Assembly (NCBI RefSeq): GCF_018598225.1
Contig: NZ_JAHESF010000050.1
Coordinates: forward strand, 1 to 43,886
Source of the DNA: Chryseosolibacter histidinae
GTDB taxonomy: Bacteria; Bacteroidota; Bacteroidia; Cytophagales; Cyclobacteriaceae
DNA: 43,886 nt
Direction of reading: 5' to 3'
Shown here: positions 1 to 43,886 of the stretch, piece by piece
Layout: the number at the start of each line of letters is the position of its first letter
Position numbering within the stretch: position 1 is the stretch's first letter
Program-made: the position numbers and the translations under genes
Notes under the pieces: model-generated
What the model was told of the DNA's origin: nothing
Database searches by the model: none
Seen by the model: the letters and a program-made list of their open reading frames with translations, nothing else

Positions 1-190
1 GGGTACGGCAATACACGCGCGGCATTTAGGGCGATTTGTATTTTGGAAGTTATCAAAGTTTTCATCAAAAACCTCCAAAATCGCCGTCATGATTTTTCGC
101 TGTAACAAACGATCACCCGGCATATCTGGTCTGTTGCTTCCCCCCTCCTGCCAATGCACGTTGCCGGTTTTTCTCCCTAAAAGTCTTTTC

Positions 191-1942
191 TCATATCACC
201 TTTTTGAACTTCACCCTTCCAAAAAGCACCATCGTTATCGCATGCTTGTCTTTGGTATCGAATACCAATGAAGCGCCATCATCCGGATTGACAAACGCTC
301 CTTCTCCCCCAACCGGAAGTACTTTATACCGGTAGCCCCTGTCATTGCCATACAAGATGCCTTCTGTCACATCAAATTTGATCTTCCATTCTTTGTTATC
401 AGCATTCATGTATTCACCTTCCAAAAGTTTCAGGTATTCGATAGGAACTTTTTTGATCAGGTCATCTGTCTTTACGCCATTGTCTTTTAATATTTTGATG
501 CCGTTTTCATTACCTGGATTTAACCTGACGGAGGTCTTGTAATTTTCGATGGCCTCTGTTTTGTTTCCAAGCGCCATCAGTGCCTCACCATAGCTGTCAA
601 AAACATTGGCTGATTTGGGAAACGCTTGTGTATTGAGTTTAAAAATGGCTGCTGCTTCTTTCACTTTACCCGATTGCAGGAATTCGTATCCTGTCCCGTT
701 CATTTCGTTTTCATTGAGGTAGTACCCGTCGGAATCTTTGATGCCTTTGTAATATTCAAGCGCAGCCGGAATTCCGTCTTTCTCTATCCTGTCAGCCAGT
801 GAATAAGCAACCGATCTTTTTGGAAGGTCGTAAGTTTTGTCATAAAGAATTGCGGCGATGGCATTGGTCATTTCATTGAGAGGAGCGCCTCCCGTGTTAT
901 TCAATAACACAATGAATGATTTGTCCGAGGGGATCCGGGTGATCTGTGTGTTAAAGCCGTTTATCCCGCCTCCATGGCTAATGGTCCCTATTCGCTCCGC
1001 TGTGTTCCCCAAGGCGATCTCACCAATGCCCCAACCATAACCATAATAGCTTCCGCCTGATGGAATGTGTTTTTTAAATAACAGCTCCATATTTTCCTTC
1101 CGCAGCAGCTGATTGCCGTACAATGCCTGATCCCAGAGATACAGGTCTTCCACTGTTGAATACATGGCTCCGGCAGCGTGTGGAACTGACATGTCAATAA
1201 AACCTGCATTGAAATAATGCCTTCCATTTTTCTCATACCCATGAGCCCGGTTCTTCAGCAAAGGTTCATGATGGTCATACCCGGTATTATTCATTTTGAG
1301 CGGGCTAAGAATGTTCTCTCGCAAAACCTGCTCGTAAGATTTACCCGTTACTTTCTCAATGATGTAACCCAGTACTAAATAACCTGAATTGCTGTAGGCA
1401 AATTTTTTCCCGGGCTCGAATTGCAGCGTTGAGTCGGCAAAAGTAGTCACAAGCTGCAGGGGACTGTAAGAATTACGCATAACGTTCTTGACGAACCCCG
1501 GAAACGCGGTCATATTCGGAATTCCGGAGCTGTGCGTGAGCAGGTGATGGATCGTAATGACATCTCCGTTTTTTTTAGGGTAGTCAGGCAGATAGGTGGA
1601 AATGGGAACATCTAATTTCAATTTACCTTGTTCAACCAGTTGCATGATCAGCATGGCGGTAAATTGTTTCGTGATGGAACCTAACCTGTGTTTTGTGTCG
1701 GGCTGGTTGCGGATATCCCATTCCATATCAGCCAGTCCAAATCCCTTTTTGTAAATAACTTGACCTTTTTCAGCGACCAGCACTGAGCCATTGAATTTTC
1801 CATAGTCAGCGTATGCACTTACGAGCTTATCGAGCTTATCAGCTTTGGCTTGTCCATACGAGACATTAAAGATCCCTGTTGCGATAAAGACACCCAGGAA
1901 AACGGTGCGGATAATTGTTCTGTTAGATTTACCCATCATCAT
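191..1942 (-). CDS. Serine hydrolase, class C beta-lactamase/DD-peptidase family, with TPR tail
   Basis: This is a 583-residue secreted serine hydrolase of the beta-lactamase class C / penicillin-binding protein 4* family. A hydrophobic N-terminal signal segment ends near residue 30. The active-site triad motifs are visible: SITK at 89-92 (nucleophile Ser89, Lys92), YSN at 183-185 and HGG at 323-325. After the hydrolase domain (about 35-365) comes a region with TPR-like helices (about 410-480), then a short beta-rich C-terminal domain. This arrangement is common in Bacteroidota; such proteins are usually esterases or peptidases rather than true beta-lactamases, so the substrate is not predictable. 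Three consecutive ATG codons open the gene; the first was taken. It lies 84 bp downstream of the YceI gene on the same strand, so the two may be co-transcribed. Confidence 0.93.
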   Translation of the reverse strand: MMMGKSNRTIIRTVFLGVFIATGIFNVSYGQAKADKLDKLVSAYADYGKFNGSVLVAEKGQVIYKKGFGLADMEWDIRNQPDTKHRLGSITKQFTAMLIMQLVEQGKLKLDVPISTYLPDYPKKNGDVITIHHLLTHSSGIPNMTAFPGFVKNVMRNSYSPLQLVTTFADSTLQFEPGKKFAYSNSGYLVLGYIIEKVTGKSYEQVLRENILSPLKMNNTGYDHHEPLLKNRAHGYEKNGRHYFNAGFIDMSVPHAAGAMYSTVEDLYLWDQALYGNQLLRKENMELLFKKHIPSGGSYYGYGWGIGEIALGNTAERIGTISHGGGINGFNTQITRIPSDKSFIVLLNNTGGAPLNEMTNAIAAILYDKTYDLPKRSVAYSLADRIEKDGIPAALEYYKGIKDSDGYYLNENEMNGTGYEFLQSGKVKEAAAIFKLNTQAFPKSANVFDSYGEALMALGNKTEAIENYKTSVRLNPGNENGIKILKDNGVKTDDLIKKVPIEYLKLLEGEYMNADNKEWKIKFDVTEGILYGNDRGYRYKVLPVGGEGAFVNPDDGASLVFDTKDKHAITMVLFGRVKFKKVI

Positions 1943-2026
1943 GTTAGTGTTGTTTTTGATAACGTGCCGCCTATGCTTCAGAAGAATTCTGATACCAAAA
2001 GTTATTACTTTTTTGTGGATTGCGAC

Positions 2027-2689
2027 TTATTTTTTTGCTACGATCTTCATATCGAATTCAATGTTATCCGAAATGGCTTCGTCAGCCAGATCGGCGAAGA
2101 ACTTCCCTGATCGGTAACGGACATCCCACTGGGTCCGGTCGATGCTCACTTTGCCATTTGCAGTAACAGTTCGTCCATTGACCTCTACTTTGGCTGGAAA
2201 AGTAACTTCGCGTGTGATGCCTTTAATGGTCAGGTTTCCTGTAACGTTTATATTTCCACCGTCTGCTGGCGCAACCCTGGTAATGGCGAATGTCGAGGTG
2301 GGAAATTTTTGGACATCAAAAAAATCAGGATCTTTTAGATGGTTGATAAGGTTATTATCACTCCCATGGCGCTCATCTGCAATGGTATTCATGTCCACTT
2401 CAACGGCGCCACCCACCAGCTGGCTTTTTTTAACGAGCAATTCACCTTTTGACAGCGAGACGTACCCATTATGACCACCCTTATTGGCAAATACCATGGA
2501 ACATTTCCATTTTACGACACTTTCCTTTGTATCGATCACATATTTTTCATTGGCGGTATGGGCCGCGTATACGAAGCTTACCGACGCACGGTCTTCATTT
2601 TCCGGTTCTGCGGGTCCCTGGTAAGCGGAGAACAAAGGAGCAATAATGACGATTGAATAAACGAATGATATTTTTTTGAAAGATTTCAT
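2027..2689 (-). CDS. YceI family lipid-binding-like secreted protein
   Basis: A 220-residue YceI-domain protein. YceI proteins are periplasmic lipocalin-like barrels that bind isoprenoid or polyprenoid lipids. The signs here are the YVIDTKESVVKW opening strand after the signal peptide, a central HLKDPDFFDVQKFP motif and the GNLTIKGITREVTFP strand pair, in the usual order. The reading frame stays open further upstream, but the start at 2689 is preferred because it is followed directly by a typical signal peptide (MKSFKK plus a hydrophobic stretch), and the upstream extension is unlike any secreted protein. Its start faces the start of a membrane-bound winged-helix regulator 87 bp away, so that regulator may control it (inference). 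Confidence 0.93.
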   Translation of the reverse strand: MKSFKKISFVYSIVIIAPLFSAYQGPAEPENEDRASVSFVYAAHTANEKYVIDTKESVVKWKCSMVFANKGGHNGYVSLSKGELLVKKSQLVGGAVEVDMNTIADERHGSDNNLINHLKDPDFFDVQKFPTSTFAITRVAPADGGNINVTGNLTIKGITREVTFPAKVEVNGRTVTANGKVSIDRTQWDVRYRSGKFFADLADEAISDNIEFDMKIVAKK

Positions 2690-2776
2690 AAATAAAAATT
2701 GTTTTAACTTCACGTATCCAAACCTACGCAACCACGTTGCTGCCCATTGTAAATGAACTGTAAAAAGAAGTGTAAA

Positions 2777-3944
2777 ATGCGTGTAAATTCTGCTTTTAAG
2801 GGCTTTTTGAATAACCGGATGGTAATGAGCTTCGGCATTGCCATAGTGATGCCCGCCATTTTTTTTATCGCCTCGTCTTTCACAGAACACCCAGACCGGG
2901 AGTTGCGGGCGAAGCAGGTGAACCTGATGATCCGTCTGATCGGCCATCGGTTGCTGCTGCAGGCCGGTGACTCAACCTCGCGTGTATTACCGGTGACCGA
3001 GCCTAAAGAAGGCACGTTTCTGCTCGAGTTCGAAAATGGATTCGTTTTTAGCCACGACTCGCTCCATGGCGCTGTCACAGAGCCTGCTTCCAAAAACACA
3101 GTTCCCTTCCGGTTACACCGTTACAGTACTTGATTGCAAGGAAGCCGATATCATCTATGGTTTCCTGGTAAGCAATACCTCACCAGACCTCCTGCCATGC
3201 AAGGGCAGACAAGAGCCCGTGGGTTGTTACATCATCGAATTTGCCTTTCCTGATTTTTATAAGAGCATAGAACAGAAGAAGACTGACATCGGCCAGCTGG
3301 CAAAAGAACCCAGGTCCGCTAACGTTGATGCTGCCGAAGCCAATCCAAAACTTGAAGCAGTCAAAGCAACAATCTTCAACGCTGACAATGAACAGCTCGC
3401 GGAAGAGGTCAAATCAACTGGTTCACAGGAAATCAATCCAAAACGTGAGGAGATCAAACCGGCAACCTCCGAATCTCCATTGATCAACCTGATTTACAGT
3501 GGCACGCTGGTGATGTTCAGTGTTACGCTGTTGATTGTACGTTTCGGGAATGTTTTTAAACCGGTGCGTGTACAGGATAAACACCCGGCTGCCATAAAAG
3601 AGTCCGTTCAGGAATTGGCCTCGCTGGGGAAATTTTTATTTGATGTGGAGGGCCAGCGTTTGTTATTAGGAAGTGAGGTGATCAGCCTCACCGACAAAGA
3701 ATGCAAGGTCCTCGAACTGCTCCACAAAAGTTTCGGCGAGCTGATCCCACGCGAAACCCTGATGCAGAAAGTGTGGCTCAACGAAGGTGTCATCACCGGC
3801 CGCAGCCTCGACATGTTTGTCTCTAAGCTTCGAAAAAAATTAAGCAGCGACCCTGAGCTGAGAATAACGAATGTGCATGGTAAGGGGTACAGGCTTGAAA
3901 ACTTTTTATCTTTGGAGAGCGCCAACCAACACCCTGAGATTTAA
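2777..3944 (+). pseudogene. Membrane-spanning winged-helix (Trans_reg_C) regulator, interrupted by a frameshift
   Basis: Two overlapping frames together make one protein of about 389 residues. Frame one (from 2777) gives an N-terminal membrane segment and the first half of an extracytoplasmic domain, through HPDRELRAKQVNLMI to FSHDSL. Frame two continues with SQSLLPKTQFPSGYTV, a Cys-bearing domain, a second membrane helix (3480-3550) and a C-terminal OmpR/ToxR-type winged helix (about 3640-3905, ending VHGKGYRLENF). The best join skips one base, the second C of CTCC at 3064-3065, giving DSLMALSQSLLPKT. This is either a disabling mutation or a sequencing error. The start at 2777 is preferred over 2753 because an AAAAGAAG stretch precedes it by 6 nt. 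The topology suggests that an extracytoplasmic signal is transmitted directly to a DNA-binding domain. It is divergent from yceI. Confidence 0.8.
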
Positions 3945-4213
3945 ACTTTAAAGAACTTCCAGGGCAATGCCTCCGGCCCGGGCTCTACATTACAAGTCCG
4001 GCCCCGCTCCTTCCAACGCACTTCGGGCTTTCCATTTCGATCCCTATTGCTGATGATCCACCAGAACATGCAGGCGGTTGATAATTCAGAGACACAGCGC
4101 ACGCCCTTGTAATCTCGATACTTTTAGCTACCTTTATTTTATGAGCCCATCCATAGACGACATCGTCTGCGGATGGGTTTTTTTGTTTTATCTCGACTTA
4201 AAAGAGAACCGTC
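3945..4213. other. Spacer before the three-gene operon
   Basis: No coding sequence is evident. The first part is GC-rich and resembles degenerate non-coding repeat sequence. The second part is AT-richer, and a weak TACCTTTA resembling the Bacteroidota -7 element (TAnnTTTG) lies near 4129. A strong hairpin terminator follows at 4145-4184. Confidence 0.4.
4145..4184 (+). terminator. Rho-independent terminator
   Basis: CCCATCC (4146-4152) pairs with GGATGGG (4171-4177). Inside it AGACGA (4155-4160) pairs with TCGTCT (4163-4168). A seven-T run follows. It lies 200 bp after the winged-helix regulator and 30 bp before the next gene. It therefore either ends the regulator transcript or acts as a leader hairpin if the operon promoter is upstream of it. 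Confidence 0.85.
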
Positions 4214-5131
4214 ATGCCCCCACCGAGAACCTTCAGCCTTAAAAAAGACTGGCCGCGATTGCTTTTGTTGTACATCGCCCTGGTGATTGCGAACTACTGG
4301 TTTGCAACGCACATTACCATGTCATTGATGGCGCAGCGAATTGTTCAGATTACCTCGGCGTTTTTTGCAGTGCTGGCCTTCATCGCTGGCTTTATGAACA
4401 GCCAGGAAGAAGACGACGTTGCAGCAGCCCGCCGGAATATATTTCTGTGGTGCATGGATCGCACGCGACTGATGTATCTGTACAGTGTACTGGCGGTGGT
4501 CATCCTCTTTGTTTCATCAGTTACGCTCGAACCAGAGGAAGAGGCGCGGGTGAACGTCTCTACCTCCGGCGTGATAGATGAAAACGATTACAGCGACGTT
4601 GAAAAAAGCGCTGTTGTTAGCTTTCCCAGGCTGATCTGGCCGTGGGGATCGGTTTATTATGTAAACGCCATCGGATATATGCCCGATACGGTAAGGCTTT
4701 ACCCATGGAATACTACTTTCTGCACGCTTAAGCGGGAGCCAATCATTTTTGTCGGCATTCTGGCGCGGCCCGGCTTTTATAAAGATGTTAAATTTTCAAT
4801 CATACGGGATGATGAACGCGTCGTGCAGGCCAATGACAAAACTTCGCTGCTCATCAGCACCAAGGAAAACAAGATGCCTACCGGCCTGGTGGAGATGATC
4901 AAAACTAAGATCATCAAAGACCTTCCGCTTCCTCCCTCGCGCCGCGACTCCATGATTGCTGTCATGCTCGACGATTGGCAGGAAGTTGTACATCACACGC
5001 CAGGCCGCCCCCTGGTAAATGGCGACCGCGTGATCGTGCATGCATTGCTCGATGAGCAATCACAGGTCCCTGATACATTGATCATCGATGGCGACAAACA
5101 ATTTTATGTAACCTTTCTTCCCAAACGTTAA
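4214..5131 (+). CDS. Hypothetical membrane protein, first gene of an unknown three-gene operon
   Basis: I do not recognise this 305-residue protein. It has two adjacent N-terminal hydrophobic helices (about 14-30 and 40-60), a charged loop (SQEEDDVAAARRN), a third helix (about 93-107) and then a soluble domain of about 195 residues that is probably extracytoplasmic, rich in beta strands with two Cys. AAAGAG upstream of the ATG is a plausible ribosome-binding site. The stop is 9 bp before the next gene, and the third gene overlaps the second, so the three are almost certainly one transcript. The shared context suggests an envelope function (inference). Confidence 0.75.
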   Translation: MPPPRTFSLKKDWPRLLLLYIALVIANYWFATHITMSLMAQRIVQITSAFFAVLAFIAGFMNSQEEDDVAAARRNIFLWCMDRTRLMYLYSVLAVVILFVSSVTLEPEEEARVNVSTSGVIDENDYSDVEKSAVVSFPRLIWPWGSVYYVNAIGYMPDTVRLYPWNTTFCTLKREPIIFVGILARPGFYKDVKFSIIRDDERVVQANDKTSLLISTKENKMPTGLVEMIKTKIIKDLPLPPSRRDSMIAVMLDDWQEVVHHTPGRPLVNGDRVIVHALLDEQSQVPDTLIIDGDKQFYVTFLPKR

Positions 5132-5140
5132 CCTCCTCCC

Positions 5141-5920
5141 ATGAATCGAAAAAAAATCCTTGTGCTCCTCCTGATCAGTTGTGCGTTGGCTGGACATGCA
5201 GCGGAAAAGCCTGTGATCCGATTGCAGGTACAGCTGAACGATGATGAGATCGTTAACAAGTATCGATTAAAAATGCCCATGCTGGAGATGGAACGCATTG
5301 TGGGCGATAGCATTGCAGCCTTCCTCAATGAAAGAGTATTGGTATTCCAGTTCAGCACACAAAAACCCTCGTCGCAGGTGTTGCATATCAACTTTAAAAA
5401 AACGGACAACAGCCCGCTGTATGGCATTAAGTTTCAGCTCTTACTCTCCGGCGCTGATAACGCCTCCCCTTGCCTTTGGCCTTGCGTAGACATGTTGCGC
5501 TACTCGGACTTCCTCAAAGACGAACCCACCCACTTCATTTCAACACTGATGACCGCATTCAAAAATTCTTTCAACAAAGACGAGCTTATCGAAAAACAGC
5601 TGGGGCATGTCACCATTGGCAACTTGGCCCGCCCTGACTTCAATAATCAACATTGGATCCTCAACGTCACGCACAGGGAAATGACCATCGGCGAACGAAC
5701 GGAGTTCAGAGTGAAGCACGTGGACAAGGACAATAATTATGTCCTTTTCTCCTCGGAAGTCGTGTCGCGCGACCTCAGGAAGAATATTGTCCTTGACCTG
5801 ATGACCGGCGACAGGAATAAATTCAATTCCAACATTTGCAAAGGCCTTGAAGGGATCCAGATAATCAAAGTATTCAAGATGACACTGCCTGAGGCAACCG
5901 ATAACTACAACAACCGATGA
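5141..5920 (+). CDS. Hypothetical secreted protein, second gene of the operon
   Basis: A 259-residue protein I cannot place in a family. It begins with a clear signal peptide (MNRKK, then LVLLLISCALAGHA) with a probable cleavage after AGHA. The mature part is mixed alpha/beta and has two closely spaced Cys in SPCLWPCVD. Two internal segments look like alternating beta strands. The gene sits 9 bp after the membrane protein gene, and its TGA overlaps the ATG of the following gene, which indicates translational coupling. No enzyme motif was seen. Confidence 0.75.
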   Translation: MNRKKILVLLLISCALAGHAAEKPVIRLQVQLNDDEIVNKYRLKMPMLEMERIVGDSIAAFLNERVLVFQFSTQKPSSQVLHINFKKTDNSPLYGIKFQLLLSGADNASPCLWPCVDMLRYSDFLKDEPTHFISTLMTAFKNSFNKDELIEKQLGHVTIGNLARPDFNNQHWILNVTHREMTIGERTEFRVKHVDKDNNYVLFSSEVVSRDLRKNIVLDLMTGDRNKFNSNICKGLEGIQIIKVFKMTLPEATDNYNNR

Positions 5921-8091
5921 AAAGATATCTTCTATCGCCGATGGTTGCTTTCACGCTGCTGCTAACCTGCAAACCGGCGCTGCACGGCCAGCATTCGAAA
6001 AGAAATGATTTTGACAGCACCATGAATGTCATAAAAATGAGCATTGCTAGACAGGAGTGGAAACTCGCTGAAAGCGCCATTCAAAACCTTGAACGCGCAT
6101 CGTTACCCAAATCTAAGGCGCCCGAAATTCTTTTCATTCGCGGATATTTATACCAGCGTGAGGCATCGGTTGAGACCGATAGTGTAAAAGAACAGGAGCT
6201 CATGGCCCGCGCGCTCTCAACCTACCTGCGGGCCAGCGATCTTGCCCCGCGCAACGGCAGCCTCCATCAGAATATTGCCATCCTGTACGCGCAACAGAAC
6301 AAAACCACCGATGCCATTGCCAGGATGCAGCTGGCGTACAGACAGGAGAAATTACCTGCGTATAGCAGTTTCCTGGGCGACTTGTATATGCAGGCAGGAC
6401 AGTACGATTCCGCCCGGCGGTTCTACGAGCAGACCATTAAAGATGATCCGTTTAACGAGCCCGTTTACGACAGGCTTCAATATGTTTACCGCCGTGTTAA
6501 TGTCAGCCCCGATGACGTGTTGACACTATGCAACGAAATGTGTAAAACCGGACATACCCGGGTTGCAGCTACGATGATGGCAGATCTGGTCAGGCGAAAT
6601 TATAAGGATGAAGCACAACAGAAACAGGTTGAGCGCGCATTCGTCTGGTGGGTTAACTTGCTGGGAAGACGACAGGCCGCGAACAAACACTTCACAAAGG
6701 TCTTCGACATCCCTTGGGATCACCCAGCCTATCAGGAGCTATTGGAAGTATGGAGAAATCCAGAGCGCTATCCTCGCATGGACTGGTGGCTCCGTGACGT
6801 GCCGTTGAAGCTCTCGAACGATCTTACCGTCATACCGATAGAAGTATTCGTCGGCGCCCTCCAGGAACTGGGCGGTCAGCTGATCGAGAAAGACAGCATT
6901 GCGGTGGGCGTTGACGTATACCTGCGTGCATTCGAGATCATCGCCGGGCGAAATGAAGACGCAGTATCGACAAATCGCGAATCGCCGGATATCTTCTTTG
7001 AGGCCGCCAACAACCTCGGTGTGGCATATGCGAGATACCCCTCGATTGATCCCGGTGGAATTCGATTCAATTCATTGGCGAACAGATTACTCTTCGGCAA
7101 AGGCGAAGCCTACCGTAGCAACAATAGAAAAGCGATAGCAAAATTCCATACAACTCTCGGCGTGATCTATGCTACCAAAAAGGAATGGGACCAGCCAAAC
7201 CCGGCCAATGGCATTTTTCAACTCGAGAGAGCCATTGCCTGTGCGCCGGAAACGCAAAATACGGCATCGCTTAAAGTGTTACTGGCAGGTGGGTATCTGA
7301 AAAAGCAAAACTTCGATGCTGCGCGCAATATGCTGCTATTGGCGGCAGGCGACTTCTTAAATGACGATAACCTGTCCACTGCATCGCATGCGCTTGCCCG
7401 GTACGATTCTATCCAGGGCGATAAGCATGCGGCGGGCTTTCGCGACCTCAGCAAGATCATCGCATTCCGGAACCAGATACCGCGCCTGACAAGTGCTTCT
7501 TTTCAGGATGTAGATAAGTTGAACGACGCCATCGATAGCCTCACACAGGGCAGCGCACTCCCGGCGAACTTTTACAAAATACAACGCTTCAAAATATTAT
7601 CCGATTGTGGAACGCGTGCCATTAAGGTTGACGACAGTGATGCGGCCACAGTGCTGCACATCAAAGCGCTGAAACAAGCCAGCGAGGTGGACAACATGGG
7701 AAATTTGAATGACTTCAACAGGCTGAACCAACAGCAAAAGACAATCAAAGAGTCTATACCATTTGAGGGCAGGTCAAGACCAGAGACCATTAAAAGATCG
7801 CAAAGCAGCTTGCAAGGCGTTAAAACGTGGCAGGCACCGGCGCCCGGCAATGACCGTGGCGAGCAGCTCCAAATGAAAACGGATGTGCTGGTGGCAGCGC
7901 AGGTGGCGGATGTTATCAATGAACAGGCAGCAACGTCTCCCGAACAAAAACCTCAGGTGGTCATCAATCAAACTGAGAACACCGTAGAGATTCGTCACAA
8001 TGCAACACCCGGCAAAACACTCAAGCGCGAACTCGAAAAGCCGGTTAAAAAAACGGGCATGGACATCCAATATAAACGGACACCTCACTGA
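5917..8091 (+). CDS. TPR-rich exported protein, third gene of the operon
   Basis: A 724-residue protein with a short N-terminal hydrophobic segment (about 6-22, ending before CKPALHGQ) that may be a signal peptide. Helical repeats of the TPR type run from about residue 25 to 200, including a unit around SSFLGDLYMQAGQYDSARRF, and again near 400-500. The C-terminal 130 residues are polar, of low complexity and probably disordered. TPR proteins act as scaffolds, so this could assemble the products of the two upstream genes. The ATG overlaps the preceding stop (ATGA). The operon ends with a terminator at 8164-8193. Confidence 0.8.
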   Translation: MKRYLLSPMVAFTLLLTCKPALHGQHSKRNDFDSTMNVIKMSIARQEWKLAESAIQNLERASLPKSKAPEILFIRGYLYQREASVETDSVKEQELMARALSTYLRASDLAPRNGSLHQNIAILYAQQNKTTDAIARMQLAYRQEKLPAYSSFLGDLYMQAGQYDSARRFYEQTIKDDPFNEPVYDRLQYVYRRVNVSPDDVLTLCNEMCKTGHTRVAATMMADLVRRNYKDEAQQKQVERAFVWWVNLLGRRQAANKHFTKVFDIPWDHPAYQELLEVWRNPERYPRMDWWLRDVPLKLSNDLTVIPIEVFVGALQELGGQLIEKDSIAVGVDVYLRAFEIIAGRNEDAVSTNRESPDIFFEAANNLGVAYARYPSIDPGGIRFNSLANRLLFGKGEAYRSNNRKAIAKFHTTLGVIYATKKEWDQPNPANGIFQLERAIACAPETQNTASLKVLLAGGYLKKQNFDAARNMLLLAAGDFLNDDNLSTASHALARYDSIQGDKHAAGFRDLSKIIAFRNQIPRLTSASFQDVDKLNDAIDSLTQGSALPANFYKIQRFKILSDCGTRAIKVDDSDAATVLHIKALKQASEVDNMGNLNDFNRLNQQQKTIKESIPFEGRSRPETIKRSQSSLQGVKTWQAPAPGNDRGEQLQMKTDVLVAAQVADVINEQAATSPEQKPQVVINQTENTVEIRHNATPGKTLKRELEKPVKKTGMDIQYKRTPH

Positions 8092-8163
8092 GCCAGGCTA
8101 TTGTGCTACTCCTCCTTTCCCTGGCGGTCATTCCACTTGACTATGACTTGCACCAAATCAACA

Positions 8164-8193
8164 AGGCTGCCCCGACCTGGGGCAGCCTGTTTT
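8164..8193 (+). terminator. Rho-independent terminator of the three-gene operon
   Basis: A perfect 10-bp stem (AGGCTGCCCC at 8164-8173 with GGGGCAGCCT at 8179-8188) has a GACCT loop and is followed by GTTTT. It lies 72 bp after the stop of the TPR gene. Confidence 0.85.
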
Positions 8194-8226
8194 CGCTCGC
8201 CTCGCCGTTGTCAGTGTCCTCGCCGT

Positions 8227-8244
8227 TGTTGGTCTTCACCAACA
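8227..8244. terminator. Small hairpin between convergent genes
   Basis: TGTTGGT (8227-8233) pairs perfectly with ACCAACA (8238-8244) across a CTTC loop, 26 bp beyond the stop of the convergent TerD gene. No T-run follows, so it is a weak terminator candidate. The sequence CTCGCCGTTGT occurs twice just before it. Confidence 0.4.
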
Positions 8245-8269
8245 AACCACCAACCACCGGGCTCACCCA

Positions 8270-8893
8270 CTAAACATACGCCGCGCTGATATCCCGGATA
8301 CACTCCGGAATGTTCCGCGCACGGATCGGCTCACCAACCGACCTGAAGTCCCACCCCGAATTGGTGCGTACAAGCTTTCCGAGCACCATCGACACATACC
8401 CTTTAAAGGTCTTGTCGGTAGCCACGTTGAACGTTGCCAGCTCTTCGAGGTCGTTGGGATTCGTGGAGTCGATGATCCGGATCTTGGCATACGGGATCGT
8501 CTCGAAGGCCTGCTGCTCGAAAGAATTCAGGTAAAACACCACCTGATCTACTTCGGGATTCAGTGTGCGCAGGTTTACATGAATGGTCTCGTTATCGCTG
8601 CCATCATCCCCGTACCGGTCTCCCACCCTGTCGTCGCCTGAATGCCGTACGGCACCATCCGTTGAACGCAACTTTTTATAGTACACGTTGTCGATCACAC
8701 GTTTGCCGCTGACCATGGCCACCGAGCTGTCGAGGTCTACCGCCGTATTGCTGAAGGTAATTCCCCAGAGCTGATGCCTGATCGTGCCCCAGTTGATGCC
8801 CACCATCACCTGCGACAGCACGCGCCCTTTTTTCTCCAGCGAAATGCTTGAGCCCTTCGCGAGATTGATACCACTTTTTTTGATCAGGTTCAT
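8270..8893 (-). CDS. TerD family stress protein, divergent copy
   Basis: A 207-residue TerD-domain protein. It opens with the usual MNLIKKSGINLAKGSSISL strand pair and has the central calcium-binding-type acidic motif region (STDGAVRHSGDD, then DGSDNETI), followed by VYFLNSFE-like and IRIID strands. TerD proteins are cytoplasmic calcium-binding proteins of the Ter stress system (tellurite, phage and membrane stress). This copy is longer than the next gene, with an insertion near residues 35-55 and a C-terminal extension. The upstream TerD gene ends at 8895, so the start at 8893 leaves a 1-bp gap; an in-frame ATG at 8902 would overlap it by 8 bp. Either way the two genes are coupled. Confidence 0.92.
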   Translation of the reverse strand: MNLIKKSGINLAKGSSISLEKKGRVLSQVMVGINWGTIRHQLWGITFSNTAVDLDSSVAMVSGKRVIDNVYYKKLRSTDGAVRHSGDDRVGDRYGDDGSDNETIHVNLRTLNPEVDQVVFYLNSFEQQAFETIPYAKIRIIDSTNPNDLEELATFNVATDKTFKGYVSMVLGKLVRTNSGWDFRSVGEPIRARNIPECIRDISAAYV

Positions 8894-8894
8894 A

Positions 8895-9455
8895 TTATAC
8901 ATATCTGTCTACAAGACCTTGAATACCTACGTTACTTCCTTCACCGATGGCAACGAACTCCCAGTTCGCGGCATCGGACCTACGCAATTTTCCGAACAGC
9001 ACCTCCGTGGCATACGAAGCATCCGCGTCCAGGTCGTACACGGCGATCTCTTCTTTCTTCTCCACATCCACGATACGGATATACGCGTCCTTCAGCTTAC
9101 CGAAGTTGTGCGCACGTGCCGTGGCTTCGTGAACCGTAACATACACCAGCACCTCCTGCGCTTCGGGCTGGATCTGCTTCAGGTTCGCCAGGATCAGCTC
9201 GTCATCGCCTTCACCCACACCGGTACGGTTGTCACCCTGGTGTGCGATACCGCCATCGGGTGTGCGCAGGTTGTTGTAGAAGATGAAGTGCTGCTCTGAC
9301 AATAACTTACCATTGGCGCCCAGCACGAACATCGAGGCATCCAGGTCGAGCGACTGCGTCATCAGCTCCCATCCCAGACCGATGTAGATCTTCGACAATT
9401 TCGGGTTTGCTTTTGTCAGGTTGATAGAACCACCTTTTTTTAAATTGATAGACAT
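8895..9455 (-). CDS. TerD family protein
   Basis: A 186-residue protein of standard TerD length. It shows the MSINLKKGGSINL opening, LGWE, LDLDASMF, and the acidic calcium-site motif GDNRTGVGEGDDE, as in characterised TerD. The start at 9455 is chosen over the longer frame because the protein family begins with this motif. It is directly followed by a second TerD gene and preceded by a PspA-like gene on the same strand. TerD and PspA both belong to envelope stress responses, so the three probably work together (inference). Confidence 0.94.
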   Translation of the reverse strand: MSINLKKGGSINLTKANPKLSKIYIGLGWELMTQSLDLDASMFVLGANGKLLSEQHFIFYNNLRTPDGGIAHQGDNRTGVGEGDDELILANLKQIQPEAQEVLVYVTVHEATARAHNFGKLKDAYIRIVDVEKKEEIAVYDLDADASYATEVLFGKLRRSDAANWEFVAIGEGSNVGIQGLVDRYV

Positions 9456-9492
9456 AGTTGTTTGGTTATATTCGGTTATAAATTGTTTCACT

Positions 9493-9632
9493 TTGATTAT
9501 ACATGATTAACATGATTTACAGGGATTAAAGGCAGATCGTCGAGCCGTCTGTTTCATTCTGAGATCCTCGGATGAATTTGAAAATCATGTTCATCTGAGA
9601 TACTTTAATCCTGGTCAGTTAATCCTGATCAC
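9493..9632. repeat. ATGATTAAC / CAGGATTAA inverted repeat pair
   Basis: Between the PspA and TerD genes, 9496-9530 holds tandem words ATGATTAAC and ATGATTTAC (9-nt spacing). At 9604-9630 stands the opposite-strand word, read on the minus strand as CAGGATTAA and occurring twice at 14-nt spacing. The second array begins exactly at the TGA of the PspA-like gene. Confidence 0.6.
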
Positions 9633-10453
9633 TTACCATCGAAGAAATGTTTCAGTTTTTCGTCCTTCGGTGGTGCGATCTGTTTTTGTTCCTGCGCCGG
9701 TTTTACCGGTGTTGCTTGTGTGTCGAGTTTGATCTTCACCTGTTGCAGCTTCCGTTCTTCCAGTGCTTCTTTTTTCTTTTGTTCTTCCGTTGTCATTTCA
9801 AGCTTTAAGGTTTCCAGCTCGTGAGAGACGTTGATCGTAGACTCGAGTTGTTCAAACTCGCGCTCCAGCTGCTTCTGCGAGAACAGCGACTCCTGTAATG
9901 CTTCACTCTGGTCTGCCATCTCGTTGATCTTGTCTTCATATCGCTGAAAGTTCGACAACGCACTCGTGCCGATGCCCTGGAGCTGCTTCGCGATCTTTCC
10001 CTGCGCCTCCGCATTTTTCGCTTTGGCCTCGAGAATGGTCTGCTTCGAGCGCATCTCTTTGAGCTTGGTCTGCAACGAATCGAGATTTTGCCTCAGCACT
10101 TTGATGTCGCTCTCCGACTTCTGGAAGATTGCCGAATACTCCAGCACTTTCCGGTCTTCGTTCGACTTCTCCGTCAGCGCCTTCTTCGCCATCGCTTCAT
10201 TTGCCTGGCCGAGTGCCATCTTCGCTTTTTGTTTCCAGCTTTCCGACGCAAGCGTTGCCTGCTGCAGCTCCCGGTCCCACTTCTTATGGTTGGCAAGCGC
10301 GATGGAGAAAGCTTCCGTTGCATCGTTGATCGCTTTCTCAAGCTCGGCAACAGCAAGCTTCGACATGTCGACAGGATTCTCCAGCCGGTCTACCGCCTTG
10401 TGTGCTTTTGCTTTAAAAATGTTTGAAAGCCGTTGTAGGATTTGTGACCACAT
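9629..10453 (-). CDS. PspA/IM30-like coiled-coil protein
   Basis: A 274-residue, almost entirely helical protein that begins MWSQILQRLSNIFKAKA, the amphipathic N-terminal helix typical of PspA/IM30. It continues with the NPVDMSKLAVAELEKAI motif and long coiled coils (about 30-220) rich in Lys, Glu and Gln. PspA/Vipp1 proteins are ESCRT-III-like membrane-binding proteins that protect a stressed inner membrane. The C-terminal 40 residues (Pro, Lys and Gln rich) lie beyond the conserved domain. The start at 10453 is chosen because the longer frame adds 60 residues with no family similarity. It lies upstream of two terD genes. Confidence 0.88.
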   Translation of the reverse strand: MWSQILQRLSNIFKAKAHKAVDRLENPVDMSKLAVAELEKAINDATEAFSIALANHKKWDRELQQATLASESWKQKAKMALGQANEAMAKKALTEKSNEDRKVLEYSAIFQKSESDIKVLRQNLDSLQTKLKEMRSKQTILEAKAKNAEAQGKIAKQLQGIGTSALSNFQRYEDKINEMADQSEALQESLFSQKQLEREFEQLESTINVSHELETLKLEMTTEEQKKKEALEERKLQQVKIKLDTQATPVKPAQEQKQIAPPKDEKLKHFFDGK

Positions 10454-10730
10454 AGGGTTGTTAGTTTTGGTTTGTTTACGGGGTGCCTTAAGGTCAATTC
10501 CAGCGCCAAATGCCCTTGCGGGCCTGAAAAGGGCGTTGCGGGATTGCGGTTTAGCTAATTCTGGAATCCCATGTACCAAAAATTGGAAAAAATGACTTTT
10601 TGAAGCCACAATCAAAAGGCATTCCATTCCCACGCTAAAAAATAGCCTTTTTCAGCAGATCAGGGTTTCAATAATAAATGTAAGTTCTGTTGGTTACGGG
10701 TAGGTTTCTGGAGGTATGGAGCCCCCTTGA

Positions 10731-10765
10731 ATAGTAGGCAGTAGGAAAATAGGGCAATAGGCAAC
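10731..10765. repeat. Heptad array, AGTAGGC type
   Basis: The word AGTAGGC and its variant AGTAGGA follow one another at 7-nt spacing, then two related words at 8-nt spacing (AATAGGG, AATAGGC). The same family recurs at 15821-15853. Confidence 0.65.
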
Positions 10766-10796
10766 CGTTCGAAACACGGGCCTGGTTAAAACACCG

Positions 10797-10875
10797 AATG
10801 TCGAACTACGAAGGAGCACTCACCCACTTCGACATTCGACATTCCTTGTTCAATCGATATTCAAAAAAATTCGGA
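10797..10875. repeat. Heptad array, TTCGACA type, with inverted arm
   Basis: The left arm 10797-10813 pairs with the right arm 10827-10843 (14 of 17 bases). The right arm continues as words TTCGACA, TTCGACA, TTCCTTG in 7-nt phase, then loses phase. It is homologous to the better preserved copy at 14281-14355. Confidence 0.65.
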
Positions 10876-10893
10876 GCCTCTAGCCTCTCCTTA

Positions 10894-10968
10894 GCGCGGA
10901 AGTTTCTTCCGTGCGCCTTTCAAAACCTTGTTCGATAGCAAAGTCTCTCCTGGGAACTTAGTTCCCAC
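10894..10968. repeat. Two-palindrome intergenic element, copy 1
   Basis: Palindrome 1 is GCGCGGAAG-TTT-CTTCCGTGC and palindrome 2 is GGGAAC-TTA-GTTCCC, near 10950-10966. They are separated by about 35 nt that include TTCGATAGCAAA. Copies 2-4 at 13526, 14191 and 14364 have the same order, orientation and spacing. Confidence 0.85.
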
Positions 10969-10982
10969 CCCCAACCCCTTTC

Positions 10983-13376
10983 TCATTCCGATCTCAACGA
11001 GTTCACCGGATTTATCGAGGCCGCTTTAAATGCCCGTAACCCAACCGTTGCCATGGCAATAAAGAAAGTGATGGCCAAAGAGGCCAGGAAGATCAATGGC
11101 CCAAGGTGGATCCGGTAAGCAAATTCCTGCAGGATCTTATCAAGGAAGAAAACACTGATGGGAACGGCCAGCACAAACCCTATGGTGATAAGTTTTGCGA
11201 ATTCGCCTGAAAAGAGGACAATGATGTTGTTGACCGATGCGCCCAGTACTTTGCGGATACCGATCTCTTTGGATCGCTGATTGGCCATGAAGGAAACAAG
11301 TCCGAACAGCCCCAGGCATCCGATAAAAACTGCAATGAACGCGAACGTTGTGATGAGCGTGCTCATTTTACGCTCTCCCCTGTAGAGGTGGCTGATCTGC
11401 TGGTCGAGAAAATCATATTTAAACATATGCTCCGGGTAGGCAGCCTCCCATAGCTTCTGTATGGCAAGGATCGATCCCTGCATGTTAACGGGCTTTAGCC
11501 TGATGGATAAGTTCGTATAACTTTTCTTGTCGTTGACCATGATCACGGGCTCCATGGGTTTGGTCAGCGACCGCGTATTGTAGTCTTTCACCACACCTTT
11601 CACGGGAATCTGCTTTCCCCAGAAGTCGATCATCTTGCCGATAATGGCTTCGTTGCTTTCGTACCCCGCCGTTTTTACAAGTTTTTCGTTGACCACAAAA
11701 CCCGTCATGGTGTCCAGGTCGCTAAGAGGCTCTCCGCTGAGTAGCTCGATGTCGAACAAAGAAATATAGTCGCCATCAACAAGTTTTACCTGCGTGCTCA
11801 GTTCTTCATTTTTTTCCAGGAGCTTGAACCCTGTGCTCATCACCCCCGCTGATGATGGCGGACTGCTATTAAGGCTGGCTTCTTCAACACCTTCGAGCCT
11901 GAGGATCTCATTTTTCAATGCGCGCATGCGGCTCACTGGCGAAAGCCCTTCCCGCACAGGGATCGGCACGGAAATGATGGCGTCTTGCCGGAAGCCGAGA
12001 TACTGTTCTTCCATAAAATCCATCTGCCTTACCAGCACGATGGCGCCGATGATGAATAACTGAGAGATGAAGAATTGTGTTGCCACCATACCGCGCCGGA
12101 GGCTGAACCGCGAATGGCCTGTTATGCGGAGTTGTCCTTTGAGTACCTGTACAGGCTTGAAGCGCGCTGTCACGATGGCAGGGTACAGCCCGGACAGGAT
12201 CGATACCAGTACCATGAGCACGATTAAGAACAGCCACAGACGAGAATCGTTCAAGTCGAGGCTGAGGGATATATCCAGGAACGAATTGACAGAACGCAGC
12301 GCGAGCTCGGTGATACACAGCGAGATCAACATAGCGATGAAGGTAATAATGAACGTCTCGCCTACAAATTTTATGATCAGCTGCAGCTGTGAGCTCCCCA
12401 GCACTTTGCGCACCCCGACTTCTTTTGTTCGCTTCATGGCCTCGGCTGTAGTAAGATTGATGAAATTGATACAGGCCATGATCAGCAGAAAAACGCCGAT
12501 GACCGTGAGGGTGATCTTGGCCTCCGGTGGCATCTTCTTATTGTAGTTGCCAAATCGTGTATCGGTGTGAACATCTTTCAGCGGTTGTAGTATATAAGTT
12601 TTTTCCGCGGCGTTGTCGTCGTCTCCCAGGTACTTCTTTCTAAATGAAGCAACGTGTGACCTCATGTTGTCGATGGATTCACCTTCTCTCAGCAGGAAAT
12701 AGCAGTTATCGGCATCAGAAACATTGCCCCATCCCTTTTCATCAAAGGCTTTTTTTACGGTGCTGTAAGAAAGCATCAGATCAAAGGGTAGATCGGTAGT
12801 TGACGGATAGTCGTCCATTACCGCCGTGATCCTGTAATCGTTGTCTTCGTAACGCACCAGCTCACCTACAGCGTCTACTTTACCAAAATAACGGAGTGCC
12901 CATTTCCTGGATATGATGGCTTCGTTGGGATCGTCCAGTCTCTTCAGCGCATCGCCGATGATCATGTTGCGATCGAAGATCTTGAAGAAAGCCGGAGTGG
13001 TGATGACAAGCCCGGTTGGCTCCTCGAATTTTTTGAAAGTACCATCGGTTTGTTCAATCGCAATGATGCTGTTTCGCCGGTATGAAGTGAACACCACCTC
13101 TTCTGCCTCACGGAAGTCATTCTTGAAAGCTTCAGGAAGTGCCGGAGGTATGCCTTGTGTAAAAGTGTCTCTGCCATTATCCTTCGATTTTGAAACCACA
13201 CGAAAGATCCGTTCGTAGTGGGTGTGATATTTATCGTAGCTCGCGCCATCTTTCAATATCAGAAAAAGTATGAGGCACGATGTTATGCCGAGGCTTAACC
13301 CGGCGATGTTGATCAAACTGCTCGCTTTTTCCTTTAAAAGATTACGGATGGCGGTCTTGAAGTAATTTTTCAGCAT
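10983..13376 (-). CDS. FtsX/MacB-type ABC transporter permease
   Basis: A 797-residue permease of the large two-domain class found in many Cytophagales. The order is an N-terminal cytoplasmic stretch and TM helix (MLKNYFKTAIRNLLKEK, then about 20-41), MacB periplasmic domain (about 50-240), three TM helices of the FtsX domain (about 285-390), a linker TM near 430, a second periplasmic domain (about 445-660), then three C-terminal TM helices (about 675-790). The cytoplasmic motifs AMKRTKEVGVRKVLGSS and NQRSKEIGIRKVLGAS flank the TM groups, as in MacB. No ATP-binding subunit gene is nearby, which is usual for this family; the substrate is unknown. A related permease of the same length lies at 15908-18301. 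Confidence 0.93.
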   Translation of the reverse strand: MLKNYFKTAIRNLLKEKASSLINIAGLSLGITSCLILFLILKDGASYDKYHTHYERIFRVVSKSKDNGRDTFTQGIPPALPEAFKNDFREAEEVVFTSYRRNSIIAIEQTDGTFKKFEEPTGLVITTPAFFKIFDRNMIIGDALKRLDDPNEAIISRKWALRYFGKVDAVGELVRYEDNDYRITAVMDDYPSTTDLPFDLMLSYSTVKKAFDEKGWGNVSDADNCYFLLREGESIDNMRSHVASFRKKYLGDDDNAAEKTYILQPLKDVHTDTRFGNYNKKMPPEAKITLTVIGVFLLIMACINFINLTTAEAMKRTKEVGVRKVLGSSQLQLIIKFVGETFIITFIAMLISLCITELALRSVNSFLDISLSLDLNDSRLWLFLIVLMVLVSILSGLYPAIVTARFKPVQVLKGQLRITGHSRFSLRRGMVATQFFISQLFIIGAIVLVRQMDFMEEQYLGFRQDAIISVPIPVREGLSPVSRMRALKNEILRLEGVEEASLNSSPPSSAGVMSTGFKLLEKNEELSTQVKLVDGDYISLFDIELLSGEPLSDLDTMTGFVVNEKLVKTAGYESNEAIIGKMIDFWGKQIPVKGVVKDYNTRSLTKPMEPVIMVNDKKSYTNLSIRLKPVNMQGSILAIQKLWEAAYPEHMFKYDFLDQQISHLYRGERKMSTLITTFAFIAVFIGCLGLFGLVSFMANQRSKEIGIRKVLGASVNNIIVLFSGEFAKLITIGFVLAVPISVFFLDKILQEFAYRIHLGPLIFLASLAITFFIAMATVGLRAFKAASINPVNSLRSE

Positions 13377-13525
13377 GGCTATTTGTTAAAGCCCGACCAT
13401 TTGCCAAAATGGTGCCAACCCCCGGATCGTATGATTTTCAGCATAATACAGTAAAGCCTTGTACTATTAGCGATACACGCCATGTATCATAAACGAACAA
13501 AGGCACAACGCCTGACCCTCCGCTA

Positions 13526-13599
13526 GCGCGGAAGTTTCTTCCGTGCGCCCTTAAAACTTTCGTTCGATAGCAAGATCTCCCTTGGGAACTTGTTCCCAC
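13526..13599. repeat. Two-palindrome intergenic element, copy 2
   Basis: It has the same architecture as the copy at 10894: GCGCGGAAG-TTT-CTTCCGTGC, the word TTCGATAGCAA, then GGGAAC-TTG-TTCCC. It lies between the DUF1801 gene and the upstream region of the first permease. Confidence 0.85.
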
Positions 13600-13621
13600 A
13601 CCCAAACGTCTGGCGCGCTAC

Positions 13622-14050
13622 CTATTTCTTCTTCTTCTTTTTAGCAAACTGCTCATCTATCATCGCAGCTTCGAACAGCAGCGCCCGCACCTGGGCTTCA
13701 TCGATATCCTTAAGCTTTTTAAAGTACATCACATAGACCTGCTTACGCCCTTCGGCTAACAACACGCCATCTTCGTTCGACATCAAATTCCCCTGGTTAA
13801 AACCGAGCGACACTCCTTTTGACTTGTGCTTTTCATAGGAAGCGGCTGATTCCCACGACACCGATGGAGGCCAGATGAAACAGATCAACCGGTTCCTTGT
13901 ATAAAAGGGTATAGACCAATCGTAGTATGCCTTCTCCGTTGCCTGCGGAATGCACTCCATAACAAGGGCACGCAATCTTTTCACCAGCACCTGCTCGTCG
14001 CGGGGAAGGTTAGCGATCATTTGCTCGATATCAGCTGTTTGTCCTGGCAT
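13622..14050 (-). CDS. DUF1801 domain protein (YdhG-like)
   Basis: A 142-residue protein of the DUF1801/YdhG fold. The N-terminal helix pair (IEQMIANLPRDEQVLVKRLRALV) is followed by the conserved CIPQATEKAYYDWSIPFY region and a beta-rich part with FIWPPSVSW and KGVSLGFNQGNLM. The C-terminus is a poly-Lys tail (KKKKKK). The family includes Fra/YdhG-type iron-binding candidates, but no biochemical role is assured here. It is a single gene flanked on both sides by two-palindrome repeats. Confidence 0.88.
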   Translation of the reverse strand: MPGQTADIEQMIANLPRDEQVLVKRLRALVMECIPQATEKAYYDWSIPFYTRNRLICFIWPPSVSWESAASYEKHKSKGVSLGFNQGNLMSNEDGVLLAEGRKQVYVMYFKKLKDIDEAQVRALLFEAAMIDEQFAKKKKKK

Positions 14051-14164
14051 TGTACTTCAGATCTTTTGTCTCTCTTCTTTTATTGTCTCACGGATTCTGG
14101 ACGAAGATAGAAAAATATCAGCAGTCTGAAGACGACTCCACCGCCGGCGCCGAAGCACTCCCTG

Positions 14165-14264
14165 GCGCGGAAGTTTCTTCGCACACACTAGCGCGGAAGT
14201 TTCTTCTGTGCGCCTTCCAAAACCTGGTTCGATAGCAAAATCTCCCTTGGGAACTTAGTTCCCC
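14165..14264. repeat. Two-palindrome intergenic element, one partial and one full copy
   Basis: The first palindrome alone occurs at 14165-14184, truncated within its right arm. A complete unit follows at 14191-14264, with GCGCGGAAG, TTCGATAGCAAAA and GGGAAC-TTA-GTTCCC. Confidence 0.85.
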
Positions 14265-14280
14265 CACCATAACTAAAGCC

Positions 14281-14355
14281 AATGTCGAATGCCGAAGCAG
14301 ATCCACTTCGGCATTCGACATTCCTTGTTCAATATTCGATATTCAAAATTCGGAC
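14281..14355. repeat. Heptad array, TTCGACA type, with perfect 17-bp hairpin
   Basis: The arm 14281-14297 is perfectly complementary to 14306-14322, with an 8-nt loop. From 14307, seven consecutive heptads all begin with TTC (14307-14355); examples are TTCGGCA, TTCGACA and TTCAATA. This is the clearest demonstration of the 7-nt phase. Confidence 0.85.
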
Positions 14356-14363
14356 CGCCCCTG

Positions 14364-14436
14364 GCGCGGAAGTTTCTTCCGTGCGCTCTAAAAACCTTGT
14401 TCGTAGCAAAGCCTCCCTTGGGAACTTAGTTCCCAC
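14364..14436. repeat. Two-palindrome intergenic element, last copy
   Basis: A complete unit with both palindromes, ending 11 bp before the stop of the pirin gene. The central word is TTCGTAGCAAA, one base shorter than in the other copies. Confidence 0.85.
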
Positions 14437-14447
14437 ACCCGAACACC

Positions 14448-15314
14448 TTAATACGAAAACTGCTGTTCTTCCGGAACATCATGGATATGTCCCATCCTTC
14501 CTGAACGGTAATCCGCATAAAGTTGCCGGATGTCTTCCATCGTATCGGCAATGAATGGTCCGTGAGAAACGATCTCGTGATGCTGTGGCTCCGCTGCGTA
14601 GATCACAAGACGTGCGCCGTCTTTTCCTGCAGTGATGTTCAGCTCGCTTTCGCCGGGAAGGGCACTGCGGTCAAGCCATCCCACCTGATCGCCTGTTAAT
14701 AGATAATTCCCCGATCCCGTTTCAGCGGCGCCTTCGATCACATAGATAAAGGTGCTGAAATTGGCGGGAAGAACCGATTCAAGCTTCGCGTACGGGTCCA
14801 GTTTCAGCTCGACGAGTATCAGCGGTGTATGATTCTTCAGCGGTGACGTAAGGCCTGCGAAAGCCCCGCTGTAAACTTTTACGGCTACTCCATCTTCAGA
14901 TCTAAAAGGAACATGCGCTGCGCTCAGGCGTTGTACGCGCGGTTGTGCCTTCCTTTCAAGTTTGGGAAGGTTTAACCAAAGCTGGAGGATGTGCATCGTA
15001 GCTGGTTTCGAGATGGTCTCGGTATGCACAATGCCACTTCCGGCAGTCATCATCTCCAGGTCACCGGATCTCAGCGCGTGTTCACCTTCTCCGATCTCGC
15101 CGGCGAGAACGAGCGTTACCGTCTCGAAGCCTGCATGCGGGTGCGGACCTCCCACGGGTGTGTGGTCTGTTTTTTCCAGCCGGTCATCCATGAGCATGAT
15201 GAACGGGTCGCTCTGATCGAAGTCCACAGCAACAACCGGTCGCGCGGTGTGCCCTTTCCCTAAAAATCCGGGCTGCGCATGGGGTGTATAGACGGTGGTT
15301 AGTTTCCTTTTCAT
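14448..15314 (-). CDS. Pirin family bicupin protein
   Basis: A 288-residue bicupin. The N-terminal cupin holds the pirin metal-site motifs: HPHAGFET (His58, His60) and AGSGIVHTE (His97, Glu99). The C-terminal cupin (about 170-265) lacks these residues. Pirins of this kind (YhhW-like) act as quercetin dioxygenases or as redox-related metalloproteins. The gene is divergent from an HxlR-type regulator over a 116-bp region carrying three tandem dyads. Such pirin/HxlR pairs usually respond to electrophile or oxidative stress, so control by the HxlR protein is likely (inference). Confidence 0.93.
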   Translation of the reverse strand: MKRKLTTVYTPHAQPGFLGKGHTARPVVAVDFDQSDPFIMLMDDRLEKTDHTPVGGPHPHAGFETVTLVLAGEIGEGEHALRSGDLEMMTAGSGIVHTETISKPATMHILQLWLNLPKLERKAQPRVQRLSAAHVPFRSEDGVAVKVYSGAFAGLTSPLKNHTPLILVELKLDPYAKLESVLPANFSTFIYVIEGAAETGSGNYLLTGDQVGWLDRSALPGESELNITAGKDGARLVIYAAEPQHHEIVSHGPFIADTMEDIRQLYADYRSGRMGHIHDVPEEQQFSY

Positions 15315-15362
15315 ATTTATAGTTTGTTTTTCCTACTTAACAACAAAACACTGTATTTTTGC

Positions 15363-15411
15363 TTACCAAAAGTAAGCGCTTTACTAAAGGTAAGTAGTTA
15401 CCTTTTTGTAA
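15363..15411. promoter_or_regulatory. Triple TTAC-N5/6-GTAA operator candidate
   Basis: Three tandem dyads stand in the pirin/HxlR intergenic region: TTAC-N5-GTAA at 15363-15375, TTAC-N5-GTAA at 15381-15393 and TTAC-N6-GTAA at 15398-15411. Their starts are 17-18 bp apart. The first is extended to GCTTAC-CAAAA-GTAAGC. AAAGGTAA-GTAG-TTACCTTT (15386-15405) bridges the second and third. HxlR-type regulators bind short dyads in divergent promoters, so this is the expected place for the operator. Confidence 0.7.
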
Positions 15412-15430
15412 GTGGGTGGAATGATCTTAT

Positions 15431-15832
15431 ATGGCAAAGGAAAAACAGGATCCGGCTTTGAATGATGTTGAATGCCAGTCACAACTGGGGGCTATCGGCG
15501 ATGCCCTGTATGCCATTGGCGGAAAGTGGAAGCTTCGCATCTTCGTTGCGCTCATGCACGGCAAGGGCCGGTTTAATGAGCTGCAGCGAACCATCGATGG
15601 CATCTCATCGAAAGTGCTGTCAGCAGAACTAAAGGAACTCGAGTTGAATGGGTTCGTCAAAAGGCGGGTGTTCACCGGAAAGCCGATCGTGATCGAATAC
15701 GAGCTGACCGACTACGCCCTCACCGTGCGCCCCATCCTCGACGCACTAGCAGAATGGGGTGGCATGCACCGCCGAAAGATCCGGCAAAGCATGAAGCAAG
15801 ACTTCGAAGCCAGCAAAATAAGTAGGCAGTAG
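15431..15832 (+). CDS. HxlR family transcriptional regulator
   Basis: A 133-residue HxlR-type winged-helix protein. The family hallmarks are the Cys near the N-terminus (NDVECQSQLGAI), the helix IGGKWKLRIFVALMHG, FNELQRTIDGISSKVLSAELKELE (recognition helix region) and GFVKRRVF with a wing before YELTDYA. HxlR proteins such as YodB and HypR sense thiol-reactive compounds through this N-terminal Cys. The gene is divergent from a pirin. The last codons (AGT AGG CAG TAG) lie in an AGTAGGC heptad repeat, so the repeat supplies the terminal Ser-Arg-Gln and the stop. Confidence 0.93.
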   Translation: MAKEKQDPALNDVECQSQLGAIGDALYAIGGKWKLRIFVALMHGKGRFNELQRTIDGISSKVLSAELKELELNGFVKRRVFTGKPIVIEYELTDYALTVRPILDALAEWGGMHRRKIRQSMKQDFEASKISRQ

Positions 15833-15897
15833 GCAAATGGACAGTAGGCAAGATGCAGATACCGAAATCGTACCTCGTAAATCGTACCTCGTACCTA
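15821..15897. repeat. Heptad arrays, AGTAGGC then TCGTACC type
   Basis: Between convergent genes two arrays follow each other. Positions 15821-15853 carry AGTAGGC words with one 8-nt step, starting inside the HxlR coding sequence. Positions 15868-15897 carry TCGTACC and TCGTAAA words in perfect 7-nt phase, ending 11 bp before the permease stop. Confidence 0.8.
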
Positions 15898-15907
15898 AGC
15901 CTAAATG

Positions 15908-18301
15908 CTATTCCGACCTCAGACTCTTCACTGGGTTTGCCATCGCTGCTTTTATCGACTGATAGCTCACCGTCAGCAACGTGATCACCAGCGCTCCAAT
16001 GCCAGCAGCGGCGAAGATCCACCAGGCCATGGTGCTCCGGTATTGATATTTCTGAAGCCAGTTGTTCATGAGGTACCACGCCATGGGCATCGCCAGCAGC
16101 AACGAGAGCGCCACCAGCCGCATGAAATCTTTCGAGAGCATACCCCAGAGGTTTACCACGCTGGCGCCCATTACTTTGCGCACGCCGATCTCTTTGGTGC
16201 GTTGTTCTGCTATAAAACTGGCCAGCCCCGAAATGCCCAGGCAGCTGATGAAGATGGCCAGCACGGCAAAGAAGCTGGCGAGCTTACCGATCCGTTCTTC
16301 GTCGCTGAACTTGCGCGCATATTCCACGTCTACAAATTCATGGGTGAAGGGCGATGCGGGACTGTGTTTATTGAATACCGTTCTGATCTTGTCAATCGCC
16401 TCGTGTGCGCTCATGTCGGGATTGAGCTTTAACAGGGCGATGTTGATGTTGTCGTAACGGTCGATGTGCCAGAGTGAAGGTCGCACGGGCTCATAGGGCG
16501 ACTCGATGATCATGTCTTTGATCACGCCAACGATGGTATAAGGCCTCTCGTTCCAGGTCAGTATCTCCCCTACAGCATTGTCAAACCCCAGGAATTTTTC
16601 AGCGGCTTCGTTGATCACAAACGCGTTCGAGTCGCTGGCAAACTCGCGTGAGAAATCGCGGCCGTCCTTAAATTGCCAGCCTACCGTTTTGCCGAACTCG
16701 TGGCTTACGCCGTTGTTGGGAAAATCGACAGCCAGTGCCGGATCTTTACCTTTCCAGGTGAAGCCACCGTTGCTGTTCCATACTTGTGTCGGAGGACTGC
16801 CAGCTTCGGCCATCTCTGTGATGGCGCGTTGTGATTTCAGCTCATTGCGTACAGCGTCGAAGTGTTTGTGGATGTCGTTTGTTTGTAAATATACATTGAT
16901 CAGTCCATTGCGGTCGTAGCCGATGGGCCTGTCTTTGGCGAACTCGATCTGGCGGAATACCACGATGGTGCCGATGATGAGCGTTACAGAAACAGTGAAT
17001 TGTAATACCACCAGCACCTGTCTGGGAATAGAAGCAAATCTGCCTACACGGAACGTTCCTTTCAATACTTTCACGGGCTGGAACGAAGACAGGTAGAGCG
17101 CGGGATAGCTGCCCGCCACAAGACCTGTGATGAGGCTGAATCCGATGCCGATGAGCCAGAACCGCGGACTGCTCCACAACAAGGTAAGTCGTTTATCCGC
17201 TACCTGGTTGAATTGCGGCAACGCCAGGTATACCAGTCCGATGGCCACCACGAAAGCCAGCAACGCCACCACGATAGATTCACAGAAGAACTGGTTGACG
17301 AGTTGGGATCTCATCGAGCCGACCGACTTGCGGATACCTACTTCCTTGGCGCGTTTCTCGGAGCGGGCTGTGCTCAGGTTCATAAAGTTGATACACGCCA
17401 GCAGCAACACAAAAACGCCGATGATGCCGAACATCCAAACGAATTCGATGCGGCCGCCCACATTCTTGCCTTCCTTGAACTCGGAATACAGGTGCCATTT
17501 GCTCATGGGCAAAAGGAACACCTCCGGTTTGTACTTGCGGTCGTTGTCCGTGCGAAGCCTGTTATATTTTACGTTGATGATCTTGGCTGAAACCTGGTCG
17601 AAGTCCGCGTTATCGGCCAGCTGCGCCCATGTTTGGGTGAAGTTGCTGTCCCACGGATCGTCCATGGTCTTGATCCATTCGTTTTCGATGATATAGAGCG
17701 ACCACGGCATAATGAAGGTCATCTCCCGGAATTTGGAGCTGTGCGGCATGTCTTCATAGACACCTGTCACTTTCACGTCGTGTTTGTTGTTCACGCGCAT
17801 CATCTGGCCCATGGGATCGGCATCGCCAAAGAAGGTTTTTGCCACGGTCTCAGAGAGTATGATGGAGTACGGATCTTTCAACGCGAGCTCCGGATCACCT
17901 TTCAGCAGGTTGATCGAAAACATATCGATCACCGGTGGCTCCCAGTACATACCTGCTTTGTTGAACTTCTTATCGCCCACCGCAAGGATGCGCCCGAAGT
18001 TCCAGGTCGACTGAATGACATATTTAAAATCGCTGCCGAAATTATTGCGGATCTCCTCGGCCATCACGTAAGGGTTGGACACCTGCGATTGTTTTACGCC
18101 ATTATAGATGTTATGCTGCCACACCTGCGCAAGCCGATCGTAGTTCTTATGGTAGCGGTTGTACGTCAGCTCATCCCAGATCCACAACCCGATCAGCAAG
18201 GCCACGGCCATACCCGTAGCAAGACCGGCAATGTTGATAAACGTGTAGCCCTTATTCTTGATAAGGTTCCGGACGGCGATCTTGAAGTAGTTGCGGAGCA
18301 T
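15908..18301 (-). CDS. FtsX/MacB-type ABC transporter permease
   Basis: A 797-residue permease with the same architecture as the one at 10983-13376 but clearly diverged in sequence. It has the N-terminal MLRNYFKIAVRNLIKNKGY and TM helix, MacB periplasmic domain (about 50-240), three TM helices (about 285-390) preceded by RSEKRAKEVGIRKSVGS, a TM near 430, a second periplasmic domain, and three C-terminal TM helices preceded by EQRTKEIGVRKVMGAS. The protein ends NPVKSLRSE, almost the same as the NPVNSLRSE of the other copy. No ATPase gene is adjacent; the substrate is unknown. Confidence 0.93.
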   Translation of the reverse strand: MLRNYFKIAVRNLIKNKGYTFINIAGLATGMAVALLIGLWIWDELTYNRYHKNYDRLAQVWQHNIYNGVKQSQVSNPYVMAEEIRNNFGSDFKYVIQSTWNFGRILAVGDKKFNKAGMYWEPPVIDMFSINLLKGDPELALKDPYSIILSETVAKTFFGDADPMGQMMRVNNKHDVKVTGVYEDMPHSSKFREMTFIMPWSLYIIENEWIKTMDDPWDSNFTQTWAQLADNADFDQVSAKIINVKYNRLRTDNDRKYKPEVFLLPMSKWHLYSEFKEGKNVGGRIEFVWMFGIIGVFVLLLACINFMNLSTARSEKRAKEVGIRKSVGSMRSQLVNQFFCESIVVALLAFVVAIGLVYLALPQFNQVADKRLTLLWSSPRFWLIGIGFSLITGLVAGSYPALYLSSFQPVKVLKGTFRVGRFASIPRQVLVVLQFTVSVTLIIGTIVVFRQIEFAKDRPIGYDRNGLINVYLQTNDIHKHFDAVRNELKSQRAITEMAEAGSPPTQVWNSNGGFTWKGKDPALAVDFPNNGVSHEFGKTVGWQFKDGRDFSREFASDSNAFVINEAAEKFLGFDNAVGEILTWNERPYTIVGVIKDMIIESPYEPVRPSLWHIDRYDNINIALLKLNPDMSAHEAIDKIRTVFNKHSPASPFTHEFVDVEYARKFSDEERIGKLASFFAVLAIFISCLGISGLASFIAEQRTKEIGVRKVMGASVVNLWGMLSKDFMRLVALSLLLAMPMAWYLMNNWLQKYQYRSTMAWWIFAAAGIGALVITLLTVSYQSIKAAMANPVKSLRSE

Positions 18302-18396
18302 AAAGAGACAAAATTTTGAACTAGACGAAAGGGATACTCAGTAAAGTTACAAAGGTTACAATCACGAGGGACCCCGGAAAGGCCAATCAATAGGCG

Positions 18397-18440
18397 CAGT
18401 AACTGGTAACTGGCAACTGGCTAACCGTCAACCGGTCACC
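18397..18440. repeat. Heptad array, ACTGGCA type, at the 3' end of the regulator gene
   Basis: Words GGTAACT and GGCAACT stand in 7-nt phase, then AACCGTC-type words after a one-base slip. The TGA of the RamB-like gene (18436-18438) lies in the last word. Confidence 0.75.
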
Positions 18441-19953
18441 TATCCGACAGCGCCTTCAAAGCCGTTTTCATCACGGCGATCCGCTGACCTTTTTGCAACA
18501 CCTCCGCTTCTGCCGCGCGTTCTGCACAGTCGGCCGCCGGACATCGCTGGCACGTCTCTCCCACCATACGAATGGGAATGGTTGGGTCATTCCAGAACAT
18601 CACCTTCTTCCGGAGCTGATTGGTGAGCAACAGCCCTACCGAGATGCTGTGGTTGATATTGGTGCCTTCCATCGCGGGTTTTGCCAGGCTGAGGATCAGG
18701 TACTCTTTTTCGTTGCCAAAATACCGCGACCGCTGCGCCATGCACAACGGTTTTGAATAGATCCCTTTTTTCAATTGCACCGAAAGACTGCGGAGAATAT
18801 TGATGGAGATCCACCGGCGGCAGTAATGTTCCTGCATCATGTTAGCATGGGGGTTGTGCAGTCCTGCGAGGTGCATCTCCTTGGTCAGCTCGAACTCTTC
18901 ACTGCCATTGCGGTTGCTGAAGCGTAAAAAGAACAGCTCCTGGATGCCAAAATATCGCGGTAGCAGGTTGGTAAGGCGATGTGCAAGGATCTCGGGCGAT
19001 ACCTTGAAGTCTTCCATCAGTTGGATGATGTCACGGCTGTTGAATTCGGGGCTGGCAAAGATCACCTCGAGCCGCTTCACCAGCGATTCCCGGGGCAGCA
19101 GCAACGCGCAGGAAAAATAAGAAGCTTTGAAGTTGTTGAGCACCTGCTCGAAGGAGTCGAACTCCACCCACGATGTTGTATTCGGTCGCTCCGTGATGCC
19201 AAGGAATTGAAAGCCGATCTCGCGTCCGAGGATGAACGCTTTCTGAATGCGGTTGAGATTTTTGTTCAGCAGCAGTTTGGGACGTTTTCCCGGAAGCAGC
19301 ACAGACCTGAGTTCCTGGAGCTCGGGCTGGTTAGACAGGCCATCTTCTTCAACCCGGTATTGATAATTCTTTTCCAGCACGGCGCGGAGTTGCTCCCACT
19401 CAATTGCCTGATGGACATCCAGGCTGTTTTGCGACATAAAGTTGTCGACTGCTGTCTCGATCTCCTCGAAATAGTTTTCGTGCATCTCCTGGTAAGAGCG
19501 AAGGGCGGAAAAGTAGATGTTTTCAACTCTCATTCCGTAGTTACGACTGATCTCGATCAGGGTATTGAGAAATGCATTGAGCTTGACAGGCACACGGGCC
19601 AGCAGGTCAAGCAATTGCGCCTTGTCGATACCGAACACATCGAGCAGCAGCTCTTTCATGATGCGCGATTGAAGCACTTCGGCAACCGGCGCCAGCTTTT
19701 TGTTCGTCTTCAATGACACCAGCCAGTCGTAGCTCACCTCCAGCGTATTGGCCAGCACGGCAATCTTGTCTGCCTTGGGAAGTTTTTTTCCTTTCTCGAT
19801 CTCGTTCAGGTAAGAGATCGAGATACCCGTAGCCTGCGCAAGCTCCGCCAGCGACATCCCTTTTTCAGTACGAAGCTGCTTGAGCTTGAGACCCATGATG
19901 AGCTTGAGGTGGGATTCGTCTACGGTAGCAGGTGACTTCTTTTTGGGTTCCAT
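18436..19953 (-). CDS. RamB/ScfR-like XRE transcriptional regulator of acyl-CoA or acetate metabolism
   Basis: A 505-residue regulator. Residues about 19-75 form an XRE helix-turn-helix (LKQLRTEKGMSLAELAQATGISISYLNEIEKG). A long central region (about 170-340) resembles the IrrE/ImmA-type domain but has no HEXXH zinc motif. The C-terminal part fits the ScfR domain of RamB, PccR and MceR, ending in the Cys cluster CQRCPAADC. RamB-type proteins control aceA/aceB and related genes in Actinobacteria, and PccR/MceR sense short-chain acyl-CoA. Here the gene is divergent from malate synthase and isocitrate lyase, so it is a strong candidate regulator of the glyoxylate shunt (inference). A GGTTGCC-type heptad array starts 8 bp upstream of its ATG. 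Confidence 0.85.
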   Translation of the reverse strand: MEPKKKSPATVDESHLKLIMGLKLKQLRTEKGMSLAELAQATGISISYLNEIEKGKKLPKADKIAVLANTLEVSYDWLVSLKTNKKLAPVAEVLQSRIMKELLLDVFGIDKAQLLDLLARVPVKLNAFLNTLIEISRNYGMRVENIYFSALRSYQEMHENYFEEIETAVDNFMSQNSLDVHQAIEWEQLRAVLEKNYQYRVEEDGLSNQPELQELRSVLLPGKRPKLLLNKNLNRIQKAFILGREIGFQFLGITERPNTTSWVEFDSFEQVLNNFKASYFSCALLLPRESLVKRLEVIFASPEFNSRDIIQLMEDFKVSPEILAHRLTNLLPRYFGIQELFFLRFSNRNGSEEFELTKEMHLAGLHNPHANMMQEHYCRRWISINILRSLSVQLKKGIYSKPLCMAQRSRYFGNEKEYLILSLAKPAMEGTNINHSISVGLLLTNQLRKKVMFWNDPTIPIRMVGETCQRCPAADCAERAAEAEVLQKGQRIAVMKTALKALSDR

Positions 19954-19961
19954 AATTCAGA

Positions 19962-20163
19962 TGGTTACTAGTTGCCTGTTGCCAGTTGCCGGTTGCCTGT
20001 TGCCGGTTCATTTTGTGTTTATTATTACTACTGAGTTTCTCAATCGAAAGACACCGAAAAAACTGACGGCATTATCGAGCTTCCGCCAACCGATTTACCA
20101 AGATTCCGAACGCAATGCTGTCCTCGCCCCAACCGGCCACCCGGTAACTGGCAACTGGCAACA
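19962..20163. repeat. Inverted pair of ACTGGCA-type heptad arrays
   Basis: Positions 19962-20009 hold seven words in perfect 7-nt phase (variants of AGTTGCC and GGTTGCC). Positions 20134-20163 hold the reverse-strand words (TAACTGG, CAACTGG). Positions 19978-20000 and 20141-20163 are complementary at most positions, bracketing about 140 bp. Confidence 0.75.
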
Positions 20164-20292
20164 AGCCCCATTCGCCGATCAGCGAACAAAAATATTTTTC
20201 ACACAATCGTTAAATCTGAAACCCAAAAACCGCCTCCCAATCCAAATCAATCGTTTACGCCTGGCTTATAAATGTAGCGAAAAAAGTCTGTC

Positions 20293-20306
20293 AGCGAAAA
20301 TTCGCT
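20293..20306. promoter_or_regulatory. Candidate operator upstream of malate synthase
   Basis: The dyad AGCGAA-AA-TTCGCT lies 51 bp before the malate synthase ATG, and the half-site AGCGAAAA recurs 16 bp upstream. The position fits repression, but the binding protein is not known; the divergent RamB-like regulator is the obvious candidate. Confidence 0.35.
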
Positions 20307-20357
20307 TGATTTTAAGCCCCGGCTTTTGAAGGTTTGTGTCACCAAATCACCGGAATT

Positions 20358-21974
20358 ATGAACCCAATCATGTCAGAAACAACCACCATGACCGGCAACA
20401 TTCGGCTCAAAGGCGAGCTGAAAGCAGGTTTTGAAACAGTGCTTACACCCGAAGCCCTCTCCTTCCTGGCGTTCCTTCACGACCAGTTCGATACCAGAAG
20501 GCAGACCCTGCTCGTACAGCGAAAAGATCGGCAGGCCGAGATCAATGAAGGACATTTTCCCACTTGCCTGCCGGCCACCGAAGACGTGAGAAAGAATGAA
20601 TGGAAGGTTGATCCCGTACCGCCGTGCCTGCAGAACCGGCGTGTGGAGATCACCGGCCCGGTTGACCGGAAGATGGTCATCAACGCACTGAATTCAGGCG
20701 CCAATGTTTACATGGCCGATTTTGAGGATGCTACTTCGCCCACATGGCAGAACATCATCGAAGGTCAGATGAACCTGCAGGATGCCGTGCGAAAGGAGAT
20801 CAGCTACACTGCGGCTGACGGAAGATCGTATCACCTGAACGATGAAGTGGCCGTGCTGATGGTGCGTCCGCGGGGCTGGCATCTTGATGAAGCACACATC
20901 CTCATCGATAACAAACCGGTATCGGCATCACTGACTGATTTTGCTTTGTTTGCCTTCCACAACGGCGCCCTGTTGTCAGCCCGGGAACAGGGCCCGTTCT
21001 TTTACCTGCCCAAGATCGAAAGTCACCTCGAGGCGCGTTTATGGAACGACGTGTTCAACGCCGCTGAAGACATGCTCGGACTGACCCAGGGCACCATCAA
21101 GGCGACCGTGCTCATCGAGACCATCACGGCCGCGTTTGAAATGGAAGAGATCCTGTACGAGCTCCGCACCCACATCGCCGGACTGAATGCAGGCCGCTGG
21201 GATTACATCTTCAGCATCATCAAAAAATTCCACCGTCACCCGCAGTTCATGATGCCGGAGCGGGCGCTGGTGACCATGAACGTACCTTTCATGAGTGCTT
21301 ATGCGCGTCAGCTGGTGAAAGTATGCCATAAACGCGGCGCCCATGCCATGGGTGGTATGTCGGCCTTTATTCCCAGCAAGAACGAAGCCGTAAACAGGAA
21401 TGCCTATGAAAAGATCCGCAGCGATAAGGAACGCGAAGTGATGCAGGGCTATGACGGCACCTGGGTGGCACATCCTAAACTGGTTTCTGTTGCCAGGGAG
21501 ATCTTCGACAAGGTGCTGGGAGATCAACCCAACCAGAAGCACATGATACCCGCGCACGATGATGTCACGGCAGCGGAGCTCCTCGATGTAGCCTCGGCCA
21601 GGGGTACCATCTCCGAGTATGGGTTCCGCACCAACGTGAACGTGGCGCTGCTTTACCTTGAGTCGTGGCTGAGTGGCACCGGGGCTGCGGCATTGTATAA
21701 CCTGATGGAAGACGCTGCCACCGCCGAGATCTCCCGTGCCCAGTTGTGGCAATGGATCAACCACCGCGCCATGCTGGAAGACAACCGTACCATTACCACG
21801 GCATTGTACCAGGAGATCTGCGACGAAGAGTTCGACAAGATCAGCGACGAATTCTTCACCGCGGGCAAAGACGCATCACGGCTGCAAACAGCACGCCTCA
21901 TCCTCGATAAGCTGGTGCTATCACCAACCTTCGAAGATTTCCTTACCCTCAAAGCATACACTTACATACAGTGA
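20358..21974 (+). CDS. aceB: Malate synthase A
   Basis: A 538-residue malate synthase of the A type, the usual length. It condenses glyoxylate with acetyl-CoA to malate in the glyoxylate shunt. The family motifs are NRRVEITGPVDRKMVINALNSGA, YMADFEDATSPTW, VRPRGWHLDE, VLIETITAAFEMEEILYEL, GLNAGRWDYIFS and HAMGGMSAFIP. The ATG at 20358 is preferred; the open frame reaches a TTG at 20334, and a further ATG (20370) follows. Isocitrate lyase is 140 bp downstream on the same strand, so the two enzymes of the shunt lie together, with a RamB-like regulator divergent. Confidence 0.97.
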   Translation: MNPIMSETTTMTGNIRLKGELKAGFETVLTPEALSFLAFLHDQFDTRRQTLLVQRKDRQAEINEGHFPTCLPATEDVRKNEWKVDPVPPCLQNRRVEITGPVDRKMVINALNSGANVYMADFEDATSPTWQNIIEGQMNLQDAVRKEISYTAADGRSYHLNDEVAVLMVRPRGWHLDEAHILIDNKPVSASLTDFALFAFHNGALLSAREQGPFFYLPKIESHLEARLWNDVFNAAEDMLGLTQGTIKATVLIETITAAFEMEEILYELRTHIAGLNAGRWDYIFSIIKKFHRHPQFMMPERALVTMNVPFMSAYARQLVKVCHKRGAHAMGGMSAFIPSKNEAVNRNAYEKIRSDKEREVMQGYDGTWVAHPKLVSVAREIFDKVLGDQPNQKHMIPAHDDVTAAELLDVASARGTISEYGFRTNVNVALLYLESWLSGTGAAALYNLMEDAATAEISRAQLWQWINHRAMLEDNRTITTALYQEICDEEFDKISDEFFTAGKDASRLQTARLILDKLVLSPTFEDFLTLKAYTYIQ

Positions 21975-22106
21975 TAGATATGAGATGTGAGATAATACCG
22001 AGTGACTCGAAAACCGCCCGGTCTCATCCCGATAGCTATCGGGACTCAAGTCTCACATCTAACTTGAAACTTCAAACTTGAAACTTTAAACTTTTAACCT
22101 CAAACT
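21975..22106. repeat. Heptad arrays with nested palindrome between aceB and aceA
   Basis: GATATGA-type words (21977-21996) begin right at the aceB stop. TGAAACT-type words run in perfect phase for eight heptads at 22051-22106. AGATGTGAGA at the left pairs with TCTCACATCT (22051-22060). In the loop lies the perfect 16-bp palindrome CCCGATAGCTATCGGG (22028-22043). The second array ends 8 bp before the aceA start codon. Confidence 0.85.
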
Positions 22107-22114
22107 TTCCGAAT

Positions 22115-23422
22115 ATGAACAGGCAGGAGAAAATCAGTCAGTTAACCCATAGCTGGAATCACGACACAAGATGGCGCGGTATCACAAGGCCTTACACGGC
22201 AGCGCAGGTAGTAAAACTTGCAGGCACAGTTAAAATAGAACACACGCTGGCAAAGCTCGGCGCTGAGCGGCTCTGGGATCTCCTCCATACGGAAAGTTGC
22301 GTGACGGCATTGGGCGCCCTTACCGGCAACCAGGCCGTGCAGCAAGTACAGGCGGGACTAAAAGCCATTTACCTTAGCGGATGGCAGGTGGCTGCCGATG
22401 CCAATCTTTCAGGGCAAACCTACCCTGACCAGAGCCTCTATCCGGCAGACAGTGTACCGGCCGTTGTGAGGCGTATCAACAACGCCCTGCTACGCGCAGA
22501 CCAGATCCAGCACGAGACCGGTGAGGGAAATGTATACTGGATGGCCCCCATCGTGGCAGATGCGGAGGCGGGCTTCGGTGGCAACCTCAACGCGTTCGAG
22601 CTGATGAAGATGATGATCGAAGCAGGCGCCGCTGGTGTGCATTTTGAAGACCAGCTCTCATCGGCCAAGAAATGCGGCCACCTCGGGGGAAAGGTGCTCG
22701 TGCCCACACGTGAGGCCATCGACAGGCTTGTTGCTGCCAGGCTTGCCGCCGATGTGCTGGAAGTGCCCACCCTCATTGTAGCCCGCACCGATGCCGATGC
22801 CGCCACCCTGCTCACCAGCGACATCGATGAACGCGACCGGCCATTCATTTACGGGCAACGGTCACATGAAGGTTTCTACCAGGTGAAGAATGGTATCGAT
22901 CAGGCCATCAGCCGGGGCGTTGCATATGCACCGTACGCCGACCTGGTGTGGTGTGAGACATCGCATCCCGACCTCGGGCAAGCTTACGAATTCGCCCGCG
23001 CCATTCATGCGCAATACCCCGGCAAGTTGCTGGCGTACAACTGCTCACCATCGTTCAATTGGGCCGCTAAGCTTACGGAAATGGAGATGCTCAGCTTCCG
23101 CGAACAGCTCGCCGCCATGGGATATAAATTTCAGTTTGTGACGCTGGCAGGCTTCCACGCCCTGAACACCAGCATGTTCGAGCTGGCACTCGCCTACCGG
23201 CAGAACGGTATGGCCGGATACGCTTCCCTGCAGCAAAGGGAGTTCACGCTCCAGCATGACCATGGCTTCAGGGCCGTCCGTCACCAGGCCTTCGTAGGCA
23301 CCGGCTACTTCGATGCCGTCCAGGAAGTGATCACCAATGGCCAGGCTTCCACCACAGCGTTGAGGAATTCTACGGAAGAAGCGCAATTCGGAGAAGTGAA
23401 GGCGGTGCCGCTGGTTGCGTGA
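22115..23422 (+). CDS. aceA: Isocitrate lyase
   Basis: A 435-residue isocitrate lyase of typical length, which cleaves isocitrate to glyoxylate and succinate. The active-site motif KKCGH is at 185-189 with the catalytic Cys187. Further family motifs are [41 protein letters not shown] and [11 protein letters not shown]. The start at 22115 is the only sensible ATG. It follows malate synthase and would share its transcript unless the repeat-rich spacer terminates or processes it. Confidence 0.98.
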
Positions 23423-23451
23423 AAAAAAATTGACAGTTGACAAGGCTCTCA

Positions 23452-23524
23452 CCCTTCAAGGGCTTTTCAGGTGCATCACTTTATGAAAATTGGTATACGC
23501 CACCTGCAGAACCCTTGAAGGGTT
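23452..23524. repeat. CCCTTCAAGGG inverted pair
   Basis: CCCTTCAAGGG at 23452-23462 and AACCCTTGAAGGGTT at 23510-23524 are each palindromic. They also sit in a larger imperfect hairpin in which CAGGTG and CACCTG pair. It lies just after the isocitrate lyase stop and may act as a bidirectional terminator. Confidence 0.6.
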
Positions 23525-23538
23525 GTTCCGTGGACTAA

Positions 23539-23565
23539 TCGTACCTCGTATTTCGTACCTCGTAC
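23539..23565. repeat. Heptad array, TCGTACC type
   Basis: Nearly four words in perfect 7-nt phase (TCGTACC, TCGTATT and so on). The same word family occurs at 15868, 32080 and 41954. Confidence 0.8.
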
Positions 23566-23610
23566 TTTTTAGCAAGACCGATATTCTGAGCAAGGCACGT
23601 GTGTCGGCAT

Positions 23611-23717
23611 GCGGGGAGCGAAGAATCCCGTTGTAACGAAGTGCACACGCATAGAGCAGATGCAGTTATAAGTGCGCGGTGACGGTCACGGGATCCTTCG
23701 CTCGCACACTGCCCCGC
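23611..23717. repeat. Long inverted repeat
   Basis: The arm 23616-23631 pairs with 23688-23703 (15 of 16 bases, GAGCGAAG type). The outer GCGGGG pairs with CCCCGC at 23712-23717 after a 7-nt insertion in the right arm. The loop contains the small hairpin GCAT-AGAGCAG-ATGC. Confidence 0.7.
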
Positions 23718-23761
23718 ACAAAGACACCACTCAGGATACCGGTTTCTATGGGGCCGCGGCC

Positions 23762-23790
23762 GTGGACTGTCGACTGTGGACCGTGGACTA
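23762..23790. repeat. Heptad array, GTGGACT type
   Basis: Four words in perfect 7-nt phase (GTGGACT, GTCGACT and variants), ending in the stop codon region of the EamA gene. Confidence 0.8.
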
Positions 23791-24678
23791 TTTACTCACC
23801 ACTCTTCTAAAATTCGGATAATTAAAAATCACCAGCGCCACCGCAATGATCGCATACCCCGTCAACTGGATGGCGTTGATATGCTCGTGAAAAACAACGA
23901 ATGCCAGCGTGAAGTTGATGATGGGGTTCACATACATCAGGATGCCGATGGTAGCGGAGTTGATGCGGTTGAGCGCAAAGAGGTTCAGGAACAGGGGAAC
24001 CACGGTGAAGATCACGGCGATCATGGCAATGAAGGCGTAGAACCTCGTGGCCGATGGAACACTGCTCACCAGTGTGTTGACAAACAGGGTCAGGATGAGC
24101 AGCGAGAACAATACCTGCACGCCCAGGATGATCATGCGGTCGAAACCCTGGTTCTTGCGTTGTGAGATCAGGTACAGCGCGTAGGTGAACGCTGTGAGAA
24201 AGCTGTAGCCCAGCTCGAGCGTGGAGTTGAGACCCATCAGCACACAACTGATCGTACAAAGCGCCACGGCGATCCACTGCAGCGTTGTCATCTTCTCTTT
24301 GATGAGCACGTACCCCAGCACCGCCGTGATCACAGGGCAAATGAGATACGAGAACGACGCCGTTTTGATGTTGATGTTGTTCACGATGTAAATAAATGTG
24401 AGCCAGTTCACGGTGAGCAACGCGCCGCCAACGAGGGTGAGCGCGATCACCTTGTTTCGCTGCGTCGATGCCAGCGACCGAAGGTTTGTGAGGTTGGTTC
24501 TAAGGTCGTTACGCTTGAAGCCGAAAATAATGACCGCCAGCACCAGCACCGAGGCCAGGATCCGGAAGTAAAGGATCTCCCCTGCTGAATAGTCTTTTAA
24601 GGCACGGAGCGGGATCGAAAAGAATCCCCACGTTACGAAGGCTGCGATCGCCGCAGCGTAATGCTTGCTGTTGCTCAT
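23788..24678 (-). CDS. EamA/RarD-like drug/metabolite transporter
   Basis: A 296-residue inner-membrane protein with ten predicted hydrophobic helices, made of two EamA repeats (about 5-140 and 150-290). It begins MSNSKHYAAAIAAFVTWGFFSIPLRAL, and the SAGEILYFRILAS motif resembles RarD. Substrates of such exporters are usually amino acids or metabolites; the substrate here cannot be inferred. The start at 24678 is chosen because an upstream in-frame extension would overlap the preceding gene in another frame. The gap to the preceding gene is 32 bp, so an operon is likely. Its stop abuts a GTGGACT array. Confidence 0.88.
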   Translation of the reverse strand: MSNSKHYAAAIAAFVTWGFFSIPLRALKDYSAGEILYFRILASVLVLAVIIFGFKRNDLRTNLTNLRSLASTQRNKVIALTLVGGALLTVNWLTFIYIVNNINIKTASFSYLICPVITAVLGYVLIKEKMTTLQWIAVALCTISCVLMGLNSTLELGYSFLTAFTYALYLISQRKNQGFDRMIILGVQVLFSLLILTLFVNTLVSSVPSATRFYAFIAMIAVIFTVVPLFLNLFALNRINSATIGILMYVNPIINFTLAFVVFHEHINAIQLTGYAIIAVALVIFNYPNFRRVVSK

Positions 24679-24710
24679 GATTGAAGGGGCGAATATAACA
24701 AATCGCTTGG

Positions 24711-25097
24711 CTATTCCCCGTTCACTTTTTTCTCCTCGCGTTTGGTGATGATCTTTTCCTTTTTGATGTCGATGCGCAGGAATGCGTACAGGCTCATGTA
24801 AACGTTTGCGATCCATACCAGCGCAAAACCCCCGATGAGGTAGCCACGCCAGTCGTCGAACAGCAGCTTGTATTCGGTGATGGCGAGCATCAGAATGGTC
24901 ACGTAATGGCTGAAGCAGTACTCGCAGGTAAAAAGATAAAAGAACTTCCGCACAGGCAGTGACGTTGCGTCCTGGCTTCTCCGTGTGCAATATTCCCGGG
25001 GTTCTTTGAAAACTTCCTCATGAGTAACAGTCCATGCCATGCAGGCAATGGGAATGGCCAGAATGAACAGCCAGATGATTTGTGTATCGAGATCCAT
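24711..25097 (-). CDS. Small membrane protein of unknown function with CxxC
   Basis: A 128-residue protein with three hydrophobic helices (about 7-23, 63-80, 85-108) and a TCEYCFSHY motif before the second helix. The Cys pair at CEYC plus one at CTRR could bind metal or form a disulfide. I do not recognise the family. It precedes the EamA transporter by 32 bp on the same strand and may accompany it. The ATG at 25097 has no strong ribosome-binding site. Confidence 0.65.
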   Translation of the reverse strand: MDLDTQIIWLFILAIPIACMAWTVTHEEVFKEPREYCTRRSQDATSLPVRKFFYLFTCEYCFSHYVTILMLAITEYKLLFDDWRGYLIGGFALVWIANVYMSLYAFLRIDIKKEKIITKREEKKVNGE

Positions 25098-25151
25098 CTT
25101 TTAATAAGAACACCTGATCCCTTAAAATATTCTGCCAACATGCCCAAAAAC

Positions 25152-25185
25152 AAAAAAGGCTGCTTCGCGATGGAAGACAGCCTTT
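25152..25185 (-). terminator. Terminator of the susD transcript
   Basis: AAAGGCTG (25155-25162) pairs with CAGCCTTT (25178-25185). The A-run at 25152-25157 becomes the T-run on the minus strand. It lies 26 bp after the susD stop. Confidence 0.85.
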
Positions 25186-25210
25186 CTGTGCGCAAGGCAT
25201 ATGCAAGGGT

Positions 25211-26863
25211 CTATTTAGGATAACCGTCGTTCTGGCCAAGGTTCGGATTCAGCACGCGCTGCCGCTGCGGAATGGGAAACAGCTTGCGGGTTGGGTCAGT
25301 AGGCACGTGATCCCACCATGAGGCCGTGGTAAATTTGTTCCAGCGGATCAGGTCCTGCCGGCGGAACCCTTCGAAGATGAACTCGCGGCCTCTTTCGGCC
25401 AGCAGCTCATCCAGCGTAAGCGTGTTGACAGTATAGGCACGTGAAGCCCAGTCGGCCGGAGCAAAAGCGCGTTTTTTACTGTCGTTGATCAGCTGCACAG
25501 CCTCGCCGGTAGCAACGCCACCGTTCTTACGCATCAGGGCTTCTGCTTTTGCAAAGTAGATCCAGGTAAGGCGGTAAGCATTCCAGTCGGTGCTGTTATA
25601 GCTGGCGTGGGTCAGGTTGCCGAGCTTGTACTTGTTGAAACGGATGCCGCTGTTCTCTTCACCCTGTGTCATGTCTGTGGGCAGGAGTTCGGGATCTGTG
25701 CCGTTCTGCGCAGCCTGTTTGTTCTTGCGGATATTATCGACGAACACCAGCGGCTGACCTGCATACTCATTGCCGCTGCCGCCCAGCACGGGTGATGAAG
25801 GATTGTCGTACCGGAATTGCGGTCCTGCCAGCAGCCAGGTGGATTTCCTGAGGTCCTCATTTTCGAAAGTGGAATAGACACCAGGGATCAGCACCACGCC
25901 GTCATTTCCATTACGGGCGCCGCCATAGATATCGCGTTGGTTGAAGTGGTAGAAATCTCCCGGCCATTGCGGCTGAAAGTTCGAGGTCTGAAATTCGTAG
26001 GCAATGGAAAAGATCGTTTCCTTCGACTGGTGGTTATTAGGCCCGAACCCATCCGTGATGTTGACATCGAGCGCCATGGTGGCATCGTTTTGGCCCCCGG
26101 CCTCTCCGTTGATCAGCTTGTTGGCGGCGGCGATACAATCATCCCACCGTGCTGTGCCGGTCCAGACCTCTGCGTTGAGGTATAATTCAACGAGCATGGC
26201 ATATCCGCCGGCCTGCGACATACGGCCCAGCATCGCTTTCGAAAGTTTGGGAGCCTTGTCGATGTTGTCCTTGATCTCCTTCTCGATGAAGGCGAACACC
26301 TCGGCCCGTGGACGCGACGGAGGACTTACCGGCTCTCCTACTTTGGTTACGATGGGAATATCACCATACAGGTCCATCAGCTTCAGGTAATGGAATGCCC
26401 GCAGCAGCTTCAGCTCGGCGATAAAGGCATCCTTTTCTTCCTGTGTGATGCCCATCGACTGGATGCTTCTTTTTTCCAGGTTCTCGATCGGGTCGGTACA
26501 CAGCCCGAGTCCCCACCACATCAGCCTCCACGGGTTCCAGATAAAGTCATCGTCAACGGTCCAGGTATGGTAATGCAGACGGATCCATTTGCCGCCATCC
26601 TGACCGTGCCTTCCTTTCACAGGCCATGCAAGCTGGTCGGCAGAGAGTTCACCGATCCGCCACCATCCGTCCTGCCCCGGGGTCATCCAGGCATTGGCGT
26701 GGGTATAAGGGCGCAGCACGGCTGACACCACTTCGTTCTTGTTGTTATAAAAATTATCCGTGAGCAGCTGGTCGTATACATTTTCAGAGAGATCGGTGCA
26801 ACCGGCCACCACGAGCGCCAGCACAGCAACACAACGTTTCAGGTATGTCTTCATGGGTTTCAT
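25211..26863 (-). CDS. SusD/RagB-like surface lipoprotein
   Basis: A 550-residue SusD-family protein. It has a signal peptide and lipobox ending VVAGC, so it is a lipoprotein, probably displayed on the cell surface. TPR-type helices typical of SusD are spread over about 80-300, and the C-terminal RagB/SusD domain includes LTLDELLAERGREFIFEGFRRQDLIRW (a hallmark). It captures a nutrient (often a glycan or oligomer) and passes it to the SusC barrel. An internal ATG (MKTYLK, at 26854) may be the true start. The gene follows susC by 11 bp, and a terminator follows it. Confidence 0.96.
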   Translation of the reverse strand: MKPMKTYLKRCVAVLALVVAGCTDLSENVYDQLLTDNFYNNKNEVVSAVLRPYTHANAWMTPGQDGWWRIGELSADQLAWPVKGRHGQDGGKWIRLHYHTWTVDDDFIWNPWRLMWWGLGLCTDPIENLEKRSIQSMGITQEEKDAFIAELKLLRAFHYLKLMDLYGDIPIVTKVGEPVSPPSRPRAEVFAFIEKEIKDNIDKAPKLSKAMLGRMSQAGGYAMLVELYLNAEVWTGTARWDDCIAAANKLINGEAGGQNDATMALDVNITDGFGPNNHQSKETIFSIAYEFQTSNFQPQWPGDFYHFNQRDIYGGARNGNDGVVLIPGVYSTFENEDLRKSTWLLAGPQFRYDNPSSPVLGGSGNEYAGQPLVFVDNIRKNKQAAQNGTDPELLPTDMTQGEENSGIRFNKYKLGNLTHASYNSTDWNAYRLTWIYFAKAEALMRKNGGVATGEAVQLINDSKKRAFAPADWASRAYTVNTLTLDELLAERGREFIFEGFRRQDLIRWNKFTTASWWDHVPTDPTRKLFPIPQRQRVLNPNLGQNDGYPK

Positions 26864-26874
26864 CTTGGTTCAGG

Positions 26875-29800
26875 TTAAAATCCAACATTAAGTCCTATCA
26901 GGAATGAGCGCGTGCTCGGATATGGGCCGCGGCTGTCGATGCCAGGACCAAGGCCGGTGTCGTTCACAAAGTCAGGATCATTGCCCGAGTACTTGGTGAA
27001 GATGGCCAGGTTCGATCCGTTCACATACACCCTGAGGTTGCGGATGTACGATGTGGGCAATCTGAAATTATAGCCGAGCGATACTTCGTCCAGCTTCAGG
27101 TAGTCACCGGGCTCGAGATAATAATCCGAGTACTGATAGGTGTCTTTCAACGCAGCGTGATCGGTGAACGCACTGCGCAGCAGGTTGGTTTTGGAGACCT
27201 GGTTGCCGTACGAGATCTGCATGGTATTGAGGATGTCGTAGCCGAACTTGCCGCGCATGTAGATCCTGAGGTCGAAATTCTTATAGGCAAAGCTGTTGGT
27301 CCAGGAGAGATAATACTTGGGGATCGCGTTGCCGATCACCGCGAGATCAGACTCCTCCGGGTTGATGGAGTTGTTGATCTGATCGAACGGAACCTTGCTG
27401 CCATCGCGTTTGTAGAAGAGCCATTTTCCATTCTCGTCGAAGCCGGCGAAACGTTTGCCGTAGAAAGTGCCGAGGTCGCCACCTTCGAAGGTACGAATGG
27501 CATCACCGAGTGCGCCGAAGCCGCCGATACCACCGTAGGTTTTATAGTCGAGCTTATAAACATCGTTGGAGAAGCTCTCCATGGTATTTTTTGCCGTGCT
27601 GGCAGCCACGTCCATGCGCCAGGTGAAGTCGCCTTTGGCCATCACCAAACCGTTCAGGGTGATCTCGAGGCCTTTGGTAGCAATAGTGCCTACGTTGGTG
27701 TAGATGCTTTCGCGCACAAACGGAGGCAACTGTGACGTATAGGTTTCAAGCAGGTCTTCCGTTTTACGTGAATACAGCTCGAAGGCGCCGCTGAGCCTGT
27801 TGTTGAACAAGCTGAAGTCGAGTCCGATGTTCAGTTCTTTTTTCTTCTCCCACCTTAAGTCGGGATTCGGGTTCCGGTTCGGGCCATAGGTCTGCCGCCA
27901 GATCCCGTCAGGGTTGATGTAGTTGCCGCCGGTACCCAGGGTAACAAGTGATGAATAGTTGCTGATGCCGGAGTTTCCGGTAACACCGTAGCCACCCCGT
28001 ATCTTCAGATCGTCGAGGAATGTTATGCCTTGCATAAAGCTCTCACGGCTGATGTTCCAGCCCGCGGATACCGCCGGGAAATTTCCCCATTTGTTGTTGG
28101 ATCCGAAGCGCGACGAACCTTCGCGGCGCAGCACAGCCTGTACGAAATACTTCTCATCGAAGGCGTAATTGATCCTGCCAAAGAAGGCGATGATGGTGTT
28201 GTCATTCTTGAAGCTGCTCATGCCTGCCCTGCCTGCTGCGAGCGCGCTACCCGTACCGATGTTGTTATCCTCGAAAACATCGTTGATGAATCCTGTGTTG
28301 CTGGCATCAAATCCTTCGTTCAGTTCATACCGCCAGCTATAGCCCGCGATGGCGCCGATGGTCTGTTTGCTGGCAAAGCTCCTGGTATACTCGAGCGTGG
28401 GTTCGATGGCGTAACGTTGCTCGAGCGTGGTACCCCGGTAAGCATAACCACCGTTCCTGCCTTCGGGCGTTGTACTTTCCACGGAAGATTCAGAATCACG
28501 GAGCCGGTACTGGCTGTCGTGATACTGGTTCCGCTGCAGCGCGCCGAAGAACGATCCCTTCAATCCCGGGATCAGCTCGAGCGATACTTTAGCGTCCACG
28601 GAGCTCGTCTGTTGCTGCCGGCGGCTGGTCTCCTGGTACAGGCGTGCCACCTGGTTGGTACTGGTGCCCTCGAAATAGTAAGTGCCGTCCGGGTTTGTGA
28701 TCGGAAGCGTTGGGTTCCTGATCAGCTGGTCTTCCCAGCCTCCGCCTCCCAGCAGGTTGGCATTGTTAAAATTGGTGGCCAGGTTGATCTGGGTGCTCAG
28801 CTTGTTATTGAGACCGCGTTGCTGCAGATTCAGCCTGAGACCATACTGTTCGCGGCGGTTCTCCAGGGCAATGCCTTGCAGATCCTGGTAGTACAAGCTG
28901 GCGCGGTAGCTTGTATTATCGGCGCCACCGGAAAGCGCCATCGTGTGATATTGCGACAGGTTGCTGTGGTTGACGAGCTTGTCAAAAGCATCGATGGAGC
29001 TGCCGTAATCGGTTCCGTCAGGCAATGAGCCATCGGCTATTTTTGCGCGGTATTCATCCGCCGTCAGGAACTTGGGCCTGCGCTGAATGTATTCGCGCCT
29101 GATGTAGGTGGAGTAGTCGAATTTCGGAGGGCCTGGTTTTCCTTTTTTGGTGGTCACGAGGATCACACCACCGTTGGCCTGGGTGCCGTAAATAGCCGCG
29201 GCTGAACCATCTTTCAATACATCGATGGAGGCGATGTCTTCCTGTTGCAGCAGGTCGAGGTTACCACCGGGGATGCCGTCGATGACTACGAGTGGTGATG
29301 TGCTTCCCGTCAGGGAGGTGATTCCCCTGATCTGGATGCTTACGCCGCTGTTCGGGTTCGTTCCGCTGGTCCTGGTGATGGTGAGACCGGCAACTTTTCC
29401 CTGGATGAGGTCCAGTGCATTGCGTGCGCCGCTCTGCCGGAACTCTTCAGCTTTGACGGAAGCTACTGCGGCGGTTATCTCGGCCCGCTTCTGGGTGCCG
29501 TAACCCACCACTACAACTTCGTTGAGCGTGCGGATGTCAGGTTGCATCTGAACATCGATCGCCTGGCGGTTCATCAAAGGTACTTCCTGAGAAAGATAGC
29601 CGATGAACGAAAATACAAGTGTACCGGTGCCGTCCGGTGCTTCCAGTTTGTACTGGCCTTCGGCGTCTGTCACCACGCCGATGTTCGTGCCTTTTAATAA
29701 AACGTTTACGCCTGGCATGGCATCTCCGAGCTCCGTTGTCACTTTCCCCGACACGGAGAAAACAGCGATCTCAGAAAGCAGCTCTTCGCGTGTAGAATCC

Positions 29801-30210
29801 GAAACAGACAGGTAGGGTGCCAGTTTTCCGGTGCCGGGTTGTTCGCCGATGATCTTCTCTTTGATCCGTGAGGTGATCTTGGGTTCGTCGCGCTCGAGTA
29901 TAATGTAGATCTTGTCTACTTTCTTATAGGTGAGGCCTACAGGGCTCAGCACATTTCTCAGGGTCTCTTCGATGGAAGCAGTGCCATTGGTCCTTGCATC
30001 CACTTCGATCTGCTGGATGTTCTTGTTGTTGAACATGAAATAGATACCGTGCCGGAGATGCAGTTCATGCATCACCTTTTTCAATGGTTTGAAATGCGAA
30101 GTGGAAGAATGCTGCGAGGCCGAGGCATAAAACTCCTGTGCATACGAGCTGCTGATGCATTGCACCGTGATGACAGCCAGGAATGAGCTGATGAGTAAAC
30201 GTTTTTTCAT
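26875..30210 (-). CDS. SusC/RagA-like TonB-dependent receptor with STN signalling domain
   Basis: An 1111-residue outer-membrane receptor. Order: signal peptide (1-24), STN domain (about 45-110, LKKVMHELHLRHGIYFMF...), CarboxypepD-regulatory-like domain (about 150-235, KVTTELGDAMPGVNVLLKGT), SusC signature LNEVVVVGYGTQKR (about 235-250), plug (about 250-360), then the 22-strand barrel ending STRSFLIGLNVGF. The STN domain normally contacts FecR in the periplasm, linking substrate transport to sigma factor activation. The gene follows fecR by 27 bp and precedes susD by 11 bp. Confidence 0.97.
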   Translation of the reverse strand: MKKRLLISSFLAVITVQCISSSYAQEFYASASQHSSTSHFKPLKKVMHELHLRHGIYFMFNNKNIQQIEVDARTNGTASIEETLRNVLSPVGLTYKKVDKIYIILERDEPKITSRIKEKIIGEQPGTGKLAPYLSVSDSTREELLSEIAVFSVSGKVTTELGDAMPGVNVLLKGTNIGVVTDAEGQYKLEAPDGTGTLVFSFIGYLSQEVPLMNRQAIDVQMQPDIRTLNEVVVVGYGTQKRAEITAAVASVKAEEFRQSGARNALDLIQGKVAGLTITRTSGTNPNSGVSIQIRGITSLTGSTSPLVVIDGIPGGNLDLLQQEDIASIDVLKDGSAAAIYGTQANGGVILVTTKKGKPGPPKFDYSTYIRREYIQRRPKFLTADEYRAKIADGSLPDGTDYGSSIDAFDKLVNHSNLSQYHTMALSGGADNTSYRASLYYQDLQGIALENRREQYGLRLNLQQRGLNNKLSTQINLATNFNNANLLGGGGWEDQLIRNPTLPITNPDGTYYFEGTSTNQVARLYQETSRRQQQTSSVDAKVSLELIPGLKGSFFGALQRNQYHDSQYRLRDSESSVESTTPEGRNGGYAYRGTTLEQRYAIEPTLEYTRSFASKQTIGAIAGYSWRYELNEGFDASNTGFINDVFEDNNIGTGSALAAGRAGMSSFKNDNTIIAFFGRINYAFDEKYFVQAVLRREGSSRFGSNNKWGNFPAVSAGWNISRESFMQGITFLDDLKIRGGYGVTGNSGISNYSSLVTLGTGGNYINPDGIWRQTYGPNRNPNPDLRWEKKKELNIGLDFSLFNNRLSGAFELYSRKTEDLLETYTSQLPPFVRESIYTNVGTIATKGLEITLNGLVMAKGDFTWRMDVAASTAKNTMESFSNDVYKLDYKTYGGIGGFGALGDAIRTFEGGDLGTFYGKRFAGFDENGKWLFYKRDGSKVPFDQINNSINPEESDLAVIGNAIPKYYLSWTNSFAYKNFDLRIYMRGKFGYDILNTMQISYGNQVSKTNLLRSAFTDHAALKDTYQYSDYYLEPGDYLKLDEVSLGYNFRLPTSYIRNLRVYVNGSNLAIFTKYSGNDPDFVNDTGLGPGIDSRGPYPSTRSFLIGLNVGF

Positions 30211-30237
30211 GTTTGGTGATTAAGGTTTTACATTGGG

Positions 30238-31266
30238 CTATTCAATCAGTACTTCTTTACCCTCCTGTTTAAAGGTGAGGTTAAAAGCAGCGGACAGAGC
30301 TTTGAGCAGTGTGTCGAGGTTGTCTGTGGGCACAACACCCGTCACCTCTATATTGGGATCAGGATTTTTCTTGATCACTACCTTGAGGCCATACGTTTCT
30401 TCTATTCTTTGCGCGATCTTTTCCAGCGAAAGGCCGTCGAGGATCCATTCGTTATCTTTCCAGGCGCTGTAAACCCTCGGATCGACAGTTCGCTGAACAG
30501 GTTCTTTTTTCCTGCCCGAGATCTCCACCATATCGCCGGGGTTCATCATGATGGTTTTGTCAGGCAACGTGAGCGCTATCTTACCGGTATTGAGCACCAC
30601 GCGCGTGTCACTCCGCTCCGATACCGTGAATTCCGTACCGAGCACATTCACATCGAGCGTGTTGGTATGCACAATGAATTTCACGGGTTCTGCGTTACCT
30701 GATGCGCGCTTTTTCTTGCGTACAGAGAAGAAAGCTTCACCCTGCAACCACACTTCCCGGTCATTTTCCCATCGGCCCAGGGTCAGCTTTGAATTGGCGT
30801 TCAATGTCACCACTGAGCTGTCGGGCAACACGATCTTGTGTGTCTCGCCGAAGCTCGTCTGGTAAGAAATGGCCTTGTCGCTATACGGAGCATACAACCA
30901 CACGCCGGCGAGCAATAAAATACCGGCGATGGCCGCGGCTGCCTTCCACCACAGGCTGATGGTGCGTGTAGGCTGCAACGTTACCGGTGGCGCTTCTGCC
31001 TGCTGGCGATTGGTTGCATTGATGCGTTCCCAGATATTTTGAGTAGCCTCCTGCGCATCCGGATGCGGCAGAAAGGTCATCGAGAGCACCAGGCCCCGCG
31101 CCTCTTCTACCACAACCCGCTTGTGCGGATATTTGCTGAGCCATGCTTTCCAGAACTCGTTGCCTTGCGGGTCGGCCCGCTTCACCCACTGAACAAAGTC
31201 AGGGTCAGTAGCAAAGTCTTCTACTGAGTAGTTTTCGTAGAGCTTGTGTTTGTCATTCATATACAT
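30238..31266 (-). CDS. FecR family anti-sigma factor
   Basis: A 342-residue FecR-type protein. The cytoplasmic N-terminus (about 1-105) binds the sigma factor. A single TM helix lies at about 105-127 (LWWKAAAAIAGILLLAGVWL). The periplasmic FecR domain (about 135-245, with SFGETHKIVLPDSSVVTLNANSKL) precedes the C-terminal DUF4974-like domain (about 265-342), which contacts the STN domain. In-frame ATGs at 31266 and 31260 are both possible. It lies between the ECF sigma gene and susC. Confidence 0.95.
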   Translation of the reverse strand: MYMNDKHKLYENYSVEDFATDPDFVQWVKRADPQGNEFWKAWLSKYPHKRVVVEEARGLVLSMTFLPHPDAQEATQNIWERINATNRQQAEAPPVTLQPTRTISLWWKAAAAIAGILLLAGVWLYAPYSDKAISYQTSFGETHKIVLPDSSVVTLNANSKLTLGRWENDREVWLQGEAFFSVRKKKRASGNAEPVKFIVHTNTLDVNVLGTEFTVSERSDTRVVLNTGKIALTLPDKTIMMNPGDMVEISGRKKEPVQRTVDPRVYSAWKDNEWILDGLSLEKIAQRIEETYGLKVVIKKNPDPNIEVTGVVPTDNLDTLLKALSAAFNLTFKQEGKEVLIE

Positions 31267-31435
31267 GTATGTTGATTAAAGGATGTAGTTGCAGTTTTTT
31301 ACCAGGAATATTTCGGGAATTTTTTTGAGGGCTGGGGTCAGTGCTGTAAAAGACTGATCAGCAAACGCTTATAACTGAAGATTTGTCATTGAATGGTGAG
31401 GGTCCGTATATAATAGTAGTATTGGCCGGCGCTGG

Positions 31436-32023
31436 TTATTCCAGGAACACCGGTAGCAGGCTGGCGTGGCTGAGCTGTTTTCGAAGAGTCTGAATAGCAG
31501 TATGGACCTGGTTATAGACCGTGCGAATGTTCAGCCCCATGATCTCCGCGGTTTCGGGATAGTCAAGGTTGCTGAAGTAAAGTAAAAAAATAGCTTCACG
31601 TTGTCGTGGTGGCAGTGCCGTTACAGCCTCCATCAGGTGTTTGTTCCTGCTGGAGGAGGTCTCCGCTTCGATCATTTTTTCTTCCGGCGATGAAGCAGTT
31701 TCCGGCAGCGTGTTGGTGAACTCATTCCCACGGTTGTGCTGCCTGGTACGCGTTTCAACTGCTTCCAGGATCCTCCTTCTCAGCGATTTGAACAGGTAGT
31801 ATTTGATGGCGTTGGTCTCGCCCAGCGAAGCACGGTGCTGGAACAGGTACACAAAAAGGTCGTGCATACAATCTTCCACCAACGGCCTGTTATTCACCAC
31901 ATAAAGGCCATAGCTGAACAGCTCCACGGAATGGCGGTGATAAATGTATTCATACGCTTTATCACTTCCTCCCCTGAAAAGATTCCAGATCTCTGCGTCG
32001 CTATAGGAAGAAAAACTTTCCAT
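31436..32023 (-). CDS. ECF RNA polymerase sigma factor
   Basis: A 195-residue ECF sigma-70 factor of the Bacteroidota FecI-like expansion. Region 2 is about 10-80 (WNLFRGGSDKAYEYIYHRH, then the CMHDLFVYLF helix). Region 4 is about 130-185, with LPPRQREAIFLLYFSNLDYPETAEIMGLNIRTVYNQV as the helix-turn-helix. Activation of the adjacent fecR-susC-susD genes by this factor is the standard logic for the family. The 169-bp gap to fecR should hold the target promoter; no reliable -35/-10 could be set there. Confidence 0.96.
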   Translation of the reverse strand: MESFSSYSDAEIWNLFRGGSDKAYEYIYHRHSVELFSYGLYVVNNRPLVEDCMHDLFVYLFQHRASLGETNAIKYYLFKSLRRRILEAVETRTRQHNRGNEFTNTLPETASSPEEKMIEAETSSSRNKHLMEAVTALPPRQREAIFLLYFSNLDYPETAEIMGLNIRTVYNQVHTAIQTLRKQLSHASLLPVFLE

Positions 32024-32079
32024 TGTAACCAGTAAGCACTCCGTGGTTGAAGTGTAGTGTAAGGCAAAATAGTGAAAAG

Positions 32080-32160
32080 TTAGGTACGAAGTACGATTTA
32101 CGAGGTACGAAGTAATGCAGATCGGGCTACCGTACCTCGTACTTCGTATCTCGTACCTAA
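32080..32160. repeat. TCGTACC-type heptad hairpin
   Basis: Positions 32080-32109 and 32131-32160 are inverted, 26 of 30 bases complementary, with a 21-nt loop. Both arms keep perfect 7-nt phase (AGGTACG words on the left, CGTACCT words on the right). The right arm ends 1 bp before the purT stop, so the hairpin is the first thing transcribed after purT. Confidence 0.85.
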
Positions 32161-32161
32161 A

Positions 32162-33355
32162 CTAAAGTGTATAGTGGATGCCCGCAGCAGCCCTATTCGC
32201 TTTTTCCCTGGCTTGTTCAACAGACGATGCCCTGGCGAGGCATACACCCATTCGCCTTTCTCCGTTCACGTCGGGTTTTCCGAAAAGGCGAAGTTGTGTG
32301 TCAGGTTCTGACAGTGCCTGTTCGATGCCGGAGAAGACAACATTCTGCGAAGTGCCTTTTACCAGGATCACACTGGAAGCGGATGGACCCAGCTGAACGA
32401 TGTTGGGAATGGGCAGGCCGAGAATGGCCCTCACATGCAACGCAAACTCGGAAAGATCCTGGGAGATCATGGTGACCATACCGGTGTCATGTGGCCGCGG
32501 TGACAGCTCGCTGAAGTAAACCGTATCACCTTTGATGAAGAATTCCACGCCGAAGATGCCGGTGCCGCCGAGCGCGTCAACAACCTTGGCTGCGATGCCC
32601 TGCGCCTGACGTAAAGCCTCGTTGCTCATAGGGTGTGGCTGCCACGACTCCTGGTAGTCGCCATGTTCCTGGCGGTGGCCGATGGGTGCGCAAAATGAGA
32701 TTCCGCCTTTGTGACGGATCGTGAGCAGGGTGATCTCATAGTCGAAGTCAATGAAGCCTTCGATGATCACACGGCCTCCGCCACTGCGCCCTCCCTCCTG
32801 TGCGTATTGCCAGGCGGTGTCTATGTGCTGTTCATTTTTTACAACGCTCTGCCCTTTGCCGGAAGAGCTCATGATGGGTTTCACCACGCAGGGCATGCCG
32901 ATGGCTTTGATGGCCGAGATAAATTCTTCTTTGGTTCCTGCAAACCGGTAAGGTGAAGTTCTGAGGCCGAGCTTCTCCGCTGCCAGTGTGCGGATGCCTT
33001 CGCGGTTCATGGTGAGGCGTGTGGCGTTGGCTGAGGGAATCACCCGGTAACCTTCCTTTTCAAGTTCCACCAGTGTATCTGTAGCGATGGCCTCAACTTC
33101 CGGGATGATGTAATGAGGTTTTTCTTTTTCGATGAGCGCACGCAACGCCTGGCCATCCAGCATGGAGATGGTATGTGCGCGGTGGGCAACCTGCATGGCC
33201 GGAGCATTTTCGTACCGGTCTACGGCGATCACCTCAACGCCATAACGTTGAAACTCGATCACCACTTCTTTGCCGAGCTCGCCCGAGCCCAATAACATAA
33301 CTTTGACCGCCGATGATTTCAGCGGTGTGCCTATCGTGAGGTTTTCCTGAGACAT
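32162..33355 (-). CDS. purT: Formate-dependent phosphoribosylglycinamide formyltransferase (GAR transformylase 2)
   Basis: A 397-residue ATP-grasp enzyme that formylates GAR using formate and ATP in purine synthesis. N-terminal motif [43 protein letters not shown] and the ATP-grasp elements [32 protein letters not shown] and [13 protein letters not shown] are typical of PurT. The ATG at 33355 is preferred; the frame also has a TTG two codons upstream. The gene stands alone; a heptad hairpin follows it immediately. Confidence 0.97.
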
Positions 33356-33470
33356 GCTCAATCTGATGCTTAAGGATCAGGGCGCAATGTAGGGCTTATT
33401 CTCAGGTAGAAAAAAGTAATGTTTAGTAAATCGGTGTGGTAGGTGTTGGATGAAACCTAACCCTAAATGG

Positions 33471-33893
33471 CTATTGTAAAGGAAGGTCTGTTAGGGGAAG
33501 GTCTCTGGTTTTGCCGGCGAGCGCCACCACGTTGTTCATTTTTAAAAGGTCCATCTCAGAAAATACAACGGGTTTCTCGATGCACATATGAAAGCCCGAG
33601 CCAAGGATCCGTTCCAGGTCGCCTCTCTGGAGCAGGGCGGTCATGGCGACAAAGGTGGTTTGGGGTGTTAATATTTCCTTGAGCTTATTGAGTATGTTAA
33701 GTCCACCGAAATTTCCCCAGAAGTGGATCTCGATAAATACAATGTCGAAAGGCGTTTCCAAGGCTTTCGCCACCCCCTTTTCCGGGGTATCGAAAATATG
33801 GATCGTTACATCGTTCCTGCCCTGAAATATCCGCTCATAGATGAAACGATTCACATGATCGTCTTCAAAAATGGCTATCACTTTTTTGTTCAT
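33471..33893 (-). CDS. Atypical single-domain receiver with Glu at the phospho-acceptor site
   Basis: A 140-residue stand-alone receiver protein. It has the acidic pocket FEDD (Glu10, Asp11), Thr85 (VAMTA) and Lys107 (IEKPV). At the phospho-acceptor position it carries Glu55 (IVFIEIHF) in place of Asp. The spacings 55 to 85 to 107 match CheY Asp57-Thr87-Lys109 exactly, so the residue assignment is firm. Glu often mimics the phosphorylated state, so this may be a constitutively active or phosphorylation-independent receiver. The start at 33893 begins right at the receiver fold. Confidence 0.85.
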   Translation of the reverse strand: MNKKVIAIFEDDHVNRFIYERIFQGRNDVTIHIFDTPEKGVAKALETPFDIVFIEIHFWGNFGGLNILNKLKEILTPQTTFVAMTALLQRGDLERILGSGFHMCIEKPVVFSEMDLLKMNNVVALAGKTRDLPLTDLPLQ

Positions 33894-34214
33894 GGTTATT
33901 CCAAAGGTATTCCGGATCACCCTATTACATTATCAGTGCCATACTCTGGAAACAGCTTTAAACGGCAAAAAGGTCCCTTTTCGTCTCTTATAAATTTCCG
34001 GATTTGGGAGCTTTCAAACAGGCCGGATACAATAATGAGCGTGAAGTGGAAAAAAATCTTTGTCTGTTTTGAGCGCCTTGTGCCGGCGAATATGCCGATA
34101 TTTTTTTTGAATTACGCATGTAATAATGAGGGCTTTTTATGATAATTATTGCGATATTAAAATGACCAATTTAATCCTTTTAACCTAAAAACCGAATTCA
34201 GGCAGTCCTTCCCG

Positions 34215-34649
34215 ATGGAAAACTGCCAGCCAACTATGTCAAAGACCGGACCTATCATCATCATAGACGACGACCCGGACGATCAGGAGATGATCCACCG
34301 TATTCTCTCGCGGTTAACACCGGAAACGGAGCTTAAAAAATTCAACGACGGAGAGGCAGCACTGGCTTATTTCCTCAGCACAAAAGACCGGCCGTTCATT
34401 GTACTTTGTGACATCAACATGCCGCTGATGAACGGACTTGAGCTGCGAAAGAAGATGGAGACCGAGCCCATGGTCAAGCAAAAGATGACCCCCTTCATCT
34501 ACCTGACCACAACGGCTAGTCCAGACCAGGTCCTGATGGCGCACCACCTTGCTGTTCAGGGCTTTTTTGTGAAAGGGCAAAGTTACAACGAGCTCAAGGA
34601 AACCCTCACCGATATCATGGCGTACTGGAAGCGGTGTGAACGACCTTAA
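34215..34649 (+). CDS. Single-domain response regulator (CheY-like)
   Basis: A 144-residue receiver. From the ATG at 34236 the acidic pair is Asp11-Asp12 (IIIIDDDP), the acceptor Asp59 (LCDINMP), Thr91 (FIYLTTT) and Lys113 (FFVKG). It resembles the Rcp1-type receivers that often pair with bacteriophytochromes or hybrid kinases. The in-frame ATG at 34236 fits the receiver start better than 34215, but both have poor ribosome-binding sites. It is divergent from the atypical receiver; no kinase gene is in the window. A GGTTGCC heptad array starts 5 bp after the stop. Confidence 0.9.
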   Translation: MENCQPTMSKTGPIIIIDDDPDDQEMIHRILSRLTPETELKKFNDGEAALAYFLSTKDRPFIVLCDINMPLMNGLELRKKMETEPMVKQKMTPFIYLTTTASPDQVLMAHHLAVQGFFVKGQSYNELKETLTDIMAYWKRCERP

Positions 34650-34651
34650 AT

Positions 34652-34788
34652 GGGTTGCCAGTTGCAGGTTGCCAGTTGCCGGTTTAGACCGGGGACACTT
34701 AGACTATCGAGCTATGGTCTAAAACTGGAAGCATAGCTCAGTCAGTAGATGACCACTGCACTCACTGGCAACCGGTAACTGGCAACGA
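34652..34788. repeat. ACTGGCA-type heptad arrays bracketing a structured loop
   Basis: Words GGTTGCC and AGTTGCC stand in perfect 7-nt phase at 34654-34683; ACTGGCA and ACCGGTA words at 34763-34786. The two are inverted. The loop between them holds TTTAGACC (34683-34690), perfectly complementary to GGTCTAAA (34716-34723), and a stretch resembling a tRNA 5' half (34724-34760). Confidence 0.8.
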
Positions 34789-34793
34789 TAAAT

Positions 34794-34823
34794 AAAAACG
34801 CAGGACCCTTTCAAGCCCTGCGT
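34794..34823 (-). terminator. Terminator of the SMP-30-like gene
   Basis: ACGCAGG (34798-34804) pairs with CCTGCGT (34817-34823). The A-run at 34794-34798 becomes T on the minus strand. It lies 23 bp beyond the stop. Confidence 0.85.
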
Positions 34824-34845
34824 CCCTTTGTAAATATCTGACCGG

Positions 34846-35736
34846 TTACTTCGTAACCTCGTAAGCCATCACCTTGTTCTTGAAGAAGCCGGGTACCAGC
34901 AGCAGGTTTTTCTCCTGGATGTATTCGATATCGGCCGCGCTCACTGAGTCGGCGCGGGTATCCAGCACGAGCGTTTTTTTCCACTCAGGGCTGATGTAAT
35001 GCACCATACCATTCCAGCTTGATACAAAGTAGGCACCGTTGCCGATAGCCTCGATGCCGTCGGGGTTTTCAATACTGTCGGTACGCACCGTTACCTGTTT
35101 GCCGGTAACGTCTATCGTATTGAGGTTGGTGCTATCCCACAACACCATCAGCATGGTTCCGTTTTCGGCGAGCAGACCGTTCGGGCCGGCCAGTCCTTCC
35201 AACCACTTCGAAAGCTTGCCGTTCTCGATCACTGAAATGGTACCGCCTCCGGTATCGCTGATGTATACTTTTCCGGTAGCATCCGTTGTGATGTCGTTCA
35301 GGAATTTGGCACCCGCTACGGAGTGGGTTTTGGTGATCTTGCCGGTAGCCGGATCGATCTCGTGTACCCGGTCGATATCTGCCACATACAACTTGCCATT
35401 GGCCAGTCCCATTCCCTTGGGCGCATCCATACCTTTGGCCCACTGTGCCTCTGTTACCTTGCCATCAAGCGATACTTTGGAAATGAAGCCATTGCCATCC
35501 TTTTTGTCGGGCACGCCATTGATGTTGGCTACGTACAGCACGTCGCGTTCCTTGTCGTAAAGAACCGATTCACAGGTTGTTAAAACGGTATCGGTTTCCC
35601 ACTTCAGCTTCAGTGTCACCGGCGGAGGTGCAACAGCAGTCGTATCTGCCGTGGTCGCAGACGATGTTTCTTTCTGGCTCTGGCATGCAAGGGCAATGAC
35701 GGCCAGGGCAGGCATCAGTACGTTGAGTTTTTTCAT
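34846..35736 (-). CDS. SMP-30/gluconolactonase-like lipoprotein
   Basis: A 296-residue protein with a lipoprotein signal (MKKLNVLMPALAVIALAC, Cys18), followed by a six-bladed beta-propeller of the SMP-30/gluconolactonase/LRE-like family. Characteristic stretches are the repeated ANINGVPD, GMDAPKGMGLANGKLYVADI, FLNDITTDATGKVYISD and LAGPNGLLAENGTML segments. The enzyme class hydrolyses lactones, but many such proteins only bind ligands; the activity here is not determined. The start is at 35736, because the longer frame adds 41 residues with no signal. It is a single gene with its own terminator. Confidence 0.92.
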   Translation of the reverse strand: MKKLNVLMPALAVIALACQSQKETSSATTADTTAVAPPPVTLKLKWETDTVLTTCESVLYDKERDVLYVANINGVPDKKDGNGFISKVSLDGKVTEAQWAKGMDAPKGMGLANGKLYVADIDRVHEIDPATGKITKTHSVAGAKFLNDITTDATGKVYISDTGGGTISVIENGKLSKWLEGLAGPNGLLAENGTMLMVLWDSTNLNTIDVTGKQVTVRTDSIENPDGIEAIGNGAYFVSSWNGMVHYISPEWKKTLVLDTRADSVSAADIEYIQEKNLLLVPGFFKNKVMAYEVTK

Positions 35737-36047
35737 AGTTCGTTTTGGTTTGCGCGCAAATATAATAAAGTCCACGGTCCACGGTCGACTGTCCACAGCA
35801 GATTCGTATGAACAGTATGTAAAATCTACTTTCATGAAACTGGTTACGGTAAAAGCCAATCGTCACAGTGCACGGATATCGGTAAGTTTCTCTACTTTCT
35901 TTTTTTGACACCCGATTGCTTTACTTCTCGATTTCACTTACTTTCATTCAGGATTCCTTGAGCCGCTGTGATCGTGCTGGCTAGCCCACCTGGAATTTCA
36001 TCATCAATGATTCAACGATAGCCAGGCAACAATTCCTGGGTAGTACC
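35737..36047. other. Spacer between divergent genes
   Basis: These 311 bp hold no gene. They carry a GTCCACG-type heptad array (35770-35799) 34 bp upstream of the SMP-30-like gene. The rest shows no clear motif; a GGGTAG element lies just before the next start codon. Confidence 0.6.
35770..35799. repeat. Heptad array, GTCCACG type
   Basis: Four words in 7-nt phase (GTCCACG, GTCGACT and variants). It is the reverse strand of the GTGGACT family, in the 5' region of the SMP-30-like gene. Confidence 0.75.
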
Positions 36048-37631
36048 ATGGACGAATTAAAGAGCAAGGTCGCAGAGCATTATCTTTCCCTGGCACATGC
36101 GAAAGCCGAAGGAACGTCCAACGCTATCATCATCTGGACCATCTCCCTGGTATACATCTGGTTTTTTGGTATCGAAAGAATCCATACGGACTATAGAGAC
36201 CTTAATAATCTCGTCAACGAAAAGGTCGTGATCAACCAAAAGATCAGTGAGAAAAGAGACTCTTTACGAGCGAGGTATGGTATCCTGAAAGGGCTGGACG
36301 AGGCGCTGATCGAACAAAAGGTCTACTATGATAACGCCTATAATGAGGTAAGTAATGATCTTGGGAATGCGCTGGTGACCAAGAAGAATGAGATCGAAGC
36401 GGCGAAAAAAGAAATTAACTTCAAGATCCCTCCTGATATCGATGTGCCAGTAGATCCACAGTATGCACCCCTGGCATGGAGCCTCCTGCTGCTGGGGTTT
36501 CTGGTGTATGTTGGGGCTTCAAGGGCAAGGATCCTGAACTTGTGTGCCAAGACGCTCAGGATCTACCGGCATGACTTGTCATACAAACCCGAACACTTTT
36601 CAGATTTCATTTCAATGCCCTTCTGGATCGCGCCGTTACCAACAAAAGATAGTAAGGTGTTCGCGGATGACCTCTGCCATGCGTTGGGATGGCAGCGGCA
36701 GAAAATGAAAACCACAGTTTATGTGCTGATCGGCATCTTCGTTTTCTTTGTACTCCAGTTGCGTGTCATGTACATCAATTTTGAAGTAGCAGACCAGTTC
36801 ACGAACGATGTCAGGCATGTATTTTTGGTCCTCAACCTTTCCATCCTGGGTTGGCTCATCTATTACTTCATCCACTGGTTCAGGCAGCTTGTAGTTCCAG
36901 ACCACTATGCCAATGAACCCTCCCCCAATTCCCTGCGCCGGCGCGACATTCTACGCATGTCAGCGTTCAGCCTCTCTTTCGGCCTGCTGTATCCCGTCGT
37001 AAAGGTTTCAGAAATTGTTTTTAAGCCACGGGTACCGAGATTCAGAAAGCACATTCCCAGCTTCACTTCCAGGCTTGCCCCTGGCTATTATTTTAACAAC
37101 CTCAGCTCAACCATCCATTACGTCAATAGCGATCAGAAGATCCGCTCCATTGTCTGCATCAACCAGGATAACCTGCAGCCTGAGTCAGTGGCGTCCATTA
37201 GCGCCTTAACGTCCTTTAAAACTGTCAGTAATAAACGGGTGCACCTGGCTACATCTTCGCAGGTACTTGAAACAACCGCTTTGGAATTGGTGAGCAGTGG
37301 GAAACCGCTCGATGCCATAATTTTGTTAAGGGCTTCAGTTTTTCATGACCTTTTCTTAAAGAGTCGTAATTCACAAGACAAGCCCGTGGCGTTTCAACAC
37401 AAGGTCACCCAGAAGCCAGGCTATAGGATCTACGATCTGCTGGCCGGATTATCCGTCAGGTTTGAGCCGGACAGGAGAAACCTGAAAGTCTTGCTGCGGA
37501 TATTGAGAGATTCAAGAAATGTAGCACAGTTCGAGACGCGGTACAGCAAATGGAACAACGAGAAAAGTATATGGTTTCAGAAATGGAAGGATAAGAATAA
37601 AAAGATCAAATGGTCTTCCACTTTGGTTTAA
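36048..37631 (+). CDS. Unrecognised membrane protein with coiled coil
   Basis: I do not recognise this 527-residue protein. Visible features are a TM helix near 26-42, a long helical coiled coil (about 50-125) and further TM helices near 143-162, 222-243 and 260-282. A segment with RRRDILRMS and a hydrophobic stretch (about 300-330) follows. The C-terminal half (about 335-527) is soluble and Lys/Arg rich, with no enzyme motif seen. The gene is alone on its strand between the SMP-30-like gene and the tRNA-like sequence. It is a good candidate for an unknown envelope component. Confidence 0.7.
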   Translation: MDELKSKVAEHYLSLAHAKAEGTSNAIIIWTISLVYIWFFGIERIHTDYRDLNNLVNEKVVINQKISEKRDSLRARYGILKGLDEALIEQKVYYDNAYNEVSNDLGNALVTKKNEIEAAKKEINFKIPPDIDVPVDPQYAPLAWSLLLLGFLVYVGASRARILNLCAKTLRIYRHDLSYKPEHFSDFISMPFWIAPLPTKDSKVFADDLCHALGWQRQKMKTTVYVLIGIFVFFVLQLRVMYINFEVADQFTNDVRHVFLVLNLSILGWLIYYFIHWFRQLVVPDHYANEPSPNSLRRRDILRMSAFSLSFGLLYPVVKVSEIVFKPRVPRFRKHIPSFTSRLAPGYYFNNLSSTIHYVNSDQKIRSIVCINQDNLQPESVASISALTSFKTVSNKRVHLATSSQVLETTALELVSSGKPLDAIILLRASVFHDLFLKSRNSQDKPVAFQHKVTQKPGYRIYDLLAGLSVRFEPDRRNLKVLLRILRDSRNVAQFETRYSKWNNEKSIWFQKWKDKNKKIKWSSTLV

Positions 37632-37649
37632 GGATACATTTTAATATAC

Positions 37650-37740
37650 AGTCCGGTCTTCTAATGTAAGATACTCGTGCTCCGCAAGCGAAAGCCTGTG
37701 GACAATACGAAAGATGGGGGTTCGAATCCCTCCCGGGCAG
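37650..37740 (+). other. tRNA-like structure or tRNA relic
   Basis: The 3' end looks like the T-arm and acceptor of a tRNA: GGGGG (37716-37720), loop TTCGAAT, CCCTC (37728-37732), then CCGGGCA and G. GTCCGG (37651-37656) pairs with CCGGGC (37733-37738) at the right distance for a class II tRNA (91 nt). TCTT (37657-37660) can pair with AAGA (37668-37671). In the middle CCGCA-A-GC-GAAA-GC-C-TGTGG (37682-37701) forms a hairpin with a GNRA loop instead of a normal anticodon arm, so it is not a standard tRNA. Confidence 0.5.
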
Positions 37741-37761
37741 CTTTTATCGCATGCCCCTCCT

Positions 37762-39282
37762 TTAATATTTTTCAGAGTTGCTCACAAATGAAATGAACTT
37801 ACTATCCGGTGACCAGGAAGGAACGTTGATGGTTCCCTGGCCACCGTACAGGTAGGCGATCGCTTTGGGTGCTCCACCACCGGCAGGCATCAGCCGCAGC
37901 ATTACCCGTTTGTAAAAGGGATGATCGTTTGGATCGATGTCCTGAGGGAAGGAGATCATTACCAGCCACTTCCCGTCAGGAGAAATGTGTGGGAACCAGT
38001 TGTTGTACTCATCGAAGGTCAGCTGTTCCTTGCCGGAGCCGTCGGGTCTCATGCGCCAGATCTGCATTGTGCCAGAGGGGTTCGCATTGTAATAAATGTA
38101 TTTTCCATCGGGAGAATACTCGGGACCATCGGCATGACTTGTTTTGTTGTCGGTGAGTTTGGTTTCCGCCCCGCCATTGATGGAGACCTTGTAAATATCA
38201 AAGGTCTTGCCATCGCGCTGGCCCACAAAAAGTACCTCTTTTCCATTGGGAGCCCAGCCATGCCAGTACGAAGGTGTTTTTTCCGTGACTTGCTTCGGTG
38301 TTCCACCCTGGAGGGGAAGCACATAAACAGTTGAGCCGCCTCCCGGTAATCCATCGCGGTGGTGACTGATGGCCAGCATCTTTCCATCGAAAGAAATGCC
38401 GTGGTCGTTGTTGTTCCTGTTAGCGGTGCCGGTGTTCACTTTCTCCGGGGTGCCTCCTTCTATGGGGATCATAAAAAGAGCGCCATCCTGGTTGAACAAC
38501 AGCTTTCTGCCATCAGGCATCCAGTTGGGCGCCTCAAAACGGCTTTTAGACTCGTGGATCACCTTGCGCATGCCGTCGGCAACATTCAGGATCTCGAGAC
38601 GTGATCCCATAAATCCCTGCTGGTAAGCATTGTAAGAATCCGCTACGGGTTTATCGATGCGCACGTTCCAGACACGGGCTTCTTCCACCACATCTTCATT
38701 GTGTGAGCTGATGAATATGCCGGCCAGCACTTCATCCGTAAGCGCCTCCATCTCATGTGAGCCGATGGTCTGCAGGGGTTCGCCCCAGTGCGCTGCCCTC
38801 ATGGTGATCTTTTTTCCGGATCGCTCGAGCTGCAGGGTGCGGTAGTGCTTCTTGGGCGCGAACAGCTCATCTTCGGGATCTCTCATGTGTGAACCCTTCA
38901 GTGGACGCCACTGCAACACGGTAAGTCCATCGCCATGCAGCGTAGCCGTGATATGCGGTGCATTGTCGTCGGTGGTTTGCCGTACCATCCAACCGATCTT
39001 GCGATGGGCATCGGTGCCACTACCCACGAATTCGAAGTCGGCCGTAACAATAAAGTCTCCCTTGAGCTTTTTGAAAGCATATTGGAATTCGTCTCGTCCA
39101 AACCAGATGTTGTACCCGGCGCCCTTCAGGGTATAGACCTGCGATGAAGCATCGAATTGTACACTGCCTTTCTTTTTAGGGTTGCCAACGTCAGCGCTGG
39201 CCTCGAAGATGCCAACGGGATTTTGCTGAGCTTGTACAGTTCCTGACAAAACCAGCAGCATGAGTGGTAGAAATGCTCGCAT
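37762..39282 (-). CDS. Secreted TolB-like beta-propeller protein with N-terminal DUF1349-like domain
   Basis: A 506-residue secreted protein. After the signal peptide (MRAFLPLMLLVLSGTVQAQ) comes an N-terminal lectin-like (DUF1349-type) domain (about 25-205). WD40/TolB-type PD40 repeats follow (about 230-505), with units such as APNWMPDGRKLLFNQDG, YSPDGKYIYYNANPSG, ISPDGKWLVMISFP and SWSPDSKFISFVSNS. Such proteins are periplasmic scaffolds or glycan- or peptide-associated; none of the enzymatic dipeptidyl-peptidase motifs are present. It lies 179 bp from the S41 protease gene on the same strand. Confidence 0.88.
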   Translation of the reverse strand: MRAFLPLMLLVLSGTVQAQQNPVGIFEASADVGNPKKKGSVQFDASSQVYTLKGAGYNIWFGRDEFQYAFKKLKGDFIVTADFEFVGSGTDAHRKIGWMVRQTTDDNAPHITATLHGDGLTVLQWRPLKGSHMRDPEDELFAPKKHYRTLQLERSGKKITMRAAHWGEPLQTIGSHEMEALTDEVLAGIFISSHNEDVVEEARVWNVRIDKPVADSYNAYQQGFMGSRLEILNVADGMRKVIHESKSRFEAPNWMPDGRKLLFNQDGALFMIPIEGGTPEKVNTGTANRNNNDHGISFDGKMLAISHHRDGLPGGGSTVYVLPLQGGTPKQVTEKTPSYWHGWAPNGKEVLFVGQRDGKTFDIYKVSINGGAETKLTDNKTSHADGPEYSPDGKYIYYNANPSGTMQIWRMRPDGSGKEQLTFDEYNNWFPHISPDGKWLVMISFPQDIDPNDHPFYKRVMLRLMPAGGGAPKAIAYLYGGQGTINVPSWSPDSKFISFVSNSEKY

Positions 39283-39373
39283 TTTCCGGGTAGTTTAGAT
39301 AAAGATGAATTTATCAAAAATTGCCCGGAGCGCCGAAGGAAGGTCACTCTAATTAAAAAGTGAGCAGGAAAGA

Positions 39374-39503
39374 GTCCACGGTCCACGGCAGTGACGAGTT
39401 ACGTTTTTTGCTCACCTGCGATCCGATAGCTATCGAACGAAGTACGATCGTGTAGTTTACACTACTCTACCGTGGACTGTCGACTGTGGACGGTGGACTG
39501 GAC
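39374..39503. repeat. GTGGACT-type heptad arrays bracketing CGATAGCTATCG
   Basis: GTCCACG words at 39374-39390 and the inverted GTGGACT, GTCGACT words at 39471-39503 enclose about 80 bp. The loop has CGATAGCTATCG (39424-39435) and GTGTA-GTT-TACAC (39450-39462). The right array starts inside the coding sequence of the S41 protease and provides its last codons. Confidence 0.8.
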
Positions 39504-40895
39504 TATCAGACTAAAACCCCTCCGCTTCTGATCCAGCGAGTGACCGATGATCGGTCTTGTTTCGCGTGATGGTGCACGGCCTGTTGTTGCTGTGCCGGTG
39601 ATCTGGGCGATGGCCTGGCTGAGCAATGTTTCGCGTGTATCGCCGAGGGGATAGATGAACAGGCTGTTATCTTCGTTCAGCACGTTGGGGGTAAAGCCGT
39701 TCCCATAGTCAGACTGGTCGAGGCTGTTGTATACTTTCACCACAATGGGCTGCATGCCCCAGGTGTTGGAAGCGTTGTTCTCTTCGTAAAGCGATATGGA
39801 ACCAACATTCTTGCCATAGGTGACATCGCCGATGAGGAATACATCCATGAACGGTTTCAGTGCGTTGATCACAAGCTCGCTGGCGGAAGCGGTACGGGAG
39901 CTGGTGAGCACATAAACACGGCCGCCGGAGAGCATGCTGCCGATGTTCGAAGCCTTGGAGGTGAACTTGGCGATCAGGAAATCAGCGCCATAGCGCGGAT
40001 CGTCAACGATCTCCTTTTCAACCTGTGTGTTGTACGATTTTCGGGCGAATACTTTTGTGTTGTCTATACCCTTGCCGATAAAGCTGGCCAGGCTGTTGGC
40101 AGCGTCTTCACCCCCGCCACTGTTGAAACGCAGGTCGAGCACCAGGTCTGTGATGCCGCCCGACTTGAAGGTGGCAAAGATGTTGGCCATCTGGGCATCG
40201 TAGGCGTTGGGATTGCTATCGGTGCCGCTGGCGAAGAAATTATAAACATAGTAACCTATCTTTTTTCCGCCCACTTCCAGGATGCGGTTCATGTAGTGGG
40301 GATTCTCGGCGTATTGAATGGTGGTGAGCGAAATGGTTTTTTCCGCATCGAACTGCTGCTCGTTGACCAGCAGCGGCTTGTACCGAAGGCTGTGGTTCTC
40401 CTTTACCTGGGCCATTACCGTTTGATAATTGGAGACAGTGATTTGCTGATCGTTGACACGGGTGATGAGGTCGCCCCGCTTGAGGCCGGCGGCTTCGGCC
40501 GGTGACGAGGGCTTCACATACAGTATCTGGGCCACCACGTTGTTGCTCGATTCGTTCTCGCGGTAAAGCACATATTCATAACCGGCTTCCTTGCTGATGC
40601 CCTGGAGCGAGTTCAGCAGATCCCGGTAGTTATCCTGGATCCAGGAAAAACGATCTTCGGAAGAGAGCAGCGATTTGAAGAAGGTTTCCGGGTCTGTGTT
40701 CTTGTTGGGAGACGCGGGAAGCTGGTCGTTCCAAAGGTACCAGAATTCCATGGTATCAAAGATCCAGTTGTTGACCTTGGCATCTGCGGTCAGCGGCTGT
40801 GGATCATCCTCTTTACAGGATAACAGGAGCACAAGCAGCAGCAGAACGGGCTTGAAAGAGAACAAGGAAAGAAGATTGTTACGCACTTTTTTCAT
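39462..40895 (-). CDS. S41 family peptidase lipoprotein with PDZ domain
   Basis: A 477-residue protein with a lipoprotein signal ending VLLLSC. A PDZ domain lies at about 110-190 (KPSSPAEAAGLKRGDLITRVNDQQ). The S41 tail-specific protease domain (about 210-420) shows DLRFNSGGGED, TSSRTASASELV (catalytic Ser) and GDVTYGKNVGS (catalytic Lys). The last 13 or so residues (QSTVHSRQSTVE) are encoded by a GTGGACT-type repeat and are unlikely to be conserved. The family degrades misfolded envelope proteins or C-terminal tags. It is probably exported to the periplasm. Confidence 0.93.
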   Translation of the reverse strand: MKKVRNNLLSLFSFKPVLLLLVLLLSCKEDDPQPLTADAKVNNWIFDTMEFWYLWNDQLPASPNKNTDPETFFKSLLSSEDRFSWIQDNYRDLLNSLQGISKEAGYEYVLYRENESSNNVVAQILYVKPSSPAEAAGLKRGDLITRVNDQQITVSNYQTVMAQVKENHSLRYKPLLVNEQQFDAEKTISLTTIQYAENPHYMNRILEVGGKKIGYYVYNFFASGTDSNPNAYDAQMANIFATFKSGGITDLVLDLRFNSGGGEDAANSLASFIGKGIDNTKVFARKSYNTQVEKEIVDDPRYGADFLIAKFTSKASNIGSMLSGGRVYVLTSSRTASASELVINALKPFMDVFLIGDVTYGKNVGSISLYEENNASNTWGMQPIVVKVYNSLDQSDYGNGFTPNVLNEDNSLFIYPLGDTRETLLSQAIAQITGTATTGRAPSRETRPIIGHSLDQKRRGFSLIVQSTVHSRQSTVE

Positions 40896-41033
40896 AGATA
40901 ACCAAGAAACGAATTTACGCCATTAATTGTATCACCGGGTACCGTTTTTGCCGTTGAAAATCCCCTTTTACGAGACAACCGCATCGGTTCCGGGTATGAT
41001 TCTTTACCTGCAGGCTGGTGATCAGTTGTTTAG

Positions 41034-41948
41034 ATGCCACCGGGATTAAAGACGATACTCATGGCCCTCAAAGAAGCTTTTAAGCTGCTCAGCAAAAAAG
41101 AGCCGCTGGTATTGTCTTCTTCCACCGCCTTTTTCGCCACCTTTTCCATTTCGCCCATCATCATTATACTGATCAGCCTCTTTGGACTGTATCCGCAATC
41201 TGAACGCATCAACAATCACCTGTTCCAGTCCATCGGTTCCATCTTCGGAAGGGAAACCGCCTGGCAGATAGAATCGATCGTTAATAATTTTATGTCCATT
41301 GAAGGTAACTGGTTCATCACGCTGGCCAGTGGTGTCTTTTTTATCTTCGTGGCCACCACGTTGCTGAGCGTGGTCAAACATGCCATTCAGAAGATCTGGC
41401 ATCTCAGGCCCAAGCCGCGCCTGAGATTAAAGTATCACTCGCGCGAGAGAGGAACACTCTTCGGGGTGATTGTGTTCACGGGTGTGCTTTTTCTGGTATC
41501 GGTGGTGATCGATACAAGCCTCGGTATGTCGCTCGACTACCTGCAGGCGGTCTGGCCGGGTGCCGCCATTGTGATGGTGCGGGTGTTGAACGTGCTCTTC
41601 TCCGTAATTATAGTGACCATATGGTTTACCGTGCTTTTTAAGATCCTGCCCGAAGCAAATATTTCATGGGACACCGCTTTCAACGGCGGACTGCTTACCG
41701 GCATCCTCTTCAGCATCGGCAAATGGCTGCTGCATGAAGTGCTGGTCTATGCGCGTTTCGCCACCATCTTCGGCGCCTCGGCTTCATTTGCCCTGCTCCT
41801 GCTTTTTGTTTTTTACTGCTCGTTCATCCTTTACTATGGAGCGGCGTTCACCTACCAGTACAGCGAAATGAACAACGCTCATATCTGCGCCGGGAAATAT
41901 GCGGATGAATATGAGGAGCGGGTAAAGGAAGACGTGAGTAGCCCGTAG
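41034..41948 (+). CDS. YihY/BrkB family membrane protein
   Basis: A 304-residue inner-membrane protein of the YihY/virulence factor BrkB family. Six hydrophobic helices can be seen (about 28-52, 95-118, 138-160, 180-205, 215-235, 245-275), with the motif LPEANISWDTAFNGGLLTGILFSIGK typical of the family. Its function is not established; the old annotation as ribonuclease BN is wrong for the family. An in-frame ATG at 41061 is an alternative start. The gene converges with the next one, and a heptad hairpin lies between. Confidence 0.93.
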   Translation: MPPGLKTILMALKEAFKLLSKKEPLVLSSSTAFFATFSISPIIIILISLFGLYPQSERINNHLFQSIGSIFGRETAWQIESIVNNFMSIEGNWFITLASGVFFIFVATTLLSVVKHAIQKIWHLRPKPRLRLKYHSRERGTLFGVIVFTGVLFLVSVVIDTSLGMSLDYLQAVWPGAAIVMVRVLNVLFSVIIVTIWFTVLFKILPEANISWDTAFNGGLLTGILFSIGKWLLHEVLVYARFATIFGASASFALLLLFVFYCSFILYYGAAFTYQYSEMNNAHICAGKYADEYEERVKEDVSSP

Positions 41949-41953
41949 TGAAA

Positions 41954-42048
41954 AGGTAAGAAGTACGATCCCGATAGCCATCGGTAACGAGGTACGATAA
42001 CTGCACCCCGTACCTCGTCCATCGTACTTCGTACCTAATACCTAACTA
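41954..42048. repeat. TCGTACC-type heptad hairpin with nested palindrome
   Basis: Positions 41954-41969 pair with 42021-42036 (15 of 16), and 41988-41996 pair with 42009-42017 perfectly. Between the two stem segments on the left lies CCGAT-AGCC-ATCGG (41971-41984). The right side runs for six heptads (CGTACCT, CGTACTT, AATACCT and so on) up to the stop of the barrel gene. It lies between convergent genes, so it may be a bidirectional terminator. Confidence 0.85.
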
Positions 42049-43886
42049 GAATAGGAAGCCCAACCTCACATAAAACAACGCTCCTTCTTCCGAAGCCCCT
42101 ACCTCCGTCGAAAGCACGCCCATATTGAACGGTGTAAACCAGATGCCGCCGCCCCAGCCTTTGTGCCACACCTCAGATTTTCCGCCAGGCGCAGAAGGAT
42201 CGATACCAGCAGCGTCTTTATACCATACCCTTCCGAGGTCGTGAAAACCCAGGATGCCCAATGAAGCCGGGAAAAGGTAAGTGCGAAGGCTGAGCAGTCT
42301 CATGCGCACCTCCAGGTTTGAATACAGCTTGCTGTCGCCATAAAAGCGGGTTTTCCGGAAACCCCTCAGCTCCGTTTTTCCATCCAGTATCTGAGCCTGG
42401 TAAAACTCATAGTTGCCAGTGTTGACACCGCCACCGATGCGCACGGCAAACGTCATCCTGGAAACAGCGCGAAACGAATGATAGAATGAAAGCACGCTTT
42501 CAAAAGATGAAAAGGTGCTCGCATGTTTATCAAGACCGGCCATCGATCTGCCGGTAGTGGTCCACAGAAGTCCACGACGCGTAAACTGTCTGCTGTTGCG
42601 TTTGTCGATGGCGAGCTCCCATGCGCCGCCTGCATAGACGTTGTACTCGTCGAAAAGATTGTACTCCAGCGTATTGGCATATTCTTCTATGAAGCGATCC
42701 TGGCCGGCACTGGGTTCCTCCATCTCTATCCGCTGAAAGGCAGGCCCGATCTTGAATGAAGCGCTTCCGAAATTCCGCGAAAGCGCCGGCTCTATTCTCA
42801 GCTCCTCAAAACGATACCGGTAATAGTTGATAGAGTTCTTCACTTCGATGCCGGGAACAACTTCAATATCGTCGTTGTAAATGCTCTCGTTGCCCATACC
42901 GAAGAAGTTGTTCACATAGTTGGGCGAACGGAGATTCACATCCATTTCAAAATTCCATTTTCCAACCACTTCTGTGAATTTTCCCTGGTACCTGAAGCTG
43001 AAAGACTGTGTGAGCGGAGCGATGCTCGCCATAAAGATATGGCGTTGCTTGAACGGCTGCTTGCGGAAGCCATGCGCGATGTTGAGAAAACCGCCGCCGA
43101 TGAACAGCCCATCGTCAGGATTGTAATTTCCAAACAACAGCGGTGCAAAGAGGTTGTACCGGAACGACATCCTATCATACGCATTCACTTCCGGCACATC
43201 AGATGTCATGTCTTTTACCCGGGTACCGGGGCTCAGCTTGAACTGTCCCGTCTGGTCATACAGGAAAGCGCGGGCATTACCTCTCGCCTGTGCGCTGTCA
43301 GCGAGCTTGTCACTGCCTTCACCGCCGATGACGCGCAACGTAACAGCTTTTCTGTGGGGCGATCCTGTAATGATAAAATCGTCGTCGCCGCCAAGGCCAT
43401 AAAGCCTCACTTCACGGGTCTCGTGCCTTTTAAAGTGCCGGTCATAAAGCATTTTTCCCGGCTCGCCTTCTTTGGTAACCTTGAACACTTTCACGCGCAC
43501 ATCGCCGCCCGGTAACCGGTCAACCTCAAACCGCTCGCGCTTGTCCGAACCGGTAACCTCCACTTCGCGCGCCAGGAACTCATAGAGTGATACAGCATAT
43601 CGGTCGAGCTTGTCACGGCGGTGCTTCAGATCGCTGACAATGCGTGGACCATGCAGGTTGTAGATCGGTTCGGGCCATTGCCTGATGGCGTGTTCGATGG
43701 CTTCGTCTGTAAGTACAGCCTGGAGCGCTTTAGCCGTGCTCACCCACTGCTCTTTTGATAAAGCCGTGAGAAACGTGCGATCGAAATAACGGGCGTTGAA
43801 TGATAAACCCGGCGCCCAGTCAATGTCACTGTCAAACCCTTCGAACTTGGGCAGCGCCCACCGGCGGCTCCAGAGCCTGGCGATCC
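42046..43886 (-). CDS. Large outer-membrane beta-barrel (BamA/TamA-type surface antigen), partial
   Basis: The frame stays open from the stop at 42046 to the window edge (at least 612 residues), so the N-terminus is missing; a GTG at 43743 is probably not the true start. The visible part begins with a helical domain, then a beta-rich linker with RLYGLGGDDDFIITG and IGGEGSDKLADS. The C-terminal half is a barrel (about 25 kDa or more) ending FYVRLGFLF, an outer-membrane-type C-terminus. Similar proteins in Bacteroidota carry an N-terminal calcineurin-like phosphoesterase domain; this cannot be seen here. Confidence in the barrel is good, in the phosphoesterase part low. Confidence 0.8.
   Translation of the reverse strand, partial: IARLWSRRWALPKFEGFDSDIDWAPGLSFNARYFDRTFLTALSKEQWVSTAKALQAVLTDEAIEHAIRQWPEPIYNLHGPRIVSDLKHRRDKLDRYAVSLYEFLAREVEVTGSDKRERFEVDRLPGGDVRVKVFKVTKEGEPGKMLYDRHFKRHETREVRLYGLGGDDDFIITGSPHRKAVTLRVIGGEGSDKLADSAQARGNARAFLYDQTGQFKLSPGTRVKDMTSDVPEVNAYDRMSFRYNLFAPLLFGNYNPDDGLFIGGGFLNIAHGFRKQPFKQRHIFMASIAPLTQSFSFRYQGKFTEVVGKWNFEMDVNLRSPNYVNNFFGMGNESIYNDDIEVVPGIEVKNSINYYRYRFEELRIEPALSRNFGSASFKIGPAFQRIEMEEPSAGQDRFIEEYANTLEYNLFDEYNVYAGGAWELAIDKRNSRQFTRRGLLWTTTGRSMAGLDKHASTFSSFESVLSFYHSFRAVSRMTFAVRIGGGVNTGNYEFYQAQILDGKTELRGFRKTRFYGDSKLYSNLEVRMRLLSLRTYLFPASLGILGFHDLGRVWYKDAAGIDPSAPGGKSEVWHKGWGGGIWFTPFNMGVLSTEVGASEEGALFYVRLGFLF

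Follow-up and report, generated by a model that had tools for sequence, protein, structure and literature searches.

Heptad arrays in the analysed window

Investigation of the window (the whole analysed stretch of 43,886 nucleotides from Chryseosolibacter histidinae, hereafter the host) revealed arrays of 7-nt words (heptads), most of which are the arms of hairpin elements. Degenerate ATTCGAN/ATTCAAN heptads lie at 14307..14351 (score 10.5, the best of the spacer, with 0/500 shuffles as good), and the same spacer contains an inverted repeat, ATGTCGAATGCCGAAG / CTTCGGCATTCGACAT, recognised by eye. A family H arm of three AGTAGGC words with one 15-nt step (15821..15849, minus strand) overlaps the end of the gene at 15431-15832, and it shares its spacer with a family A arm (TCGTACY; 15868..15896, plus strand; RNA fold z -1.5) that is separated by about 12 nt from the convergent gene's stop. 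A family C arm (GGCAACY/GGTAACY; 18399..18421, plus strand) stands next to an HTH gene, about 14 nt away from its 3' end, and a family C pair occupies 19963..20163 (left arm 19963-20004, right arm 20143-20163) in a divergent spacer of 416 nt, compared with 132 nt in the genome G002. Between the genes for malate synthase and isocitrate lyase, a family D arm spans 22061-22107, and words of family I occur close to each end of the stretch 21976..22107 (at 21976-21994 and in part of 22045-22066); the spacer measures 140 nt vs 28 nt in G002 (by eye). The convergent spacer between the isocitrate lyase and EamA genes holds a family A arm (23539..23566, plus strand), while a family B arm (GTGGACY with GTCGACY; 23762..23789, plus strand) is located at the EamA stop codon, beside a second repeat family.

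A complete family A element is present at 32083..32157, with arms at 32083-32110 and 32130-32157 and an interior containing ATGCAGATCGGGCTA (RNA fold z -6.8), and a complete family C element follows at 34653..34787, 3 nt past a stop codon (z -7.1). Family B is represented by an arm between two divergent genes (35769..35796, minus strand) and by a pair at 39373..39498 (arms 39373-39386 and 39469-39498; z -2.8), the right arm of which encodes the last residues of the gene at 39462-40895. Finally, a degenerate family A element (41949..42045; z -6.3) fills an entire convergent spacer, the flanking stops of which overlap in CTAG in G002. A search of the window against Rfam at gathering scores gave no matches.

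Extent of the 7-nt period

The lag-7 self-match of the non-coding DNA in the window (5,771 b) was 0.301, compared with 0.252 (sd 0.005) in 20 dinucleotide-preserving shuffles and 0.241 in the coding DNA of the window; lag 14 was raised too (0.279) and lag 21 slightly. Arrays scoring at least 11 numbered ten in this non-coding DNA, none in each of the 20 shuffles and one in coding DNA. The larger sample comprised 1,243,886 b of the 8.04-Mb genome, i.e., the window and further stretches and contigs, and is non-random in that the first 20 stretches were centred on matches of one word family and later ones came from contigs known to carry that family; genes were called with a simple purpose-made caller. 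Its non-coding DNA had a lag-7 self-match of 0.293 vs 0.255 when shuffled and 225 heptad arrays vs none in each of five shuffles, with six arrays in coding DNA. The first 843,886 b contained 164 arrays at lag 7 (158 of them intergenic) and 0-8 at lags 4, 5, 6, 8, 9, 10, 11, and 13; a separate 400 kb of the host gave 80 vs 0-3 at other lags. Chance or composition as the source of the arrays is ruled out by the shuffles and the other lags.

The observation made in an earlier note on this DNA, that many different words share one 7-nt period almost only between genes, is thus confirmed, including the excess at lag 7 in the other intergenic DNA of the host, and the four arrays that it had singled out are real (14307-14351, 19971-20008, 22045-22098, and 42005-42045). 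Its further claim that the period and not the sequence is conserved holds between species, where the period is kept and most words change, and does not hold inside the genome, across which the words recur as about ten conserved families. It had also overlooked that the arrays pair as oppositely oriented arms, that an arm most often has four words and that arms tend to sit where genes end.

Paired arms and word families

The arrays are mostly the arms of hairpin elements, with a general layout of about four RGTNNNN words, an interior and about four NNNNACY words. The sampled 1.24 Mb contained 391 family-word arms (314 per Mb), 228 of which make up 114 same-family pairs with a median element size of 131 bp, leaving 163 arms without a partner. 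Same-family neighbours were ordered minus then plus 114 times, plus then minus twice and on the same strand seven times, and among spacers with two arms in minus-plus order, 95/105 were of the same family (null mean 16.3, maximum 32 in 2,000 shuffles). Some spacers have arms from different families, or a crossed order (D- C- D+ C+). Word number varies among arms; exactly four words were found in 119 of the 228 paired arms.

The two arms of one element were less alike than arms from different elements (families with at least four elements; p 0.00025, replicate p 0.003), which rejects perfect mirroring of variant words within an element; families E and F, which are small with three elements apiece, partly showed the opposite trend. 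Of 24 family C elements, 17 carried an inner motif at one end only (11 left, 6 right), one carried it at both ends and six at neither.

Regarding dispersal, one word family had 197 matches in the genome vs 0 for the reversed pattern. The interior of family A is common to different loci, in both orientations, and an interior of about 190 nt is common to one B and one G element, with similar sub-arm sequence (by eye). Interiors are mostly unalignable (39 matches vs 6 with reversed queries; eight matches for the 91 pairs of family C), and 51 of 107 interior matches elsewhere had no arm within 260 nt. The RGTNNNN pattern fits most host families; as a universal grammar it is post hoc and fails for family I, the TTCGAN array and many Prevotellaceae words.

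Position at gene ends and stop codons

Arms were present in 213 of 698 spacers of this non-random sample, so that the elements shape the ends of many genes, and were distributed unevenly over convergent (61/120), codirectional (115/441) and divergent (37/137) spacers (chi2 p 7e-7). Where arms face a gene 3' end, 96/223 begin within -3 to +5 nt of it, and the 63 codirectional pairs lie at a median of 3 nt past the upstream stop and 74 nt ahead of the next start. Element ends read (A)AT|AGT, and the arm sometimes supplies a TAG stop: for arms at offset -2 the stop is TAG in 22/23 cases, the genome share of TAG being 24.8%. In one case, an arm-encoded tail, VQSTVHSRQSTVE, has replaced a different C-terminal tail of a protein; such rewriting of C-termini and stop codons by repeats bears on gene annotation. 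The outer flank of the arms is A-rich, with the consequence that T-rich sequence follows the far arm.

Orthologous spacers and related genomes

Comparison of 14 orthologous spacers between the host and G002 included six host spacers with arrays, of which five are longer than in G002; the spacer at L010:12503-12612 is shorter in the host (108 vs 193 nt), and in G002 the spacer corresponding to 39261-39462 itself contains a short array of two words. Two orthologous spacers resemble empty sites by eye. Convergent stops that overlap in G002 stand 97 nt apart in the host, and at L010:14534-14870 an element of about 140 bp with GTCCAT lies between flanks alignable by eye. Since G002 is distant (51-95% protein identity in the compared orthologous pairs), deletion in G002 may also account for such differences. 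Arrays were absent from 13/18 readable stretches of relatives.

In 200 kb of a same-genus genome there were 28 lag-7 arrays vs 0-4 at other lags, with words mostly different from those of the host; AGTTTAA-like words were in common at one locus, and only 8/28 arrays were 15 nt or less away from the 3' end of a gene. A test of pairs within 250 nt gave mirrored/direct counts of 54/4 for the host (G000), 7/13 for G002 (the direct pairs probably being one tandem cluster), 2/1 for G287, 1/0 for G174, 4/1 for G064, 2/0 for G060, 0/1 for G028, and 0/0 for G198, so that the host alone among these eight genomes shows strong mirrored pairing. The family B/G pattern was found in 7/296 genomes of the phylum, the host included, and the family C pattern in the host only (1/296). 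A reversed-pattern control matched 14/296 genomes by our own count of the matches listed, and six of these, when inspected, had mostly TAGCTGA or TACCTGA, one letter off the published TAACTGA. The scan for CGTACCT returned 69 stretches from many phyla, in which Streptomyces and several other matches were near-pure arrays without pairs.

Origin of the elements

The period, pairing, polarity, arm length, position, family dispersal and one replaced C-terminus are directly established, and two sites appear, by eye, to be empty. On balance, we consider it probable, with somewhat better than even confidence, that small elements of the REP/BIME or MITE type, dispersed and inserted between genes, have the heptad arrays as their ends, in the form of long imperfect inverted-repeat arms. 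Such elements would settle most often at a gene 3' end, where the stop codon can come from their first bases (T|AGT). Each family has a word peculiar to it, differs slightly between its left and right ends and is present in both orientations. We infer that a trans-acting enzyme moved them, acting on a folded single strand, that the arm may be read in a register set by the 7-nt word, either by this enzyme or by a protein co-evolving with the elements, and that whole-word slippage may later alter the word number. Once placed, the elements are predicted to form strong RNA folds and, as a secondary role, may shield the transcript upstream of them or bring it to an end.

Several results speak against this reading. 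In 97 elements, no duplicated target site was detected at lengths of 3-6, 8, or 9 nt (p 0.1-1), and a 2-nt coincidence (p 0.010) was at an offset overlapping the arm. No gene flanked by same-family arms in the manner of an autonomous copy was seen in 1.24 of 8.04 Mb, and of four Y1 transposase matches none was framed by arms, one being about 460 nt from a family A element. The unpaired arms, the spacers with mixed families or crossed order, the mostly unalignable interiors and the spacer that is shorter in the host also count against it.

An alternative that we regard as unlikely is that the hairpins arose where they now stand and were retained as 3'-end signals, whether as terminators or as stems that protect mRNA, the heptads being only the mode of stem growth. 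The gene-end position and convergent enrichment, the strong RNA folds (z -6.3 to -7.1 at 32083, 34653, and 41949) and the A-rich outer flank with T-rich sequence after the far arm are as expected for such signals; however, arms are also found in divergent spacers (37/137), often begin at the stop codon, where they would lie under the terminating ribosome, and enclose loops of mostly 18-200 nt. The B pair, the fifth fold, reaches only z -2.8, and whole elements are apparently missing in G002. An intrinsic terminator has a GC-rich stem, a loop of 3-8 nt and then a T-run, and a terminator scan of 30000-43886 found two small B-arm hairpins among 24 sites, with 15.1 expected. Selection at the RNA level through G-U pairs was not clear, as G-U vs A-C on the sense strand of codirectional spacers numbered 128 vs 104, without a clear preference.

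Slightly less probable again is that a polymerase intrinsically prone to slip by 7-nt loops, as a 2007 survey cited in PMC4692102 hypothesised, makes arrays everywhere and selection spares those at gene 3' ends. Long pure arrays (L005:18099; L064, L083), the variable word number, the arrays of TAGCTGA and TACCTGA in other members of the phylum and unpaired Prevotellaceae arrays at gene ends (the gene calls there being too generous for use, with 100 arrays called coding) would all fit. Bare slippage, the templated form of which the earlier note had proposed as generator, nevertheless fails on the same-family opposite pairing (95/105 vs a null mean of 16.3), and it leaves unexplained the recurrence of the same word at many sites, the four-word arms and the lack of arrays in 13/18 readable stretches of relatives.

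Ribbon-helix-helix omega proteins have a 7-bp register, and arms that serve as site arrays for a DNA-binding protein of such a register, used in chromosome organisation, would show direct 7-nt words, a mostly common RGT end and a preferred number; this is improbable given about ten different words within one genome and an overlap with stop codons not expected of such sites. That a telomerase-like reverse transcriptase wrote the repeats, a polymerase activity of the kind also raised in the earlier note and with a precedent in the template-dictated tandem-repeat DNA reported for DRT10 (PMC12632851), is hardly credible because the array-rich host has 0 RVT_1 matches (E<=0.001), though 29/59 genomes searched have some.

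Relation to known repeat systems

As head-to-tail 7-nt units in intergenic DNA, the arrays belong with heptad SSRs or STRRs; the passages of PMC4060949 that were searched contain nothing on heptads. The closest precedent is the GGGAATC heptads of Xanthomonas, which, with the GGGGAYT heptads of Nostoc, share with the host 7-nt words, a preference for four units, adjacency to ORFs and outward polarity (sense strand past the stop, antisense before the next ORF); two Xanthomonas repeats in convergent orientation occur in 70 and 75 cases in two genomes (PMC4692102). These heptads, of one G-rich word type per group, were explained by G-quadruplexes (PMC4692102), whereas the host has about ten families without G-tracts in the same layout. 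No GGG occurs in any of the ten family words (e.g., GTACGAR, GTTTAAR, GTTGCCR, GTCCACR), and four G-tracts are not found in the arrays, so a quadruplex reading does not apply to the host; because its words keep the four-unit, gene-end, convergent layout, this layout needs no G-tracts and quadruplexes cannot be its general reason.

The earlier note knew of no comparable description in Bacteroidota, which was wrong in part, as TAACTGA heptads are reported from Beggiatoaceae, cyanobacteria and five Bacteroidetes, and some of these Bacteroidetes have assemblages in which different heptamers are mixed (PMC4679880). They too are intergenic 7-nt direct repeats, and some orthologous spacers of relatives are shorter and repeat-free; unlike in the host, there is only one word, which in the main genome mostly precedes start codons at short distance, with one indirect repeat vs 169 direct sets and a suggested translational role (PMC4679880).

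A broader reading, which we advance tentatively and consider doubtful, is that one 7-nt ruler rather than a sequence defines a widespread, unrecognised class of hairpin elements with ends of about four words, the word sets of which turn over between congeneric species while the period is kept and, less strictly, the gene-end position. TAACTGA, GGGAATC, STRR and the host families would then be dialects of one system, with a machine of 7-nt register. The position of only 8/28 same-genus arrays near a gene 3' end slightly lowered our confidence in this reading. The question why heptanucleotides are favoured as bacterial repeats becomes testable as what recognises or makes words in steps of seven.

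Regarding the REP/BIME and MITE types to which the elements probably belong, REPs are likewise small, dispersed and hairpin-forming, with families per genome, and adjoin ORF 3' ends in convergent and unidirectional spacers, their termini often giving TAG stops; they differ as palindromes of 20-40 bp tagged GTAG or CGTC (PMC3733652). The host arms are direct RGTNNNN arrays without such a tag, GTAG being confined to the words of family H and to some P arrays, and no RAYT link was found, the four Y1 matches not being framed by arms. MITEs share with the 114 host pairs the terminal inverted repeats and the small, non-coding, dispersed nature; among the 97 host elements, however, no target site was seen to be duplicated at 3-6, 8, or 9 nt. 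The findings point to insertion-like elements that form a large class, mostly overlooked so far. Within Bacteroidota, the BrickBuilt MITE of Porphyromonas gingivalis is also an intergenic element with a tandem repeat and small inverted ends, differing from the host elements in its 23-nt repeat units and 19 copies in one strain (PMC4596501).

Heptad period of the host non-coding DNA

Analysis of 1,243,886 b of the host genome (8.04 Mb in 122 contigs, with SusC/SusD genes of the Bacteroidota type), comprising the window (contig C68), 20 stretches chosen around matches to one word family, 400 kb from a single contig plus a further 400 kb, bore out the earlier claim of a 7-nt period between genes. 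Genes were called by a simple script, giving a coding fraction of 87.5% in the first part of the sample. In the autocorrelation check, lag-7 identity of non-coding DNA was 0.301 in the window (0.252 in shuffles) and 0.293 in the 1.24 Mb (0.255 shuffled), while coding DNA of the 1.24 Mb showed no lag-7 excess (0.243). Lag-7 arrays scoring at least 11 numbered 225 in non-coding and 6 in coding DNA of the 1.24 Mb, and 0 in each of five shuffles; 164 arrays were found at lag 7 and 0-8 at other lags in the first part of the sample, and 80 and 0-3, respectively, in the further 400 kb. The heptad period of the host non-coding DNA is genuine. Array density is very uneven in host contig C34, where 48 of the 50 arrays of positions 30001-430000 lie within the first 183 kb and only 2 in the remaining 217 kb (about 212-430 kb).

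Word families and pairing of arms

Sorted by strand, the words fall into about ten families (TCGT-ACY, GTGG-ACY, GGCA-ACY, TTAA-ACY, ATGG-ACY, CCTT-ACT, YCTG-ACT, GATT-ACY, GCCT-ACT, and CANATCT). A word-based scan of the host sample detected 391 arms; they lie in 213 of the 698 spacers that measure 20 nt or more. Neighbouring arms of the same family are arranged as RGTNNNN (-) followed by NNNNACY (+) in 114 cases, in the reverse order in two and with both arms on one strand in seven; for neighbours of different families the counts are '-+' 21, '++' 16, '--' 15, and '+-' 3. Two-arm '-+' spacers have arms of the same family in 95 of 105 cases (16.3 expected), and 119 of 228 paired arms have exactly four words. 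The heptad arrays are thus mostly arms of paired structures; orphan arms are common (163/391 lack a partner) and crossed arm orders occur in some spacers. Three of five RNA folds, at 32083, 34653, and 41949, gave z of -6.3 to -7.1, the pair of family B (GTGGACY) at 39370-39505 gave -2.8, and the mixed-family spacer 15828-15912 only -1.5.

Position at gene 3' ends

In terms of outer distance, 96 of the 223 arms that face the 3' end of a gene begin at -3 to +5 nt and 169 lie within 20 nt in either direction; only 5 of 168 arms facing a 5' end fall at -3 to +5. At offset -2 the stop is TAG in 22 of 23 cases, built as T|AG-T from the first word. Codirectional pairs (n = 63) begin at a median of 3 nt past the upstream stop. 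Arms are most frequent in convergent spacers (61/120), and both arms of 20 out of 32 convergent pairs are within 20 nt of both stops. An outward polarity relative to the genes holds for 215 arms of the first sample (43 do not conform) and for 107 in the further 400 kb (26 do not). The same use of stop codons is described for REPs (PMC3733652).

Signs of insertion and mobility

Comparison with a genome of the same genus (G002) covered 14 adjacent orthologous gene pairs within the host sample (isocitrate lyase is 84% identical). Arrays are present in six of the 14 host spacers, five of them longer and one shorter than in G002, and one G002 counterpart itself holds a short two-word array. The stops of one convergent pair overlap in CTAG in G002 and are 97 nt apart in the host, the gap being a degenerate element of family A (TCGTACY), and one divergent G002 spacer lacks the GTCCAT element, with flanks alignable by eye. 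Outside these pairs, the malate synthase-isocitrate lyase spacer measures 140 nt in the host and 28 nt in G002. The protein encoded at 39462-40895 has an arm-encoded C-terminal tail, and its relative carries another tail.

Family A interiors were found repeatedly, in both orientations. In both samples, similarity between the two arms of an element is lower than between arms from different elements; distinct left and right ends, together with elements lying in both orientations, would give this pattern. For family C (GGCAACY), an inner motif that tells the ends apart is confined to a single end in 17 of 24 cases. A B element (GTCCAC) and a G element (GTCCAT) have a common interior of ~190 nt (73% identical over 181 nt), also found without arms, and similar sub-arm sequence; the sharing of both suggests that all words of one element may shift together.

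Mobility of the elements is the best reading rather than proven, since a search for target duplication at the elements, for an autonomous copy in the sampled part of the host genome and for transposase or reverse transcriptase links to the arms found none, orphans are many and arm orders are crossed. Overall, the feature is strong, orderly and genuine, REP/MITE-like in habit and heptad-built in structure, with a hypothetical mobiliser.

The ~190-nt sequence is a second dispersed repeat, an imperfect inverted repeat (CCGTCATYCTGAA...GGATCCTTCGCTC...GGATGACGG) occurring alone or inside B and G elements. Its window copy was matched at 23688-23746 (about 23570-23750 by eye), and other copies lie at 97681-97873 of the joined C34 stretch, at 82532-82728 of the joined C11 stretch and at several arm-less loci. 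The sequence GCGCGGAAGTTTCTTC occurs three times within one window spacer (14120-14240 and 14358-14430).

Comparison with other genomes and the literature

Occurrence of the host family words across genomes is patchy. Family A words were detected in three of 59 genomes (the host, G028 with 1 match and G038 with 13 matches and 9 reversed matches), family B/G words in seven of 296 including the host, and family C words in the host only (1/296). G002 has 28 lag-7 arrays in 200 kb, with words mostly unlike those of the host and only 8 of the 28 lying no more than 15 nt from the 3' end of a gene; in its stretch L135 (17601-18448) heptad arrays are repeated in tandem every ~126-153 nt. G038 has 8 arrays in 40 kb of DNA chosen around matches, and none were found in G011 (20 kb), G012 (60 kb), or G040 (80 kb). 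Among 18 readable of 20 further stretches from relatives, arrays were present in G001 (1), G008 (4), G018 (1), G019 (2), and G028 (7, in a stretch chosen around a match), and absent from the other 13. An AGTCCAT/AGTCGAT array is present in G028. Heptad arrays are abundant in rumen Prevotellaceae records, some as mirrored pairs and many single at gene ends.

The G-rich heptads of Xanthomonas and Nostoc, as described in PMC4692102, have four units and, in Xanthomonas, also form convergent pairs; their layout is that of the host arms, but they consist of a single word type. TAACTGA heptads have been reported from groups including Bacteroidetes (PMC4679880). Among the open-access matches listed, none unites, in title or opening of the abstract, many non-G-rich heptad families in one architecture, which hints that the many-family architecture may be new to the literature.

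Mostly pure TAGCTGA or TACCTGA arrays, one letter off the published TAACTGA, surfaced via the reversed-pattern control in genomes of the same phylum (G198, G194, G237, G114, G175, and G355), several at contig ends. Near-pure, unpaired (CGTACCT)n arrays are present in stretches L052, L057, L064, L083, L086, and L111 (Billgrantia, Streptomyces, Enterovibrio).
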